Origin: Microbacterium sp. SORGH_AS_0969
Lineage (GTDB): Bacteria; Actinomycetota; Actinomycetes; Actinomycetales; Microbacteriaceae
Assembly (NCBI RefSeq): GCF_030818255.1
Contig: NZ_JAUTAG010000001.1
Location: 1,612,001-1,676,000, forward strand
DNA length: 64,000 nucleotides
Direction of reading: 5' to 3'
The translations under genes were made by a program, and so were the position numbers. The notes below the pieces were generated by a model that searched no databases, was not told where the DNA came from, and was given only the letters and a program-made list of their open reading frames with translations. The number at the start of each line of letters is the position of its first letter. Within the stretch, counting starts at the first letter, position 1. This document shows positions 1 to 64,000 of this stretch, in pieces.

Positions 1-116
1 TCCTCGAGGAGGCGTACCCGGGGCGCCGGGTGGTCACGGTCGACGCCCGCGAACTGTACGCCCGGGGCGGCGGCATCCACTGCATCACCCAGCAGCAGCC
101 GGAGGTGACCGCGTGA
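1..116 (+). CDS. agmatine deiminase, C-terminal fragment
   Basis: Only the last 38 codons lie in the window, in the frame that starts at base 3. They end in a conserved block [10 protein letters not shown], which in peptidyl-arginine-deiminase-type agmatine deiminases carries the catalytic cysteine near the C terminus. The family hydrolyses agmatine to N-carbamoylputrescine and ammonia. The stop codon overlaps the GTG start of the following amidase by GTGA, so the two are probably translated together. The upstream part of the gene lies outside the window. The family call rests on this short but very characteristic motif. Confidence 0.85.
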
Positions 117-1816
117 TCGAGGTCACCGAAGCGACCATCGCCCAGCTCGCCGCCGCGCTCGCCGCGGGCGAGACCACCGCGGTCGAGCTCGTCGACGCGC
201 ACCTCGCGCGCATCGCCGCGTACGACGGGCCGGACTCCGAGACGAGGCTGAACTCGGTCGTCGTGCTCAACCCCGACGCCCGGGCCGAGGCCGAGGCCTC
301 TGATGCGCGCCGCGCCGCGGGGCAGACGCGCGGGCCGCTCGACGGCATCCCGTACACCGCGAAGGACAGCTATCTCGTGCGCGGTCTCACCGCGGCATCC
401 GGAAGCCCCGCCTTCGCCGACCTCGTGGCGCAGAGCGACGCGTTCACCATCGAGCGGCTGCGGGATGCGGGAGCCATCTGCCTCGGGCGCACGAACATGC
501 CCCCGATGGCCAACGGCGGCATGCAGCGGGGGCTCTACGGGCGAGCCGAGAGCCCGTACGACGCCGACTACCTCACCTCGGCCTTCGCCTCGGGATCATC
601 GAACGGTTCCGGCACGGCGACGGCCGCGTCGTTCGGCGTCTTCGGTCTCGGCGAGGAGACGTGGTCGAGCGGGCGGGCCCCGGCATCCTGCAACGGACTC
701 TGCGCGTACACCCCGTCGCGCGGCGTGATCTCGGTGCGCGGCAACTGGCCGCTGGTGCCGACCATGGACGTCGTCGTGCCGCATACGCGGTCAATGGCCG
801 ACCTGCTCGCGGTGCTCGACGTCGTCGTCGCCGACGATCCCGACACGCGCGGGGACTTCTGGCGCGCACAGCCGTGGGTGCCGCTGCCGGCTGCGTCCGA
901 GGTCCGGCCGGAGTCGTACGCCGCACTCGCGGCCGACGCCTCGCTGGTCGGCAAGCGGATCGGCATCCCGCGCCTCTTTCTCGGCACGGATCCGCTCGTG
1001 GGCACCGGCCCGAAGGGCGTGGGCGGGCCGACGGGGGAGCGCATCGAGCCGCGACCGTCGGTGCTCCCCCTGTGGGAGGCCGCGCGCGCCGACCTCGAGG
1101 CCGCGGGGGCGATCGTCGTCGAGACCGACTTCCCGCTGCTGAGCAACTACGAGGGCGATCGTCCCGGGGCACCGACGATCGCGACCCGCGGTCTGGTGTC
1201 GCCGGAGTTCCTCCACCGCGAGATCGTCGACTTGTCGGCGTGGGCGTGGGACGACTTCCTCCGCGCGAACGGACACCCCGGCCTCGCGGTCGTCGACGGG
1301 GCGGAGATCTTCCCGCACCCCGAGGGGGCGCTGCCCGACCGGTACACGGGCTTCGACGACGACATCGCGCTGTACCCCGCGCATGTTCGCGAGCACCCGG
1401 TGAAGGCGTTCACCGAGATCCCCGAGTTGGCTGAGGGTGTGCGAGGTCTGGAAGAGACGCGGCGTCAGGATCTGGAGGAGTGGATGGATGCCGAGGGCCT
1501 CGACGCCCTGGTCTTCCCGACGCAGACCGACGTGGCGCCCGCCGACGCCGACGTGAACCCCGCTTCGGCGGACATCGCGTGGCGCAACGGCGTCTGGGTC
1601 TCGACGGGGAACCTCGCGATCCGCCACTGCGGGGTGCCGACGGTGACGGTACCGATGGGGGTGATGGCCGACATCGGGATGCCGGTGGGGTTGACGTTCG
1701 CCGGTCGGGCCTACGACGACACGTCATTGCTGCGATTGGGTGCGGCTTTCGAGGCGCTGCGTCCGCGGCGGGTGGTGCCGCCGCGGACGCCGGCGCTGGG
1801 GGGCGAAAGCGGGTGA
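113..1816 (+). CDS. amidase (amidase signature family)
   Basis: A 567-residue amidase-signature hydrolase. The Ser-cisSer-Lys triad can be placed at Lys84 (PYTAKDS), Ser163 in the Gly/Ser-rich GSSNGSG block and Ser186 in [10 protein letters not shown], which aligns with the usual GGSIRxPA nucleophile block. Length is normal for the family, whose members hydrolyse amide or carbamoyl bonds. The GTG start overlaps the agmatine deiminase stop, so an operon is likely. A role downstream of N-carbamoylputrescine is possible but is only inferred from the neighbour; known N-carbamoylputrescine amidases belong to the nitrilase family instead. Substrate unknown. Confidence 0.85.
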
Positions 1817-1846
1817 CTTTGCGCCTCGCGGCAGATGAATCTCACT

Positions 1847-1880
1847 AGACCCCCCTTGATTGCGGAGTAAGGGGGGGTCT
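1847..1880 (+). terminator. intrinsic terminator after the amidase gene
   Basis: AGACCCCCCTT pairs with AAGGGGGGGTCT across an 11-base loop and is followed by TTTCCT. It stands 31 bases after the amidase stop. A second, perfect 10-base inverted repeat (TCTCACTAGA at 1840-1849, TCTAGTGAGA at 1888-1897) encloses it. The right arm of that outer repeat covers the GTG start codon of hicA. Confidence 0.75.
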
Positions 1881-1891
1881 TTCCTACTCTA

Positions 1892-2101
1892 GTGAGAGCG
1901 CAGAAGACGCGGGTTGTGCTGCAACACCTGAGAAGCATCGGCTGGGTCTACCTGCGGGATGGACGGGGAAGTCACGAGCTGTGGGGGTTACCCGACGGTT
2001 CGCAGAAGGCGGTTGTTCCCGCGGGTCACCGCGAGGTTTCGGCCGGTGTGCTCCGGATGTTGGAGAAGGCGGGAGCGACGCTCCCCGACTCATGGAAGTG
2101 A
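1892..2101 (+). CDS. hicA: HicA-family toxin (mRNA interferase)
   Basis: A 69-residue protein with the HicA double-stranded-RNA-binding-like fold. The pattern is IGWVYLRDGRGSHELW, with the catalytic His at position 28, followed by a VPAGHREVSAGVLRMLEKAG helix region. Known HicA toxins cleave mRNA and are neutralised by the HicB protein encoded next door. The GTG start has no evident Shine-Dalgarno sequence and lies inside the outer inverted repeat around the upstream terminator, so the toxin may be translated weakly or leaderless. The gap to hicB is 11 bases. The family call is firm because length, motif and partner agree. Confidence 0.85.
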   Translation: MRAQKTRVVLQHLRSIGWVYLRDGRGSHELWGLPDGSQKAVVPAGHREVSAGVLRMLEKAGATLPDSWK

Positions 2102-2112
2102 CGGGAGGAAGC

Positions 2113-2499
2113 ATGGTTCGCAGGTTCGATGTCACCGTGGAGCGCGAAGGGCGCTGGTGGGTGTTCGAGATCCCCGAGCTCGGAACCGGTGGCCAGGCCG
2201 CTTCGCTCCGTGAGGTCGAGAGCGAAGCTCAGGGTGTGGCGGCGATGTGGCTCGACGTTCCGCTCACCGATGTTTCTGTCACGGTCACCGTCCACGGTGC
2301 GGAAGATCTTCTGGACGAATGGGCAGCAGCCGGTCGGGAAGAGGCCGAGGCGCGACGTGCCCAGGCTCGCGCGGCCGAACGCCGACGGGCCGTCATCGCG
2401 CAACTTCGTGCGCAGAGGTACTCCGCCCCAGACGTGGGGCGTGTACTGGGCATCAGCCCGCAACGCGTTCATCAGATCGAGAAGCGCAAGGCCTCCTGA
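2113..2499 (+). CDS. hicB: HicB-family antitoxin with C-terminal HTH
   Basis: A 128-residue protein with an N-terminal degraded-RNase-H-like HicB fold (ERE..WWVFEIPELG to about residue 60), a charged Arg/Glu/Ala helix (about 68-95) and a C-terminal helix-turn-helix YSAPDVGRVLGISPQRVHQI. It should bind HicA and repress its own operon. The ATG is chosen because GGGAGGA stands seven bases before it; a longer open frame upstream overlaps hicA and is not supported. The toxin-antitoxin order (toxin first) is typical for hicAB. A sigma-like HTH is common in actinobacterial HicB proteins. Confidence 0.85.
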   Translation: MVRRFDVTVEREGRWWVFEIPELGTGGQAASLREVESEAQGVAAMWLDVPLTDVSVTVTVHGAEDLLDEWAAAGREEAEARRAQARAAERRRAVIAQLRAQRYSAPDVGRVLGISPQRVHQIEKRKAS

Positions 2500-2568
2500 G
2501 TCGGCGCGTCGCAGGGTGCGTGGAATGCCCCGTCGGTGACCTCGCCTTATCCCTCCGTCCTCCTCGTA

Positions 2569-3900
2569 TCAGCACGTTCCGTCGACGAACGTGACCACCG
2601 TCGAGTTGCTCTTGTCGATCTCGCCGCGAGCCGACGGGACACCCGTCGCGACGGTGTTCGTGCCCTTGCGCAGGGTGCCGGAGGCGTCGAGCGTGAGGAG
2701 CGTGCCCACGGCCGTGCTGTCGGCCGGGACCGCGGCATCCACACTCCCTGCGGGGAAGGCGGAACCCGTGTCGGTCCACATCCGACGGTGCATGCCGGTC
2801 CCGTCGACCCAGGTCACACTGGTGTAGTTGCCGCTGTCGAGCTCGGCGAACACCGAGGTGACGCCGGTGGCGACGGACGTCGTGACCCTGCGCAGCACGG
2901 CGTCGGGGCCGAGCGTGAGGAGCGTGCCGACGGCGATGCTGCCCGCCGGAACGCTCGCATCGACGTTCGATGCCGGGGAGGGGCCCGTGCCCGTCCAAAG
3001 GCGTCGATGCATGCCGGTCGCGTCGGTCCAGGTGAGGGTCAGCGCATTGTTCTTGTCGAGCTCGGCGAAGGCGGACGAGACCCCGGTCGCAATGGTCGTG
3101 ACGTCTTTCCGGAGCGTGCCGCCCGAGTCGATCGTGATCAACGTGCCGACGACGACGCTGTACGCGGGGACGGTGACGTCCACGCTCGCCGCGGGGTACG
3201 CCGCGCCGACGTCCGTCCACATACGGCGATGAAGGCCTGACGCGTCGACCCACGTCACCGAGAGGTAGTTGCTCTTCTCCAGCTCGGCGAACGCCGACGT
3301 GACGCCGCTGGCGATCGTCGAGGTCCCGCGCCGGAGCACGCCGCTCGGGTCGAGGGTCACGAGCGTGCCGACGGCGCGGCTCCCGGTGGGGACCGTGGCA
3401 TCCGTGCTTCCGGACGATGAGGCGGCACCGGTGTCGATCCACGTGCGGCGGTGCAGACCCTGCGTGGCGGTGCTCGTCGGCGAGGTGAGGGTGGCGGCGG
3501 CCGTGGCATCCGGGGCCGTCGCCGTCAGCGTGCCTGTCGTTCCTCCTGCCTGGACGCGGATGCGCGGGAGCGTGACACGACCGGCCGCGTCGGAGACACC
3601 GGTGAACGTGCTCGACCCGTTGGCGAAGTGATAGCCGGTGGAGGTCGTGGCGGTCACGCTCTTGCCGGGCCCGGCGACTCCGTCGACTGTGACCGTGACG
3701 GACGCCCCGACGATGTCGGTGCACACCGTGCCGCTATAGGAGGTCTGGTCGAAGGTGAGGGTCGTGGTCGTGGACGCGGATGCCATGGGCGCGAGCGTTG
3801 CGGCGGCGATGGCGGGGATCGTCCATGCGGCGCCGGCCAGGACGGAGCGACGATCGACGTCGGGAGGGAGGAGCGGTGACGGATCCGCGGGCGTGATCAT
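2569..3900 (-). CDS. Tat-exported protein with four 74-residue repeats
   Basis: A secreted protein of 443 residues. The N terminus has a twin-arginine motif (DRRSVLAG) followed by a hydrophobic Ala-rich stretch ending near ASAST. An Ig-like beta domain follows (about residues 45-145). Four tandem units of about 74 residues come next, each opening with G(L/M)HRR(T/M/L)W and containing SVDxxVP, VGTLxTL and GVxSxFAEL. The protein ends with a single Cys. I chose the ATG at 3900 because GAAAGG lies eight bases upstream; an ATG at 3915 would add five residues. I do not recognise the repeat unit and give no function. It is probably cell-surface or extracellular. Confidence 0.75.
   Translation of the reverse strand: MITPADPSPLLPPDVDRRSVLAGAAWTIPAIAAATLAPMASASTTTTLTFDQTSYSGTVCTDIVGASVTVTVDGVAGPGKSVTATTSTGYHFANGSSTFTGVSDAAGRVTLPRIRVQAGGTTGTLTATAPDATAAATLTSPTSTATQGLHRRTWIDTGAASSSGSTDATVPTGSRAVGTLVTLDPSGVLRRGTSTIASGVTSAFAELEKSNYLSVTWVDASGLHRRMWTDVGAAYPAASVDVTVPAYSVVVGTLITIDSGGTLRKDVTTIATGVSSAFAELDKNNALTLTWTDATGMHRRLWTGTGPSPASNVDASVPAGSIAVGTLLTLGPDAVLRRVTTSVATGVTSVFAELDSGNYTSVTWVDGTGMHRRMWTDTGSAFPAGSVDAAVPADSTAVGTLLTLDASGTLRKGTNTVATGVPSARGEIDKSNSTVVTFVDGTC
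2572..3459 (-). repeat. four tandem coding repeats of about 222 bp
   Basis: Within the Tat-exported protein gene, four consecutive units of about 74 codons are recognisable by the recurring (G)xHRRxW opening and the FAEL segment. Units 1 and 4 share most positions. Units 2 and 3 have diverged more. Unit 4 has lost the FAEL consensus (it reads ARGEI) and is followed directly by a Cys codon and the stop. Confidence 0.8.
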
Positions 3901-4183
3901 GGCGGGGCCTTTCATCGGGCAGCGGGAACCGCTGATTGTCGCGCGATCGGCGGCGGCGGCAGCCTGGGGTCGGTCGCGCCGCGCGAAGGTGAGGGGGCTG
4001 CCTCCGGGTGGCTCCCCTCAAGGGCCGCGGAGGTCTCCGCCAGCGGATGGTCAGTCCCTTCACCTCGACGACGCTGTGTGCTCACCTGGTGCCGGCGCGG
4101 CATCCGTGCCCCGCCTGTGGACAACCCCCTCTCGTCGCGGGCGCTTCGCTAGCCTGGAGAACGACCGACGCCGAGGGGGGACC

Positions 4184-7100
4184 ATGACGGAAGTCGCGGG
4201 AGGGCACGGGGGCAGTCACGGGAGGGCGTGGCCGTCGCAGCCCGAACTACTGACCGATACATCGCGGTGCCCATGGTGCTTCGCGCCGATCACGGCGTCG
4301 CCCTGTGCGACGTGCGGACTCGATCTCAGCGATCCGCGGACCTTTGACGTCCTCTCGTTGTCGCAGAACATCGCCGGTCTCGTCCACGCGCGCGACGAGG
4401 CGCTGCGGCTGATTCGTGAGGATGCCGCGGCGCGGGCACGCGCGGCCGTTCCCGAGCCCACGACATCGGCAGTCCCATCTGCAGGGCCGGTTCCGGCTGC
4501 TGCCGAGACGCCCGTTCCTCCCGCTTCGGTCCCGGTCTCCGGCCCAGCGGCTCCGATCTCTCCCCCCGGCGCACTCGAGCCCGCAGAGGAGCAGGGCACG
4601 TCGGTGCCGGTTCCCGACGCCGCGCCGGTCGAGCCCGCCGCGGGCTCCGGGCCTGCGCTGCCGGTGGCCGCTCAGGCGGCGGCACCCCCGACGTTCACGG
4701 CGCCCCCGGGGTTCGCCCCTCCGGGCGAGCTGCATCCGTCCCCGGACGCCGGGGCCGTCCCGCCTGCGGGCGGTCCGAGCGAGGTCGCTCCGAGCGGGCC
4801 GGCCTTCCCTCCGCCGAAACCCGACGAGCCGGCGAAACCGCGCCGCTCGGGCGTGCAGGTCTTCCTCCTCTCGGTCGGCGTCGTCCTGCTCGCCGTGGCC
4901 GCGGCGTTCTTTCTCACGGTGGCCTGGGTCAGCGGCGGTCTCGTCCTGCGCTCGATCATCGTGGGGGCTCTGACCGCGGGTGTGATCGTCACGGCATCCG
5001 TTCTTCGCCGTCGGCGACTGACCGCGACGGCCGAAGGGATCGCGCTCCTCGGGATCGCCCTCGTCGCCCTCGACGTGTGGGCCGTGCGCGCCAACGACCT
5101 CGCCGGCGCGTCCGGGGCGGATGCGCGCGTCTACTGGGGGTGGGCGGCGGTTCTCGCCGGCATCGCGTTCGTCGTCTGGGCGCGCCTCGCAGGCCTCCGC
5201 GCTCCGCTGTCCGCGGGCGTCGCGTCGCTGGCGGTGGGTCCGCCTCTCGTCGTGGCCGGTCTGCTCTCCCGCGACATCACGCTCGGGTGGTACGCCGCCG
5301 GACTGACGGTCCTCGTCCTCACCCTCGCCGCTCCGCTCGTGCGGCGGCTGGCCCGGGCCGACATCGGATCCGTCGCGATCGAAACCACGGCCCTTCGGGC
5401 GTTCGCGGGGATCGGCGCGATCCTCGCCCTGATCTCCGCGCTCGTCCTCGACCCCGAGAGTGCGTGGACGCCGTTCGCCGCGAGCGTCCCGCTCGCCGTG
5501 CTGCTCGCCGTGCACGCGGGCGCGTTCCTCCGCACCGGTGCGGCTCCGGTCGCGACCGTGGCGGCGCCGTTCGCGGTGCTCGCTCTCGGGTCCGGCGTCA
5601 CCGCCACGGTCGTCCGTCTCGCGGATGCCACGGTCACCGTCACCGTTCCCCTCCTCGTCGCGGTGGTCGTCGCGCTCGCCCTCGAGGCCGTCGCGGCACG
5701 GCTGGGGGCTGGGGCTGCCCGAACGGCCCTGCTCGCCGGCGCCCTCACCGCTGCCGCGGGCGCCGCCCTGGCCGCGGTCGCCCCCGTCCTCTGGGCGCTC
5801 GCGGCGCTGGGTGCTCCGCTGCGTCGCCTGCTCCCGCTGTTCGGCGAATCCGCGTTCGTCGTGAACGACGTGGATGCCACGAGCACGGCCGCGGTCATCT
5901 CGCTCGTCGCCGCGGTGGTGCTGGCCGCTCTCGTGTGGCGTCTCACCGGCCGCGGCGCGAGCCGCCGTGTCGTCGTGTGGTGGGTCGCCGCGGGCGTTCT
6001 GCTCCTGGTCGGTCCGCAATGGCGCGTGGGTCTCGCGATCGTCCTCTGGTACATCGCGCTGGCGATCACCGGCGTGGTGCTTCTGCGGCGACGACGGGGC
6101 GATGTCGCGGTGTCCGCCGTGGCGGGGAGCCTCGCACTCCTGACCGGTTGGGTCCTGTCGTTCTCGTCGCCGCTGGCGTGGACCGTCGCGACGCTCGGGT
6201 TCCTCGTCGTGCTCTGGATGCTGGCATCCGTCACCCCGGCGGTACGCGTGCCCTCGACCGGGGTGTTCGTCGCTTTCGCGGCAGGCAGCGCGTGGCTCGC
6301 CCCCGCCGCCGTGCTCGAGGGGCTCGGTCTCGAGGTCCTCGGTCTCGGGCCGCTCGAAGCCGTCGGGTCTGTCGCGTCGATCTGCCTGCTGCTCGCCCTG
6401 GCGCCCTGGAGTGGTCCGCTCGCGCCTCCGCGTGGATGGGACGCCGGGCAGCGCGAGGCGGCTGCCTCCGTGGGACTCGCGATCGTCTTCCTGTCGGCGG
6501 CGGTCTTCGCGGTGTTCGGCAACACCGATCGCGCCGCGTCGACGTGGTGGACCGGGATCGGGGTCGTGGCCACCGCGGCCGCCGCGTGGATCGTCCTCGG
6601 CCGTGCGTGCCGCGCCTGGGTGGCCCTGCGGCCCGGGGCGGCGGTCGTGTGGCCGCTGCTCGCGACGATGGCGGCTCTTGCGATCATCCGCCCGCTCGAG
6701 CCGGTCGAGCTGGTGGCGAGCGTCGCGGTCGCGTCCGTCGGCCTCCTCGCGGCCGCCGTCGCGCTGGTCGCCCTGCGCGGTGACGTCCGCACGCGGATCC
6801 TCACCGACGCCGGAACCGCCGCGGTCGCGCTCCTGTCGGTGACGGCGTTCGCCCCTCGCGCGGGTTTCTGGCTCCCGCTCCTGATCGTCGCGATCACCGC
6901 CCTGATCTGGTCCGTCGACGCGGACGGACTCTTCGTCTCTCGGGGTGTGCGGCGCCATCTCGTGTGGCTCGCGGTCGCGCTCGCGACGGGCGCGCTCTGG
7001 CTGCTGCTCTCGTCCGAAGGAGTCGAGACCGTCGAGGCGTACACGCTCCCGCTCGCGGGTGCTCTCGTGCTGCTGGCCGCCGCGAATGAGCGTGCGCGTC

Positions 7101-8788
7101 GCCGCGTCGGCGGGCGCTCGGTCGCCCCGCCCGCCGTGATCGCCTTCGCCGGGACAGCGCTGGCGCTAGTCCCCTCGGCGGTGACGGATGCCGAAGACAC
7201 CGTTCGCGTGGTCGTCGCCGGTGTGTTGGGTGCGGTGATCCTCGTCGCCGGTTCCTGGGTTCGCCCGCCGCGGACGCCCGACGTGCTCCCGCTCGCGGTC
7301 GCCGCCGCGGGCGCGCTGTCGTTGCTTCTCGTGGGGGGTGCGCAGCTTCTCCACGCGGCGGAGCGCGGTGCATCCGGGGGCCCTCTCCTCGACGCGTTCG
7401 TGCTCGTGGTCGCCGCGGCCCTGACTGCCGCGGCCGTGGGCTGCGGGCGTCGTTCGGAGCCCTGGACGCTACCCCTCGGTCGAGGGGCGGTCATCGCGGC
7501 AGCGGTCGTTCTCGCGATCGGCGAGACGGTGCTCGTCGGCGTCGATGGCGGCCCGATCGTGCGAGCTGTTCTGGCGGTCCTCGTGCTCGGTGCTGCCGGC
7601 GCCGCGGTCCTGCGGGTCCGGCACGCGCTGGCGGGAATCCCGGTGGCATCCGTCCTCCTCGGTGGCGCGGCGCTCGTCGCCGTGACCGGCCTCGGCGCGG
7701 GCATCCGCCCGGTCGAGGGGATGACGCTTCCCCTCGCGGCCGTCCTCGTCGCGGCCGCAGCGGCGCTGCGCGCTCGGCCTCTCTCTCCGGCGGCCACGGG
7801 TCTCGTGAGCCTCGGGCTCGGCGTGGCGCTCCTCCCCTCGGCAGCCCTCGTCGCTGATGAGCTCCCGCGGGCGATCTCGGTCCTCGCCGCCGCTGTCGTT
7901 CTTCTGCTCGTGGCGGCGCTCGTGACGCGCGACGTGCTGCGTCCGCTGGTCCTGCCGACGCTCGGTGTGGCGGCTCTGGCTCTCGTCGTCGCGGGCGGCG
8001 TGCGCGGGGTCGTCGACCTCGACCGGCCCGCCTTCGACGCGTGGATGCTCGCGGTGGCGGTCCCCCTCGTGGTGGTCGCGGTTCTTCTGCAGCGTCGGGG
8101 CGACGCCGTCCCGGCGTTCGCTTCTCCGTCGGCCGCGCTGACGGCGCTGGGATTCGCGGGGGTCCTCTCCGCGCTGCGGCTCGCCGCGGTCGGCGACGAA
8201 AGCCTTCGCGCAGCGGTGACGATCGTCGCGATCCTCGCCGTCGCGGTTCTCTGGAACGGCGTGCATCGCGCGCTCGTGTTCTGGGCCGGTGTGGGTGTCG
8301 CGGCTGCGCTGGGAACGGTCGCTCTCGCCACAGGATCCGCCGATCCGGTCGAGCTCGTGACGGCGCCGATCGCGGCCGTGCTCGTGTGGCACGGCATCCG
8401 CTCTCTCCGCGCTCGACCCGAGCTCCACAGCTGGCCTGCCCTCGGCGTAGGACTGGCGCTGCTGCTCGTCCCGTCTCTGCTGTTCGACTTCGTCGGCGAC
8501 AACGTGCTCTGGCGCGTGATCGGGCTCGGCGTGGTCGCCCTCGCCGTGCTGTTGGTCGGTGCGCGCTTCAGGTTGCAGGCCCCGGTGCTGCTCGGCGGTG
8601 TCGTGCTGATCGTGCACGCCGTCGCCCAGCTCTGGCCCTGGATCGCGTCGATCTACGAGAGCGTGTCGGGCCTGTGGTGGCTCTGGCTCGGGATCGCGGG
8701 TGTGCTCCTCATCATCGTCGCGGCCACATACGAGCGCCGCATCCGCGAGGTGAAGGCCGCGGCCCTCGCGATTCGCGCGCTGCGCTGA
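4184..8788 (+). CDS. giant polytopic membrane protein, SCO7613-C-terminal-domain type
   Basis: A 1534-residue protein. Residues 29-44 form a zinc-ribbon-like CxxC...CxxC (C29, C32, C41, C44). A Pro/Ala-rich linker follows (about 85-215), then more than thirty hydrophobic Ala/Val/Leu segments to the C terminus, which ends in a short basic tail. This layout matches actinobacterial proteins annotated as SCO7613 C-terminal domain-containing membrane proteins, whose function is unknown. The ATG at 4184 follows GAGGGGGG; the frame stays open further upstream but that part shows no protein-like pattern. The gene stands alone, with the divergent Tat-protein gene upstream. About 280 bases separate the two starts and probably hold both promoters. 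Confidence 0.8.
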   Translation: MTEVAGGHGGSHGRAWPSQPELLTDTSRCPWCFAPITASPCATCGLDLSDPRTFDVLSLSQNIAGLVHARDEALRLIREDAAARARAAVPEPTTSAVPSAGPVPAAAETPVPPASVPVSGPAAPISPPGALEPAEEQGTSVPVPDAAPVEPAAGSGPALPVAAQAAAPPTFTAPPGFAPPGELHPSPDAGAVPPAGGPSEVAPSGPAFPPPKPDEPAKPRRSGVQVFLLSVGVVLLAVAAAFFLTVAWVSGGLVLRSIIVGALTAGVIVTASVLRRRRLTATAEGIALLGIALVALDVWAVRANDLAGASGADARVYWGWAAVLAGIAFVVWARLAGLRAPLSAGVASLAVGPPLVVAGLLSRDITLGWYAAGLTVLVLTLAAPLVRRLARADIGSVAIETTALRAFAGIGAILALISALVLDPESAWTPFAASVPLAVLLAVHAGAFLRTGAAPVATVAAPFAVLALGSGVTATVVRLADATVTVTVPLLVAVVVALALEAVAARLGAGAARTALLAGALTAAAGAALAAVAPVLWALAALGAPLRRLLPLFGESAFVVNDVDATSTAAVISLVAAVVLAALVWRLTGRGASRRVVVWWVAAGVLLLVGPQWRVGLAIVLWYIALAITGVVLLRRRRGDVAVSAVAGSLALLTGWVLSFSSPLAWTVATLGFLVVLWMLASVTPAVRVPSTGVFVAFAAGSAWLAPAAVLEGLGLEVLGLGPLEAVGSVASICLLLALAPWSGPLAPPRGWDAGQREAAASVGLAIVFLSAAVFAVFGNTDRAASTWWTGIGVVATAAAAWIVLGRACRAWVALRPGAAVVWPLLATMAALAIIRPLEPVELVASVAVASVGLLAAAVALVALRGDVRTRILTDAGTAAVALLSVTAFAPRAGFWLPLLIVAITALIWSVDADGLFVSRGVRRHLVWLAVALATGALWLLLSSEGVETVEAYTLPLAGALVLLAAANERARRRVGGRSVAPPAVIAFAGTALALVPSAVTDAEDTVRVVVAGVLGAVILVAGSWVRPPRTPDVLPLAVAAAGALSLLLVGGAQLLHAAERGASGGPLLDAFVLVVAAALTAAAVGCGRRSEPWTLPLGRGAVIAAAVVLAIGETVLVGVDGGPIVRAVLAVLVLGAAGAAVLRVRHALAGIPVASVLLGGAALVAVTGLGAGIRPVEGMTLPLAAVLVAAAAALRARPLSPAATGLVSLGLGVALLPSAALVADELPRAISVLAAAVVLLLVAALVTRDVLRPLVLPTLGVAALALVVAGGVRGVVDLDRPAFDAWMLAVAVPLVVVAVLLQRRGDAVPAFASPSAALTALGFAGVLSALRLAAVGDESLRAAVTIVAILAVAVLWNGVHRALVFWAGVGVAAALGTVALATGSADPVELVTAPIAAVLVWHGIRSLRARPELHSWPALGVGLALLLVPSLLFDFVGDNVLWRVIGLGVVALAVLLVGARFRLQAPVLLGGVVLIVHAVAQLWPWIASIYESVSGLWWLWLGIAGVLLIIVAATYERRIREVKAAALAIRALR

Positions 8789-8838
8789 GGTGGCGGTGCG
8801 GCGCTGCGCTGAGGAGGCGCGGCGGCGCTGCGCTGAGG
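8777..8838. repeat. 24-bp tandem repeat across a stop codon
   Basis: GCGCTGCGCTGAGG occurs at 8777, 8801 and 8825, with a period of exactly 24 bases. The first copy holds the last Leu-Arg-stop codons of the giant membrane protein. The next two copies repeat the same codons and stop in the same frame. Confidence 0.8.
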
Positions 8839-8870
8839 TGGCGCGGCCGCTCAGCGCCGAGGCGGCGGAC

Positions 8871-8945
8871 CAGATTCGGAGATGAGCAGCAGATTCGGAT
8901 CGATGCACCGGGCAGGTCCGAATCTGACGCTCATCTCCGATTCTG
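8871..8945. repeat. palindromic element A1
   Basis: A near-perfect 75-bp inverted repeat. The left arm begins CAGATTCGGAGATGAGC and contains CAGATTCGGA twice. The right arm is the complement, ending GCTCATCTCCGATTCTG. It lies between the convergent giant membrane protein gene and fic, 82 bases after the former's stop. It has no U-run. It is related to the elements at 32935, 34888 and 35808. Confidence 0.85.
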
Positions 8946-9006
8946 CGCGTGTCGGAGGCCCACTGACGGTAACCGAAAACTCGAAGGAGCGTCCTCGCGT
9001 TGCCCG

Positions 9007-10176
9007 TCAGCCCTCGTAGCCCATCGGCATGTCGATGACCTCGAAGATCGCGGGCGCGTACCATCGTTCGCGCCCGCCCCTGCCGTGCGTTCCTAGGGAG
9101 CGGAGCCAGCCTCGCTTCTCAGCGTTCTTGATGAGCAGGCGTGTTCCTTGGTTGGTCATCTGGAGCTCGTCTTCGACTGACTTGACCGTAACGAACGGGT
9201 TCCGAACGATGATGTCGACGAGCCGCGGCAGGTTCGAACGCTCCTTGATGGCTTCCGAGTGATATCGCTCGCGAATGGAAATCAGCCTGCGGGAGCGGTC
9301 GACGGCGTCGTCAGCTTGTGCGCGAACGGCCTCGAGGAAGAACGTGAGCCATCCCTCGATGTCGGCTTTCTCACGCACGGCCTGAAGCCGCTCGTAGTAC
9401 TCCTCCCGGTGGGTTTCGAAGTAGTTCGAGAGGTATAGCAGCGGCAGGGGAAGGCGCTTGCGTTCCATGAGAAGGAGGTTGATGAGCAGCCGCCCGATTC
9501 GGCCGTTGCCGTCGAGGAACGGGTGGATCGTCTCGAACTGGTAGTGCATGAGCCCGGCCTGCACGAGCGCCGGCAGGGCGCGACCGTCGTCGTTGACGAA
9601 CCGCTCCCAATCCGCGAGGAGGTCGCCCAGGTGTTGGGGGAGCGGCGGTACGAATGTTGCGGACGTCGGCGTAGCGCCAGCGCGGCCCACCCAGACGGGG
9701 GAGCGTCGGAACTCCCCAGGCGATTTCTCCTCGCCCCGCACCCCAGTCAAGAGGGTTTCGTGGACCTGAAGGATCAGTCTCTGGGTGATCGGCAACGTTG
9801 CTGCCAACGTGTAGGCCTGATGCGTCGCCTGAAGATAGCGGTGGACTTCGGCGGTGTCGTCGTTGCGCGCGTCGGTGTCGATCTCTGCTTGGAACACCTC
9901 GGATAGCGATGCTTGGGTGCCCTCTATTCGAGAGCTCGCGAGCGCCTCACGCCGAAGGTACGGGCCGATGAGCAGGCTCGGGTCGGTGATGAGCATGCCC
10001 AGTCCCTGCAGATGTCCGAGAGCCGCGTCCGCTTCGGAGAGTGCGGCGACGACCACGCTCGACAGGTTCAATTGGCGCGGGATGGGCCTGGGGAGGTAAT
10101 AGACGAACGCATCCTTCTTGCCGGGCTCGCGCGTGGCGTATCCGAATGCGGAGTCGACAGATCGGGTTGCATCCAT
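9007..10176 (-). CDS. Fic family protein (class II, self-inhibited)
   Basis: A 389-residue Fic protein, typically an AMP transferase acting on a target protein. The active-site motif HPFLDGNGRIGR starts at His218. An N-terminal inhibitory helix motif SSRIEG (81-86) fits the (S/T)xxxE(G/N) consensus, placing it in class II with the inhibitory segment in cis. An N-terminal Fic_N-like region precedes it. A C-terminal winged-helix-like segment (about 325-385, VKSVEDELQMTNQGTRLLIKNAEKRGWL) suggests DNA binding and autoregulation. The upstream region holds four copies of a TTGGAGCGT box. Its target is unknown; the type is widespread in soil actinobacteria. Confidence 0.9.
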   Translation of the reverse strand: MDATRSVDSAFGYATREPGKKDAFVYYLPRPIPRQLNLSSVVVAALSEADAALGHLQGLGMLITDPSLLIGPYLRREALASSRIEGTQASLSEVFQAEIDTDARNDDTAEVHRYLQATHQAYTLAATLPITQRLILQVHETLLTGVRGEEKSPGEFRRSPVWVGRAGATPTSATFVPPLPQHLGDLLADWERFVNDDGRALPALVQAGLMHYQFETIHPFLDGNGRIGRLLINLLLMERKRLPLPLLYLSNYFETHREEYYERLQAVREKADIEGWLTFFLEAVRAQADDAVDRSRRLISIRERYHSEAIKERSNLPRLVDIIVRNPFVTVKSVEDELQMTNQGTRLLIKNAEKRGWLRSLGTHGRGGRERWYAPAIFEVIDMPMGYEG

Positions 10177-10205
10177 GCATCCACGCTACAACTAACTGGG
10201 CGTTT

Positions 10206-10292
10206 CAGTTGGAGCGTCATGGCGCGGTTGTAACTCGAGTTGGAGCGTGAGCCTGACGCTCCAAGTGACTTGAACGTCGGTTGGAGCGTCGG
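10206..10292. promoter_or_regulatory. four TTGGAGCGT boxes upstream of fic
   Basis: TTGGAGCGTCA or a close variant occurs at about 10208, 10240 and 10280 on the plus strand and as its complement TGACGCTCCAA at 10254. All lie within 110 bases of the fic start (10176). The central pair forms an inverted repeat around a seven-base centre. The boxes could be operators for the HTH-bearing Fic protein. They could also be another intergenic palindrome family. Confidence 0.5.
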
Positions 10293-10311
10293 TCCTCCTC
10301 CGCGCGACGCG

Positions 10312-10347
10312 GTCGTTTCTCGCGTCGACCAGTTTGGAAGAAACGAC
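10312..10347 (-). terminator. hairpin downstream of eccC
   Basis: GTCGTTTCT (10312-10320) pairs perfectly with AGAAACGAC (10339-10347) over an 18-base loop. It lies about 75 bases past the eccC stop at 10422 on the minus strand. No strong U-run follows, so termination is possible but not certain. Confidence 0.4.
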
Positions 10348-10421
10348 GAGGCCAACTCCCGTGCGCGCAGAGGTGGGCCGCATGTCTCGCCTCCGCCGCC
10401 ATCATCCGCCGGCGCCGAGGA

Positions 10422-13400
10422 CTACGGCGCGCGGTTGGCTCTTCTGCGTCGCGTCAGCGGCGGATCCTCGGCGTCCGTCCCGGCAGGACGGGGACCGGAT
10501 GCCGTGCCCTCGGCGCGCCGACCCGCGTCGGCCCGCGACTTCACCGCGGTGTCGCCGACGATCGCCTCGTCGCCGAGGTCGGCGGTGTCGCCGCCCACCG
10601 CCGCATCGTCAGCCCGCGCGGCGTCACCGCCCGCTGCCGCGTCATGAACGTCTGCTGTCTCGCAGCCCGCCGCCGCGCCGCCCGTCACCGTTGAGCCACC
10701 CGCCGCCGCCCCAGCCCCCGCGCCCGCCGCCGCCCCTGCCGTCGCATCCGCGCCCGCGCCCGCGGCCGCATCTGCCGTCCCACCCGCCGCGACACCCGCG
10801 CTCGCACCCGCCGCCGCCCCTTCCCCGGCGACGAAGTTCGCCACCTGCACCAGCGTCGGCCGCTCGCCGCGCCGCGCGAGGCGGCCGCGGCCGGCGATCA
10901 TGGGCTCCGCGTAGAGCTTCGGCAGGATCGCGCCCTCGGAGCGGTCGCCCGACATGATCAGAGCCGTGCCTCCGGTGTCGCGGATGCCCTGCAGCGCCGC
11001 ATCGAACATCGCGCGCGCGGCGCCGGCCACCGGCCGGCTGACCACGACGTTCAGGCGCAGATCGCGAGCCGAGGCGAGGTATGGCAGCAGGGGGCGCAGG
11101 GGCTCGGTGCCGCCGGCGGAGAGGATGTCGAAGTCGTCGGCGATCACGAGGATCCGCGGGCCCGAGTCGCGGTCGCTCTGGCGCTTCTCGAGCTCGACGG
11201 CGATCGACTCGGCGAGCAGGCGCGCCTGTCGTCCCGACGACGCGTGTCCGCCGAGGTACGCGTCCGGCACCTCCGACACCAGCTCCCCGCGCGCGTCCAT
11301 GAGCGCAACGACGAGCTCTTCCGGGGTGTGCCGGTCGATCGTGCCGCGCACGATCCCGCGGAGGGCGGTGGTCTTGCCGCAGTGGCTGTCGCCCAGCACG
11401 AGCAGGTGCGGGTCGCGCGTGACGACATCGAGGAGCACGGGCTGCATCGTGTCTTGGCGGAGCCCCAGGGGCACGGCATCCGGTTCGTCGATCGCATCGG
11501 GCAGCTCGGCCGGGGACAGTTCTTCGGGCAGCAGGCGGATCGGCGCCGCCCCCTGACCGCCCCAGCGCGCCGCACTCTCTCGCGCGAGCTGTTCGAGCGC
11601 CTCGCCGGTGTCGCCGTCGTCGACCTCTTCGAGCAGGGGGAGGGCGATCTGCGCGAACAGCTTGTCGTCGGTGAGCACGCGGCCCGGCTGGTCGGCCTTG
11701 AGGGTCGTCGAGAGCTTGCGCGCGATCTGCGAGTCGGCGGGATCGTTGAGCTTCAGTTCCAGGCGCGTGCCGATGAGGCCCTGCAGGTTCATACGGAGCT
11801 CGTTCCACCGCGAGAGGGCGACGACGACATGGATGCCGAAGCTTCCGCCCCTCTCCAGGAGCTGCGCGAGCGGCGCCTCGAGGTCGTCGAAGTCTTGGCG
11901 CAGCGCCCCGAGCCCGTCGACGAGCAGAACGACGTCGGCGCTCGGCAGCTCGGGCAGACGCCCTTGCGCGTGCTGGCGGCGCATGTCGGCGAGAGAGTCG
12001 AGACCGTAGTCGCGGAAGACGCGCTCGCGCGTCGCGAGCATCGCGGTGAGCTCCTCGAGCAGTCGCGTGAGGCGCTCGCGGTGCCCGCGCGTGGCGACAC
12101 CGCCGACGTGCGGGAACGGCTCGATGCGGGCGAGGCCGCCGCCGGTGAGGTCCATGCCGTAGATGCTGACCTGGCGCGGCGAGTGCGTGAACGACAGCGA
12201 CGCCGCGAGGGTGCGCAGGAACATCGAGCGTCCCGACTGAGGTGCTCCGGTGATCGACACGTGTCCGCCCGAACGGGTGAGGTCGAGCATCCAGGGCGAC
12301 TGCGTCTGCGTGGAGGGGTTGTCGAGGAGGCCCATCGGGGCACGGAGCGTCCCGGCGCCGTCGGCCTGCGGCAGCACACCGCCGAGTGTGAGCACGGGCG
12401 GCAGCGGCGGGAGCCAGACCGGCCGCGTGCGGGTGACGCCGCGGGCGAGACGCTGGGTCGCCGCTTGCACGAGCGTGCGGCCGGTGGTCGGGGTCTCGGG
12501 CTCGGCGCTGTCGAACTCTTCGGCCTCGACCTCGTGCGCGGGGAGGTCGTAGGCGGGAAGCGGCAGGACCGGCGGGGCATCGTCGTGCCGTGGTCCGGCC
12601 TCGACGGGGTCGGGAACCGGTCCCGAGACGTAACCGGCGCGGAAGCGGGTGTAGACCGAGGTGTCGACCTTCAGGTAGCCGAAACCGGGGATGGCGGGGA
12701 GGTGGAAGGCATCCGGGGTGTCGAGCACGACGGCCGACTCGGCCTCCGAGAAGGTGCGCAAACCGATGCGGTACGAGAGGTACGTGTCGAGGCCGCGGAG
12801 GCGTCCGCCCTCGATGCGCTGGCTCGACAGCAGCAGGTGCACGCCGATCGATCGACCGATGCGCCCGATCGTCAGCAGCAGCTCGACGAAGTCGGGTTCG
12901 GCCGTGAGCAGCTCGCCGAACTCGTCGATGACGAGGAAGAGGTGCGGCAGCGCCGGCAGGTCGGGCCGTTCCCGGCGCATCTGTCGGTAGTGGCCGATGG
13001 ATGCCGCGTTCCCGGCATCCTTCAACAGGCGCTGCCGACGCACGACCTCGCCCTGGATGCTCGACCGAGCGCGCTCGGTCAGCTGCGGGTCGTCGGCGAG
13101 GTTGTCGATGATGCCCGCGACGTGCGGGAGCCGCGAGAACGGCGCGAACGCCGCGCCCCCCTTGTAGTCGACGAGGATCATGCTGAGGTCGTCGGGCGAG
13201 TGGGTCAGGGCGAGCCCGAGGATGAGCGTGCGCAGCAGTTCGCTCTTTCCCGAGCCGGTCGCGCCGATGCAGATCCCGTGCGGACCCATCCCGAGCTGCG
13301 CCGACTCCTTGAGGTCGAGCAGCACCGGGCCGCCCCGGTCGTCGACGCCGATGGGCACGCGAAGGAACTCCGCGGCGCTGCGCACCCGCCACGAGGCCTT

Positions 13401-14717
13401 CACGTCGATGGCATCCACCTCGTCCACGCCCAGAAGCTGCGTGACGTCGGGGGCGAGAGAGGTGCCGGCGTCTTCGGCGGAGGTGCGGGTGAGGCGGAGC
13501 CCCGCGAGCGGGCGCGCGATCACCTCGAGCGCCTCGCTCGAAACGGGGTCGATCCGGATGCCGGTGGCCGGGGCCTCACCCGAACCCGGGGTCTCGATCG
13601 TGGCGATGCCTTCCGCGACGGTCACGCGCACACCGACGGTGGGCGGTTCCTTCAGCCTGTCGTCCACCACGTGGACGACGGTGATGCCGAGGTCGGCCAG
13701 ACTCAGCGCTGCGTCCAGACGGGGCATGGTGCTCGCCGAGCCGTCGCCCTCGTCGATGACGACGATCAGGCGGCCCGGCTTCGTGCGACGCCCCGCGCGC
13801 CGGGAGGCGGCGGCGGTCGCGACGCGGTCGCGGAGTTCGGCGCTCAGGAGTGAGAGGAGGTCGTCGAGACGGGGAGCGAGGCGCCGCGCGGCGACGGCTC
13901 CGGTCGGAGCAGCGTCCGACGACAGGTGGGGGACGAGGTCGAGTCCGCGCCAATCGTCCAGCCGGTGCGGCGCGACGACGGCCGCGATGTGCACGTCATC
14001 GGGCGAATGGAACGCGGCGATCTGGGCCACGAGGGTGCGCGCGACGGGCAGGGTGTCGGTTCGGTCGCCGACGATCGACACGTGTCCTCCGCCCTCCAGG
14101 TCGACGGTGGCGGGCATCCCCTGGGCGACCCCCGCGAGGCGGACCATCCGTTCCGCCGACTCGCGCATGACCGGGTCGAAGGGCTGCACCGGGTTCTGTT
14201 CGGCGGGCAGGGCCACCTCGACAGCCCGGAGGTCGCCCGTTCCGATTCGCACGCGCAGGAAGTCGGCGTCGCCGGGGCGTCGTTCCCAGCGCCGCGCCGG
14301 ATCCGCTCCGATCTCGACGAGAGTGCCGGGGGCGGGGTTGAGGGCCAAGGCCGCGTCGCGTTGGCGGTCGGCCCGTTCCCGCACCGTCTCGCGCGTCTCC
14401 TCGAGGTAGTCGAGATAGCGCTCGCGCTGCACACGCCGCTGGCGCGCGGCGTTGCCCCGCTGCGTGAAGGCCAGGCCCAGACCGCCGACGAGCGCGACGA
14501 CGAGGATGACGGCACCGACCACGACCATGAGCGGGTTGTTGCGCAGCAGCACGATCATGGTGATCGACGACAGACTCCCGACGATCGGCAGGAGAGACTG
14601 CAGCGGGAAGCCGGTCGGCCCTTCGCCGACCGGCGGGGGCGGCGCGAGCACGACGTCGTCGGCGGGCACCACGGGCTCGCTGATCCGCGCCGGGCGGTGC
14701 ACGATCCGGACGTTCAC
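10422..14717 (-). CDS. eccC: type VII secretion motor ATPase EccC (FtsK/SpoIIIE type)
   Basis: A 1431-residue membrane-anchored motor ATPase of the ESX-type pathway. Two transmembrane helices lie at about 39-82. Three ATPase modules follow, with Walker A motifs GATGSGKS (about residue 485, intact), GAPQSGRS (about 826, lysine lost) and GDSHCGKT (about 1110, intact). EccC binds C-terminal signals of Esx substrates and drives export. The last 150 residues or so are an unusual Ala/Gly-rich tail ending in a basic RRRRANRAP. The GTG start overlaps the preceding gene's stop by GTGA; the frame upstream of it is the other gene's shadow. It is the last gene of the locus. Confidence 0.9.
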   Translation of the reverse strand: MNVRIVHRPARISEPVVPADDVVLAPPPPVGEGPTGFPLQSLLPIVGSLSSITMIVLLRNNPLMVVVGAVILVVALVGGLGLAFTQRGNAARQRRVQRERYLDYLEETRETVRERADRQRDAALALNPAPGTLVEIGADPARRWERRPGDADFLRVRIGTGDLRAVEVALPAEQNPVQPFDPVMRESAERMVRLAGVAQGMPATVDLEGGGHVSIVGDRTDTLPVARTLVAQIAAFHSPDDVHIAAVVAPHRLDDWRGLDLVPHLSSDAAPTGAVAARRLAPRLDDLLSLLSAELRDRVATAAASRRAGRRTKPGRLIVVIDEGDGSASTMPRLDAALSLADLGITVVHVVDDRLKEPPTVGVRVTVAEGIATIETPGSGEAPATGIRIDPVSSEALEVIARPLAGLRLTRTSAEDAGTSLAPDVTQLLGVDEVDAIDVKASWRVRSAAEFLRVPIGVDDRGGPVLLDLKESAQLGMGPHGICIGATGSGKSELLRTLILGLALTHSPDDLSMILVDYKGGAAFAPFSRLPHVAGIIDNLADDPQLTERARSSIQGEVVRRQRLLKDAGNAASIGHYRQMRRERPDLPALPHLFLVIDEFGELLTAEPDFVELLLTIGRIGRSIGVHLLLSSQRIEGGRLRGLDTYLSYRIGLRTFSEAESAVVLDTPDAFHLPAIPGFGYLKVDTSVYTRFRAGYVSGPVPDPVEAGPRHDDAPPVLPLPAYDLPAHEVEAEEFDSAEPETPTTGRTLVQAATQRLARGVTRTRPVWLPPLPPVLTLGGVLPQADGAGTLRAPMGLLDNPSTQTQSPWMLDLTRSGGHVSITGAPQSGRSMFLRTLAASLSFTHSPRQVSIYGMDLTGGGLARIEPFPHVGGVATRGHRERLTRLLEELTAMLATRERVFRDYGLDSLADMRRQHAQGRLPELPSADVVLLVDGLGALRQDFDDLEAPLAQLLERGGSFGIHVVVALSRWNELRMNLQGLIGTRLELKLNDPADSQIARKLSTTLKADQPGRVLTDDKLFAQIALPLLEEVDDGDTGEALEQLARESAARWGGQGAAPIRLLPEELSPAELPDAIDEPDAVPLGLRQDTMQPVLLDVVTRDPHLLVLGDSHCGKTTALRGIVRGTIDRHTPEELVVALMDARGELVSEVPDAYLGGHASSGRQARLLAESIAVELEKRQSDRDSGPRILVIADDFDILSAGGTEPLRPLLPYLASARDLRLNVVVSRPVAGAARAMFDAALQGIRDTGGTALIMSGDRSEGAILPKLYAEPMIAGRGRLARRGERPTLVQVANFVAGEGAAAGASAGVAAGGTADAAAGAGADATAGAAAGAGAGAAAGGSTVTGGAAAGCETADVHDAAAGGDAARADDAAVGGDTADLGDEAIVGDTAVKSRADAGRRAEGTASGPRPAGTDAEDPPLTRRRRANRAP

Positions 14718-15508
14718 GCGGCCGCCCCCTCGGCGCGCACCAGGGCAGCGGCCAGTCGCACGAGGGCGCGGTGTGTCAGCGAGCGGCGTGCGGCGCCACC
14801 CGCTCGCAGGCCCGGGTCGAACGGTACGGCGATCACGGGATGCGGCGTTCCTGTGGCGACGGCGCGGGCCACGGCGTCGCCCTCGCGGGCGTGGTTGACG
14901 AGCGCCAGCACGACTGTCGGCGCCTCCGGGAGGCCGGCGATCGCGGTCACCACGGACCGCGCGTGCTCGACCGGCGACCGACGTCCGTCGCTGACGAGGC
15001 ACACGACGTCGCACAGCGCGGCGCACGCGGCGAGGTCGACGAGCGGATGCCGAACCCCGAAGTCCGTGATCGCGACGTCGAAGAAGCGGGTGATGGGGGC
15101 GGCCTCACCGAGCCAGGTGCCGACCGCGTCCGTGCTGTCGCGCGGGCGCAGCGCGACCACCCCGTCGGCGACCTCGAGTCCGGACAACGCCTCGGCGGTG
15201 GTGCGCGCTCCCGCGCGCGTCTCATCGGGACCGACGGGCGCGGCGCCGAGGCGTGCGCCGAGTCCGTCGTCACCGGACGAGACGTCCACCGCGAGCACGG
15301 GGGCGCTCCGCCGCGCGGCGACGGCCCGCGTGAGCTGGTGGGCGACCGTGCTCGTCCCGGCCCCGGGCGACAGGGACAGCACCCCGATGCGACGCGTGGT
15401 CGACAGACTGCCGCGGATCGCGGCATCCCAGGCGGTCAGTTCGATACGCCCGTTGGCGCCGCTGCCGAACACGGCGGCGGCGACGGCGCGGGCGTCGAGC
15501 ACGGTCAC
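14714..15508 (-). CDS. MinD/ParA-like protein of the type VII secretion locus
   Basis: A 264-residue protein with MinD/ParA architecture. A P-loop-like segment LSLSPGAGTSTVAHQL (about 43-58) is followed by a beta strand ending LAVDVSSGDDG, a DVAITDFG strand and VCLVSDG. The usual lysine of the deviant Walker A motif is replaced (GAGTST), so ATP hydrolysis is doubtful. MinD-like proteins such as EspI accompany mycobacterial ESX loci and are thought to regulate secretion. The gene is coupled to eccD upstream and eccC downstream by GTGA overlaps, which makes a role in the same machine very likely. Confidence 0.7.
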   Translation of the reverse strand: MTVLDARAVAAAVFGSGANGRIELTAWDAAIRGSLSTTRRIGVLSLSPGAGTSTVAHQLTRAVAARRSAPVLAVDVSSGDDGLGARLGAAPVGPDETRAGARTTAEALSGLEVADGVVALRPRDSTDAVGTWLGEAAPITRFFDVAITDFGVRHPLVDLAACAALCDVVCLVSDGRRSPVEHARSVVTAIAGLPEAPTVVLALVNHAREGDAVARAVATGTPHPVIAVPFDPGLRAGGAARRSLTHRALVRLAAALVRAEGAAA

Positions 15509-16854
15509 GGCCGACCGCCGAACATCGCCAGCAGATCGGCGTACACGCCGAGGGCTCCGACGAGCAGGGGGAGCAGGGAGAGGACCGCGAGCGACTCGAT
15601 GATGTTGCCCACTCCGCGGAGGCGTGCGCGGACGTGCGCGCGGGGGCGGACGAGCACCGCTGCCGCGATGATCGCGGCTCCCCCGACGGCCACGACGGTG
15701 CCGATCCACGCTCGATCCCCGGACAGCAGCACCAGAAGTATTGCCGCCGCGATGGCGCCGCCCGCCGCCCACAGGAGCCAGCCGTGCGAGCGGAGGGGGA
15801 AGGCGCGCGTGCGCAGCGCGGCGACGAGGAACAGGGCGAGCGCGAGCAGCTCGGTCCAGATCGTGCCGGAGAGGGCGAGGACCACGCCCGTCACGCCGAT
15901 GATCGACGCGGTGGCCGCCACGCTCCACGTGAGCGCCGCGTAGGCCTCGTCGATCGCCGCGAAGGTGCGGCGGCGGCTGGGCGGCGATCCCTCGGCGGCG
16001 CGCTGATCGAGGTCGGTGAGGCCGGCTGCTCCCAGCGCGATCCAGGGCAGCGGGCCCGTCGCGAAGGCCGCCACGACGCCCGTGATCGCTGCTGCCGAGA
16101 CCACGTCGACCCGCGCGAGCACCAGACCGAGGAGCAGCGAGGCAAGGACGGCGCCCACGGCGCCTCCGGCAGCCGCTCCCCGTCGACGATGAGCGACTCC
16201 CACGGCCAGTACGACGGCGGTCGAGCCGACCGCGATCGCCGCGGCGATTCCGGCGACGAGGGTGGCGGTGGCCGGGTATCCAGCGCCCGCGATCGCGGCG
16301 GAGGTCGCGGTGCCCACCGGTAGAACGAGTCCCGCGGCAGCCGCCGCCACGCACACCGACAGTCGGCGGAGACCGCCGAGACCGAGCGCGATCGTCACCC
16401 CGAGCAGGAACAGCGCGGCCCCGAGCAGGCTGAACGCGCCGACGGCCGGCGCGCTCCAGGGCGCCGTCCATCCGGCCAGGGCGAAGGCCACCGCGATCCC
16501 GACGGAGCCCGCGATCGCGCGTGAGCGGCCGTCCCACCGGTCGGGCCGCGCGTCGTGCGCGTCGGCGGCGGCGTCGGTGACGTCGATCACGACGGGAGGC
16601 GGGGGCGCGGCATCCAGTCGCACGAGGCGCACGAGCGAGCCGTCGACGAGGTCGAGCTGCTGCGGGGTCAGGGCGATATCGATCTGCTCACCGTCCGGCG
16701 CGACGACCGCGAGCGGTCGCGCCACGGTTCCCGCGGTCTCGCCGAGCAGGTCGATGAGGCGCGGGAGAGCCGCGCCGAGAGGCTCGGTGCGGGGGACGAC
16801 GACCTCGACACGGCGCTGCGCGCCCGCCACGGTCACGCGGGTGTAGATGCTCAC
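15505..16854 (-). CDS. eccD: type VII secretion membrane channel protein EccD
   Basis: A 449-residue protein with an N-terminal ubiquitin-like (YukD) domain, about residues 1-85. A linker ending near RPDRWDGR follows, then about eleven transmembrane helices to the C terminus. EccD is the polytopic membrane component of the ESX core complex with EccC. The GTG start (SIYTRVTVAG) overlaps the stop of the small upstream membrane protein by GTGA. The longer open frame upstream of it is the neighbour's shadow. Length and domain order are normal for EccD. Confidence 0.88.
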   Translation of the reverse strand: MSIYTRVTVAGAQRRVEVVVPRTEPLGAALPRLIDLLGETAGTVARPLAVVAPDGEQIDIALTPQQLDLVDGSLVRLVRLDAAPPPPVVIDVTDAAADAHDARPDRWDGRSRAIAGSVGIAVAFALAGWTAPWSAPAVGAFSLLGAALFLLGVTIALGLGGLRRLSVCVAAAAAGLVLPVGTATSAAIAGAGYPATATLVAGIAAAIAVGSTAVVLAVGVAHRRRGAAAGGAVGAVLASLLLGLVLARVDVVSAAAITGVVAAFATGPLPWIALGAAGLTDLDQRAAEGSPPSRRRTFAAIDEAYAALTWSVAATASIIGVTGVVLALSGTIWTELLALALFLVAALRTRAFPLRSHGWLLWAAGGAIAAAILLVLLSGDRAWIGTVVAVGGAAIIAAAVLVRPRAHVRARLRGVGNIIESLAVLSLLPLLVGALGVYADLLAMFGGRP

Positions 16855-17126
16855 GGGGTCTGGGCTCCGGTCGGGGTGGGGACGGTCGACGGGGTCTGCA
16901 CGGTCGACGAGGTCTCCGCTCGCTCGCTCAGCAGCTGAGAGACGAACGACACCCCAACGCATGCGGCGCACGCGACGGCGGCGATGACGATCGTGCCCAT
17001 CAGGCGCTTCGCGTGATCGTTGACGGTGCGGCGCTCGCCGATGTGGCCGTAGAGCAGGGCCGACCCCAGACGCATGCGCTGGATCTTCGCCTGCTCGATG
17101 AGCACCGCGTCGCGTTGGTCGGGCAT
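16851..17126 (-). CDS. small single-pass membrane protein, possibly EccB-like N terminus
   Basis: A 91-residue protein: a cytosolic charged segment (MPDQRDAVLIEQAKIQRMRL), one transmembrane helix at about 45-65 (GTIVIAAVACAACVGVSFV) and a Thr/Pro-rich outside tail. It sits where eccB would be expected, coupled by TGATG to the FHA gene and by GTGA to eccD. The start resembles the short cytosolic arm and single helix of EccB, but the large periplasmic repeat domain of EccB is missing. That resemblance is weak and is my inference. Confidence 0.65.
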   Translation of the reverse strand: MPDQRDAVLIEQAKIQRMRLGSALLYGHIGERRTVNDHAKRLMGTIVIAAVACAACVGVSFVSQLLSERAETSSTVQTPSTVPTPTGAQTP

Positions 17127-17902
17127 CAGCGGCCTGCCTCTCGGATGGTCAACACGCGATCGCCGATCTCCAGCGTCACGTTCCCGGGCACGGGCGTGCG
17201 CTGGTGCGCGAGGAGCGGCGTCGATGCTCCGGCGCCGCGTACGAGCGTGCCGTTGGTCGAACCGAGGTCGGTGACCCACACCTGCCGACCGTCCCACTCG
17301 AGGCGCACGTGCGACTTCGACAGCGTGCGGGACATGTCGGCCCACCGGTACACCTGCGCGGGGGCATCGGGCGGAGCGAGCGGATCGCGGCCGAGCACGA
17401 GCGCCGCATCGAGCGAGAGGCGTTCGCCCGAATCGAGAGCGAGGGTGGGAACCATCCCGCGTCGCGGACGGACGGATGCCGGGGCCCCACCGCCGTCGTC
17501 GGGGAACGCGAACGCGGCGATGGCGGGGGCGAACGGGTCGCGGCCGCGCCGCAGGTCGTACGCCCCGAGCGCCCCGCTGACGAGCGCGAGGAGGGTGCCG
17601 GGTCCGGCCGCAGCTCCGGTCGACCGACGGACGAAACGGACGTCGACGGTCGTCGCGCCCAGCGTGCGCCCGGTACGGCCGAGCAGCCACACAGTCGCGG
17701 CGATCAGGACGAGCGCGACGGCGACGAGGACATTGCCCACGGCGGGCAGACCGGCGATCGCGACGGCGATGCCCGCGGCCAAGACGGCGAGGGGCATTAC
17801 GACGTCGAGCGCCACCGCGCCGATGAGCTGCCCCGCGTGCGCCCGCTGCGTGAACACGAGCGGGTCGACGTCGGCGAGGCGCAGCGCCTCGTTCGTGGTC
17901 AT
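17126..17902 (-). CDS. RDD-like membrane protein with C-terminal FHA domain
   Basis: A 258-residue protein. The N-terminal part has an RDD-like pattern (RAHAGQLIGAVALDVV, then two or three transmembrane helices and RTLGATTVDVRFV). The C-terminal part is a forkhead-associated domain, with RTLSKSHVRLEW and DLGSTNGT, which binds phosphothreonine peptides. FHA proteins are common accessory or regulatory parts of type VII loci and link them to Ser/Thr kinases. The start at 17902 is preferred because GGGAGG lies four bases upstream. An upstream ATG at 17938 with GGGAAAG would add 12 residues. First gene of the eccD-eccC operon. Confidence 0.75.
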   Translation of the reverse strand: MTTNEALRLADVDPLVFTQRAHAGQLIGAVALDVVMPLAVLAAGIAVAIAGLPAVGNVLVAVALVLIAATVWLLGRTGRTLGATTVDVRFVRRSTGAAAGPGTLLALVSGALGAYDLRRGRDPFAPAIAAFAFPDDGGGAPASVRPRRGMVPTLALDSGERLSLDAALVLGRDPLAPPDAPAQVYRWADMSRTLSKSHVRLEWDGRQVWVTDLGSTNGTLVRGAGASTPLLAHQRTPVPGNVTLEIGDRVLTIREAGR

Positions 17903-18078
17903 GCCGCCTCCCTGGACACCGACCAATACCTTCTTCATGCGTCTTTCCCGGCCCCGCGGGCTTGATCACGCGGGAAGTCTTCCCCTGAGGGGCGTCTTTT
18001 CTACATCTCGGGAGCGCGATCCGTGGCGCATCTCGCCCCGTTTTACGGACGGGTCCGGGAACCCCCGTGAAACGGCGG

Positions 18079-18106
18079 CGGCGTCGGACGCGAACGCCCG
18101 ACGCCG
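18079..18106 (-). terminator. hairpin downstream of the Esx-like genes
   Basis: CGGCGTCGG (18079-18087) pairs with CCGACGCCG (18098-18106) over a ten-base loop, starting 13 bases beyond the stop of the Esx-like gene on the minus strand. It probably separates abundant Esx transcripts from the membrane-machinery genes downstream. Confidence 0.55.
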
Positions 18107-18118
18107 TTCTGTCGCGTG

Positions 18119-18430
18119 TCAGCCGATCGACTCGACGGCGGCGCGAGCCTTGCCCAGAGCCGTCTGTGCGGCCTCATCGTTGCGCTCGAGGGACGAGCGC
18201 AGGGTCTGGATGATGCCACGCACCTCGGCGGCGGCGTTCTTCCAGCGCACCTCCTTGCCGTGGTAGTCCTCGGACACCCCGTCGGCGGCGTAGTCGGCCA
18301 TCGCCGCCTGCACGTCGCGGTCGCGCTGATCGATCAGCGACTCGAGCTGGGCCGCGATGCGGTTGAAGTTGTCTTGAGCGTTCTGCGAGGCGGCGACCGA
18401 GTAGTCGCGACGATCTGCCTGGTTCACCAT
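18119..18430 (-). CDS. ESAT-6-like (WXG100 superfamily) protein
   Basis: A 103-residue, almost wholly helical, charged protein without signal peptide (SVAASQNAQDNFNRIAAQLESLIDQRD...RWKNAAAEVRGIIQTLRSSLERND). Size and helical-hairpin layout fit ESAT-6-like type VII substrates. A canonical WXG turn is not obvious; a WKN sits at the expected mid-position. It is the second gene of an esx pair, 17 bases after its partner, with GAAGGAG before the ATG. It is probably exported as a heterodimer by the adjacent EccC/EccD machine. Confidence 0.78.
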   Translation of the reverse strand: MVNQADRRDYSVAASQNAQDNFNRIAAQLESLIDQRDRDVQAAMADYAADGVSEDYHGKEVRWKNAAAEVRGIIQTLRSSLERNDEAAQTALGKARAAVESIG

Positions 18431-18447
18431 GCGGGCGTCTCCTTCTC

Positions 18448-18780
18448 TCAGCGTGCGCCGAAGCGCGCGGCGTCGAACGACGAACCGGACTCGAGGCTCG
18501 TGGTCTCGTCGACCATGGCCGCCTCGCCCTCCTGGAACGAGCGGTCCATGCCCGTGATGCCGGTGAGCACCCCGTCGAGGGAGAGTTTGAGCTCGGCCGA
18601 GATCTCGTCGGTGCGGGACTTGAAGCGATCGAAGGCCGCGCGACCGGCGCCCTGGAACTGTCCTTCGAGAGGCTCTGCGGCCTCGAAGAGCTGGCGGACG
18701 AGCAGTGAGAGCTCGTCGCTCGAGCCCGATGTTGCCTTGCTCAGCACGCCCAGCGTGCTGGAACCCATTGCGAACTTCAC
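18448..18780 (-). CDS. WXG100-like partner of the ESAT-6-like protein
   Basis: A 110-residue protein, helical and signal-less. FQGAGRAAFDRFKSR occupies the place of the WXG turn and its following helix. Its size and pairing with the next Esx-like gene suggest the CFP-10-like partner. The GTG start (VKFAMGSS) is preferred because GAAGGGTGG lies six bases upstream. An in-frame ATG five codons later is the alternative. The AT-richer 90 bases upstream (18781-18870) are the likely promoter region. An open frame extends further upstream but looks non-coding. Confidence 0.72.
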   Translation of the reverse strand: MKFAMGSSTLGVLSKATSGSSDELSLLVRQLFEAAEPLEGQFQGAGRAAFDRFKSRTDEISAELKLSLDGVLTGITGMDRSFQEGEAAMVDETTSLESGSSFDAARFGAR

Positions 18781-18871
18781 GAGAGACCACCCTTCGGGTC
18801 GTGAATCGGGGATGACGAACGAGTCGACATTAATCAGGTCGGCACGGCCGAGGAAGCCGATGTGGATGACT

Positions 18872-18896
18872 CTCCCCAAACCCTCATCTTGGGGAG
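18872..18896 (-). terminator. hairpin downstream of the HhH-GPD gene
   Basis: CTCCCCAA (18872-18879) pairs with TTGGGGAG (18889-18896) over a nine-base loop, seven bases beyond the stop of the HhH-GPD gene on the minus strand. Position and stem fit a terminator, although the run of T is short. Confidence 0.5.
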
Positions 18897-18902
18897 GAGG
18901 AG

Positions 18903-19478
18903 TCAGGAAGCGTTCTCGCGCGCTGCTGCTTTGGCCGCGCGCTTGAACTCGCGCACCTTGGTCAACGACTCCGGGCTCGTGATGTCGGCGACGGAACGGA
19001 ACGACCCGTCCTCGCCGTACGGAGCGGCGGCGTCGCGCCACCCCGCGCCCGTGAAGCCGCGTTGTTTGCCCAGGAGCGCGAGGAAGATCTTGGCCTTCTG
19101 CTCGCCGAATCCCGGCAGCGCCTTCAGGCGCTTCAACACCGTCGCGCCGTCGGGGTCGTCGCGTGTCCAGATCGCCGCGGCGTCCCCTTCCCAGTCCTGC
19201 TCGATCGCGGCGCACAGCGCCTGGACGCGCTTCGCCATCGACCCCGGGAAGCGGTGCACCGCGGGAGACTGCGCGAAAGCAGCCGCGAAGGTGTCGGGGT
19301 TCTCATGCGCGATGGCCGCGGCATCCATCGATCCGGTGCGCTCCTGGATCTTGAGCGGTCCGGCGAAGGCGGTCTCCATCGCGACCTGCTGGTCGAGGAG
19401 CATCCCGATCAGCAGCGCGAGGGGATTGCTCGAGAGCAGGTCGTCGGCGGCGGGGTCGTCGGTGATGTGCAGGCTCAT
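18903..19478 (-). CDS. HhH-GPD family protein (uncharacterised glycosylase type)
   Basis: A 191-residue protein. The N-terminal segment NPLALLIGMLLDQQVAMETAF and a helix-hairpin-helix LKALPGFGEQKAKIFLALLGKQ (about 123-144) match the actinobacterial HhH-GPD group known as TIGR03252, related to base-excision DNA glycosylases. The catalytic Lys/Asp pair of the enzyme families is not clearly visible, so activity is not assured. The ATG start gives a complete N-terminal motif. It lies 29 bases after the next small gene on the same strand and may be transcribed with it. Confidence 0.8.
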   Translation of the reverse strand: MSLHITDDPAADDLLSSNPLALLIGMLLDQQVAMETAFAGPLKIQERTGSMDAAAIAHENPDTFAAAFAQSPAVHRFPGSMAKRVQALCAAIEQDWEGDAAAIWTRDDPDGATVLKRLKALPGFGEQKAKIFLALLGKQRGFTGAGWRDAAAPYGEDGSFRSVADITSPESLTKVREFKRAAKAAARENAS

Positions 19479-19507
19479 GCGTCCATTCTCGCGCGGACCC
19501 GCCCGGC

Positions 19508-19789
19508 TCACTCGGGCTCGGCGATCCACTTCCGCGCGAAAGGCACGGCATCCATCGTGTCCAGGTCGGCCGTGACCTCGGTGAGCTGTTTCTCGAAGTG
19601 CTCGACGTCTCCCGGCGGAAGCCGCTTCACGAGCGAGCCGTCCGCCCGTCGGATCACGACCTCGCTCACCGACGGCGCATCGGTCCCGGCGTCGAAGAGC
19701 CCCATGACCACCGTCGCGGCCCAGCGCAGGCCGTTGCCGGAGCGCTTCTCCCCGGCGACGCGGTACACCTCGGATGCGGGAGTGCTCAT
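19508..19789 (-). CDS. conserved small protein of unknown function
   Basis: A 93-residue soluble protein (VYRVAGEKRSGNGLRWAATVVMGLFDAGTDAPSV and so on), ending in a region rich in acidic residues. I recognise no domain beyond its look of a conserved actinobacterial hypothetical. The start is ambiguous: the upstream sequence reads GGCAGG-ATGAATGCC-ATG, and the second ATG (19789) has the better Shine-Dalgarno spacing, so it is used here. It follows the palindrome cluster and precedes the HhH-GPD gene on the same strand. Confidence 0.65.
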   Translation of the reverse strand: MSTPASEVYRVAGEKRSGNGLRWAATVVMGLFDAGTDAPSVSEVVIRRADGSLVKRLPPGDVEHFEKQLTEVTADLDTMDAVPFARKWIAEPE

Positions 19790-19841
19790 GGCATTCATCC
19801 TGCCCGACGGGGTGTCTGCTTCGTCGCCGACTTTCGTGCCA

Positions 19842-19915
19842 GCCGGAGGATCTGGGACGACCGGAGGATGGATGCCGGGGGCCGGTCCTCCGCTTGTCCC
19901 AGATCCTCCGCCGGT
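19842..19915. repeat. palindromic element D1
   Basis: An inverted repeat whose arms each contain the box CCGGAGGA twice, separated by TCTGGGACGA, which itself pairs with the matching spacer of the other arm. The loop holds GGATGCC. It is the third of three tandem copies counted from hemA and lies between hemA and the 93-residue protein gene. Confidence 0.85.
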
Positions 19916-19936
19916 CACGCCCCCGCAGCCCGCCAC

Positions 19937-20006
19937 GGGAGGAGTTTCGGCGGCGGGAGGGCGGATGCCGCGGCGGCGGCCCTCCGCTCCCGGAACCTCC
20001 TCCGCC
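19937..20006. repeat. palindromic element D2
   Basis: A diverged member of the D family. The left arm GGGAGGAGTTTCGGCGGCGG pairs with a right arm ending CCGGAACCTCCTCC, and the loop carries GGATGCC. It lies between D1 and D3. Flanking GCAGCCCG sequences recur on both sides. Confidence 0.75.
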
Positions 20007-20040
20007 GGCTCGCGGAACATGCCGCAGCCCGGTGCCGGTG

Positions 20041-20119
20041 CCAGCCGGAGGACTGGGGACGAAGGGAGGACGGATGCCGGGGCTCGGTCCTCCGCTCGTC
20101 CCAGGTCCTCCGCCGGTCA
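20041..20119. repeat. palindromic element D3
   Basis: It runs from CCAGCCGGAGGACTGGGGAC to GTCCTCCGCCGGTCACGG, nearly the same sequence as D1 with GGATGCC in the loop. It starts about 30 bases beyond the hemA stop. Elements D1-D3 together fill almost the whole 360-base gap 19790-20149, in which I see no gene. Confidence 0.85.
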
Positions 20120-20149
20120 CGGCGTGGCCCGGCCACTCGGCGGAACGCG

Positions 20150-21481
20150 TCAGCCCGCGTCGGCCACCGGACGCTCGGCGGAGGCCGCGGAGTCGGCGAC
20201 CTCGATGCCGAACAGGGCCGACAGGGCGTCGATGTACTCGTCGGCGCGCCCGGTCTCGGCGAGCTCGTGCGCGCGCGTCGTCGGGGTGTGCAGCAGAACA
20301 CCGACGAGGTGACGAAGAGCCTGCTCGGTCTGGCCACCCTCGTCGCCGCGGGCACGGACGCGCGCGACCTCGGCGTCGAGAACCCCGAAGACGTGCGCGC
20401 GCAGGGCGACGACGGCGGGGGTGATGTTTTTACGCTCTCCCACCGACACGAAGCGGCGTGCGGCGTCGCGGACCAGGTCGCGCGCGGCATCCGTCGCCTG
20501 CAGCTCTTCGAGCGGGGCGTGCAGGCGGATGGTCTCGAGGTCGAGCAGGTCGACGCCGGGCACCGTGGCGACGTCGGGGTCGACGTTGCGGGGCAGACCG
20601 AGATCGATCACCAGACGGCGACCGGAGTGGTCGACCGGGCAGCCCGTCGCGGCGGGAGCGGCCGCTTCGACCGCGGTGCGGCCCGCGGCGAAGGTCGCGG
20701 CGCTGACGACGTGGTGCTCGCTCGTCGTGCACGTGATCACGAGGTCGGCGTGTGCGACGGCCATGGGGAACGTCTCGGCCGACACGGCGTGCAGGCCGTG
20801 CTTCGCGGCGAACTTCGCGGCACGGCCCGAGGGGGAGTGCACCGAGATGTTCTCGGCGCCCTGGTCGCGGAGCGCGGCGACGGTCGCTGCGGCGTAGGCG
20901 CCGGTGCCGACCAGCAGCACGCGCTGCGTCGACCAGTCGGCGATGCGGCTGCTCGCGAGCTCGAGACCGAGGCGCACGAGCGAGCGCCCGGCGCGGCCGA
21001 TCGCGGTGGAGTTCTTCACGCCGCGCTGAGCCTCGGATGCCCGCTGGAAGAGCCGCTCGAGCTCGGCCGACGTGGTGCCCTGTTCGCGCGACTCGGTCAG
21101 CGCGCGGCGTACTTGGCCGGCGATCTCGCCCTCGCCGACGACGACGGATTCGAGTCCGGATGCCACGGCGAACAGGTGCTCCGCGACCTCGCTGCCGCCG
21201 AGAACGGTGTACGAGCCCTCGAGCTCGCGAGCCGGGACGCCCGTGGCGCTCTCGATCGCGGCGAGGGTTGCTTCGACGCCGAGCGCGACACCCGCGGTGA
21301 CCGGCTCGTCCATGTCGACGTACGCCTCGAAGCGATTGCAGGTCGCGACGACGACCGCTCCCTGCACGCACTCGCCGCCGTGCTCGGTGATCAGGGGTGC
21401 AACGGGGCTGCTGGGTACGCTGAGTCGCTCGAGGAGCTCGAAGGACGCGGTCTTGTGACTCGCGCTGACGCACAGCAGCAC
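20150..21481 (-). CDS. hemA: glutamyl-tRNA reductase
   Basis: A 443-residue enzyme that reduces glutamyl-tRNA(Glu) to glutamate-1-semialdehyde, the entry step of C5 heme synthesis. The catalytic Cys48 lies in [11 protein letters not shown] tRNA-binding N-terminal domain is followed by an NADPH-binding region ([21 protein letters not shown]) and a C-terminal dimerisation helix. Length is normal. It is divergent from hemE, with about 100 bases between starts (21482-21581) that should hold both promoters. Downstream lies a cluster of three palindromes in place of a classical terminator. Confidence 0.95.
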
Positions 21482-21581
21482 CCGATCATTCTACGCCCGG
21501 GGTGCGAGGGGTGTTCCGGACGGCCGCTCGACGTCGAGGCATCCCCTCTTCGCGCGTACGCCCGATGGGAGAATGGATGCC

Positions 21582-22649
21582 ATGGCCACCCCCGATGCCC
21601 CCCTTCTGCGCGCCCTCCGCGGCGACCGTCCCGAACGGCAGCCCGTCTGGTTCATGCGGCAGGCGGGGCGCTCGCTCCCCGAGTACCGCGAGCTGCGCGT
21701 CGGGACCCGCATGCTCGACGCGTGCCTCACCCCGCACCTCGCGGCCGAGATCACGCTGCAGCCGATCCGGCGCCACGACGTGGATGCCGCCATCTTCTTC
21801 AGTGACATCGTCGTGCCGCTTCGCCTGGCCGGTGTCGACGTCGTGATCGAGCCCGGTCGCGGCCCGGTGTTCGCCGACCCCGTGCGCACGGCCGACGACG
21901 TCGCGCGCATCACGGCGATCGACCCGGACGACGTGGCAGCAGCCGCGGAGCCGGTGCGCGAGGCAGCCCGGCTCGTGACCGCCGAGCTTGACGACGCCGT
22001 GCCCCTGATCGGCTTCGCCGGGGCGCCGTTCACTCTCGCGGCCTATCTCGTCGAGGGCGGCCCCTCGAAGGAGCACCTGCGGGCGCGCGGCATGATGCAC
22101 GCCGACCCCGCGTCGTGGCACCGTCTCGCGGGGTGGCTCGCGAAAGTCTCGCGCGCGTTCCTCGACGCGCAGATCGACGGCGGTGCGCAGGCGGTACAGC
22201 TGTTCGACTCGTGGGCCGGGTCGCTGTCGCCCGCGACCTTCCGCGAGTTCATCGCTCCGCACTCGCGAGAGGCGCTCGAGGGCATCGAGGTTCCGCGCAT
22301 CCACTTCGGTGTGGGCACCGGGGCGTTCCTCGACGACATGCGCCTGGGCGGCCTCGCCGACGCGGTCGGTGTGGACTGGCGGATGCCGCTCGACGAGGCC
22401 GCGGCCCTCGTCGGCCCCGACGTGACGCTCCAGGGCAACCTCGACCCGGCGCTGCTCGGAGCCCCGTGGCCCGTCCTCGAAGCCCACGTCGACGACGTGC
22501 TCGCGAGGGGACGCGCAGCTCGCGCGCACATCCTCAACCTGGGTCACGGCGTCCCGCCCGACACCGATCCCGACGTGCTGACCCGGATCGTCGCGCATGC
22601 GCACGGCGAGCTCGCGCACGACGAGCTCGAGCTCGGGGCGAACGCATGA
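21582..22649 (+). CDS. hemE: uroporphyrinogen decarboxylase
   Basis: A 355-residue enzyme that decarboxylates uroporphyrinogen III to coproporphyrinogen III. Conserved blocks are [16 protein letters not shown] near the N terminus, [17 protein letters not shown] and a C-terminal [13 protein letters not shown]. The upstream sequence is GGGAGA-ATGGATGCC-ATG; the second ATG is used because it is correctly spaced from the Shine-Dalgarno sequence. Its stop overlaps the hemY start by ATGA, so the two are co-translated. Ordinary in length and content. Confidence 0.95.
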
Positions 22650-24148
22650 GCGACCCGCTCGCGCGCCTCGCGCGGCAGGCGTCCGAGACGCACGTCGTCG
22701 TGGCCGGGGGCGGGATCGCGGGCCTCGTCGCGGCGTGGGAGTGCGCGAAGGTCGGGCTGCGCGTCACCGTCCTCGAGGCCTCGGAGGCCTTCGGCGGTGT
22801 CATCCGCTCCGCGGAGGTCGGGGGCCTCACCCTCGACGTCGGGGCCGAGAGCTTCGCGACGCGCGGCGGCGTGGTCCGCGCCCTCCTGGACGAGCTCGGT
22901 CTCGCCGACGCCGTGGTCTCGCCGAACCCGGCCGGAGCGTGGGTCGCGGGCGTGCCGGGGGTCGGGGCGGCTCCCCTGCCGAAGGGCGGGGTGCTCGGCA
23001 TCCCGGACAATCCCTTCGCTCCCGACGTCCGCCGCATCATCGGGTGGAGCGGAACCTGGCGCGCCTACCTCGATCGCCTGCGGCCGCCGCTGACGATCGG
23101 GCATCAGCGCAGCCTCGGCACGCTCGTCCGCACCCGGATGGGCGCGCGTGTGCTCGACCGCCTCGTCGCGCCGGTCACGAGCGGGGTGTACTCCGCGCGG
23201 CCCGACGACATCGACGTCGATCTCGCCGCGCCCGGACTGAACGCCGCCCTCACCCGCACGGGCTCGCTGTCGGGCGCCGTCGCAGAGATGCGTCTCAGCC
23301 GTGCCGACGCCAAGCCCGCCGATGCTCCGGCCTCCGACGTTCCCGTCGCGGAAAGCCGCAAAGCGCCCGCTCCCGGCGGGGCCGTGCAGGGCATCGCCGG
23401 GGGGATGTCGCGCCTCGTCGACGCGCTCGTCGCCCAGCTGGTCGAGCTCGGCGTCGAGCTGCGCACGGAGGCGTCGGTCAATGCCTTCGAGCCGAACGGC
23501 ACCGGGTGGCGCGTCGTGATCTCCGGGGACACCGACCCCCTCGACGCCGAAGCCGTCATCGTGGCGCTCCCCGAGGGGCCCGCCCGCGCGCTCCTCGCGC
23601 CCGTCGTGCCCGCGCTCGAGGTGGGCGACCCCGTCGCCCCGGTGGTCGAGGTCGTCACCCTCGTGCTCGACGCGCCCGTGCTCGACGCCGCTCCTCGCGG
23701 GACCGGCGTGCTCACCGTGCCCGGGAGCCACGTGGCGAAAGCCCTCACGCATTCGACGGTGAAGTGGGACTGGGTTCGGGATGCCACCGCCCCCGGCATC
23801 CATGTCGTCCGGGTGTCGTTCGGAGCCCAGGGCGAAGAGCCCGCGACCGCCGACCTCGACGACGACGCCGCGGCGCACCTCGCGCTCTCGGAGGCGGCGG
23901 CGATGTTCGGCGTCGAGCTGCCGGCATCCACCCTCCGCGCCGCGCGGCGCGTGCGCTACGTGCAGTCGCAACCCGCGGCCACCATCGGTCGCGCGGCCGA
24001 GACCGCCGCGGCCCGCGGCGCAGTGCATGCGGTGACGGGCCTCGGGGTGACCGGGGCCTGGGTCGCGGGGACGGGGCTCGCCCAGGTCATCCCCGACGCG
24101 CGCGCCGAGGCGGACCGGGTCCGCAGCGCCGCCCTGTGGCATCACTGA
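22646..24148 (+). CDS. hemY: coproporphyrinogen III / protoporphyrinogen oxidase
   Basis: A 500-residue FAD enzyme. The dinucleotide motif [16 protein letters not shown] lies at about 17-33, and a C-terminal FAD motif [20 protein letters not shown] is present. In Gram-positive bacteria using HemQ the HemY enzyme oxidises coproporphyrinogen III to coproporphyrin III, so that activity (CgoX) is the likely one. It begins inside the hemE stop (ATGA). The ferrochelatase needed next is not in this window. A Pro/Ala-rich loop around residues 220-245 is slightly longer than usual. Confidence 0.92.
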
Positions 24149-24259
24149 CCGGCACTCTCCTCGCGGAGATGTCGCGGTCTGTCAAGGGCGGATGCCGGAA
24201 TCGGAATACGTGACTATCGTGAGAGTCGACCAGCACTCGATCGAGCGTGAGGAGACCCC

Positions 24260-24661
24260 ATGAGGGGCAAAGCAGCACTCGTCGTCGGACTCGTGGCGGG
24301 CTACGTGCTCGGTGCACGCGCGGGACGCGAGCGGTACGAGCAGATCAAGGCGCAGGCCGAGAAGGTCTGGGAACAGCCTGTCGTCCAGGGGCAGGTCGAG
24401 AAGGTCAAGGCCTTCGGCGTCTCGGCCCTGAAGTCCGTGCCCGGCGTGGTCTGGAAGGGCGCGAAGTCGGTCACCGGCGCCGCCGCCCAGTCCGGCACGG
24501 CCCAGGAGCGCGCGGAGCGCGCCGCGAAGGCGGCCAAGCAGTCGGCATCCGAGGTGGCCGATGTGGTCGAAGACTCGGTCGACGACGCGAAGCAGGCCGA
24601 GAAGACCGCGACCACGCGCGCTCGTGCGGCCAAGAGCGGCTCCACCTCGTCCGGGAGCTGA
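24260..24661 (+). CDS. YtxH-like small membrane-associated protein
   Basis: A 133-residue protein. The N-terminal segment ALVVGLVAGYVLGARAGRERYEQI forms a glycine-rich membrane anchor of the YtxH type. The rest is a Lys/Ala/Glu-rich amphipathic helix region, probably coiled. It opens a compact three-gene cluster with the holin-like protein and the DUF3618 protein, a conserved actinobacterial arrangement linked to the envelope. GTGAGGAG precedes the ATG. Function is unknown. Confidence 0.75.
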   Translation: MRGKAALVVGLVAGYVLGARAGRERYEQIKAQAEKVWEQPVVQGQVEKVKAFGVSALKSVPGVVWKGAKSVTGAAAQSGTAQERAERAAKAAKQSASEVADVVEDSVDDAKQAEKTATTRARAAKSGSTSSGS

Positions 24662-24664
24662 GGC

Positions 24665-25075
24665 ATGACCACTCCTCGCGGGTTCCGCGATCGCTCCGAC
24701 GACAGCCTGTTCGCGCTGATCGGCGACATCCCCGAGCTCGTCCGCAACCTCGTCATCGCCGAGATCAACGGGGCGAAGGCGTGGGCGCAGCGCACGGCGA
24801 AAGACGCCGGGATCGGCGCCGGCTGGTTCGTCGGCGCGTTGATCGTGGTGTTCTGGGCCGTCCCCGTGTTCTTCGCGTTCGTGATCGCTCTGCTGTCGCT
24901 CTGGCTGCAGGTGTGGGCCGCGGCGCTCATCGTGTTCGGCGTGATGATCGTCATCACCGCGGTGCTCGCGCTGCTCGGATGGCTGCGGTTCAAGAAGCTC
25001 TCGAACCGCGAGAACCCGGGCGAGGCGATCGCCGAAGACGTCCGCATCGTGAAGGAGGCCGGCAGTGAGTATTGA
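24665..25075 (+). CDS. holin-superfamily III-like membrane protein
   Basis: A 136-residue protein with two adjacent transmembrane helices (about 58-115: GWFVGALIVVFWAVPVFFAF and WAAALIVFGVMIVITAVLAL) between charged cytosolic ends. This is the layout of the Pfam family called phage holin superfamily III (Actinobacteriophage-holin-like). No phage gene is nearby, so it is a chromosomal envelope protein rather than prophage. It lies three bases after the YtxH-like gene and overlaps the next gene by 11 bases. Confidence 0.78.
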   Translation: MTTPRGFRDRSDDSLFALIGDIPELVRNLVIAEINGAKAWAQRTAKDAGIGAGWFVGALIVVFWAVPVFFAFVIALLSLWLQVWAAALIVFGVMIVITAVLALLGWLRFKKLSNRENPGEAIAEDVRIVKEAGSEY

Positions 25076-25343
25076 GCGTCCCGTCCCCGTCCCCCGCACC
25101 GCGGTGCCGCTTGGCATCACCGACCCGGTGCAGTCCGCGCGCGCGGAGCTGAAGGCGGCGCTCGCCGCCCTCGAAGAGAAGGCGAACATCCCGCGTCGCG
25201 CGAGCGAGGCGGTCGATCAGAAGATCCGCGACGTGCGCGAGAGCGCTCAGCGCAACCCGGGCGCGGCCGCAGCGGTCGTCGCCGGTGTCGCGAGCCTCGT
25301 CGGGTTCGCGGTCTGGGGCATCGTCCGCGCGTACACGCGCTGA
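25065..25343 (+). CDS. DUF3618 protein
   Basis: A 92-residue protein. A central pattern of DUF3618 is seen (VQSARAELKAALAALEEKANIPRR), followed by a charged helix and a C-terminal transmembrane helix AAAVVAGVASLVGFAVWGIV. DUF3618 proteins regularly follow holin-like proteins in actinobacteria. The GTG start lies inside the preceding gene. It is the last gene of the three-gene cluster and is followed by a strong terminator. Confidence 0.78.
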   Translation: MSIERPVPVPRTAVPLGITDPVQSARAELKAALAALEEKANIPRRASEAVDQKIRDVRESAQRNPGAAAAVVAGVASLVGFAVWGIVRAYTR

Positions 25344-25350
25344 GTTTCCC

Positions 25351-25389
25351 CGAAGCGGCCCGTTCCTCTGTCGGGGGCGGGCCGCTTCG
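25351..25389 (+). terminator. strong hairpin after the DUF3618 gene
   Basis: CGAAGCGGCCCG (25351-25362) pairs perfectly with CGGGCCGCTTCG (25378-25389) over a 15-base loop, seven bases after the stop. It ends transcription of the YtxH/holin/DUF3618 operon before the repeat field begins. Confidence 0.75.
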
Positions 25390-25397
25390 TCGTGCGG

Positions 25398-25790
25398 TTC
25401 CGGGCGGGCGTTCCGGATACCGCGGGCGTGCCGTCGTGCGGAGTCCGGGGGCGACGCGCCGCTGGCGGCCCGAGGGTGTCGGCGTGTCGGGTACGAACTC
25501 CGCCTGATGGTCCGCGGTGGGAGGCCCGGGGCGTCGATGGTTCCGGATGCCGAGCGCGTACCGTCGTGCGGAGTCCGGCGGCGACATGCCGCTTGCGGCC
25601 CGAGGGTGTCGGCGTGTCGGCCACGAACTCCGCCTGACGGTCCGCGGTGGGAGGCCCGGGGCGTCGACGGTTCCGGATGCCGGGCGCGTGCCGTCGTGCG
25701 GAGTCCGGCGGCGACATGCCGCTTGCGGCCCGAGGGTGTCGGCGTGTCGGCCACGAACTCCGCCTGACGGTCCGCGGCACCGCCCGCCGG
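25398..25790. repeat. 130-bp tandem repeat, three copies of palindrome family C
   Basis: CCGTCGTGCGGAGTCCGG begins at 25431, 25561 and 25691, an exact 130-base period. Each unit is an 80-bp inverted repeat (25431-25510, 25561-25640, 25691-25770) whose right arm ends GAACTCCGCCTGACGG. A 50-bp linker containing GGATGCC follows, and a partial linker precedes the first unit. The field fills the 456-base gap between the convergent DUF3618 and bestrophin-like genes. I see no gene in it. Confidence 0.9.
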
Positions 25791-25799
25791 CTGATCCGC

Positions 25800-26588
25800 C
25801 TACGGTTCGTTGACGAACAACCCGTCGAGCAGGTCTTGGAAGTACTCCGGCGTCACCGCAATCGGGCCGGCGTAGGCGTGGTCGAACCCGGCTATCGCGT
25901 AGAGCAGGAGCGCGACGAACAGCGCCAGCATCCCCGACATCAGGAGGTGGATCCGCAGGTTCCGCACCTCGATGAGTCCGAGCAGCACCGCGTTCAGCAG
26001 CGCGCCGACCGCCAGCACGATCCACAGCACGCCGGGGAGGGCGAGGTGCGTCAGCGCGATGCGGTCGCGGCGGTCGTGCACGAGCTGCCGGAACTGCTCG
26101 AGCGCCTCCTGCACGTACACGACCTCGACCGCCGACGTCGGCTGCACGGCGTCGATGGCCTTCTGCATGCCGGTGATGTTGGCATCCGACTCCGACGGCA
26201 ACTGGAGGCGCCGCTGTTCGGGCCAGTCTTCGTCGATCACGGCGCGCGTGTACTGCACGATCTGGTCCTGCAGTTCGTCCTGCTGCGGCTCGGGGAGCAG
26301 GGTCGCCGTGCGATAGAGCGACGCGAGCGACGACGACTCCTCGAGCACGATCCCGTCGACCTCGGTGAAGTTTCCGTAGGCCGCCGCGGCGATGAGCGCG
26401 AGCGTGACTCCGTAGAACACGCCGTAGGCGCCGACCGCGTAGCTGAGGACGCGGTCCCACTCCTCACCCTGCGGCGCGACCCGGAAGACCCACCTTCGCA
26501 GGACCAGCAGGATGCCGCACGAGATGCCGACGACGAAGATGATGAACAGCGGCAGCCCCACGGCCATGGGGAAGTCATAGAGCCACAT
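25800..26588 (-). CDS. DUF4239 / bestrophin-like membrane protein
   Basis: A 262-residue protein with two N-terminal transmembrane helices (VGLPLFIIFVVGISCGILLVL and VGAYGVFYGVTLALIAAAAY), a cytosolic helical middle region and two C-terminal helices. This is the DUF4239 (bestrophin-like domain) layout. Members are proposed to be channel-like, but function is not established. The ATG follows GAAAGGG. It runs convergent to the DUF3618 cluster and divergent from hemQ; 144 bases separate it from hemQ. Confidence 0.75.
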   Translation of the reverse strand: MWLYDFPMAVGLPLFIIFVVGISCGILLVLRRWVFRVAPQGEEWDRVLSYAVGAYGVFYGVTLALIAAAAYGNFTEVDGIVLEESSSLASLYRTATLLPEPQQDELQDQIVQYTRAVIDEDWPEQRRLQLPSESDANITGMQKAIDAVQPTSAVEVVYVQEALEQFRQLVHDRRDRIALTHLALPGVLWIVLAVGALLNAVLLGLIEVRNLRIHLLMSGMLALFVALLLYAIAGFDHAYAGPIAVTPEYFQDLLDGLFVNEP

Positions 26589-26732
26589 GGGGCACCCTTT
26601 CGGCGGGCGTCCCCCGACGCCGTCGGGGCACAGTACCAATCGCTGGCCCGCCCGCGCATCTCGATGCGCGAAAAGGCTCGGGAGTGAGCCAATCGGTTTG
26701 ATCGTCCGCGCGCACCGGACGAGACTGAGAGC

Positions 26733-27401
26733 ATGTCCGACGACAGCTCCTCCATCTACACCCTCTGGGCCATCCTCCGCCGCGACCCCGAGAACCCGGT
26801 GACCGCTTCGGATGCCACCGAGCTCGCGGATCTCACCGCCCTCATCGAGGCCGACGGTGTGACCGTCCGCGGCTTCTACGACGTCAGCGGGCTCCGCGCC
26901 GACGCCGACCTCATGGTCTGGCTCCACGGCCCGGACCCGCAGGCCCTCCAGCGCGACCTGCGGCGGCTGCGCCGCACCGAGCTGCTGAAGAACCTCCTCC
27001 CGACATGGAACGCGATGGGCGTCCACCGCGACGCGGAGTTCAACCGCTCGCACGTGCCCGGCTTCCTCCGCGGTATCCCGGCGCAGCAGTGGCTGTGCCT
27101 CTACCCGTTCGTGCGCAGCTACGAGTGGTACCTCCTGCCCGAGGCCGAGCGTCGCGAGATGCTCATCGAACACGGCAAGAAGGGCTCCGCCTACAAGGGG
27201 GTCATCGCCAACACCGTGGCATCCTTCGCTCTCGGCGACTACGAGTGGCTCCTGCCGATGGAGGCCGACGTGCTCACCGACCTCGTCGACATGATGCGCG
27301 ATCTCCGCTACACCGAGGCTCGCCGCCACGTCCGCGAGGAGGTGCCGTTCTACACCGGTCGCCTGGTCACGGTGGACGAGATCCCCGAGATCCTCCAGTG
27401 A
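26733..27401 (+). CDS. hemQ: coproheme decarboxylase HemQ
   Basis: A 222-residue member of the chlorite-dismutase family. In Gram-positive bacteria HemQ converts iron-coproporphyrin III to heme b, the final step of the coproporphyrin-dependent pathway. The conserved stretch YPFVRSYEWYLLP carries the catalytic Tyr, and MLIEHGKKGSAYKG contains the heme-side His region. It is the first gene of a hemQCDBL run and its stop overlaps the hemC start (GTGA). Together with hemY it fixes this organism's heme route. Confidence 0.93.
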   Translation: MSDDSSSIYTLWAILRRDPENPVTASDATELADLTALIEADGVTVRGFYDVSGLRADADLMVWLHGPDPQALQRDLRRLRRTELLKNLLPTWNAMGVHRDAEFNRSHVPGFLRGIPAQQWLCLYPFVRSYEWYLLPEAERREMLIEHGKKGSAYKGVIANTVASFALGDYEWLLPMEADVLTDLVDMMRDLRYTEARRHVREEVPFYTGRLVTVDEIPEILQ

Positions 27402-28447
27402 CCGCCCCCCTGCGTCTCGGCACCCGGCGCAGCGCGCTGGCCCTGGCGCAGTCGCAGATGGTGGCCGACGCCGTCGCTGCGGCGTCGGGCGGCGAGGTCG
27501 AGCTCGTGCCGATCGTCTCGGAGGGCGACGTCAATCGCGCGTCGCTCTCGCAGCTCGGCGGTCGCGGCGTGTTCGCGAACGGCCTTCGCGAGGCGCTCGC
27601 CGCCGGTCGCTGCGACTTCCTCGTGCACTCGCTCAAAGACCTGCCCACCGCGCAGCCCGAGGGCCTCGTCATCGCCGCGACACCGCCGCGCGAGGATGCC
27701 CGCGACGTCGTCATCACGCGCGATGCCACGCCCCTGCATGCCCTCGAATCGGGCGCGCGCGTGGGCACCGGTTCGCCGCGCCGCATCGCGCAGGCGCTCC
27801 GGCACAACCCGCGCCTCGACATCCACGACATTCGCGGCAACGTCGATTCGCGTCTCGCGCGCGTGCGCGACGGAGAGCTGGATGCCGTCATCCTGGCCGC
27901 CGCGGGCATCTCCCGGCTGGGCGGCGAGCTGGGCGGACTGCACGCCGAGGCGCTCGGTCTCGCGGAGTGGCCGACGGCCCCGGGGCAGGGCTCGCTCGCG
28001 GTCGAGACGCGCGCCGACATCGGCGCCGACACCCTCGCCGCGTTGGCTGCGCTCGACGACGAGGACACCCGCGCGGCGATCACCGCCGAGCGGACGGTGT
28101 TGTCGGTCCTGGATGCCGGATGCCACGCGCCCGTCGGAACGCACGCGTCGATCGCGGACGGCGATCTGCGCCTGCGGGCCGTCGTCTACGCGCTCGACGG
28201 CACGCATCGCATCGGCATCGACCGGACCGTGCGCGTCGAGCCCCTTCGCGGGGAGTCCGAGCCCATACACGACGGTCCGGGGCGCGTCGAGCAGGGGTAT
28301 GCTCGGGAAACGGGCAGTGGCAATGGAGCGGATGCTGCCGACGACGGGGGTCTCATCGCGCGGGCAGCGCGGATAGGCCGAGAAGCCGCGCGTCGGTTGC
28401 TCGAACGTGGGGCGGCCGACCTGGTACCACGAGAGTCGACCACATGA
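27398..28447 (+). CDS. hemC: porphobilinogen deaminase (hydroxymethylbilane synthase)
   Basis: A 349-residue enzyme that polymerises four porphobilinogens. The dipyrromethane cofactor attaches to Cys242 in LDAGCHAPVG. Substrate-binding blocks GTGSPRRIAQ and IRGNVDSRLARV are intact. The third domain carries an insertion of some 30 residues around 285-315 (HDGPGRVEQGYARETGSGNG), which makes the protein longer than the usual 310 or so. The GTG start overlaps the hemQ stop; the hemD start overlaps its own stop. Confidence 0.94.
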   Translation: MTAPLRLGTRRSALALAQSQMVADAVAAASGGEVELVPIVSEGDVNRASLSQLGGRGVFANGLREALAAGRCDFLVHSLKDLPTAQPEGLVIAATPPREDARDVVITRDATPLHALESGARVGTGSPRRIAQALRHNPRLDIHDIRGNVDSRLARVRDGELDAVILAAAGISRLGGELGGLHAEALGLAEWPTAPGQGSLAVETRADIGADTLAALAALDDEDTRAAITAERTVLSVLDAGCHAPVGTHASIADGDLRLRAVVYALDGTHRIGIDRTVRVEPLRGESEPIHDGPGRVEQGYARETGSGNGADAADDGGLIARAARIGREAARRLLERGAADLVPRESTT

Positions 28448-29259
28448 ATGAAGGCCACCGGCACACGCCGACCACCTCGACAGGCAGCGTGCCCAAACCG
28501 CTCGCCGGCCGCCGCGTGCTCGTGCCGCGCGGGGGGCCGTGGGGAGACGGTGTCGCGGCGAGCCTTCGCCAGCGCGGGGCGGTTCCGGTCATCGCGCCGC
28601 TCATCAACTTCGCCCCCACGAACGACCAGGCGACCCTCGAGCAGGCGCTCGCCGATCTGGCCGCGGGGGCGTTCGACTGGCTGACGCTGACGAGCGCGAC
28701 CACCGTCGACGTGCTCTACGCCTATCGGGCCGTCATCCCCGCCGAGACGAAGGTCGCCGTCGTCGGCGAGACCACCGCCGCGGCGATGCAGGCGGTCGGC
28801 TATCGCGTCGACCTCGTCCCCGAGCGCGACAACTCGGCCCAGGGCATGGCCGAGCAGATGATCGACCTCGAATCCGAGCCGCGCAAGGTGCTGACCCTGC
28901 GCAGCGAGATCGCGAAGCCGGTGCTCACGCGCCTGCTGATCGAGGCGGGCCACGATGTCCGCAGCGTCGTGGCGTACCGCACGGTCGGTGTTCCGGTGAC
29001 CGAGAAGATCGCCGGCGACGTCCACTCGGGGCGCATCAACGCGATCCTCGTGACCAGCGGCTCCGTCGCCGAACAGGTGGTTGCGCAGTTCCCCGAGATC
29101 CCGGCATCCACCGTCATCGCGGCGATCGGCCCGCGCACGGCGAAGGATGCCAAGCGCGCCGGGCTGAGCGTCGACGTGGTCGCTGAGAAGCAGACCGTCG
29201 AATCGCTCATCGAGGCCGTGGCCCGCTTCCCCCTGGCCCCCGACGAATCGACCTCATGA
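28444..29259 (+). CDS. hemD: uroporphyrinogen-III synthase
   Basis: A 271-residue HemD-fold protein of two alternating lobes ([27 protein letters not shown] near the N terminus; [13 protein letters not shown] and [18 protein letters not shown] in the second half). It cyclises hydroxymethylbilane with inversion of ring D. The first 18 residues are polar and probably disordered. ATGA overlaps join it to hemC and hemB. Sequence conservation in this family is low, but the position between hemC and hemB makes the call safe. Confidence 0.9.
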
Positions 29260-30239
29260 GTTTTCCCGAGCACCGCCCGCGTCGCCTGCGTCGCACCCCC
29301 GCCGTCCGTCGTCTCGCCCGCGAGACGCACCTCGTCCCCTCTCAGCTCGTGCTGCCGATGTTCGTGCGAGAGGGCATCACCGAGCCGAGCCCGATTGGCT
29401 CGATGCCGGGGATCGTGCAGCACTCGCTCGACTCGCTGCGCCGTGCCGTCGCCGAGGCCGCGGAAGAGCGCATCGGCGGCGTGATGCTGTTCGGCGTCCC
29501 CGAGACGCGCGACGCCGTGGGCTCGGGAGCGGACGACCCGAACGGCATCCTGAATCTCGCGACGGAGGCCGTGGTGGCCGAGGTCGGCGACGCGCTCGTC
29601 GTCCAGACCGACCTGTGCCTCGACGAGTTCACCGACCACGGGCACTGCGGCGTCCTGCAGGCCGACGGCGCTGTGGACAACGACGCCACCCTTGAGCGCT
29701 ACACCGCGATGGGCCTGGCGCAGGCGCGCGCGGGCTCGGCGATGCTCGGGCTGTCCGGCATGATGGACGGCCAGGTCGGCGCGGTGCGCGAGGCGCTGGA
29801 TGCCGAGGGCTTCACCGACACGCTGATCCTCGCCTACTCGGCCAAGTACGCGGGGGCCTTCTACGGTCCGTTCCGCGAGGCGGTCGACTCGCAGCTGAAG
29901 GGCGACCGCCGCTCGTACCAGCTCGATCCCGGCAACGGGCGCGAAGGCGTGCGCGAAGCGCTGCTGGACGTCGAGGAGGGCGCCGACATCGTCATGGTCA
30001 AGCCGGCGCTGCCCTACCTCGACGTGCTCGCCGACGTGAAGGCCTCGGTCGACGTTCCGGTGTGGGCGTACCAGGTGTCGGGCGAGTACGCGATGGTCGA
30101 GGCTGCCGCGGCTCACGGCTGGATCGACCGCCGCGGCGCGGTCATGGAGAGCCTGCTCGGTATCCGCCGCGCCGGCGCCGACGCGATCCTGACGTACTGG
30201 GCGCTCGAGGCCGCCCGCTGGCTCCGCGCCGAGCTCTGA
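29256..30239 (+). CDS. hemB: delta-aminolevulinic acid dehydratase (porphobilinogen synthase)
   Basis: A 327-residue enzyme that condenses two aminolevulinates to porphobilinogen. Schiff-base lysines are Lys197 ([10 protein letters not shown]) and Lys249 ([10 protein letters not shown]). The metal-binding block reads [14 protein letters not shown], so only C121 and C131 of the usual three zinc cysteines are present and the middle one is Asp123. This mixed site suggests altered metal use. It overlaps hemD by ATGA, and a terminator stands just after it. Confidence 0.94.
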
Positions 30240-30251
30240 GCCCCCGGCCGG

Positions 30252-30276
30252 CCCCGACAAGCGTCGGGGTTCGGCC
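30252..30276 (+). terminator. terminator between hemB and hemL
   Basis: CCCCGAC (30252-30258), AAGC loop, GTCGGGG (30263-30269), then TTCGGCCTTCT. It starts 13 bases after the hemB stop and about 40 bases before the hemL start. hemL may therefore be partly uncoupled from the hemQCDB transcript. Confidence 0.65.
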
Positions 30277-30308
30277 TTCTCGCGCGCCCGCCCGGAAGAA
30301 TGGATGCC

Positions 30309-31649
30309 ATGACTGACCTCAACGACCAGTGGTTCGCCCGTGCCAAGGACGTCATCCCGGGCGGCGTGAACTCGCCCGTTCGCGCGTACGGCTCCGTGGG
30401 CGGGACGCCGCGCTTCGTGCAGTCGGCCTCGGGCCCTCGGATCACGGATGCCGCGGGTCGCGAGTACGTCGACCTCGTCGCCTCGTGGGGCCCGGCGCTG
30501 TTGGGTCACGCGCGCCCCGAGGTCGTCGACGCGGTGCGGGAGGCGGCATCCCGAGGCCTGTCCTTCGGCGCTCCGACCGGAGCCGAGGTCGAGCTCGCCG
30601 ATCTCATCGCGAACCGCGTGCAGGTCGGCGACCTGAAGCCGGTCGAGAAGGTGCGTCTGGTCTCGACGGGTACCGAGGCGACGATGACGGCGATCCGTCT
30701 CGCGCGCGGCGTGACCGGTCGCGACCTGCTGATCAAGTTCGCCGGCCACTACCACGGGCACTCCGACGGGCTCCTGGCCGCCGCCGGTTCCGGTGTCGCC
30801 ACGCTCGCGCTGCCCGGCTCGGCCGGTGTTCCCGCGCCGATCGCGGCGCAGACGCTCGTGCTGCCCTACAACGACCTCGACGCGGTGCGCGAGGCGTTCG
30901 CGGTGCACGGTGAGAACATCGCCGCGATCATCGTCGAGGCGGCATCCGCGAACATGGGTGTCGTCCCGCCGCTCCCGGGCTTCAACGCCGCGATCGCCGA
31001 CATCGCGCACAGCCACGGTGCGCTCCTGATCATGGACGAGGTGCTCACCGGCTTCCGCGTGCACCCCGCCGGATTCTGGGGGCTCCAGGCGTCGCAGGGC
31101 GAGACGTACCTGCCCGACATCCTCACGTTCGGCAAGGTCGTCGGCGGGGGGATGCCGCTGGCCGCCCTCGGCGGTCGCGCCGAGGTCATGGACCACCTCG
31201 CTCCCCTCGGGCCGGTGTACCAGGCCGGAACGCTGTCGGGGAACCCGCTGTCGGTGGCGGCGGGTCTCGCGACGCTGCGGCTCGCGACGCCCGAGGTGTA
31301 CGCGGCGGTCGACGCCTCGGCGGCCCGCATCGCTGACGCCCTCGACGCGGCCCTGACGGCGGAGGGCGTCGTGCACGCCGTGCCGCGCGCAGGTTCCCTC
31401 TTCGGCGTCGCGTTCCTTCCCGAGGTGCCGCGCGACTACGCCACGGCGCTCACGCAGCAGTCGTACCGGTACGCGCCGTTCTTCCACGCGATGCTGGATG
31501 CCGGCATCTCGCTGCCCCCGAGCGTGTTCGAGGCGTGGTTCCTCACGGCCGCCCACGACGAGGCCGCCCTCGGGCAGGTGCTCGACGCGCTGCCGGGTGC
31601 GGCGAAAGCGGCCGCTGAGGCGCTGGACCCCACGCTGCTCGCGCAGTAG
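30309..31649 (+). CDS. hemL: glutamate-1-semialdehyde 2,1-aminomutase
   Basis: A 446-residue PLP enzyme that converts glutamate-1-semialdehyde to 5-aminolevulinate. The PLP lysine is Lys276 in [15 protein letters not shown], and the conserved DEVLTGFR precedes it. The upstream sequence reads GGAAGA-ATGGATGCC-ATG; the second ATG is preferred for Shine-Dalgarno spacing, the first would add three residues. It completes the 5-aminolevulinate branch with hemA. Ordinary length. Confidence 0.95.
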
Positions 31650-31729
31650 ACGCGATCTCATCCTCGCGGGGGAGGAACGTCGTCCTTTGTGCCGATGTGC
31701 CGGGCCCGCGATCTCGCGAGGCTGGACGC

Positions 31730-31900
31730 ATGCTTCTCGCCGCCGCCCTCGTCGTCCTGTCGCTCGCGCTCGCGGTTGTGGTCGTGGCCGCCCTCGTGCT
31801 GTGGCGCCGCCCGGCGATCGTTGTTCCGCACCCGGCCGACGCTCGACGGCCGCGTCGTCGGCGCGCGACGTGGCGGCCGGTCGCGGCCGCGTCGTCCTGA
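31730..31900 (+). CDS. small single-pass membrane protein
   Basis: A possible 56-residue protein. It starts MLLAAALVVLSLALAVVVVA, a clear transmembrane helix, followed by a Pro/Arg-rich cytosolic tail. It lies between hemL and cofD in the same orientation. No convincing Shine-Dalgarno sequence is present (GAGGCTGGACGC before ATG). A frame starting 33 bases earlier is also open. Reported as a plausible small gene, with no function assigned. Confidence 0.4.
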   Translation: MLLAAALVVLSLALAVVVVAALVLWRRPAIVVPHPADARRPRRRRATWRPVAAASS

Positions 31901-31936
31901 CCGTCGCGCCCGCCGCAGCAGTGGAAGACTGTCCTG

Positions 31937-32902
31937 ATGGAGTCTTCCGCGCCTCGCGTCGTCGTCCTCGCTGGTGGAGTCGGAGGGTCGAAGTTCACCC
32001 TCGGCGTCCGCGCCGCTCTCCGACGGTTCGGTGCACCCGATGCCACGGTCGTCGTCAACACCGGGGACGACCTGTGGCTGTCGGGAGTCCGGCTGCAGCC
32101 CGATGTCGACTCGATCACCTACGCGCTCGCCGGGGTCAACGACACCGTGCGCGGCTGGGGACGCGCGGGCGATACCGAGCGGGTCAACGAGGAACTGCAG
32201 GCGTGGGGCGCGGGGTGGCCGTGGTTCACGCTCGGCGACCTCGATCTCGGTACCCACCTCGCGCGCACCGGGTGGCTGCGCGAGGGGCTCACCCCGACCC
32301 AGGTGCTCGCGCGCATGGCGGAGCGCTGGCCGCTCGGCATCCGGCTCCTGCCCATGACCGACAGCGAGGTCGACACGCACGTGCTGCTCGAGGACGGGCG
32401 CCGTCTGCACTTCCAAGAGTGGTGGACGCGCCACCGCGCCCAACTGCCTCCTCGCGCGTTCGAGAACCCCGGGATCTCGGATGCCACCCCTGCCCCGGGC
32501 GTCGCGGAGGCGATCGCGCAGGCCGATGCGGTGCTGCTCGCGCCGTCGAACCCCGTCGTGTCGATCGGGCCGATCCTCGCGGTCCCCGGTATCCGGGACG
32601 CTCTTCGTGCGACGTCGGCGCGCGTTGTCGGGGTCTCTCCGATCATCAGCGGGCGGGTGGTGCGCGGGATGGCCGACGTGTGCCTCACGGCGATCGGCGT
32701 CGAGACGTCTGCCGCCGCGGTCGCTCGGCACTACGGCGCCCGGTCGGCGGGCGGAGTATTGGACGCGTGGCTGCTGGCCGAGGAAGACGCCGCCGCGGCG
32801 CCCGAGGTCGAGGCCGCCGGGATCCGCGCGGTCGTGGCACCCCTGTGGATGCGCGACGAGGAAACGTCCGCGGCGATCGCGGAGGCGGCGCTCCGGGCCT
32901 GA
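31937..32902 (+). CDS. cofD: phospholactate/phosphoenolpyruvyl transferase of F420 synthesis
   Basis: A 321-residue CofD/FbiA enzyme that joins the lactyl- or enolpyruvyl-phospho-guanosine product of CofC to the deazaflavin FO, giving (dehydro-)F420-0. The N-terminal motif VVLAGGVGGSKFTLGVRAAL and the later TGDDLWLSGVRLQPDVDSITYAL-type region are typical. The partner genes cofC, fbiC and fgd lie within 8 kb, on the opposite strand. No cofE gene (glutamate ligase) is seen in the window. A palindrome of family A begins 33 bases after the stop. Confidence 0.93.
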   Translation: MESSAPRVVVLAGGVGGSKFTLGVRAALRRFGAPDATVVVNTGDDLWLSGVRLQPDVDSITYALAGVNDTVRGWGRAGDTERVNEELQAWGAGWPWFTLGDLDLGTHLARTGWLREGLTPTQVLARMAERWPLGIRLLPMTDSEVDTHVLLEDGRRLHFQEWWTRHRAQLPPRAFENPGISDATPAPGVAEAIAQADAVLLAPSNPVVSIGPILAVPGIRDALRATSARVVGVSPIISGRVVRGMADVCLTAIGVETSAAAVARHYGARSAGGVLDAWLLAEEDAAAAPEVEAAGIRAVVAPLWMRDEETSAAIAEAALRA

Positions 32903-32934
32903 GTCCGGGGCGCGCTTCCGGCCTCGGTCGCGCG

Positions 32935-33013
32935 CGCAGAATCGGAGATGCGCACCGGATCCGGATGCCAAGAGCGATCTCATCCGAATCTGTAGCGCAT
33001 CTCCGAATCTGCG
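32935..33013. repeat. palindromic element A2
   Basis: The left arm starts CGCAGAATCGGAGATGCGC and the right arm ends GCGCATCTCCGAATCTGCG, with inner arms GATCCGGATG and CATCCGAATC. GGATGCC stands at the loop edge. Compared with A1 the stem has GATGCGC/GCGCATC instead of GATGAGC/GCTCATC, a compensated change. It lies between the convergent cofD gene and the CU044_5270-like gene. Confidence 0.88.
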
Positions 33014-33127
33014 TGCAGGGCTAGCGGGACCGGCGTTCCGGGAACGCGAGGGCGACGGCATCCGGTTCCCCCGTCAGGATCACCACGTGCGTCGGCGGCA
33101 GCAGGAGGTCGGCGGGGCCGATGCCGG

Positions 33128-34201
33128 TCATCCCTCGCACAGGCTCGTCCCCTCGGGCGCCGCGTCGACCACCGTCGTGGTCACCGACGTGGAGCCGGTG
33201 GCCGTGCCCGCGGGCATGTCGGCTACGGGCTGCAGGAGCACCTGCCGCTCCCCGATGAACGCTCCGGTCTCGGGGTCGATGATGATGTCCTGACGGAAGC
33301 CGTTCTCGCCCTCGTCGCGGCCGATGGCCGTGCCGGTCCGACCGTTCAGGGTCGCCTGCTCCTCGGTGATCGTGACCCCGGGGATGAGCGCGGCCGTCTC
33401 GTAGAAGACCGAGCGCAGCTCCGCCGGCACGGTGCCCGAACGCAGCCGGTCGGCGAGCCACACGAGTGCCTCGCCGTCGCGCGAGGGACCCGCGTTGCCG
33501 TTCTCCTGGTAGATCCTCTCCAGCAACTGGTGAGGATCGCGCGGGAGGTCGGCGGCCGAGTCGGCATCGAGCATCGTGATGGGGGCGCCGTCCTCGGTCT
33601 TTCCGGCGGGGAGCACGTAGCGTCCGTCGGCCCCGGCACCTTCCCATTCGGAGGCCAACGTCTCGGAGCGGGGGCCGAAGGTCTGGACCGGGGTGCGCGC
33701 ACACCGGACCTCCACCCAGTCGCCGGATCGGTCGGCGGGTACCCAGAGTGCCTGTACGTCGCTCTCGAGGAACGACGTGAAGTCGCCGTCCTCGAGGTTG
33801 CCGTCGCGCTCCCGTCGGGCCACTTCGGCATCCGCCTCGGTCGTTCCCGTCGCCGCGTAGACGGCATCCGTCCGCACCTCGAGGTACTGCCCCGGTCCGA
33901 CGACCGGGTCGACGACGTCGCGCGCGGCCGTAGCGGCCGCGCCGAGGACGGCGGCGGCGGCCGGATCGGCGCCGCCCGGAGCGCCCAGGGCTCCGCCGAA
34001 GACGAACACCCCGGTGAGGGCGCACGTCGCCGCGGCGGCCGATCCTACCCAGATCCATGGGCGGTGGGGTCGACGCGAGCGCGCGGTGGCGGGTGGAGCC
34101 TCGATCGCGCGCAGCAGCGCCGCGCGACCGCGGATCACGTCGTCGGGGGTGCGCTCGGGAACGTCGGCCCGGACGCGGTTCAGCAGGGAGATCTCATCCA
34201 C
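33128..34201 (-). CDS. CU044_5270-like protein (probable partner of the ECF sigma factor)
   Basis: A 357-residue protein: an N-terminal cytosolic segment (DEISLLNRVRADVPERTPDDVIRGRAALLRAI), one transmembrane helix (about 47-70, WIWVGSAAAATCALTGVFVFG), then a large extracytoplasmic domain ending in Cys near the C terminus. This layout is that of actinobacterial CU044_5270-type proteins encoded after ECF sigma factors. An anti-sigma or sensor role is inferred. The GTG start overlaps the sigma gene stop by eight bases, with GAAAGAGAG upstream, so the two are translationally coupled. Confidence 0.72.
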   Translation of the reverse strand: MDEISLLNRVRADVPERTPDDVIRGRAALLRAIEAPPATARSRRPHRPWIWVGSAAAATCALTGVFVFGGALGAPGGADPAAAAVLGAAATAARDVVDPVVGPGQYLEVRTDAVYAATGTTEADAEVARRERDGNLEDGDFTSFLESDVQALWVPADRSGDWVEVRCARTPVQTFGPRSETLASEWEGAGADGRYVLPAGKTEDGAPITMLDADSAADLPRDPHQLLERIYQENGNAGPSRDGEALVWLADRLRSGTVPAELRSVFYETAALIPGVTITEEQATLNGRTGTAIGRDEGENGFRQDIIIDPETGAFIGERQVLLQPVADMPAGTATGSTSVTTTVVDAAPEGTSLCEG

Positions 34202-34775
34202 GGTGGTGCTCTCTTTCTCGGCCGGGGGCCGGACTGACGTGAGGGGCGATGGCGGCGCGGACCTTCCGCCGCGCGCGGCTGAGGCGCGAGCGGACGGTTC
34301 CGAGAGGGATGCCGAGGGCCTCGGCGATCCCGGCGTAGTCGAGCTCGCCGAAGGTGTGCAGGAGCAGCACGTCGCGGTCGCCGCGCGAGAGGTCCGCGAG
34401 CGCGGTGCCGAGGTGCGGTGCGAGGCCGTCGGCATCCATCCGCTCGTCGGCGGTCTCGATGTCGTCGACGTGGACGCGGGCGATGTCAGCGGCGAGCATG
34501 CCGCGCCACGCGCGGGCCTCGAGCCGGGCGTGCTTCTGCATGAGGACGGTCGCGATGCCGAGCAGCCAGGGACGCGCGTCGAGGCCGCCGGTGAAAGAGG
34601 CGCGGCGCGCGAAGGCGACGAGGAAGGTCTCGGAGGTGATGTCCTCGGCGAACGCGGTGCCGAGGCGCCGTCCGACGTAGCGGTACACGACGCGCTCGTG
34701 CCGGTCGTAGAGGTCGGCGAAGGCGGCCCCGTGTGTCAGGGACCGAACGATGATGTCGCCGTCGTGCGTGCTCAC
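34194..34775 (-). CDS. ECF-family RNA polymerase sigma factor
   Basis: A 193-residue sigma-70 family protein. Region 2 is at about 15-80 (FADLYDRHERVVYRYVGRRLG..FAEDITSETFLVAF), and region 4 is at about 120-175 with the HTH YAGIAEALGIPLGTVRSRLSRARRKVR. The GTG start has no good Shine-Dalgarno sequence, so leaderless translation is possible. It forms an operon with the CU044_5270-like gene, and a palindrome of family A lies 113 bases upstream. The signal it responds to is unknown. Confidence 0.88.
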   Translation of the reverse strand: MSTHDGDIIVRSLTHGAAFADLYDRHERVVYRYVGRRLGTAFAEDITSETFLVAFARRASFTGGLDARPWLLGIATVLMQKHARLEARAWRGMLAADIARVHVDDIETADERMDADGLAPHLGTALADLSRGDRDVLLLHTFGELDYAGIAEALGIPLGTVRSRLSRARRKVRAAIAPHVSPAPGREREHHRG

Positions 34776-34887
34776 ACTGGGTATTGTCCGATTCGCGGAA
34801 TTGGTTCTCGGTTCGCCGAGATCCGATCGGCGCGACGAGCGTCGAGGGCTCACCGGAATCGGACGAATCGGATGCCTCAGCTGCGCG

Positions 34888-34966
34888 CGCAGAATCGGAG
34901 ATGAGCCGCAGATCCGGATGCCGAGAGCGATTTCATCCGGATCCGTTGCGCATCTCCGAATCTGCG
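34888..34966. repeat. palindromic element A3
   Basis: Left arm CGCAGAATCGGAGATGAGC, inner GATCCGGATG; right inner CATCCGGATC, outer GCGCATCTCCGAATCTGCG. GGATGCC lies at the loop. It stands 59 bases beyond the cofC stop on the minus strand and upstream of the ECF sigma gene. It is about 80% identical to A2. Confidence 0.88.
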
Positions 34967-35024
34967 ACGGGGCTAGCGGGTCCCGCGTGCCCGGGCCGCG
35001 TCTGGCGGAGGGCGATGCCGCGCG

Positions 35025-35663
35025 TCAGGCCGCGGCGGAGGCCAGCACGGCCGCGGTGCGCGGGCCGACGCCCAGGGCGACCGCCTGCGCGAGCTGCGCC
35101 GCGGTGTCGACGTCGCGGCGAAGGGTCGACTCCCGCGGGACCGTGAGGTCGGTGCAGCCCAGCAGCCGGTGACGTGCCGCGGAATCGGCGCCGAAGGCGG
35201 AGACCCACACCGCACCGGGTCGCGCGGTGACGAGGGTCGAGCCGGTGCCCTCGGCATCCGGGACCAGGCCTCGCTCGACCTCGCCGGCGAGTGCCAGCGC
35301 GGCATCGAGGTCGCGCGATGTGAGCGCCGGAAGGTCGCCCAGGAGCGCCGCCCGCGGAGCGTTCACCCCCGCGGCGTCGGCGCCGGTGGCGATCGCCGCG
35401 TCGAGTCCGCGGACGTCGCCCTCGGCGAGGACGTCGACCGCGGGCCACTGCGCGACCTGCGCACGCACCTCGGCGTCGTCGGTCACCACGAGCACCCGCC
35501 GGACGCGGGCCGTGGCCGCGACCGCGGCGATCGTGTCGAGCGCGATCGCGCGGGCGAGGGCCTCGCGGTCCGCCGTCACGGCGGTCAGCCGCGTCTTGCC
35601 CAGGGCGGCGGGCTTGACCGGCACGACGACGGTCCAGCCGTCGCGGATCTCGGGAGTGCTCAT
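35025..35663 (-). CDS. cofC: 2-phospholactate/phosphoenolpyruvate guanylyltransferase
   Basis: A 212-residue nucleotidyltransferase of F420 synthesis (CofC/FbiD), which activates 2-phospholactate or phosphoenolpyruvate with GTP for CofD. The N terminus TVVVPVKPAALGKTRLTAV is the nucleotide-binding loop. LVVTDDAEV and ALLGDLPALTSRDLDAAL are the family's metal/substrate segments. The ATG at 35663 is chosen for homology of its N terminus; an ATG three codons earlier gives ATGGATCCG-ATG and is the alternative. It is flanked on both sides by palindromes. Confidence 0.9.
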   Translation of the reverse strand: MSTPEIRDGWTVVVPVKPAALGKTRLTAVTADREALARAIALDTIAAVAATARVRRVLVVTDDAEVRAQVAQWPAVDVLAEGDVRGLDAAIATGADAAGVNAPRAALLGDLPALTSRDLDAALALAGEVERGLVPDAEGTGSTLVTARPGAVWVSAFGADSAARHRLLGCTDLTVPRESTLRRDVDTAAQLAQAVALGVGPRTAAVLASAAA

Positions 35664-35807
35664 CGGATCCATTGTGTGCCGAAGGTCGGACATCCGGGGA
35701 CGGGGGTAGCGGTGCGCCGGTGATTCGTGCTGCGACTTCCGCCGTGCGCGGGCAACCACCCGGATGTTCGCGTCGGCGTGCGTCGCAGGGGTGAGAGGGT
35801 CGAGCGT

Positions 35808-35890
35808 GCGCGGAATCGGAGCGACGTACCGGAATCGGATGCCGGGACCGCGTCGGTCCGATTCCGGCGCAACGCTCCGATTCCGGTGCG
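35808..35890. repeat. palindromic element A4
   Basis: A diverged A-type palindrome. GCGGAATCGGAGCG and CCGGAATCGGA on the left pair with TCCGATTCCGG and CGCTCCGATTCCGG on the right. GGATGCC lies at the loop. It begins 17 bases beyond the fgd stop on the minus strand. Its outer box changed from CAGATTCGGA to CGGAATCGGA in both arms. Confidence 0.85.
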
Positions 35891-35906
35891 CGCGACCCGC
35901 CGCGCC

Positions 35907-36917
35907 TCAGCTGAAGCGCTTGCGGAGGCGCGGCAGGATCTCCTCGCCGTACATGCGCAGGAACTCCTCCTGGTCGTGGCCCGGGTCGTGGAACACGAGG
36001 TGCCGGAACCCGAGGTCGACGTACCGCGCGATGCGCTCGACGTGCTCGTCGGGGTCGGTCGAGACGATGAATCGGGATGCCGCCCGCTCGATCGGCAGCT
36101 CGTTCGCGAGGCGCTGCATCTCGATGGGGTCGTGGACGCTCATCTTCTCTTCGGCCGTGAGTGCCAGGGGAGCCCAGAAGCGCGTCTTCTCGAGAGCGGT
36201 GTCGTGGTCGGGGTGGTACGACACCTTCACCTCCATGAGGGTGTCGACGTCGTCGCGGGTACGGCCGGCCTTGGCGAGACCGTCGTCGAGCGAGGGCAGC
36301 AGCTTCTCGGTGTAAAGCTCCGGGTCTTTGCCGCTCGTGGTGATGTAGCCCTCGGCGATGCGTCCGGCCAGTCGCGTCGCCGCGGGGCCCGAGGCACCGA
36401 TGTAGATCGGCACCTTCTGCTCGGGGCGGTCGTAGATCGTGGCATCCTTCACCGAGTAGTAGGTGCCCTCGTAGGTGACCCGCTCGCCGGCCCACAGCTC
36501 GTTGATGATGGTGATGGCTTCTTTCAGGCGCTGGAAGCGCTCGGGTGCCTCGGGCCACTCGAGGCCGAGCGTCACCTCGTTGAGCGCCTCGCCCGTGCCC
36601 ACGCCGAGCACGACACGGCCGGGGTACATCACGCCCAGGGTCGCGAAGACCTGGGCGATGACGCCCGGGTGGTAGCGGAACGTGGGCGTGAGCACGCTCG
36701 TGCCGATGATCACGCGCTCGGTGCGCGCTCCGAGTGCGCCCAGCCACGGGAGGGCGTTCGGCGCGTGGCCGCCGTCGTGCATCCACGGCTGCAGGTGATC
36801 GGAGAGGAAGACGGAGTCGAAACCCACCTCTTCGGCCAAGACGCCGAAGTCGAGGAGCTCGTTGGGCCCGAACTGTTCGCTCGAGGCCTTGTATCCGAAT
36901 CGCAGGGGAACGCTCAT
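35907..36917 (-). CDS. fgd: F420-dependent glucose-6-phosphate dehydrogenase
   Basis: A 336-residue luciferase-like F420 enzyme that oxidises glucose-6-phosphate to 6-phosphogluconolactone and supplies F420H2. It closely follows mycobacterial Fgd1: FGYKASSEQFGPNEL at the N terminus, SDHLQPWMHDGGHAP with the catalytic His41 and Trp45 equivalents, GVGTGEALNE with Glu110, and HLVFHDPGHDQEEFL near the end. AGGAGA precedes the ATG. The reading frame runs on upstream without a stop into the broken BVMO gene, but the Fgd start is clear. Third gene of an fbiC-BVMO-fgd operon. Confidence 0.95.
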   Translation of the reverse strand: MSVPLRFGYKASSEQFGPNELLDFGVLAEEVGFDSVFLSDHLQPWMHDGGHAPNALPWLGALGARTERVIIGTSVLTPTFRYHPGVIAQVFATLGVMYPGRVVLGVGTGEALNEVTLGLEWPEAPERFQRLKEAITIINELWAGERVTYEGTYYSVKDATIYDRPEQKVPIYIGASGPAATRLAGRIAEGYITTSGKDPELYTEKLLPSLDDGLAKAGRTRDDVDTLMEVKVSYHPDHDTALEKTRFWAPLALTAEEKMSVHDPIEMQRLANELPIERAASRFIVSTDPDEHVERIARYVDLGFRHLVFHDPGHDQEEFLRMYGEEILPRLRKRFS

Positions 36918-38520
36918 GAACTCTCCTAGGGGCGGGGATGGGTGGGGGTCGCTTCGGCGGGCTCGGCGGCCGGGGTCGTGGTTGCCGCGGGGGTGGGCGG
37001 TGGCTTCGGCAGGCTCGGCCACCGGGCTCGGAGCTGCCACGGCCGCCCACGCCGCGGGTTCGAACTCCGACCCGTCGGTGCCGACGAGGCGTTCGTGGAA
37101 AGCCTGCACCGTGCCCGGCCACAGCAGGGTCAACCGCCCGGATCGCTCGTCGACGTACCAGTTGCGGCATCCGCCGGTCAGCCAGGGGGTGGATGCCGCT
37201 GCCGCGGCGATCTCGTCGGTGTACGCCGCTTCGGCTTCGGGGCGGACGTGGAGCGTCCGGTCGGGGCGGCGATCGCGTTCCGTGAGGGAGCGGACCACGT
37301 ACACGGCCTGCTCCTCGGCCATGAGGACGGCGGAATTGTGACCGAGGCTCGCGTTGGGCCCGTTCAGCACGAAGAGGTTCGGGAAGCCCGCGACGACCGT
37401 CGACCCGAACGAGGTCATGCCCTCCGACCAGTGGTCGGCGAGGGTGGTGTCGTCCGCGCGCACAAGGTCGGCGTAGGGCTGCCGGGTCGAGGCGAAGCCC
37501 GTCGCGAGGACGAGGATGTCGGCCTCGTACCGCTCGCCACTCGCGGCGGTGAGAGTGGAACCGTCGACCGCCAGGAGCGCTGTGGGCTCGAGGGTGACGG
37601 CATCCGACGCCACCGCGGGGTAGAACGCGTCGGACAGGAGCACGCGCTTGCACCCGAAGGCGTAGTCCGGTGTCAGGGCCTCGCGCAGGGCGGGGTCGGA
37701 CACCTGGGCGTGCAGGTGGGAGAGCGCCATCGCGCGAGCGGCGGCGGATGCCGCGGCGTCACCCGAGCGCGAGGCGAAGCGTTCTTCTCCCTCGGCGTAG
37801 AGCTCGGCGCGCAGGCGGGCGAGGTCGCCGGGGTTCTCGGCGAGACGCTCGCGGTCGCTGCGGGGGATCTCGCCGCCGCCGCGCGGGACGATCCACGCGG
37901 GGGTGCGCTGGAACAGCGTCACGTGTGCGGCGCGGCGGGCGAGTTCGGGGACGAGCTGCACCGCGCTGGCGCCGGTGCCGACGACGGCGACCCGCTTGCC
38001 GGGTGAGGTCGACGTCGTGGTCCCACCGGGCGGAGTGGAACAGGGGACCGTCGAACGACTCGAGCCCGTCGATCGGGGGGACGTGCGGCTCGGTCAGGCG
38101 GCCGCACGCGAGGACGAGCGAGCGGGCGATGAGCGGCTCAGCGTCGATGCCGGTGTCGATGCGCCACACCGCGTCCGCGGCATCCCACTCGGCTCCGAGC
38201 ATCGGCGTGCGCAGGCGCAGACGGTCGCCGAGTCGCTCGCGCGCCGCGACGTCGCGCAGGTACGTCTGGATCTCGCCGCCCGGGGCGAACGTCCGCGACC
38301 AGTGCGGGTTCGGGTGCGCGGCGAGGCTGTAGAGGTGCGCGGGCACGTCGCATGCGACGCCGGGGTAGGTGTTGTCGCGCCAGGTGCCGCCGACATCGGC
38401 GGCGCGCTCGAGCACGACGAAGTCGTCGCGGCCGGCTCGACGCAGTGCCCCCGCCATGGCGAGGCCGGCGAATCCCGCGCCGACGATCGCGACGTCGACG
38501 ATGCGCTCGACGGAGGTCAC
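36918..38520 (-). pseudogene. Baeyer-Villiger-type flavin monooxygenase, frameshifted
   Basis: The first 170 or so codons from the ATG at 38520 encode an FAD motif (VAIVGAGFAGLAMAGALRRAG) and the Baeyer-Villiger fingerprint FDGPLFHSARWD. One extra base in a GGG run at 38001-38003 then shifts the frame. The expected continuation, GKRVAVVGTGASAVQLVPE (NADPH-binding), is found in another frame and runs to about 37050. There is no stop before fgd; the 3' end is made of imperfect repeats around GCTTCGGC(A/G)GGCTCGGC. The start overlaps the fbiC stop by ATGA. It may be a pseudogene or contain a sequencing error. Confidence 0.8.
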
Positions 38521-40952
38521 GCGGGGGCCACCCGGTAGTCGGTCGTCCGCTGCCGGAAGGGGCGCATGAGGCTGCGGGCGAGGCGTTCGGCCGCGGCGAC
38601 CGGCAGCTCGAGCCCCTGCTCGATGCCGGTGTCGGGCAGCACGCGGCCGTCGTAGAGCGTTCCGCCCAGGTCGTCGCCGCCGGAGCGCAGCAGCACCGCG
38701 GCGGTGTCGCGGCCGACGCGCGTCCAGGGAATCTGCACGTGCGGGATGCTGCCCGAGAGGAACAGCCGCGACACGGCGACCATCGCGCGGTGCTCGTCGA
38801 GCGGGGCGCGCCCGGTCACGAGCGGAACGTCGCCCCCGGGCAGCGGGATGGGCACGAACTCGGCGAAGCCGCGGGTCTCGTCCTGGATCTCGCGCAGCCG
38901 CCGCAGGTGCGCGATCCGCTCTTCGCCCGTCTCGACGTGGCCGTAGAACAGCACCGACGTCGAGCGGAACCCCGCGCGGTGCGCGGCGGTGATCCCCTCG
39001 ACCCAGCGGTCGATCTCGAGGTCGCCGGGCGCGACGAGCGCGCGCACCCGCTCGCTGAGGATCTTCACGCCCGTGCCCGGCACGGTGTCGACGCCCGCGT
39101 CGCGCATCGCGGCGAGGGCACCGTCGAGCCCGAGTCCGCCGCGGTCGGCGAGGTCGCGCACGTCGGCCGGACGATAGGCGTGCACATGGATGCCGGGAGC
39201 CCCGCGCTTCACCGCCCGCACCACGTCGAGATAGCCCGAGGGGTCTTCGTCGGGGCGCAGCGAGCCCTGAATGCAGATCTCGGTGGCACCGAGGTCGGCG
39301 GCGTCGGCGGCGATGGCCGTGGCGTCATCGAGGTCGAACTCGCCCGCCCCCGTACGGCCGGCGCGCCGGAACCCCGTCGAGGTCAGATTGCGGTTCTGCA
39401 CGAGAGTGATCGGCTCGCCCACGGTGTAGCGGCGTGCGTCGTCGGCGACGGCGGCGAGGGCATCGAGCTCGGCGCCGGTGGCGCGCAGCAGGCGGGTCCA
39501 GTCCGCGTCGTCGAGCCCGAGGGGATCGGATGCCGCCCGCTCGGCGAGGCGCTTCACGCCGGGGTCGGAGCTCGCGGCGCCGGAGCCCGCGGCGCCGGAG
39601 CTCGTGGTGCCGGAGCTCGCGGCGTGGTGAGCGGAGGACGAGGGACGAGCGGAGGACGGGAGGTCGGCGTCGGGTCCTCCCTGCGTCCCTGTTCCTCCCT
39701 CGGACACCGCGCGCGGGATCACATCGGCCGCGAGCCCCTCGGCATCGGCCAGGGCCCGAACGCGCGCGTGGAGGGCCGGGTCGATCCAGTGCGCGGCATC
39801 CTGAACGAACTCGGGATGCGCGGTGAGGCGTTCGCGCAGCGTGTAGCCGTGGGCGGCGGTCTGGGCGGCGAGGTCGTCGATCTGCGGCCAGGGGCGCTCG
39901 GGGTTGACGTGGTCGGCCGTGAGCGGCGAGACCCCGCCCCAGTCGTCGATGCCCGCCGCGATCAGGGCGCCCAGCTCGCGCGGGTCGGAGAGGTTCGGCG
40001 GTACCTGGATGCGCATGTCGGGTCCGAACACGAGTCGCGCGACGGCGACCGTCGCGAGGTACTCGTGCATGTCGGCATCCGGGGCGCCCTGCATGGCGGT
40101 GCGCGGCTTCGCGCGGAAGTTCTGCACGATGACCTCTTGCACGTGGCCGTGCCGGTCATCGAGCTCGCGCAGCGCCACCAGCGACTCAGCGCGGTCGCGC
40201 ACGGTCTCGCCGATGCCGACGAGGATGCCGGTGGTGAACGGGATGCCGGCGGCCCCCGCGTCGTCGATGACCTTCAGGCGCAGGTCGGGGTCTTTGTCGG
40301 GGGAGCCGTAGTGCACCTGCCCGGGCTCTTCGTAGAGGCGGTGCGAGGTGGTCTCGAGCATCATGCCCATCGACGGCGACACCGGGCGCAGCGTCGCCAG
40401 TTCGTCGGGGTGCATGACGCCGGGGTTGGCGTGCACGAGCATGCCCGTCTCGGCGGTGATGAGCCGCGCGATGTGCGCGACGTAGTCGATCGTGGAGGAG
40501 AAGCCGTGCTCGTCGAGCCACGCGCGGGCTTCGGGCCAGCGTTCCTCGGGGCGGTCGCCGAGGGTGAGGAGCGCCTCTTTGCAGCCGAGCGCCTGCCCCT
40601 GTCGCACCACGGTGAGCACCTGCTCGGGGCTCATGTACGTCGGCTTGCGCAGCAGGTTCAGCTGGCCGGGGGTGTCGACGAAGACGCAGTAGTGGCAGCG
40701 GTCGCGACACAGCGTCGTGAGCGGGACGAACACCTTGCGCGAGTACGTCAGGACGTCGGGGCGCCCGGCGCGCGCCAGACCCACGTCGCGCAGTGCTCCG
40801 GCGACGCGGAACAGCTCGTCGAGAGGGGCGTGCAGCAACCGTTCGGTCTCGTCGACGTTCGGACGGTGGCCGCCCAGGACCTGCGCGAGAAGATCGTCGA
40901 TCGATGCGCCTCGGGCCGGTGCGACTCGCGGCGCAACACTGCCCGTACTCAT
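38517..40952 (-). CDS. fbiC: FO synthase FbiC (CofG-CofH fusion) with abnormal CofH half
   Basis: An 811-residue two-domain radical-SAM protein that should make the deazaflavin FO from tyrosine and a ribitylaminouracil. The N-terminal CofG half is intact, with LTTLCRDRCHYCVF giving the CxxxCxxC cluster motif. A Ser/Ala-rich linker (about 415-475) follows. The C-terminal CofH half keeps ITLVQNRN, GATEICIQGSLRPDED, YGHVETGEERIAHL and DLGGTLYDG. After NRN it reads LTSTGFRRAGRTGAGEFDL, so the CxxxCxxC block and about ten residues are absent. FO synthesis by this protein alone is therefore doubtful. It heads the fbiC-BVMO-fgd operon. Confidence 0.9.
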   Translation of the reverse strand: MSTGSVAPRVAPARGASIDDLLAQVLGGHRPNVDETERLLHAPLDELFRVAGALRDVGLARAGRPDVLTYSRKVFVPLTTLCRDRCHYCVFVDTPGQLNLLRKPTYMSPEQVLTVVRQGQALGCKEALLTLGDRPEERWPEARAWLDEHGFSSTIDYVAHIARLITAETGMLVHANPGVMHPDELATLRPVSPSMGMMLETTSHRLYEEPGQVHYGSPDKDPDLRLKVIDDAGAAGIPFTTGILVGIGETVRDRAESLVALRELDDRHGHVQEVIVQNFRAKPRTAMQGAPDADMHEYLATVAVARLVFGPDMRIQVPPNLSDPRELGALIAAGIDDWGGVSPLTADHVNPERPWPQIDDLAAQTAAHGYTLRERLTAHPEFVQDAAHWIDPALHARVRALADAEGLAADVIPRAVSEGGTGTQGGPDADLPSSARPSSSAHHAASSGTTSSGAAGSGAASSDPGVKRLAERAASDPLGLDDADWTRLLRATGAELDALAAVADDARRYTVGEPITLVQNRNLTSTGFRRAGRTGAGEFDLDDATAIAADAADLGATEICIQGSLRPDEDPSGYLDVVRAVKRGAPGIHVHAYRPADVRDLADRGGLGLDGALAAMRDAGVDTVPGTGVKILSERVRALVAPGDLEIDRWVEGITAAHRAGFRSTSVLFYGHVETGEERIAHLRRLREIQDETRGFAEFVPIPLPGGDVPLVTGRAPLDEHRAMVAVSRLFLSGSIPHVQIPWTRVGRDTAAVLLRSGGDDLGGTLYDGRVLPDTGIEQGLELPVAAAERLARSLMRPFRQRTTDYRVAPA
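39628..39705. repeat. palindromic element D4 inside fbiC
   Basis: GTGAGCGGAGGACGAGGGAC with a second GCGGAGGAC on the left pairs with GTCCTCC, GTCCCTG and TCCTCCCTCGG on the right, the same four-box layout as D1-D3. It lies wholly within the coding frame and encodes part of the linker between the CofG and CofH halves (SSARPSSSAHH region). An adjacent imperfect repeat of GCGCCGGAGCTCGCGG adds AASSGTTSSGAAGSG. Confidence 0.8.
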
Positions 40953-41091
40953 CGCTCCAGGCTATCCCTCGCCTCCGACATCCGGGCCGGGAACGGCGCC
41001 GAGCTCGGATGCGCGACCGGAAACACGATCGTTGCGCTCTCGTAAGGTCGACGCCCCGTCGCCCTCAGGGAGGGCTGGCAGGATGGATGCC

Positions 41092-41481
41092 ATGGTGACT
41101 CTGCTGCTCGATCAGGCGCAGCTCGAAGTCGTGCTGTCGCCGACCGAGCGCGCGCTCTCGTTCCGCAAGAACAACATCGTGGTGCCCCGCGAGCACATCG
41201 ATCGCGTGCAGTTGACCGACGACGCGTGGACGTGGCTCCGCGGCGTGCCGAACCCGGGCATCAACCTTCCCGTCGCCGTGGGCGCGGGCACGTGGAAGTC
41301 GGCGGGCGGCAACGATTTCGTCATCATCCGGGGCCGCAAGCCCAGCGTCGTGGTCGACCTGACCGGTCACGACGAGTTCGAGCGGCTCGTGCTGACCACC
41401 AAGCACGGCGTTGCGTTGCTCAAGGCGCTGCGTCTCGACGTGGCATCCGAGCCCGAAGACGTGGCCGACATCGTCGCGTGA
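41092..41481 (+). CDS. conserved actinobacterial protein, PH-like
   Basis: A 129-residue soluble protein dominated by beta strands (TLLLDQAQLEVVLSPTERALSFRKNNIVVPREHIDRVQL) with a C-terminal helix, resembling a bacterial pleckstrin-homology-like fold. I do not recognise a named family. It is divergent from fbiC, with 139 bases between starts. Its start reads GGCAGG-ATGGATGCC-ATG and I use the second ATG. A family B palindrome follows the stop by 32 bases. Confidence 0.65.
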   Translation: MVTLLLDQAQLEVVLSPTERALSFRKNNIVVPREHIDRVQLTDDAWTWLRGVPNPGINLPVAVGAGTWKSAGGNDFVIIRGRKPSVVVDLTGHDEFERLVLTTKHGVALLKALRLDVASEPEDVADIVA

Positions 41482-41513
41482 GTCGACCCGACGACCGCCG
41501 GCCTCCCATCGGG

Positions 41514-41582
41514 CCTCGTTGAGTGTCCGAAACACCCGGACGATTTTCTGAGACGTCCGGGTTTCTCGGAGACTCAACGAGG
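41514..41582. repeat. palindromic element B1
   Basis: CCTCGTTGAGTGTCCGAAAC with CCCGGACG on the left pairs with CGTCCGGG and CTCGGAGACTCAACGAGG on the right, arms of about 29 bp and a short T-rich loop. It stands between the convergent PH-like and TauE-like genes, 26 bases from the latter's stop. It could end transcription from both sides. Confidence 0.85.
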
Positions 41583-41608
41583 TGAACGGACCGCAGCGGG
41601 AAACGGGC

Positions 41609-42412
41609 TCAGGACGTGAACTGGACCACGGTGTCCCATGCGAGCTTCACGATGAGGATCGACAGCGTCACGAGGAACACGATCCGCACGAACCCGCTCC
41701 CGCGGCGGGTCGCCATGTGCGCGCCGATGAATCCGCCCGTGACGTTCATCGCGGCCATCGCGAGGCCGAGGACCAGCAGGATCTCGCCGTGCACGCCGTA
41801 CACCGCGAGGGCGGCGAGATTGGTGGTGAGGTTGGCGATCTTGGCGTTGACGCTCGCCTGCAGGAAGCCGTATCCCAGCACGCCGACGATGAGGATCACG
41901 AAGAACGACCCGGTGCCGGGGCCCAGGATGCCGTCGTAGAAGCCGACCAGCAGTCCGATCGCCCCGGCACGCCACGCGACGGCCGCAGCGCGGTCGTGAC
42001 GGGGCTCGTGCTCGAGACCCATTCTCGGCTTCAGGAGCGTGTACAGCGCCACGGCGATGACGGCGACGAGGACGATCGGGGTGAGCACCTCTCGCGGGAC
42101 GTATCGTGACAGCGCTGCGCCGAGCGTGGATCCGGCGTAGGCGCCCACGACGAGGGGGATCAGCAGGACGAGCTGCACCCTGATCTTGCGCAGGTACACC
42201 CAGCTCGCCGAGAGCGTGCCGAAGAACGACGACAGCTTGTTCGTGCCGAGGATGAACGGGGTCGCGACGTCTTTCGGCACGGCGATGACGAGGGCCGGCA
42301 GCTGGATCAGTCCGCCGCCACCGACCACCGCGTCGACCCATCCGGCCACGCCCGCGGCGATCAGCAGGACGACGAGGGCTGCCACCGAGACGGGGAGCCA
42401 CTCGGCGATCAC
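41609..42412 (-). CDS. TauE/SafE family membrane transporter
   Basis: A 267-residue protein with about eight transmembrane helices in two repeats. The signature segments GWVDAVVGGGGLIQLPALV near the N terminus and GFYDGILGPGTGSFFVILIV in the second half are typical of the TauE/SafE (DUF81) family. The family exports sulfite, sulfoacetate or related anions; substrate here is unknown. The GTG start at 42412 is a choice between two nearby GTG codons (the other at 42427). It stands alone, divergent from the Nudix gene. Confidence 0.82.
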   Translation of the reverse strand: MIAEWLPVSVAALVVLLIAAGVAGWVDAVVGGGGLIQLPALVIAVPKDVATPFILGTNKLSSFFGTLSASWVYLRKIRVQLVLLIPLVVGAYAGSTLGAALSRYVPREVLTPIVLVAVIAVALYTLLKPRMGLEHEPRHDRAAAVAWRAGAIGLLVGFYDGILGPGTGSFFVILIVGVLGYGFLQASVNAKIANLTTNLAALAVYGVHGEILLVLGLAMAAMNVTGGFIGAHMATRRGSGFVRIVFLVTLSILIVKLAWDTVVQFTS

Positions 42413-42532
42413 CGGTCCATCGAGCACGGTTGATTCTCGCCGACCCGGGAGGCCGCGCCAAATGCGCAGGGCGGAGCGGCCGCGCTGCGCAGGGCCGTGC
42501 GCAGTGTCGTCGAGGACGCGTACGGTGACGGC

Positions 42533-43105
42533 ATGACGAACGAGACGGAGCCGGGATGGCAGACGCTGAGTCGCCGCGAGGCGTACGTCGGGCGTGTGCG
42601 CATCGTCGAGCACGAGGTCGTCCTACCGGACGGGACGTCGTCGACCTACGAGGTGGACGAGAGCGTCCCCTTCGCGGTCGCGACCCTCGTGGTCGAGGAG
42701 GCCCAAGTGGTCCTCGCGCGGCAGTACCGGTATCCGCTCGATCGGTGGATCTTCGACCTTCCCGGCGGAGCGGGCCACGCGACGGAGACGCCCGAGGACG
42801 CCGCTCGCCGTGAGCTCGAGGAAGAGCTCGGGCTGATCGCGACCGAGCTCGTGCCGCTGCAGACCTTCTTCGTCAACCCGGGTCGAGCGGCCTGGCCGGT
42901 GCACCTCTTCCTCTGCGTGACCGAGACGCGACCGGGGGTCGCCGACACGTCCGACCCGGCGGAGCAGGTGCGGCACGCGCGGCTGAGCATCGGGGACCTG
43001 GATGCCGCGATCGCGCGTGGCGACATCGTGGATCCGGCGCTGCTCATCGCGCGTGCGAGCGCCGCCGCTCGCGGTCTGCTTCCGCCGATCGCGCCCGCTC
43101 CGTGA
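42533..43105 (+). CDS. Nudix hydrolase (ADP-ribose pyrophosphatase type)
   Basis: A 190-residue Nudix protein. The complete Nudix box GX5EX7REUXEEXGU is present (GAGHATETPEDAARRELEEELGL, about 78-100). The preceding VVLARQYRYPLDRWIFDLPGG is characteristic of the ADP-ribose pyrophosphatase group, which hydrolyses ADP-ribose or related nucleotide sugars. The ATG start gives a normal length. Nine bases separate its stop from the convergent ABC permease gene. Confidence 0.85.
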   Translation: MTNETEPGWQTLSRREAYVGRVRIVEHEVVLPDGTSSTYEVDESVPFAVATLVVEEAQVVLARQYRYPLDRWIFDLPGGAGHATETPEDAARRELEEELGLIATELVPLQTFFVNPGRAAWPVHLFLCVTETRPGVADTSDPAEQVRHARLSIGDLDAAIARGDIVDPALLIARASAAARGLLPPIAPAP

Positions 43106-43114
43106 AGCCCCGGG

Positions 43115-43930
43115 TCAGTCGACGTCGCGACGCCAGGTCGTGAACAGGCCGATCACGAGGAACACCACCGCGTAGGCCAGGAGCACGAGGCCGCCGACCC
43201 ACCAGTCGAGTGATCCCGAGCCGCCGGACGACATGGCGCCGAAGATCGTCTTGCCCACGAGGGCGTCGCTCGCGGCGCTCGGGAACCACTTGACGACCTC
43301 GCTGAAGCCCGAGACGAGCCCGCCCAGGGTACGGACGATCGGCTCGATGAAGAGCGTGACGGCGAGCACGATGACGATCGCGGCCACCTGGTTGCGCACG
43401 ACGGTTCCGACACCGATGCCGACCACGGCCCACAGGGCGAAGGCGAGCAGCATGCGGCCGACGAGTGTCCAGGTGTCGGACGAGCCCAGCTCGGCGTCGA
43501 CGCCGAAGATGCTGAGTACGCCCGCGCCCGCGGCGATCGCGGCGGCGGATCCGAGGATGCCGTAGAGCAGGCCGACCACGATGCCGACGAAGAACTTGCC
43601 GCCGAGGACGACTCCGCGGCGCGGTGTGGCGAGGAACGTCGGGGTCAGCGTCTTGTGCCGGAACTCGGTGGTGACCATGAGGGTGCCGACGAGCAGCGGG
43701 AAGACGTACCCGACCCCGCTCGCCGAGCTGTAGACGAGGCCGGCGAGGCCTTCGGTCTGCGGCGCGGGGCCGTTGCCGGTCAGCCGGCCGGAGGCCACGC
43801 CGCCGAAGACGAGCGCGAGAACGCCCGCGGTGAAGGCGACGTAGACCACGAGCACGATCGCGAGCACCCACCACCCGGCGGTGGAGAACTGCTTGGTGTA
43901 CTCGGAACGCGTGGCGGCGACGAGGCTCAT
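43115..43930 (-). CDS. ABC-2 type transporter permease
   Basis: A 271-residue membrane protein with six predicted transmembrane helices (first at about 19-45, WWVLAIVLVVYVAFTAGVLAL). It is of the ABC-2 permease type that pairs with a single-domain ATPase. Its start overlaps the stop of the ATPase gene (ATGA), so the pair forms one exporter. MSLVAATRSEYTKQFSTAGWW is the usual N terminus of this actinobacterial group. Substrate unknown; such pairs often export antibiotics or lipids. Confidence 0.82.
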   Translation of the reverse strand: MSLVAATRSEYTKQFSTAGWWVLAIVLVVYVAFTAGVLALVFGGVASGRLTGNGPAPQTEGLAGLVYSSASGVGYVFPLLVGTLMVTTEFRHKTLTPTFLATPRRGVVLGGKFFVGIVVGLLYGILGSAAAIAAGAGVLSIFGVDAELGSSDTWTLVGRMLLAFALWAVVGIGVGTVVRNQVAAIVIVLAVTLFIEPIVRTLGGLVSGFSEVVKWFPSAASDALVGKTIFGAMSSGGSGSLDWWVGGLVLLAYAVVFLVIGLFTTWRRDVD

Positions 43931-45219
43931 CGGGACACCTCCGTGCTATCGGTCGCTGCGCTGTCGGTCGCTGCGCCTTCCGGGGCGGTGCCGCCGTCTT
44001 GTGCGGGGGTGGGCGGCACCACGTCGATGACACCCGTGGATGCCACCGAGTACGACGGCCGCGGATCTTCGGACCGTGACGCCTCGGACGGTGGCTCCAC
44101 CCGGGCCCCGCGAGCGGGCGCCGGGATCGTGACGAGGTCGGTCGAGGTGGCCGGTTCCGCTGCGGCGACGTCGTCGACGGGCGACGCCGCGGGGTCGACC
44201 GGGGCCGCCGTGGGCAGCGACTCGGCCGCGGGCGCCGGGGTCACGGCATCCGGGATCGCCGCATCCGGCAGGCCGGGATCGGGTGTCGGCGCCGCGACGG
44301 TCGTGCCTCCCGCGCTCGCGTGGACGCGCACGCCGCTGACGAGCTCGAGGAAGATGTCTTCGAGGCTCGCGCCCTTGCTCTGCAGGTGCGACAGGGCGAT
44401 GCCGGCGCCGGCGGCGAGAGCGCCGATCTCGACGGGCTCGAGGTGGCGGATCGTGAAGCCGTTGCGCAGCAACTGGTACGGGATGCCGCGCTCGTCGAGC
44501 AGCGCCGACAGCGCTGCACGGTCCGGGGCGTCGACGACCGTGGCGTACTCGTCGGGGTCGGCGAGGTCTTCGACGCCGCCCTGGAAGACGAGGCGGCCGT
44601 GGGAGATGATCAGCAGCGCGTCGACGGTCTGCTGCACCTCGGCCAGGAGGTGCGACGAGATGAGGACGGTGCGTCCCTCTTCGGCGAGGTGGCGGAGCAG
44701 GGAGCGCATCCACCGGATGCCCTCGGGGTCGAGGCCGTTCGTGGGCTCGTCGAGGACGAGGACGCCCGGGTCGCCGAGGAGGGCCGTCGCGAGGCCGAGG
44801 CGCTGGCGCATGCCGAGCGAGAAGCCGCCCACACGGCGTCCGGCGACATCGGCGAGGCCGACGAGGCCCAGCACCTCGTCGATGCGCGACGTCGGGAGCG
44901 ATGCCGCGCGCGCGTAGACCTTGAGGTGGTTCGCGGCGGAGCGACCGGGGTGGAAGCTCGACGCCTCGAGCGCCGCGCCCACCGTCTGCAGGGGCGAGGC
45001 GAGGTCGGCGTAGCGCTTGCCGCCGATCGTGGCGGTGCCCGAGGTGGGACGCACGAGTCCGAGCAGCATGCGCAGCGACGTGGTCTTTCCGGCGCCGTTG
45101 GGCCCCAGGAAGCCGGTGACGAGGCCGGGCTCGACGCGCGCATCGAGGGAGTCCACGGCCGACACCGCGCCGAACCGTTTGGTCAGGCCGGCGAGTTCGA
45201 GCACCTGTCCCTCGGGCAT
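43927..45219 (-). CDS. ABC transporter ATP-binding protein with long disordered tail
   Basis: A 430-residue protein. The ATPase domain (1-300) has Walker A GPNGAGKTT, signature FSLGMRQRLGLA and Walker B VLVLDEPTNGLDPEG, as in DrrA-type exporters. The last 130 residues are Pro/Ala/Asp-rich with no fold visible, which is unusual for the family and probably an acquired low-complexity tail. It is followed by its permease with a 4-base overlap. An HIBCH-like gene lies divergent upstream. Confidence 0.86.
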   Translation of the reverse strand: MPEGQVLELAGLTKRFGAVSAVDSLDARVEPGLVTGFLGPNGAGKTTSLRMLLGLVRPTSGTATIGGKRYADLASPLQTVGAALEASSFHPGRSAANHLKVYARAASLPTSRIDEVLGLVGLADVAGRRVGGFSLGMRQRLGLATALLGDPGVLVLDEPTNGLDPEGIRWMRSLLRHLAEEGRTVLISSHLLAEVQQTVDALLIISHGRLVFQGGVEDLADPDEYATVVDAPDRAALSALLDERGIPYQLLRNGFTIRHLEPVEIGALAAGAGIALSHLQSKGASLEDIFLELVSGVRVHASAGGTTVAAPTPDPGLPDAAIPDAVTPAPAAESLPTAAPVDPAASPVDDVAAAEPATSTDLVTIPAPARGARVEPPSEASRSEDPRPSYSVASTGVIDVVPPTPAQDGGTAPEGAATDSAATDSTEVSR

Positions 45220-45352
45220 GCGGCCCCTTTCTGTCGGCGGGCGTTCCTGCCATCTTCCCCGATCCGGGGGCGAAAACGCATCTCCGCGTGAGCGGGAGGG
45301 CGGGCAGCGGGCTCGGCGGGAGGGCAGCCAGGCGCGTGTGTAACGTGGCAGC

Positions 45353-46417
45353 GTGAACGCTCAGCGATCCGACGACGATGCCGTCCTGGTGCACGCCCTC
45401 CGCGGTGTCGGGCATCTGACCCTCAACCGACCGCGGGCGATCAACGCCCTCGGACTCGACATGATCCGCGACCTCGCCGCGGCCCTGGACCGGTGGAAGG
45501 ACGACACCGACATCGAGCTCATCCTGCTCGACGGTGCGGGCGAGCGCGGATTCTGCGCCGGCGGCGACGTCCGCGCTCTGCACGGCCTGGTGGTGGACGG
45601 ACGTGTCGACGAGGTGCACACCTACTTCCGCGAGGAGTACGCGCTCGACCACCTCATCGCGACGTACCCCAAGCCCGTCGTCGCGATCGCCGACGGCGTG
45701 ACCATGGGCGGCGGCATCGGTCTCGCCGGCCACGCCGCGATTCGCATCGTCACCGAGAACTCCCGTCTGGCGATGCCTGAGACGCGCATCGGCTTCACCC
45801 CCGACGTGGGCGGTTCGTGGCTGCTGTCCCGCGCGCCGGGACGACTGGGGGAGTACCTCGGGCTCACCGGAGCGACGATGGATGCCGCGGACGCCATCTA
45901 CGCGGGGTTCGCCGACCACCTGGTGCCCACGGCCCATCTGCCGGCTCTGTACGACGCCTTCCAGGTACGCGCGGATCCCGCCAGTCCGACCGAGCTCGTG
46001 CTGCTGTTCGACGAGACCGCGGGCCCCTCGCGGCTGGAGGCGGCGAGGCCGTGGATCGACGACGCCTTCGCGGCGGACGACGTGCACGGCATCCTGGAGC
46101 GGCTGCGCGCGCGTCCCGAGACCGAGGCCCACGAGACGGCCGAGCTTTTGGCCGACTCGGCGCCGACCGCCGTCGCGGTCACGCTCGCGGCCGTGCGCCG
46201 GGCGCGCACCCTGCCCGACCTGCGCGCGGCGCTGGCGCAGGAGTACGGTCTGGTCATGTGGTTCGCCCAGACCCAGCCCGACCTGGTCGAGGGCATCCGT
46301 GCGCAGCTCATCGACAAGGACCGATCGCCGACGTGGTCGCCACGGCGGCACGAGGATCTCGCGCCGGAGGTCGTGGCATCCGCCCTCGCCTTCGAGCCCG
46401 CGCTCGCGCTCTGGTGA
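45353..46417 (+). CDS. 3-hydroxyisobutyryl-CoA hydrolase-like protein
   Basis: A 354-residue crotonase-superfamily protein. The oxyanion segments GERGFCAGGDVRALHG and GVTMGGGIGLAGHAAIRIV are followed by MPETRIGFTPDVGGSWLLSR, a pattern of 3-hydroxyisobutyryl-CoA hydrolases of valine catabolism. Its length (over 340 residues) also fits that group better than simple enoyl-CoA hydratases. The start is GTG, with no strong Shine-Dalgarno sequence. The next gene begins seven bases after its stop. Confidence 0.82.
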   Translation: MNAQRSDDDAVLVHALRGVGHLTLNRPRAINALGLDMIRDLAAALDRWKDDTDIELILLDGAGERGFCAGGDVRALHGLVVDGRVDEVHTYFREEYALDHLIATYPKPVVAIADGVTMGGGIGLAGHAAIRIVTENSRLAMPETRIGFTPDVGGSWLLSRAPGRLGEYLGLTGATMDAADAIYAGFADHLVPTAHLPALYDAFQVRADPASPTELVLLFDETAGPSRLEAARPWIDDAFAADDVHGILERLRARPETEAHETAELLADSAPTAVAVTLAAVRRARTLPDLRAALAQEYGLVMWFAQTQPDLVEGIRAQLIDKDRSPTWSPRRHEDLAPEVVASALAFEPALALW

Positions 46418-46424
46418 GACGCCC

Positions 46425-47279
46425 ATGACCCGCCGGACACGGAGATGGTCGATCGGGCGTCTGCTCGACGGGTTCTTCTTCGTGTTCGCGGGTCTCGCCG
46501 CGATCTGGCTCGCGTACCTGAGCTTCACGCAGGCGTTCCAGGTCGGCTGGGCGGGGGTGGTGCTGGCGGTGGCGTTCTGGGCGCTGCTCGCCTATCTGGT
46601 GCTGCCGCGGCTTCATCGCATCCTGACGGCGATCTACGTGCCGGACTACTTCATGGGGCGCACGCGCACCTCGGACGGGCTGCTCGGCGACCCGGTCAAC
46701 CTGGCCGTGCTCGGCGAGCGAGAGCAGATCGAGCGGGCGATGGCCGAGGCCGGGTGGATCGCCGCCGACCCCGTGGGCTGGGCCTCGTCGTGGCGGATCA
46801 TCACGTCGACCCTGCGGCGACGCAGCTATCCGACGGCTCCCGTGAGCCCGCTGTTCCTCTTCGGACGCATGCAGGACCTCGCCTACCAGCAGGAGGTCGC
46901 CGGTTCGCCGGCGAAACGGCATCACGTCCGCTTCTGGCAGTGCCCCGACGGGTGGTTGCTGCCGGGCGGACGTCGGGTCGACTGGCTCGCTGCCGGAACC
47001 TTCGACCGTGCGGTCGGCCTCTCGCTCTTCACTCTCCAGGTCACGCACCGCATCGACGCCGACACCGACATCGAACGCGACCACATCGTCGCCAGCCTCA
47101 CGGCCGTGGCCGGGGTGGAGGTCGACGTGATCCGCGACTTCGCGACCGGGTACCACTCGCGAAACGGCGGGGGCGACAGCATCACGACCGACGGCGACCT
47201 GCCGATCCTCGACGTGCGGGCGGTGCGGATTCCGGATGCCGTGCCCCGAGGCTCGATCGACGCCGGGGCCGAGCGGTGA
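46425..47279 (+). CDS. LssY-C-terminal-like membrane protein
   Basis: A 284-residue protein. Two transmembrane helices near the N terminus (about 12-60) are followed by a soluble region with PVNLAVLGEREQIERAMAEAGW, FLFGRMQDLAYQQEVAG and HHVRFWQ, the pattern of LssY C-terminal domains. Function is not established. It is followed by another small membrane protein whose GTG start overlaps its stop, so the three genes from 45353 may form an operon. Confidence 0.7.
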   Translation: MTRRTRRWSIGRLLDGFFFVFAGLAAIWLAYLSFTQAFQVGWAGVVLAVAFWALLAYLVLPRLHRILTAIYVPDYFMGRTRTSDGLLGDPVNLAVLGEREQIERAMAEAGWIAADPVGWASSWRIITSTLRRRSYPTAPVSPLFLFGRMQDLAYQQEVAGSPAKRHHVRFWQCPDGWLLPGGRRVDWLAAGTFDRAVGLSLFTLQVTHRIDADTDIERDHIVASLTAVAGVEVDVIRDFATGYHSRNGGGDSITTDGDLPILDVRAVRIPDAVPRGSIDAGAER

Positions 47280-47806
47280 GCGGTCGTCGGCAGCCGCGCA
47301 AGCGGGCGGCGTTCGAGCCCCTCGCTGTGCCGGAGCCGCGGAATCCGCGGATGCGGCGACCTGCGGCGACGGTCGCCGGGGGAGTGCTCGTACTGCTGCG
47401 TGCGCTCTCGGGCGCCGTCTGGGGAGCGTCGGTGCTGTTCGGGCTGCCGCCCTGGCTGCGCGCGCTCTCGGGGTTCGCGAACGGCGACAACACGATCCCC
47501 CTCGAGGACACGATCGACGACTTCGGCTTCCCGGTCGAGGTGTTCATCGGGCTACTCGCCGTCGTGTTCCTCGTGCAGCTGGTGTTCGGCATCCTGCTCC
47601 TCCGGGGGAGCAACGCGGCGCGGGTCATCGTGATGATCGTGTCGACGTTCTCGATCACCGCGGCCTTCGTGGGCTGGTGGGAGGTGGGTGCCGAGATCAC
47701 GGTGGCGACCACTCTGGTGACGCTCGCGCTCGACATCCTCGTGCTTCTCGCCCTGTCGAGCCGGGATGCCGCGGCTTACGCGCGTCGCAACGAGCGGCGC
47801 GATTGA
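47276..47806 (+). CDS. four-helix membrane protein of unknown function
   Basis: A 176-residue protein. A basic, Pro-rich cytosolic N terminus (SGRRQPRKRAAFEPLAVPEP) is followed by four transmembrane helices and a basic C terminus. I do not recognise a family. The GTG start overlaps the LssY-like gene stop by GTGA, which is the main support for it as a real gene. Codon use and continuity of hydrophobic segments are consistent with coding. Confidence 0.68.
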   Translation: MSGRRQPRKRAAFEPLAVPEPRNPRMRRPAATVAGGVLVLLRALSGAVWGASVLFGLPPWLRALSGFANGDNTIPLEDTIDDFGFPVEVFIGLLAVVFLVQLVFGILLLRGSNAARVIVMIVSTFSITAAFVGWWEVGAEITVATTLVTLALDILVLLALSSRDAAAYARRNERRD

Positions 47807-47893
47807 GCGTCCTGGCGACGCGAGGCACCCGGGGCCGCGCACAGGTGCGGCGGGTTAGCCTGAGAGGCGCCGCGCACGCGCGCGGCGGAACGG

Positions 47894-48829
47894 ATGATGC
47901 AGGTGTTCGACAGCCCGATGTCGGTCTCGGCCTACGAGGTGCTTCGCGTGACGGTCGACGTCGACGACGAAGCGCTCCGTCGCGCCTATCGCGCGCGCCT
48001 GCGCGAGACGCACCCCGACACCGGCGGCGACGCCGCGCTGTTCGTGCAGGTTCAGCGCGCGTGGGAGCTCATCGGAACGCCCGAGGCTCGCGCGGCCTAC
48101 GACCGTGGCCGCGGATCGGCCCCGGGCGAGTGGAGCGGTGGGGCAGCGGCATCCGCGCCCTCCCGACCCGCTGACACGCGCCCTCGCGCGCGGTCGCACG
48201 GACAGCCCGGGGGCTGGCGGCGCGAGCGGTATCTGACGTTGATCCGCGAGTGGGTGGGGCGCGGGGTCGACATCGCCGATCCCTACGACCCGGCCCTGGT
48301 GCGCTCCGCGCCGCCGGAGATCCGGCACATCCTCGCCGACGCGCTCGCCGAGGAGGAGACGGCGCGGCTCGTGTCCGAACTCGGCATGGGCTACACCGTG
48401 TGGCACGACGTGTTCGCCGATCGCGACGGGCGTGATCCCGAGCAGAAGATCGACCACGTCGTGCTCGGCCCGAGCGGGCTGTACGCGATGCTGAGCGAGG
48501 ACTTCGGCGGACCCGTGGGCGTTCGGCGCGGTGAGATCTCGGGCGCGAATGTGATCGGATCGCCCGTGACGCAGCTCGTGTCGCGCGCTCGTGTGGTCGC
48601 GCGGTCGGCCGGGGTGCGCTTCAGCGGGGCGATCGTGGTGCTGCCCGACGATGCTGTTCTCGACGCGATCACCGACCTCGGCAAGGTGCGGGGCACGCCG
48701 GTTGCGCTCGTGACGCGAAGCGCGTTGACGACCCTGCTGCGGCGTGGGATCCCGGGCGCGCGCGAGGTCGGTGGCACGGAGCTGTTCGACATCCGCACAC
48801 GCCTGCAGCAGCGGGTCCGTCACGTCTGA
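47894..48829 (+). CDS. J-domain protein with nuclease-related C-terminal domain
   Basis: A 311-residue protein. The N-terminal J domain (about 10-70: SAYEVLRVTVDVDDEALRRAYRAR, then the HPD motif in THPDTGGD) should stimulate a DnaK partner. A Pro/Arg-rich linker follows. The C-terminal half has EQKIDHVVLGPSGLYAMLS, similar to NERD nuclease-related domains. The combination is common in actinobacteria without known function. The start may be either of two consecutive ATGs (47894, 47897). Confidence 0.78.
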   Translation: MMQVFDSPMSVSAYEVLRVTVDVDDEALRRAYRARLRETHPDTGGDAALFVQVQRAWELIGTPEARAAYDRGRGSAPGEWSGGAAASAPSRPADTRPRARSHGQPGGWRRERYLTLIREWVGRGVDIADPYDPALVRSAPPEIRHILADALAEEETARLVSELGMGYTVWHDVFADRDGRDPEQKIDHVVLGPSGLYAMLSEDFGGPVGVRRGEISGANVIGSPVTQLVSRARVVARSAGVRFSGAIVVLPDDAVLDAITDLGKVRGTPVALVTRSALTTLLRRGIPGAREVGGTELFDIRTRLQQRVRHV

Positions 48830-48869
48830 CGGCCTCGCGCGCCGTCGGGGGCATGCCTAGGGTGGGGAC

Positions 48870-49040
48870 ATGAGTACCGACGAGACCCCCTCCGACGACA
48901 TGAAGCGCAAGTTCCGTGAAGCGCTGGAGAAGAAGAACGGTCAGCAGCGCGCGGGTCAGGCCCACCTCGACGGCAACTCCGCGGTCCACGGGACGCACGC
49001 CGCCGTGACCAAGCGGGAGTTCCGCCGCAAGAGCGGCTGA
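48870..49040 (+). CDS. DUF5302 small protein
   Basis: A 56-residue, highly charged protein (STDETPSDDMKRKFREALEKK, then KREFRRKSG at the end). It matches the short actinobacterial DUF5302 family throughout its length. Function is unknown. GGGTGGGGAC precedes the ATG. It lies 40 bases after the J-domain gene and is convergent with the thiamin operon, from which it is separated by 13 bases and a small hairpin. Confidence 0.82.
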   Translation: MSTDETPSDDMKRKFREALEKKNGQQRAGQAHLDGNSAVHGTHAAVTKREFRRKSG

Positions 49041-49048
49041 CGCGCGTC

Positions 49049-49064
49049 AGCGGTCACGACCGCT
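49049..49064. terminator. short hairpin between convergent genes
   Basis: AGCGGT, CACG loop, ACCGCT. It starts nine bases after the DUF5302 stop and overlaps the stop codon of the thiD-tenA gene. No U-run on either strand; weak bidirectional terminator at best. Confidence 0.35.
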
Positions 49065-50493
49065 GCCGGAGCGGCGCGTCGAAGAACGCGAGTTCGAGCG
49101 CCATCGAGCGGTCGTAGGCCGCGGCCATCGCGGCCCGGACGTCGGGGGTGGCCGCTGAGGCGGCGGCATCCGTGATCCGGGCGGCGGTGGCCGACGAGGC
49201 CTCGAACCGCTCGTCGCCGTAGGCGGTGAGCCAGTCGGCGTAGGGGTGGTCGGCGTCGAAGGTGCCGCGCCAGCGGACGCCGATGTCGGTGTAGAGCACG
49301 AAGCACGGCAGGATCGCGGCGACCAGGACCGCGTACGAGCCCGAGGCCGACGCGGCGTGCAGGTGCTCGGTGTAGTCGAGGGTGGATGCCGCGGGCTCGA
49401 GGCCCCTCGGATCGACGTGCGACTGGTGCAGCGCCGCCTCCTCTTCGAGGCACGACACGGACGCTGCGGCCCAGAAGCGCTGCTCGTCGATGGTGGGGGC
49501 GAGCGCGGCGGCGCGGGCGAGCACGCGCGCGTACTCGCGGAGGTACAGCAGGTCTTGACCGAGGTACCAGGTGAAGGCCCCTCGATCGAGGTTTCCGGAT
49601 GCCAGTCCCCGGACGAACGCGCACGCGTCGACGTCGGCGCGGGTCGAGGCGGTGGCATCCCAGCGCTCGGCGCTCCACGAGCGGCCCAGGTCGATGTGCG
49701 GGCGGAGCTCGTGCAGGCGGTCGATCGGGCCGTTGCCCTGGCCGACGTGCAGTTCGTCGGCGTGTTCGAGGGCGCCGGTGAGCCAGCGCTTGGCGCGCAC
49801 CAGGGCGTCGGGCCACGAGCGGCCGTGGGCCGCGAGGGTCGCCATGGCCGACGACAGCGAGCAGCCGGTGCCGTGGGTGTGGCGGGTGGCGACGCGCGGG
49901 CCGGTCACCGGGTACACGCCGACCGTGTCGACGATGGCATCCGGGCTCTGTTCGCCGTCGAGGTGGCCGCCCTTCAGGAGGATGGTGGTGTCGGCGCGAG
50001 CGGCCAGCGTCCGGGCCTGGACGACGGCGGCGTCCCAGGTGCGGGCGACCGGTTCGTCGACGAGGACGGCGAGCTCGGGCAGGTTGGGCGTGACGAGGTC
50101 GGCGCGTCGGCAGAGTTCGCGGACCGCCGCTTCGGCGTCGCCGTCGAGGAGGCGGTCGCCGCTGGTCGCGACCATGACGGGGTCGAGGACGACGAGCGGC
50201 GGACGCACGGCGGACAGCCACGCGTCGACGGTCGCCACGACGTCGGCGGAGCCGAGCATCCCGATCTTCACCGCGTCGATGACGACGTCGTCGCTGACCG
50301 CGCGCAACTGCGCGTCGAGGAATGCCGGGGGAGGCACGTGCACCTCGCGCACGCCGAGGGTGTTCTGGGCGACGAGCGCGGTGACGGCCGCCATGCCGTA
50401 ACCGCCGAACGCGGCGATCGCGCTGAGGTCGGCCTGGACGCCGGCACCCCCGGTCGGGTCGGTGCCGGCGATGCTGAGGACGCGGGGGATCAT
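49054..50493 (-). CDS. thiD: ThiD-TenA fusion: HMP(-P) kinase and aminopyrimidine aminohydrolase
   Basis: A 479-residue bifunctional protein. Residues 1-260 are ThiD (RVLSIAGTDPTGGAGVQADL; ATSGDRLLD; TILLKGGH; RHTHGTGCSLSSA), which phosphorylates hydroxymethylpyrimidine twice. Residues 265-479 are TenA-like (LASGNLDRGAFTWYLGQDLLYLREY), which hydrolyses aminopyrimidine breakdown products. The TenA catalytic Cys is seen in AILPCFVLY. It is the last gene of thiM-thiE-thiD/tenA and its ATG overlaps the thiE stop. With no thiC or thiG here, the set points to salvage of the pyrimidine and thiazole parts. Confidence 0.92.
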   Translation of the reverse strand: MIPRVLSIAGTDPTGGAGVQADLSAIAAFGGYGMAAVTALVAQNTLGVREVHVPPPAFLDAQLRAVSDDVVIDAVKIGMLGSADVVATVDAWLSAVRPPLVVLDPVMVATSGDRLLDGDAEAAVRELCRRADLVTPNLPELAVLVDEPVARTWDAAVVQARTLAARADTTILLKGGHLDGEQSPDAIVDTVGVYPVTGPRVATRHTHGTGCSLSSAMATLAAHGRSWPDALVRAKRWLTGALEHADELHVGQGNGPIDRLHELRPHIDLGRSWSAERWDATASTRADVDACAFVRGLASGNLDRGAFTWYLGQDLLYLREYARVLARAAALAPTIDEQRFWAAASVSCLEEEAALHQSHVDPRGLEPAASTLDYTEHLHAASASGSYAVLVAAILPCFVLYTDIGVRWRGTFDADHPYADWLTAYGDERFEASSATAARITDAAASAATPDVRAAMAAAYDRSMALELAFFDAPLRQRS

Positions 50494-51125
50494 GCGGCGG
50501 CCCCCCGGAGCGCGCGCACGACCGCGCCGGGATCGTCGGCCGCACACACGGCGGAGACGACGGCGACACCCGCTGCTCCCGCACGGCGCAGGGGGCCGAC
50601 GTCGTCGACGTCGATGCCGCCGATCGCGACGCAGGGTAGGACGGTGGATGCCGCGAGCTCGGCGAATCCGTCGACGCCGAGCGGTCGCGGGTGGTCGGGT
50701 TTCGTCGCGGTGGCGCGGATGACGCCCACCCCGAGGTAGTCGATCGTGCCGTCGGGGAAGGCTGCGGCCGCGGCGAGGTGGGCCGGGGTGTTCGCGGTCC
50801 AGCCGACGAGCGCGTCCGGGCCGAGCAGGGTACGCGCGACGTCGACGGGGAGGTCGTTCTGCCCGAGGTGGATGCCGTCGACGCGGGCACCGTTCGCTCG
50901 CGCGGCCAACACAATGTCGAGGCGGTCATCGACGACGAAGGCGCATCGGCCCGCGATGACATCGGCGAGGTCGAGGGCGCGGGCGTAGAGTTCGCCGCCG
51001 GTCGCGACCTTGTCGCGCAGCTGGACGACGGTCACGCCCGCGTCGACAGACTCGTCGACGATGTCGCGCAGCCGCGAGAACGCCACGCGGTGGTCGGTCA
51101 CGAGGTGCAGGGAGAGGTCGGTCAT
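50490..51125 (-). CDS. thiE: thiamin-phosphate synthase
   Basis: A 211-residue TIM-barrel enzyme that joins HMP-PP and thiazole phosphate. Conserved blocks are [42 protein letters not shown] and [28 protein letters not shown]. It is coupled to thiM upstream (its ATG overlaps the thiM stop) and to thiD-tenA downstream. It lies in the operon controlled by the TPP riboswitch at 51970-52042. Confidence 0.94.
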
Positions 51126-51961
51126 CGCGCGAGCTCCACCCGGTCGCGGAGATCTGCGGGCTCGATGGCGGCCAGCTCGTCGAGGAAGGTGACGGCGAAC
51201 GATCCCGGTCCTCGGGCTCCGGATGCCGCCCGCTCCGACGCCACGGCCCAGACGGCGCTCGCCGCGACCGCAGCGTCGAACGGCTCCGCGACCGCAGCGA
51301 AGGCGGCCATCGCGGCGCCGAGCGCGCAGCCTCCGCCGGTGACCTTGGTCAGCAGGACGCTGCCGCCGGGGACGCGCGCCGTGCGGGTGGCATCCACGAT
51401 CAGGTCCGTGTCGCCCGACACGGCGACCGTGCCGCCGGTGCGGGCGGCGAGGGCGCGAGCGGCGTCGAGCGCGTCGTCGGCGGCGTCGGTCGTGTCGACC
51501 CCGCGCCCGCCGCAGCCGGCGCCGGCCAGAGCGAGGATCTCGGAGGCGTTGCCGCGGATGATTGCGGGGCGCGCGTCGAGCAGCTCGTGCGCGAGCGCCG
51601 TGCGGACGGGAAGGGCTCCCACCGCGACGGGGTCGAGCACCCAGGGGGTGCCGGTGGCGACGGCTTCGCGAGCGGCGTCGCGCTGCTCGGCGGTGGGGGT
51701 GCCGAGGTTGACGAGAACGCCGCCGGCGATGCCGGCGAACATGCCCGCCTCTCCGGGGATGTCGCACATGGCGGGCGCCGCGCCGAGGGCGAGGAGTGCG
51801 TTGGCGGTGAAGTTCGTCACCACCGCGTTGGTGATGCACTGCGTGAGCGGTGATGTCTCGCGGAGGCGCGCGAGCGCGTGCGAGGGGGCCTGCGCGAGCG
51901 CTTCGGCGGGAGCGGGGGCATCCGCGGGGGTAGACGGAGACGACGACGTGCGAACGACCAT
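51122..51961 (-). CDS. thiM: hydroxyethylthiazole kinase
   Basis: A 279-residue kinase that phosphorylates the thiazole moiety for salvage. The N-terminal [20 protein letters not shown], the GNASEILAL block and [18 protein letters not shown] (catalytic Cys in GGGCALG) are characteristic. The ATG at 51961 is chosen because GAAGGG is nine bases upstream; an earlier in-frame ATG (51970) touches the Shine-Dalgarno sequence. First gene of the operon, immediately behind a TPP riboswitch. Confidence 0.93.
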
Positions 51962-51969
51962 TCGCGACA

Positions 51970-52042
51970 TCCCTTCGCTAGTACGAACTAGATCAGGTTC
52001 GACGGGTGTGTTCTCAGCCCTAGCGGGCACCCCGTGTCACTG
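51970..52042 (-). promoter_or_regulatory. TPP riboswitch of the thiM operon
   Basis: On the minus strand the THI-box consensus is seen: CACGGGGTGCCC, CTGAGA, then ACCTGATCTAG and AGCGAAGGGA. The 3' part includes the Shine-Dalgarno sequence for thiM (GAAGGG), so thiamin pyrophosphate should block translation initiation. The promoter must lie in 52043-52330, 3' of the HNH gene; I see no clear promoter boxes or gene there. Confidence 0.92.
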
Positions 52043-52330
52043 CGGGCGACGCTAGCACAGAGCTCGCGGCGCTCGGTGCGGGTGGGAGGGTGCTGACGGG
52101 TGGATGCCAGAGGCGTGGCGTAGGCGGGCGGGACGGTGCGGGCGTGCGGTTCGGACGACCCCGCTGCGCGCGGATCGGCGCGAAGCGCGATGTGGTTCAC
52201 GGCGAAGGGGTGGATGGACGTGCGGAAGGGCGAAGGGGCGCATGGGCGCGGGACGCGCGCGAAGGCGCAGAGGCGCGCGGGCCGCGGCGCGGAAGCGGGC
52301 GCACGCCGACGACCGCCCGCGGGAAGCCGG

Positions 52331-53662
52331 TCAGAACGGGGCGTGGTCATGGTCGGGTGGGGTTGGGTCGTCGGGGAGGAACCTCACGGCGGGTGAGTAC
52401 GGGAGGGGTTCGTCGCGGTAGGTGCGGCCGGTGGGGCTGGTCCATTCGAGGATTCCGTCGGGGAGTTGTCTGACGCTCCAGCGGGTGAACTGCTTTTGCG
52501 TGTGGTGTCGTTGGCAGAGGTGGCTGAGGTTGCGGACGTCGGTGGTGCCGCCGAGGGCGTAGTCGAGGGTGTGGTCGATTTCGGAGCGGATGGCGGGGAC
52601 GGTGCATTCGGGCCAGCGGCAGTGGCGGTCGCGGGCGCGGAGGTATCGGTCGATCGCGGTGGTGCGCTGGTAGGTGTCGGTGTGGAGGACGGCGCCGGTG
52701 ATCGGGTGCGTGATGACGCGGTCCCAGGGGACGGTGGTCGACTCGGCGAGGGTGCGGGCGGTGTCGGCGTCGATGGGGCCGTGTCCGATGAGTTCTGCGG
52801 GTTCGGTGTTCTCGTGCTGCGGGTCGAGCATGGTCAGCGCGGGCACGACGACCTGGACACGGCCGCGGATCGCGCCGAGGGTGCCGGGGCCGTCATCGGC
52901 GCGGGTGGGGTCGGCGTCGGGGGCGGCGGTGAGAAGGAGGTCGGCGAGGATGTCGGCGCGTACCTGCGCGGTGGTGCGCTCATCCGTGGCCGACGTCGGA
53001 GTATCGCCGCGCGAGTCGATCAGCGTGCGGGCCTGCTGCGTGAGGCGGTCGTAGATGCCGACGGCGAGGATCGTGGGGAGTGTCGCGATCAGATCGGACA
53101 TCCCGTCTCGCCCCGTGATGACCCTTACGCAGCGGGTGTCGCGGCCCCGCTGGTGGCGTTCGGTGATCGTCGTGGGTTGCAGGCTCTCGGCGAGCGCTGC
53201 CAGGCGGGTGCGCAACCGCCCCGGGCTGAGCCCGTCGGCGGTGGCGACTGCCAGGGTGTCGAATTCGGCGCGGACCTCGGTGGGCAGGGGCGCGCCGATG
53301 TCGAGGATTGTGTGCACGTGGGCGCGGGTGATCGCGCCCTGCTCCCACGCCGAGAGGGTGATGGGGTAGTCGTCGACGAGGGTCATGGCGCGGTTGATCT
53401 GCGTCTGCAGGGACCGGTCGGAGACGTTTTCGGCCGCCGCGATCTCGGACGCAACCTCACGCAACGCCATCTCCGCAGCACGGGAGGACACGGGTCTTTC
53501 GGTCATCGCATCCCGCGCGAGATGCCCCGCCTGCGCCAGGGCGCGGGTGCGCGCCACCTCCGCGGCGGCGAACGCGGCGCCCGTGCGGAGCACCTCGCCG
53601 AGCACCGCGGACAGGGCCCGCGGGCCACTGTCCGGTGGTGTCGATGAGGCGTCGGTATGCAT
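52331..53662 (-). CDS. DUF222 and HNH endonuclease domain protein
   Basis: A 443-residue protein. The N-terminal two thirds match DUF222 (long helical region with ITRAHVHTILDIGAPLPTEV and so on). The C-terminal HNH motif reads RDRHCRWPECTVPAIRSEIDHTLDY...LCQRHHTQK, with zinc-type cysteines and the catalytic His. Such proteins are present in many copies in Microbacteriaceae, often near repeats or mobile DNA, and their role is unclear. A 940-base repeat field lies directly upstream, which should contain its promoter. Confidence 0.9.
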   Translation of the reverse strand: MHTDASSTPPDSGPRALSAVLGEVLRTGAAFAAAEVARTRALAQAGHLARDAMTERPVSSRAAEMALREVASEIAAAENVSDRSLQTQINRAMTLVDDYPITLSAWEQGAITRAHVHTILDIGAPLPTEVRAEFDTLAVATADGLSPGRLRTRLAALAESLQPTTITERHQRGRDTRCVRVITGRDGMSDLIATLPTILAVGIYDRLTQQARTLIDSRGDTPTSATDERTTAQVRADILADLLLTAAPDADPTRADDGPGTLGAIRGRVQVVVPALTMLDPQHENTEPAELIGHGPIDADTARTLAESTTVPWDRVITHPITGAVLHTDTYQRTTAIDRYLRARDRHCRWPECTVPAIRSEIDHTLDYALGGTTDVRNLSHLCQRHHTQKQFTRWSVRQLPDGILEWTSPTGRTYRDEPLPYSPAVRFLPDDPTPPDHDHAPF

Positions 53663-53928
53663 GTGTGCATGCTAGCGAGGGGGTCCGACATCGACGGGGG
53701 CTCGGGAGCCCCGGTGGGGATCGATCCGGATATTGCTCCGATGTGCAGAAGGGATCCCCGGGCGACGGTGTGCGCTTCACGGGATGGCGGGCGAGGGTCG
53801 CCTGTATGGCGTTGAGGTGACGGGGCCGTCGGCGCGGGCCCTCCGCGCCGCGGCGCCTGGCGGTGATCGTCCGCGTTCCGGCTCGCTCGGCGTCGGGGGC
53901 CGCGTTCGGCGCTGCCGTCCGCGGCATC
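53663..53928. other. gene-free upstream segment of the HNH gene
   Basis: This stretch lacks any convincing gene and precedes the repeat field. The only structure I see is a short stem at about 53692-53708 (GGGG, CTCGGGAG, CCCC). It should hold the promoter of the HNH gene, but I cannot place boxes with confidence. Confidence 0.4.
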
Positions 53929-54399
53929 CATAAACGCGATTCGCGCGCAGAAACGCGGGGAGGGCGCGTTTATGTGAGCCAATGGCGTTTATGGGTCGCG
54001 GGTCTCGGCTCGGGGTGGTCGCTCGTCTGTTGGCCCGGGGGTTCGCGGCGCGTGCCCGGAGCTGTCGGCGTGGATCGACGGAGCGTGGGCGGCCCGCGCG
54101 GGTTGTCCGCGCGTGGCGTGTTCGCCGCGGCATCCATAAACGCTGTTCGCGCGCAGAAACGCGGGGAGAGCGCGTTTGTGTGAGCCAATGGCGTTTATGG
54201 GTCGCGGGTCTCGGCTCGGGCGGCTGCTCGTCTGCCGACCCGGCGTCCGTACGGTGGCCTGCCGGGGCCGTCGATGTTCGACGTGGCAGAGGCCGCCCGC
54301 GCGCGGCCCGCACGTGGCGTATCGATCGCGGCATCTATAAACGCGATCGGCGCGCAGAAACGCGTGGAGAGCGCGTTTATGTGAGTCGACAGCGTTTAT
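53929..54399. repeat. three palindromes of family E in a 200-206 bp tandem array
   Basis: CATAAACGC (or CTATAAACG) begins at 53929, 54135 and 54335. Each element is 65 bp: TAAACGC, spacer, GAAACGCG, short loop, GCGCGTTTATG, spacer, GCGTTTAT. The 140-bp segments between them also begin alike (GGTCGCGGGTCTCGGCTCGG), so the whole unit is tandemly duplicated. GCGGCATC(C/T) stands immediately before each. The field lies 3' of gntR and 5' of the HNH gene. I see no gene in it. Confidence 0.88.
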
Positions 54400-54423
54400 C
54401 GCCCGAGCTCGGCGCCCCGCGCC

Positions 54424-54597
54424 GACGCCGCAAGCACCGCCACCGCAAGCGCTAGCGCCGAAGCACCGCCACCGCAAGCACCGCCACCGCAAGCGCTAGC
54501 GCCGAAGCACCGCCACCGCAAGCGCCGCCACCGCAAGCGCCGCCACCGCAAGCGCCGCCACCGCAAGCACCGCCACCGCAAACGCCGAAGCGCCCCC
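54424..54597. repeat. minisatellite next to the gntR stop
   Basis: About a dozen imperfect copies of CCGCCACCGCAAGC and GCGCTAGCGCCGAAGCA, with 12-15 and 27-base periods, end five bases before the gntR stop codon on the minus strand. The sequence is purely Gly/Ala/Arg-like when translated, and no start signal is seen. I read it as non-coding simple-sequence DNA. Confidence 0.8.
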
Positions 54598-54602
54598 GGC
54601 GG

Positions 54603-54968
54603 CTAACCGTCCGCCAGCGCCGCCCGCACCAGCTCCACCGCATCGGCGGGCGCGACGCCCAGTCGGCGGACGGTGTCGGCGTACGCGCGCGCCGCCTCCG
54701 CCGCGCGCGCGGACGCGGGATCCGTGCCGCGCACGATCGTGCCGGCGCGACCGCGCGTCTCGACGTAGCCCGCTTCCTCGAGCTCCTTGTACGCGCGGGC
54801 GACGGTGTTCGCCGCGAGGCCCAGGTCGCTCGCGAGCGTCCGCACCGGGGGCAGGCGTGTGCCCGCGACCGTCGACCCGTTCTCGATGCCGGCGATGATC
54901 TGCGCCCGCACCTGCTCGTAGGGCGGCGTCGGGGAGGTGGCATCCAGGCGGATCTCCACGCCGGTCAC
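54603..54968 (-). CDS. GntR-family transcriptional regulator (YtrA type)
   Basis: A 121-residue regulator with only a GntR winged helix (about 12-78: PYEQVRAQIIAGIENG, LPPVRTLASDLGLAANTVARAYKELEEAGYVETRGRAGTIV) and a short C-terminal helix, as in the YtrA subfamily. The GTG start overlaps the stop of the D-Ala-D-Ala carboxypeptidase gene (GTGA), so it may respond to cell-wall stress or control its own operon. No ABC transporter, the usual partner of YtrA, is adjacent. Confidence 0.86.
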   Translation of the reverse strand: MTGVEIRLDATSPTPPYEQVRAQIIAGIENGSTVAGTRLPPVRTLASDLGLAANTVARAYKELEEAGYVETRGRAGTIVRGTDPASARAAEAARAYADTVRRLGVAPADAVELVRAALADG

Positions 54969-56644
54969 CCGTTCAGGCCGAACAGATCGAGGGGGTGCGT
55001 GAGGCGCCAGAGCGGGTCGGGCGGATCGATCGTGTCGGTCAGCTGAGCGTCGACGGTGTCGGTGTTGAGCGGGCCCGTCACGGTGAGCGTGCCGACGTCG
55101 TCGCCCGCCGCGCGGGAGTCTCCGAGGTCGAAGCGCGTGGAGGTCCCGGCGACGGCGCTGTTCCACAGCACGACGGTGGCGTCGGAGGTCGTGACGACGT
55201 TCGACTCCTGACCCCACAGCGTCTTGACGCGGCCGATCACGGTGCCCGAGGTCACCGAGGGACGCGGCTGCAGCTCCTCGGCGATGCGGGCGTAGAGGTC
55301 ACGGGTCGCCTGGTTGCGCTCGTCGGGTCCCGGCTGGCCGAGCACCGCCGCGTAGGCGCGAACGGTCACCGTGCCGATCGTGAAGTCCTTCGCCGACAGG
55401 AGGTTCCACGCGTCGAGGGTTCCGGTCTTCACCCCGACCACGCCCGGGTCGGCGAGCAGCGGGTTGCCGTTCTTGAACGACCCGGCGCCGGGCAGGGTCA
55501 GCTCGGGCGTTCGCACGATCTCGGCGATCACGGGATTGGCGAGCGCCTTCTCGGCGAGCGCGATGAGCGCCGCGGGGGTCGCGGTGTTGCCGGCCTCGAT
55601 CCCGGTCGGGTTCACGATCGTGATGCCCGTGATCCCGCGTTCGGCGAGATACGCGTTCGCCGCGGCGGCGAAGTCGGCGTTCGAGGGGAAGAGATCGGAT
55701 GCCAGCCGCTGGGCGTAGTTGTTCGCCGAGGCGATCAGCATGCCCTGGAGCATCTGCAGCTCGGTCAGGCTGCCGTCGACGGGGACGTCGAGCGAGGACT
55801 CTCCGCGGGCGCGGTACTGCCAGTAGTCGGCGCTGTCCGCCTGCGTGAACGCGTACGACGGCCCCTGCTCGCCCGGGCTCAGCGGCAACCGGTCGAGGAC
55901 GACGAGTGCCGTCACGATCTTGGTGATGCTGGCGATCGACTCGGGCGCGCTCGCCGACGATGACAGCTCGCCGGGCACTCCCTCGAGAGCGATCGCAGCC
56001 TCGCCCTGCGCCGGCCACGCGGGGTCGGCGGGCGGCGCGGCCGTGGGCTGGAGGGCGATGGGAGTGACCGTGGGCTGCACCGCGTTCAGCGGCCACAGCA
56101 GCGTCGTGGCGGTGTAGGCGCCGATCAGCAGGATCAGGAGGATCGTCGGGACCACCGTCGCGGGACGCAGGATGCGACGACGGCGTCGACCCGCGAGCAG
56201 ATCGACGGGGCGTCCGGTGGCGCCGGAGACGACGAACGCGGGGGCCGGGCGGGGCGCGGCGGCGGCGTCGGGGTCGACCCACCCGAGTGCGCCGAGGGCC
56301 GCGGAGGTGGGATCCGGTTGCGGTGCGGGAGAGGGGACGGATGCCGAGGCCCCGGGCTCCGGCGGCGTCGCGGGCGCGGTGGGTGCGGGCTGCGGCGCGG
56401 CAGCCGACGCGGGCTGAGCCACGGGTACGGGGGCGGATGCCGGGGCCGCGGCATCCGGCTCGGGCGACGTCGCGCCGTCGGCGGGGGCGTCCGGGACCTC
56501 CGCCGCGGGTGCTGTACCGGAGGGAAGCGGGACGTCCGCAGCGGTCGTCGCGGGTGCCGGATTCGGAGAGGGCATGGCCTCGTCGGCCCGCAGATCAGCG
56601 GAATCTCGCGCGGCGCGCCGCGTGGCCGGGGTCTGCTCGTGCAC
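54965..56644 (-). CDS. D-alanyl-D-alanine carboxypeptidase (penicillin-binding protein)
   Basis: A 559-residue membrane-anchored peptidase S11-type protein. The cytosolic N terminus (1-165) is a Pro/Ala-rich disordered region. One transmembrane helix at about 165-190 (VVPTILLILLIGAYTATTLLW) follows, then the peptidase domain with active-site motifs SITK, SANN and KTGT. It trims D-Ala from peptidoglycan stem peptides. The long disordered N terminus is typical of actinobacterial members. It is followed by gntR with a GTGA overlap, and divergent from the ykoEDC operon. Confidence 0.88.
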   Translation of the reverse strand: MHEQTPATRRAARDSADLRADEAMPSPNPAPATTAADVPLPSGTAPAAEVPDAPADGATSPEPDAAAPASAPVPVAQPASAAAPQPAPTAPATPPEPGASASVPSPAPQPDPTSAALGALGWVDPDAAAAPRPAPAFVVSGATGRPVDLLAGRRRRRILRPATVVPTILLILLIGAYTATTLLWPLNAVQPTVTPIALQPTAAPPADPAWPAQGEAAIALEGVPGELSSSASAPESIASITKIVTALVVLDRLPLSPGEQGPSYAFTQADSADYWQYRARGESSLDVPVDGSLTELQMLQGMLIASANNYAQRLASDLFPSNADFAAAANAYLAERGITGITIVNPTGIEAGNTATPAALIALAEKALANPVIAEIVRTPELTLPGAGSFKNGNPLLADPGVVGVKTGTLDAWNLLSAKDFTIGTVTVRAYAAVLGQPGPDERNQATRDLYARIAEELQPRPSVTSGTVIGRVKTLWGQESNVVTTSDATVVLWNSAVAGTSTRFDLGDSRAAGDDVGTLTVTGPLNTDTVDAQLTDTIDPPDPLWRLTHPLDLFGLNG

Positions 56645-56685
56645 CCGCCCACGCTACCCCGGGCGTCCCCCTATACTCGTCAGCA

Positions 56686-56778
56686 CAACCACGGGAGTCC
56701 GGTGAGCCGGGCTGAGAGGAAGCGAATCCACGCTTCGACCGTCGAACCTGATCCGGATCATGCCGGCGCAGGGAGGAG
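56686..56778 (+). promoter_or_regulatory. TPP riboswitch of the ykoEDC operon
   Basis: The THI-box is complete: GGGAGTCCGGTGAGCCGGGC, CTGAGAGG, a variable stem (GCGAATCCACGCTTCG), then ACCTGATCCGGATCATGCCG and GCGCAGGGA. It overlaps the Shine-Dalgarno sequence GGGAGGAG of the first gene, consistent with translational control by thiamin pyrophosphate. Confidence 0.95.
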
Positions 56779-56783
56779 AAGAA

Positions 56784-57416
56784 ATGCACACGTCCACGTC
56801 TGCGCGCACGGCCCCCGCCGTGGCAACCGGGAACCGCTTCACCTGGCGGGTCGTCGACATCGTCGTCGCCGCCGTCCTCGGTGTCGCGGTCGGCCTCGTC
56901 TTCTGGGGGTGGAACACCGTCGGCGGTCTGTGGTTCACCGCGATGGACGCGTTGACTCCCGGCCTCGGCGGCATCGCGGTCGGCATCTGGCTCATCGGCG
57001 GCGTGATCGGCGGTCTGATCATCCGCAAGCCGGGCGCCGCGCTTCTCGTTGAGCTGATCGCCGCCGTCGTCTCGGCGCTCATCGGCAACGTCTGGGGTGT
57101 CACCACCATCTTCTCCGGCCTCGCCCAGGGGCTGGGCGCGGAGCTGATCTTCCTCGCCTTCCTCTACCTGCGCTTCACCCTGCCCGTTGCGATGCTCGCG
57201 GGTGCCGGCGCCGGTGTCGGCGCGTGGGTCCTGGAGCTGTTCCTGACGCCGAACCTTTCCAAGACGGTCGAGTTCAACCTCACCTACCTCGGCACGCTCG
57301 TCGTCTCGGGCGCTCTGCTGGCGGGCCTCGTCGGGTGGCTGCTCGTGCGGGCGCTCGCCGCGACCGGCGCGCTCAGCCGGTTCGCCGCCGGGCGGGAAGC
57401 ACGCCGCGACGTCTGA
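56784..57416 (+). CDS. ykoE: ECF transporter substrate-binding component YkoE
   Basis: A 210-residue membrane protein with six transmembrane helices (RVVDIVVAAVLGVAVGLVFWGWN first), of the YkoE family of S components for thiamin or its hydroxymethylpyrimidine precursor. GGGAGGAG precedes the ATG; an earlier ATG within the riboswitch is not used. The stop overlaps the ykoD start (TGATG). The TPP riboswitch in front supports a thiamin-related substrate. Confidence 0.92.
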   Translation: MHTSTSARTAPAVATGNRFTWRVVDIVVAAVLGVAVGLVFWGWNTVGGLWFTAMDALTPGLGGIAVGIWLIGGVIGGLIIRKPGAALLVELIAAVVSALIGNVWGVTTIFSGLAQGLGAELIFLAFLYLRFTLPVAMLAGAGAGVGAWVLELFLTPNLSKTVEFNLTYLGTLVVSGALLAGLVGWLLVRALAATGALSRFAAGREARRDV

Positions 57417-58864
57417 TGCCGGGCCCTGCGCGCGTCGACGTCGAGGGCTGGGGCTGGCGCTACGCCGGCAGAAAGCGCCCCGCCACGCGTGACGTCGACC
57501 TGACGATCGAACCCGGCGAGCGGGTCCTCCTGCTCGGTGCCTCGGGAGCGGGCAAGTCCACGCTGCTCGCCGGACTCGCGGGGCTCCTCGGTGGCAGCGA
57601 CGAGGGAGAGGCCACGGGCCGGATCCTCGTCGACGACCGCGCCCCCGAGGGGCAGCGCGGCCGGATCGGTCTCGTCCTGCAGGATCCCGAGGCCGGGATC
57701 GTGCTGTCGAAAGTCGGCGACGACGTGGCGTTCGGCTGCGAGAACCTCGGTGTGCCCGCGGCCGACATCCCGGCGCGGGTGGCGGAGGCCGTGGCATCCG
57801 TGGGTCTGTCCGTGCCGCTCGATCGCCCGACCAAGGCGCTGTCGGGTGGGCAGAAGCAGCGTCTGGCGCTCGCGGGGGTTCTCGCGATGCGTCCGGGGCT
57901 GCTGCTGCTCGACGAACCGACCGCCAACCTCGACCCCGAGGGCGTCGCCGAGGTGCGGGCTGCGGTCGAGCACGTCGCGCGGACCGACGGGACCACCGTC
58001 GTCCTCATCGAGCACCGCACCGCGGTGTGGGTCGACCTCATGACGCGCGTCGTCGTGCTCGCCCCCGGCGGAGGCGTCCTGGCCGACGGTCCACCCGATC
58101 GCGTGTTCGCTCGGCACGGTGCCGCGCTCGCCGCCGCGGGTGTGTGGGTGCCGGGGCGTCCGGTCGATCTGCCCGTGCTCCCTCCTCTCGAGATTCCGGA
58201 TGCCGCGCTCGAAACGCGCGGGCTGTCGATCGGGCGCGAGCGGCGCGCGGTCGTCGCGGCGGGACTCGACCTCGCCGTTCCGCGCGGCGCCGGCACGGTC
58301 GTCACCGGACCCAACGGCGCGGGCAAGTCGACGCTCGCGCTGACCCTCGCCGGGCTCCTGCCGGAGCTCTCGGGGGAGGTCGTCGCCGCGGAATCCCTCG
58401 CGGCCCGCGGCATCCGTCGTCCCTCGCGCTGGCGCTCGACCGAGTTGCTCACCCGCATCGGCACGGTGTTCCAGGAGCCCGAGCATCAGTTCCTCGCCCC
58501 CACGCTCCGCGACGAGCTCGCGGTCGGACCGAAAGCCCTGCGGATGCCGACGGCCCAGGTCGACGCGATCGTCGACGAGCTTCTCGAGAGGTTGGACCTG
58601 GCATCCCTCGCCCTCGCGAACCCCTTCACGCTGTCGGGAGGGCAGAAGCGGCGCCTGTCGGTGGCGACCGTGCTCGCGGCCTCGCCCGAGGTGATCGTGC
58701 TCGACGAGCCGACGTTCGGGCAGGATCGGCGCGGATGGAGCGAGCTCGTCGCGCTGCTGCAGCGCGAGATCGCGCGAGGGCGCACCGTCGTCGCCGTGAC
58801 CCACGACGCCGACGTGGTGCGGCACCTCGGTCAGCACCGCATCGCGCTGGGGGACGCGGCATGA
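57416..58864 (+). CDS. ykoD: ECF transporter ATPase with duplicated ABC domains (YkoD)
   Basis: A 482-residue protein containing two ABC ATPase domains in one chain. The first has Walker A GASGAGKST and signature LSGGQKQR. The second has GPNGAGKST and LSGGQKRR, with Walker B strands LLLLDEPTANLDPEG and VIVLDEPTFGQD. It powers the YkoE S component together with the YkoC T component. TGATG and ATGA overlaps tie it to both neighbours. Confidence 0.93.
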   Translation: MPGPARVDVEGWGWRYAGRKRPATRDVDLTIEPGERVLLLGASGAGKSTLLAGLAGLLGGSDEGEATGRILVDDRAPEGQRGRIGLVLQDPEAGIVLSKVGDDVAFGCENLGVPAADIPARVAEAVASVGLSVPLDRPTKALSGGQKQRLALAGVLAMRPGLLLLDEPTANLDPEGVAEVRAAVEHVARTDGTTVVLIEHRTAVWVDLMTRVVVLAPGGGVLADGPPDRVFARHGAALAAAGVWVPGRPVDLPVLPPLEIPDAALETRGLSIGRERRAVVAAGLDLAVPRGAGTVVTGPNGAGKSTLALTLAGLLPELSGEVVAAESLAARGIRRPSRWRSTELLTRIGTVFQEPEHQFLAPTLRDELAVGPKALRMPTAQVDAIVDELLERLDLASLALANPFTLSGGQKRRLSVATVLAASPEVIVLDEPTFGQDRRGWSELVALLQREIARGRTVVAVTHDADVVRHLGQHRIALGDAA

Positions 58865-59643
58865 CCGCGGTCGACGTCGCGCCGCGCACGGCGTGGATCG
58901 ACGGGGTCAATCCCGTGACGAAGGTCGCGATGGTGGTGGTGCTCGCGCTTCCCCTGTTGATCTCCGTCGATGCGGTGAGCGCGGCCGTCGCGCTCGTGCT
59001 CGAGTTGCTGTGCGTGCCGTTCACGGGTCTGGCGTACCGCGTCGTGGCGAAGCGCCTCGTGCCGGTGCTGCTGTTCGCCCCGGTCGCGGCGGTCAGCATG
59101 CTGCTGTACGCGCGACCGGGCGGAACCGTCTACGGCACCTTCCTCTTCGCGACGATCAGCGACGACTCGCTCGCGCTGTCGTTCGCGGTGCTGCTGCGCG
59201 TCGTCGCGCTCGCGCTGCCCATGATCCTGCTGTTCGCCCGGACCGACCCGACCGAGCTCGCCGATGCCCTGGCCCAGGTCGCGAAGCTCCCGAGCCGGTT
59301 CGTGCTCGGCGTGCTCGCGGGCGCGCGCACGGTCGGGCTCTTCGTCGACGACTGGCGCACGATGACCCTCGCCCGGCGCGCCCGCGGGCTCGGCGATCGA
59401 GGGGCGCTGCGCCGGTTCTTCTCGATGGCGTTCGTGCTGCTGGTCTTCGCCGTGCGCCGCGGGACGACGCTCGCCACCGCGATGGAGGCCCGCGGCTTCG
59501 GCGCCGACGTCGAGCGGACGTGGTCGCGTCCCTCGCGTCTTCACCCGCGCGACGCCGTCGCCCTCGCCGGTTCCCTCGCCCTCGTCGCCGTGGCGTTGAC
59601 CGCCGCGGTAGTGTCGGGCGCATTCCGCGTGGTGGGCACGTAG
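58861..59643 (+). CDS. ykoC: ECF transporter transmembrane component (CbiQ/YkoC type)
   Basis: A 260-residue membrane protein of the EcfT family. It has five or six hydrophobic segments and a cytosolic coupling region with the Ala-Arg-Gly motifs TLARRARGLGDRG and TAMEARGFGAD that contact the ATPases. It completes the thiamin-type ECF transporter with ykoE and ykoD. A family B palindrome lies 82 bases after its stop. Confidence 0.92.
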   Translation: MTAVDVAPRTAWIDGVNPVTKVAMVVVLALPLLISVDAVSAAVALVLELLCVPFTGLAYRVVAKRLVPVLLFAPVAAVSMLLYARPGGTVYGTFLFATISDDSLALSFAVLLRVVALALPMILLFARTDPTELADALAQVAKLPSRFVLGVLAGARTVGLFVDDWRTMTLARRARGLGDRGALRRFFSMAFVLLVFAVRRGTTLATAMEARGFGADVERTWSRPSRLHPRDAVALAGSLALVAVALTAAVVSGAFRVVGT

Positions 59644-59725
59644 GCCTCGGCGTGGGTGCTGCGCCCGCAGGTGCTGCGGCCTCGCCGTTACGCGCGCACC
59701 GCGCCGTCACGCTGCGTTCGGAGCC

Positions 59726-59784
59726 TTGAGTGTCCAAGAAACCCGGACACTTTTGAAAATCGTCCGGGTGTTTTGGACACTCAA
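59726..59784. repeat. palindromic element B2
   Basis: TTGAGTGTCCAAGAAACCCG and GAC on the left pair with GTCCGGGTGTTTTGGACACTCAA-type sequence on the right, 23-bp arms around a T/A-rich loop (ACTTTTGAAAATC). It stands between the convergent ykoC and phosphotransferase genes. Confidence 0.88.
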
Positions 59785-59835
59785 CGGAGTTCGGGCTTGG
59801 GCTCGAGCCGGGGCGGGGCGCGGAGGGAAGGGGCC

Positions 59836-60570
59836 TCACGTCGCGTTCCACAGCGCCCGGTAGTACGCCAGGCGGGTGGCATCCGGAGTGACGCCGTAGG
59901 CCTCGAGGAGAGGCTCCTCCCAACCGGGACCGTAGTTCCAGGTCGTCGACATCGCCGCGACCGCGATGTCGGCCCAGCGATCGGCGACGCCGAGGGCTCC
60001 GAGGTCGACGTGAGCGCTCCACTCGCCGTCGTCGGCGACGAGGGTGTTCGGTACGCACGCGTCGCCGTGGCAGACGACGAGCCGATCGATCGGCGGGGCG
60101 TCACGCAGGTCGTCGGGCACCCGGATGCCACGCCCCGCGGCGTTCGTGAGACGGTCGGGCACCGCCCACGAGAACGGGCACTCGGCCACCGGCAGCGCCT
60201 CGTGCAGGGCCCGCAGCCCTCGTCCCACCGCCCGTACCGCACGAGCGGGGTCGGCGATCCACCGCGGATCGACGGCGGAGAGCCCCGGCATCGCCTCCGT
60301 CACGAGCCACTCGTGCGCGGCATCCTGTCCCTGGTCCAACACGCGCGGCACGGGGGTGAATGCGCCCGCCCAGCGCAGACGTTCCGCCTCGGCGCGCATC
60401 GAGGTCTCGGCGTTGCGCGGCCCGACCTTCACGAACCGGATGCCGTCGGCCCCCGCCGCTCGGAACGTCACACCGCCGATGGCGTTGCGCCACACCGGCT
60501 CGAGCGCCGCGTCGCCGGCGAGATCCCGCACGCGCGCCGGGACGGGCTCGGACGCCGCGGGGATGCTCAT
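59836..60570 (-). CDS. aminoglycoside phosphotransferase-family kinase
   Basis: A 244-residue APH-fold kinase. The catalytic loop VVCHGDACVPNTLV and the metal-binding HVDLGALGVADRWADIAVA motif correspond to HGDxxxxN and xDxxxxG of the APH(3') group. It may phosphorylate an aminoglycoside or another hydroxylated small molecule; resistance is not proven by sequence alone. Single gene, flanked by palindromes B2 (3') and B3 (5'). Confidence 0.85.
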   Translation of the reverse strand: MSIPAASEPVPARVRDLAGDAALEPVWRNAIGGVTFRAAGADGIRFVKVGPRNAETSMRAEAERLRWAGAFTPVPRVLDQGQDAAHEWLVTEAMPGLSAVDPRWIADPARAVRAVGRGLRALHEALPVAECPFSWAVPDRLTNAAGRGIRVPDDLRDAPPIDRLVVCHGDACVPNTLVADDGEWSAHVDLGALGVADRWADIAVAAMSTTWNYGPGWEEPLLEAYGVTPDATRLAYYRALWNAT

Positions 60571-60630
60571 CGCTCGATCCTCGCGCGCTCCCCTCGCGGG
60601 CGCGAGCCCGCGGCGGGCTGAGCGCGGGCC

Positions 60631-60685
60631 GAGTGTCCGGAACACCCGGACGTTTTTGGCGGGGATCCGGATGTTGTGGACGCTC
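60631..60685. repeat. palindromic element B3
   Basis: GAGTGTCCGGAACACCCGGA with C on the left pairs imperfectly with GATCCGGATGTTGTGGACGCTC on the right around a GTTTTTGGCGGG loop. Unlike all other members it lies between divergent genes, 61 bases upstream of the phosphotransferase start. Confidence 0.75.
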
Positions 60686-60811
60686 AACGGGCCGCGCCGC
60701 TCGTGGTGGCGCGCGGCGGTGCGTCTGCGGCGGGCGCGCGAGCGGTCGAGCATGTGCGGCCCCCGGCCAACCGGGGCCCTGGTGGGCGGGCAGAATGAGG
60801 ACCGGGGGGTC

Positions 60812-61780
60812 ATGGAACTGTCGCTTGGGATTTTGGCGGTGAGCGTCGCTGTCGCGGCCGCGGTGCTCTTCGCCGCTCTGCCGCGGATCGGTACTCCGGG
60901 GGCGATGACGCTGTTCCTGCGTTACGCCGCCGTGTCGGGCGTGGCCGCGGTGGGCTCGAGCGCGATGTACTTCATGTACGGCGCGGGCGGCGGCATCGTC
61001 GCTCTCGTGCTGGGTGATGTGGCGATGGTTCTTGCCCCCGCCCTGCTGCTCATCGCGCTGGAAGCCCTCGCGGGTCGGAGGGCGCGGCGCTGGGCGACCG
61101 CGAGCCTGGCCCTGGTTGCGGTGACGGCTGTCGTGACGGCTACGGTGTCGCTGCCGTGGTCTCTGGTGGTGAAGGTCCTTCTGCTGACGGTGCTGTGCAC
61201 GGCGTGTGCCTTATCCGCCGCCCGTCTGCGCCTCGAGCCGCGCTGGCCGATGCGTCTGATCTTGACCGCGAACGCCGCCTACGCGACGTACTCGGCAACC
61301 CGCATCATCGTCGGGTTCATCGCCGGGGCGGACTCGCCGCTGTACGCGCTCTGGTTCTCGTTCGCTCCGGTGACCATCGCCGGAACCCTCGCCATCCTGG
61401 GGATCGGGGTCGCCGTCGTGCGGGTTCGCGTCGGGCCGCGCGCTCAGGCGGCACCGGTCGCCTGCCCGGCGGGGCGAGCGGTGGTCGTGGGCGACTGGGC
61501 CCTGGCATCCGCCGCGTACGGACCGGAACGCATGCGGGCGATGGTCGCCGAGCTGCAGAGCACGGCGCGGACGTTCGACGAGACCGCGCGAGATCTCCCT
61601 CGCGGGGTGGAGATCACGATGCCGGACGCGATCACGAGGCTCGGCGACAGTCTGCGCGACGTGTACGGCTGGAAGCCCGACGAAGTCGCGCTGCTCGTCG
61701 ACGGGGCGACGACGGCCGCCATCCACACGCATCCGCAGCGCACGGGGCGGCGACGCGGGCGGGGCTCGGCGCGAACCTGA
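60812..61780 (+). CDS. membrane protein with C-terminal regulator-like region, function unknown
   Basis: A 322-residue protein. The first 210 residues contain about seven transmembrane helices. The cytosolic remainder (PAGRAVVVGDWALASAAYGP...RDLPRGVEITMPDAITRL) looks like a small soluble domain. No family recognised. GGGGGGTC precedes the ATG. The preceding 241 bases contain palindrome B3 and no gene. Confidence 0.6.
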   Translation: MELSLGILAVSVAVAAAVLFAALPRIGTPGAMTLFLRYAAVSGVAAVGSSAMYFMYGAGGGIVALVLGDVAMVLAPALLLIALEALAGRRARRWATASLALVAVTAVVTATVSLPWSLVVKVLLLTVLCTACALSAARLRLEPRWPMRLILTANAAYATYSATRIIVGFIAGADSPLYALWFSFAPVTIAGTLAILGIGVAVVRVRVGPRAQAAPVACPAGRAVVVGDWALASAAYGPERMRAMVAELQSTARTFDETARDLPRGVEITMPDAITRLGDSLRDVYGWKPDEVALLVDGATTAAIHTHPQRTGRRRGRGSART

Positions 61781-61825
61781 GTCCCGGGTAGGGTGATACT
61801 CAGTTTCTGCTTCGAAGGAGAACGC

Positions 61826-62587
61826 ATGGACATCTCAGGAGCCTCCGCCCTCGTCACCGGCGGTGCCTCGGGCCTGGGCCTGGCCACCGCGCGCCGCCTC
61901 GCTGCGGCGGGCGCGCACGTCACCGTCGTCGACCTCCCGTCATCGCCCGGCGCGGACATCGCCGCGGAACTCGGCGGTACGTTCGCCCCCGCCGACGTGA
62001 CGGATGCCGAACAGGTCGCCGCTGCCGCGGCCCGCGCGTCCGAGGCGGGGCCGCTCCGCGTCGTCGTCAACTGCGCCGGCATCGCTCCGCCCGCCAAGGT
62101 TCTCGACCGTGACGGCACCCCCTCTCCGCTCGGCGACTTCGAGCGCGTCATCCGGGTCAACCTCATCGGCACCTACAACGTCATCGCTCAGACGTCGGCC
62201 GTCATGGCCCGGACCGACCCGACCGAGGGAGGCGACCGCGGCGTCATCGTCAACACCGCCAGCGTCGCGGCCTTCGACGGGCAGATCGGCCAGCCCGCGT
62301 ATTCGGCGAGCAAGGGCGGCGTTCACGCGATGACCCTCCCCATCGCCCGCGAGCTCGCGCGCCACGGCATCCGCGTCTGCACCATCGCCCCCGGGATCAT
62401 GGAGACGCCGATGCTCAAGGGTCTGCCGCAGGCGGCGCAGGACTCGCTCGGCCAACAGGTGCCGTACCCCTCGCGCCTCGGTGCGCCCGACGAGTATGCA
62501 CGGCTCGTGCTCGCGATCGTCGACAACGGTTACCTGAACGGCGAGACGATCCGCCTCGACGGCGCGATTCGGATGGCACCGAAATGA
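61826..62587 (+). CDS. SDR-family 3-hydroxyacyl-CoA dehydrogenase-like protein
   Basis: A 253-residue short-chain dehydrogenase. The NAD-binding motif GGASGLGLA is at about 12-20, [11 protein letters not shown] follows, and the catalytic Ser and YSASK are in [23 protein letters not shown]. The sequence pattern ([17 protein letters not shown] end) matches type-2 3-hydroxyacyl-CoA dehydrogenases. GAAGGAG precedes the ATG. It begins a tight operon with an enoyl-CoA hydratase and a second SDR, suggesting fatty-acid or branched-acyl breakdown. Confidence 0.85.
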
Positions 62588-63363
62588 GCGACGGCATCCT
62601 GCTCCACGTTGAGGGCGGTCTCGCGCGGGTGACGTTCGACCGGCCCGCCTCGCTCAACGCGATGGACTTCCCCATGGCCGCCCGCTGGCGCGCGGTCGCG
62701 CACGAGGTCACCTCCGATCCGTCGGTCGGAGCGGTGATCCTGGATGCCAACGGCCCCGCCTTCTGCGCGGGTGGCGACGTGGTGGCCATGGCGACCACGG
62801 GCTCCTCGGGCGCCGAGGTGACCGAGACGGCGCGGGCGATCCACGACGGCATCCGTACCTTCGTCGAAGCGCCGCTGCCAATGGTCGCAGCCGTGCAGGG
62901 CGCTGTCGCGGGCGGCGGGCTCGGTCTCATGCTGACCGCTGACTACGTCGTGGCGAGCGAGAACGCGCGCTTCGTCAGCCGGTACGCGAACATCGGCCTG
63001 ACGCCCGACCTCGGCGTCTCGACCCTGCTGCCCGCGGCGATCGGACAGCGGCGGGCTCTGCAGCTGCTGTTGCAGGACCGGATGCTCTCGGCCGACGAAG
63101 CCCTGGACTGGGGTCTCGTCGCCGAGGTCGTGGCATCCGGGGATCTTTCCGCTCGCGCGGAAGAGATCGCTCGCTTCTGGCTCGACGGAGCGACCGCGGC
63201 GTTCGGGCAGGCGACGCGTCTCGTGCGGGTCGGCGCCGGGCGGACGTTCGCGGAGAACCTCGCCGACGAAGCCGCCACCATCGGCGCAGCCTTCGACACC
63301 CCCGACGCGAGAGCGCGGGTCGCCGCGTTCGCCGCCGCCTCCGCGAAAGGACCACGTTCGTGA
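62584..63363 (+). CDS. enoyl-CoA hydratase/isomerase family protein
   Basis: A 259-residue crotonase-superfamily enzyme. Oxyanion-hole segments [15 protein letters not shown] and [18 protein letters not shown] are present, and [19 protein letters not shown] occupies the active-site region. The glutamate pair of true hydratases is partly replaced, as in isomerase-like members, so the exact reaction is open. Its ATG overlaps the upstream SDR stop, and its own stop overlaps the next start (GTGA). Confidence 0.85.
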
Positions 63364-64000
63364 CGCTCGCAGGTAAGACCATCTTGATGTCGGGCGGCAG
63401 CCGTGGCATCGGCCTCGCGATCGCGCTGCGCGCCGCGAGCGACGGCGCGAACATCGCGCTGCTCGCCAAGACCGACACCCCCCACCCCAAGCTCGAGGGC
63501 ACGGTGCACACCGCGGCCGAGGCGATCCGCGCGGCGGGCGGTCGGGCGCTGCCGATCGTCGGCGACGTGCGGGACGAGGCATCCATCACCGAAGCCGTGA
63601 TGCGGACGGTCGGGGAGTTCGGCGGCATCGACATCGTCGTCAACAACGCCAGCGTGATCGACCTCTCGGGCTCGCTCGACCTCGCGACCAAGAAGTACGA
63701 CCTCATGCAGGACGTGAACGTCCGCGGGACGTTCCTGCTCTCGCGCGCCGCCGTTCCGCAGCTGAAGGATGCCGAGAACCCGCACATCCTGTCACTGTCG
63801 CCGCCGCTGAACGTCACACCGAAATGGCTCGGGGCGCACACGGGGTACAGCCTCGCGAAGTTCGGGATGACGATGGCGACGCTGGGTCTCGCCTCGGAGT
63901 TCCAGAGCGACGGGATAGCTGCGAACACGCTGTGGCCCCGCACGACCATCGCGACCGCCGCGGTGCAGAACGTGATCGGCGGCGACCGGCTGATGGCCGT
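63360..64000 (+). CDS. SDR-family protein (HSDL2-like), 3'-truncated by window
   Basis: The first 213 codons of a short-chain dehydrogenase. The motif GGSRGIGLA follows the GTG start. NNASVIDLSGSLDL, LSLSPPLNV and the YSLAKFGM catalytic block match HSDL2-like oxidoreductases, which often sit in fatty-acid operons. The gene continues beyond the window's last base. Third gene of the SDR/enoyl-CoA hydratase/SDR operon. Confidence 0.85.
   Translation, partial: MTLAGKTILMSGGSRGIGLAIALRAASDGANIALLAKTDTPHPKLEGTVHTAAEAIRAAGGRALPIVGDVRDEASITEAVMRTVGEFGGIDIVVNNASVIDLSGSLDLATKKYDLMQDVNVRGTFLLSRAAVPQLKDAENPHILSLSPPLNVTPKWLGAHTGYSLAKFGMTMATLGLASEFQSDGIAANTLWPRTTIATAAVQNVIGGDRLMA

Follow-up and report, generated by a model that had tools for sequence, protein, structure and literature searches.

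The long palindromes scattered through this 64,000-nucleotide stretch of Microbacterium sp. SORGH_AS_0969 DNA (hereafter the window) are probably selfish recognition sites in duplex DNA, at which the products of cognate nuclease genes would bind, cut and cause copying. The proteins they encode are predicted to combine an AbiEi-like DNA-binding fold with an EDxHD (Vsr-like) nuclease fold, and most of these genes stand between two palindromes of the same family. The first-pass annotation, which described 17 inverted repeats in five families (A–E), had suggested that one process spreads or maintains them, and it is in this specific form that the suggestion finds support.

Long palindromes are spread over the whole genome

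The palindromes are real, multi-copy and distributed over the whole genome. Reading and folding revealed inverted repeats at all 17 places, that at 19937 with the least strength. Under stringent settings (no gaps, arm of at least 18, loop of at most 30, score of at least 11), a scan retrieved 11 of the 17 and missed those at 19937, 39628, 60631, 25431, 25691 and 54335. The repeat at 60631 is matched by the family B model and that at 54335 by the family E model, both sequences having also been used in building those models, and the repeats at 25431 and 25691 can be aligned with the family C copy at 25561. The window contains 18 inverted repeats with a score of at least 12, compared with 3, 4, 8, 12 and 8 in five dinucleotide shuffles, and seven with scores of 17–20, a range in which the best result of the shuffles was a single 17. 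Across 864 kb of the genome we counted 73 inverted repeats against 7 in the chance comparison. The description of the arms as near perfect was too strong, since complementarity is 80–90% among the arms listed. Further copies, whose absence from the genome had been named as grounds for rejecting a common process, are plentiful: counting both strands, there are at least 91 matches for B and at least 90 for E, which corresponds to at least about 45 places for each family. An Rfam search at gathering scores returned two TPP riboswitches and nothing else.

Palindromes lie mainly beyond gene 3' ends

In agreement with the original description, 15 of the window palindromes (for which coordinates are given without strand) are found in convergent or tandem gaps, one lies between divergent starts and one within fbiC. 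For the three E copies, the nearest 3' end is 202, 403 and 609 bp away. Of the gaps between convergent or tandem genes, 43 of 222 are occupied, versus 4 of 96 divergent ones. Only 1 of the 61 elements of families A–G lies inside a gene; for long palindromes of any kind, 20 of 158 fall in called genes in this genome and its relatives.

Family A is represented between convergent 3' ends (8869..8947), in a second convergent gap (32935..33013) and in two tandem gaps, 58 bp (34888..34966) and 19 bp (35809..35887) downstream of a 3' end. At the site of the second copy, relative G007 has a shorter, divergent copy, and at that of the third its palindrome is missing, the other 17 relatives having no anchor at either place; at the fourth, inspection by eye found other palindromes or none, and no A, in 18 of 18 relatives. 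Family B occupies two convergent gaps (41514..41582 and 59724..59786) and the gap between divergent starts (60627..60689). The first of these sites carries B in G020 and G024, a degenerate B in G007 and another family in G009, and has no palindrome in G006, G016 and G027. The three C copies (25431..25513, 25561..25643 and 25691..25773) form a 130-bp tandem array in a convergent gap. Three D copies follow one another from a tandem gap onwards (19839..19915, 19935..20012, the weakest D copy, and 20041..20117); at the site of the third, partly judged by eye, there is one D copy in G007, two in G006, at least three in G009 and none in G024 or G027. The fourth D copy (39626..39704) sits in the linker between the Radical_SAM and CofH_C domains of fbiC (38517..40838, minus strand) without interrupting the reading frame. 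The length of this linker is a multiple of three in 19 of 19 genomes, and by eye the same position holds D-like palindromes in G007, G009 and G006; several less closely related species carry other palindromes there.

The E palindromes of the window lie at 53929..53993, 54135..54199 and 54336..54400. Comparison of an E site with its G007 counterpart showed changes confined to free positions, as far as the arm could be read. Comparison with G027 gave 66 of 71 identical positions, with an unrelated left flank (0.40; shuffled 0.44) and a right flank that is 0.82 alike. At E sites in G027 and G006, box positions have changed as well. Many orthologous gaps lack a palindrome or have one from a different family.

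Arms resemble inverted duplex-DNA motifs

The box-spacer-box arm was confirmed for A, D and E, with a period of 18–19, and is absent from B and C, so that a single geometry is not common to all five families. Among 44 families, self-repetition of the arm at 19 bases is about 11 SD above that of shuffled arms, B, C, H and K being the families that lack it. The further statement that the spacers pair too fits the window copies loosely and fails over 37 E copies, where the mismatch rate at variable positions equals that between arms taken from different copies. Several E box columns show no change in 74 arm positions, directly beside columns that vary freely. In terms of covariation, each arm varies without regard to its partner in E (z = -0.56) and in this genome's B (z = -0.21); some covariation was seen in A (+2.3), also among six aligned copies, and in B across species (+3.2). 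The palindromes have the appearance of a degenerate duplex-DNA motif present in two inverted copies. Template switching as a means of quasi-palindrome repair was dropped, since the arms of E and of this genome's B do not covary.

Palindromes flank genes for predicted AbiEi-fold nucleases

The nuclease family has ten paralogs in this genome, nine of which are flanked by two palindromes of one family. Each of the nine has a different family, B, C, E and a D-like family being among them, and a palindrome on its upstream side as well. Eight were recognised by an automatic linkage score, whose thresholds were set by comparison with control genes and which 0 of 216 control genes reached, and the ninth by eye. 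Some paralog-linked families have few copies in the sample (two each for K, M and N, and none for O). A Mantel comparison left out 5 of 28 loci, for which no pair lay within the limits.

The first ~186 residues of the protein are predicted to adopt the two-domain AbiEi antitoxin fold, and the last ~105 the fold of an EDxHD homing endonuclease (I-Bth0305I/Vsr), including its catalytic fold and residues. The gene stands between two palindromes and is not inserted into a target of its own that it disrupts. We found no partner gene for family A: a called gene between two A copies (L220:9068-9994) has no Pfam domain, and a G020 gene beside weak matches to the A model proved to be a member of the CTCGGA family. 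A Vsr-type domain is named for MTES_1575 in one report (PMC3710099). Titles and opening lines of abstracts, in a search covering few subscription papers, revealed no link between palindromic repeats and nucleases of the DUF559 or AbiEi type. This arrangement of genes and palindromes suggests a class of selfish repeats that has not previously been described.

A proposed mechanism and its alternatives

Many bacteria have extragenic palindromes in repeated form, and the enzyme known to be associated with these is the Y1 transposase (RAYT). We propose that a site consists of two inverted copies of a ~15–33 bp motif, and that each copy would bind the cognate protein as one or two monomers. The nuclease gene would have its own palindrome on both sides, with more copies scattered along the chromosome, and new paralogs would adopt new motifs, which could explain why there are many sequence families of similar form. 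We infer that the nuclease binds there and nicks or breaks the DNA at or beside the site, and that mending the break copies or reinserts the palindrome; insertions would persist chiefly where they do little harm, in most cases downstream of gene 3' ends and in one case within a protein linker. The chances are about even that this amounts to a new class of mobile repeat, in which cognate AbiEi-EDxHD nucleases copy their sites by break repair and a paralog-by-paralog arms race creates the palindrome families of each species. The same genomic layout around a second, unrelated enzyme would suggest more than one evolutionary origin of the REP lifestyle. The proposal also offers a likely role for proteins named merely "DUF559" or "endonuclease domain-containing", and nine gene-site pairs with distinct motifs in one genome provide a test bed for DNA reading by the AbiEi fold.

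The first-pass annotation also raised a shared function at the RNA level, for instance in forming 3' ends, which would make the palindromes RNA hairpins that serve as bidirectional terminators or mRNA stabilisers. Their location past 3' ends, their strong predicted folds and the covarying A copies agree with this, but the transcribed strand of 67 long palindromes in tandem gaps has G-U 79 times versus A-C 73 times (p = 0.69), unlike 126 short 3' hairpins used as control (54 versus 24, p = 0.0009; difference between the two sets, p = 0.016). Given no sense-strand excess of G-U and the independent arms of E and of this genome's B, the palindromes do not behave as RNA hairpins, and with one of them inside the open gene fbiC we regard this function as very improbable. 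REPINs mobilised by a RAYT, or MITEs of an insertion sequence, would look alike, as scattered and clustered inverted pairs with a single gene flanked by its own repeats; this origin, however, is scarcely credible. The Y1 transposase domain PF01797, expected if a REP-associated tyrosine transposase were linked, is missing from this genome and from all 35 genomes searched in the genus, whereas 2 of 23 other genomes of the order and 5 of 14 control genomes have it. Target site duplications show no excess at 2–8 bp (23 B and 34 E copies), and the unpaired arms in ~1.04 Mb (1 for B, 10 for E and 7 for A) all belong to known palindromes whose other arm exceeds the mismatch limit, so that none of the three families had a visible long parent there. 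Viruses or plasmids as a source of B and E were likewise rejected, as the B and E patterns have no exact match in viral contigs, nor one B and one E copy any match in plasmids.

Useful host sites, which domesticated AbiEi-nuclease proteins would bind at gene ends, for example as transcription roadblocks, for supercoil control or as chromosome marks, are an unlikely but more serious alternative. The unchanged E box columns beside free ones, the two orthologous sites where some species retain E and the preference for convergent and tandem gaps all speak for such a role; against it stand the box changes at the same E sites in G027 and G006, the many orthologous gaps that are empty or hold another family, and the copy within fbiC. 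It is also conceivable, if rather doubtful, that scattered palindromes serve as a DNA antidote that absorbs a damaging nuclease; cells that lose copies, or palindrome-free foreign DNA, would then be cut. AbiEi, a member of a toxin-antitoxin family, acts through inverted repeats to repress its own promoter (PMC7319586), and the nine flanked loci do have an upstream palindrome. However, harm has no separate support, and the few copies of the K, M, N and O families fit poorly with an antidote. We favour selfish sites of cognate nucleases.

Comparison with known systems

Rickettsia palindromic elements, to which no nuclease gene is known to be linked, are palindromic repeats of several families that can sit in frame within genes; the present palindromes share these features, but have linked nuclease genes and one clear case inside a gene. 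MITEs of insertion sequences are similar in being short inverted pairs that carry no gene, whereas here no target duplications were seen for B and E, and no long parent with the same ends for B, E and A. On the protein side, I-Bth0305I is an EDxHD homing endonuclease encoded by a phage mobile intron (PMC3943268); in our case, the gene lies between two whole sites, an AbiEi-like part is added and further sites are dispersed along the chromosome. The AbiEi/Rv2827c type IV antitoxins resemble the first ~186 residues in fold, and the 23-bp inverted repeats, 3 or 13 bp apart, given as AbiEi binding sites in PMC7319586 are of similar geometry, but here the protein is fused to a nuclease domain and sites occur beyond its own promoter. 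Parallels also exist with REP/REPIN-RAYT systems as outlined in PMC3116915: scattered extragenic palindromes, several families per genome, clusters, co-divergence and a family that adjoins its own single-copy gene, as 9 of 10 paralogs do here. In contrast to these systems, the gene encodes a predicted AbiEi-fold nuclease instead of a Y1 tyrosine transposase, and the arms appear to act as duplex motifs, where a REPIN is a covarying single-strand hairpin.

Abundance and genomic context of the palindromes

Beyond the window (GC 72%), we read 980 kb of the 3.94-Mb genome in 20-kb stretches, or about 26% of the genome in all, together with stretches of relatives. Genes were called with a purpose-made codon model, and their borders are approximate; for one gene, the closest named protein record was from Microbacterium testaceum (89%), and Microbacterium also supplied the nearest loci with a name. 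All 17 inverted repeats that the first-pass annotation had assigned to families A to E were present in the window, and 11 of them passed a stringent ungapped scan. In 864 kb of this genome we counted 73 inverted repeats with arms of at least 18, versus 7 in shuffled sequence. Covariance models found 16 clear places for B, 16 for E and 14 for A in that sample, of which 15, 9 and 6, respectively, had served to build the models; near-threshold rows (three B, one E and two A) were excluded. Genome-wide, at least 91 (B) and at least 90 (E) matches over both strands correspond to at least about 45 places each, which bears out the expectation of additional copies elsewhere in the genome. Of 58 genomes, 16 contain B, 15 contain E and 17 contain A. 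Copies of B and E occur densely in a group of eight closely related genomes and patchily outside it; DNA identity among the seven sister genomes was 82–91% in the compared region, with relatedness judged without a tree.

The 61 elements of families A to G in the sample lay in tandem (29), convergent (25) and divergent (5) gaps, with one in a gene and one at a stretch end. Among gaps of at least 100 bp, 19 of 68 convergent, 24 of 154 tandem and 4 of 96 divergent ones were occupied (convergent plus tandem, 43/222, vs divergent, 4/96; p 0.0002). When the set was widened to 158 long inverted repeats, regardless of kind and including relatives as well as this genome, 20 fell within called genes.

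Several further elements were recorded. In family C, three or four units recur in tandem at spacings of 118–171 bp, in the window (25431–25773) and in three stretches outside it (L017:70–484, L041:6335–6634 and L016:9860–10119). Another imperfect palindrome, with repeated TTGGAGCGT boxes, absent from the earlier list and unassigned to any family, lies at window 10205–10268. Inverted repeats of CTGAGC(C/T)TGTCGAAG make up a frequent family of short palindromes (L016:3303, L017:9570), found also in the relative G024 at the site of window 25431; many of its arms are unpaired (68 of 120 matches with at most 3 mismatches), and its habit is unlike that of the families described in this study. The word GGCATCC/GGATGCC, seen by eye in the loops of A and D copies, is 1.37 times commoner in the 864-kb sample than shorter words predict. 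The window also holds two ordinary TPP riboswitches (51953–52044, minus strand; 56681–56791, plus strand).

Predicted nuclease genes between palindromes of one family

In the relative G007, a DUF559-family gene sits between two B palindromes. Searching four genomes with PF04480 gave 21 loci, 8 of them (by eye) between two palindromes of one family, and the flanking families differed from paralog to paralog. The B-linked protein has a homolog in 52 genomes, and the best one was tested at the loci retrieved from 30 of them. Three of these 30 loci were shortened by contig ends. Same-family palindromes flanked 15 of the 30, compared with 0 of 600 random windows at an equal score (7 of 600 at a score one point lower). 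A profile of 15 proteins of this kind retrieved ten paralogs from this genome (E ≤ 1e-20). Nine of the ten lie between same-family palindromes: those linked to B (2159866), C (2309804), a D-like form (884652), E (2339144), H (6754), K (2286025), M (2946969), N (287039, by eye) and O (2352378). By an automatic flanking score, 8 of the 10 outscored every one of 216 similarly sized control genes. The sole paralog without adjoining palindromes (G000:C1:3902017–3902844) is perhaps a domesticated or decayed copy.

Away from their own genes, the arms recurred in the sample at 15 (B), 20 (C), 15 (E), 7 (H), 2 (K), 2 (M) and 2 (N) places, and at none in shuffled sequence; those adjoining the D-like and O genes had no occurrence elsewhere in the sample. 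The D form of the window flanks a G007 paralog (by eye). Three of the five families in the window therefore have a partner gene in this genome and D has a related one; no partner was found for family A.

B is present in all eight genomes whose homolog of the B-linked protein reaches at least 49% identity, versus 8 of the 50 others, the 49% line having been set after the values were seen. Two genomes, G012 and G016, have many B copies and no homolog of 49% or more. Arm similarity increased with protein identity across 23 loci (0.31; 4 of 5000 permutations), more weakly once six B orthologs were removed (0.19; 84 of 5000).

Arm architecture and turnover at orthologous sites

The first-pass annotation had also proposed one geometry for all five families. 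From this genome and from relatives (2.02 Mb in total), we gathered 120 inverted repeats with arms of at least 22, which fell into 44 sequence families. Averaged over families, arms matched themselves at shift 19 in 0.304 of positions, compared with 0.163 (SD 0.013) for shuffled arms; values at shifts 17, 18, 20 and 21 were 0.250, 0.197, 0.153 and 0.176. A, E, F and several families found only in relatives show the 19-base repeat strongly, the cluster containing D and G repeats at shift 18, and no such repeat was seen in B, C, H and K. In 1.37 Mb mostly from other actinobacteria (a few loci were also Microbacterium), 26 such repeats had scattered best shifts, two of them at 19. That set included one five-box array of period 21, in Amycolatopsis. 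The shared geometry is thus real, but it does not extend to every family. At L208:6774 and in L091 (Amycolatopsis), arrays with periods of 20 and 21 set two boxes against three on the opposite side, which suggests that box number can change.

Orthologous gaps in close species hold the same family, a different family or nothing. At window 41514, B is present in this genome, G020 and G024; G007 retains a remnant, G009 has a palindrome unrelated to B, and G006, G016 and G027 have none. At 19842, this genome has three D copies and G009 at least three, G006 has two (by eye), G007 has one, and G024 and G027 have none. The inter-domain linker of fbiC, which holds a D palindrome in the window, carries D-like forms in G007, G009 and G006; several distant species have palindromes of other kinds there (by eye), and none was detected in G020, G016, G027 or G024. 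Linker length was a multiple of three in 19 of 19 cases. Some E sites are common to several species. At one of them, in the part that was read, all differences between this genome and G007 fall on free positions, and G006 and G027 have a box position changed as well; at a second, G027 matches this genome at 66 of 71 positions, and the flanks are unrelated on the left and 82% alike on the right. Copies of B and E showed no target duplications.

Palindromes as possible RNA hairpins or protein-binding sites

A stem kept as RNA is expected to show more G–U pairs than A–C mismatches. We compared the two in tandem gaps, where the transcribed strand is known. Short 3′ hairpins (n = 126) had 54 G–U against 24 A–C (p 0.0009), and the long palindromes (n = 67) showed no excess (79 vs 73, p 0.69), nor did 87 long palindromes under looser settings (126 vs 123); the two classes differed at p 0.016. 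In 37 copies of E, arms of the same copy agreed no better than arms across copies (871 vs 876 ± 9 matches), and the same held for 17 B copies of this genome. Some same-copy excess was seen in A (z +2.3) and in B over several species (z +3.2), and in six aligned A copies paired changes exceeded shuffles. The missing G–U excess and the independence of arms in E and in the B copies of this genome argue against the common RNA function suggested earlier. Box positions in E hardly vary (several columns with 0 of 74 changed) and its other positions are free or two-state, a pattern expected of a protein-binding motif present in two inverted copies.

The linkage of gene and palindrome is a computed result, and the folds of the encoded proteins, an AbiEi-like DNA-binding fold and an EDxHD/Vsr-type endonuclease fold, are computational predictions. 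It is possible that the palindromes have a host role, or that they hold a toxin in check. A search of the open-licence literature returned no description of such a palindrome–nuclease system. On the simplest account, the nuclease genes are selfish and each has a palindromic site of its own, which its product would bind and cut; the sites would be copied around the chromosome, and copies past gene ends would be tolerated.
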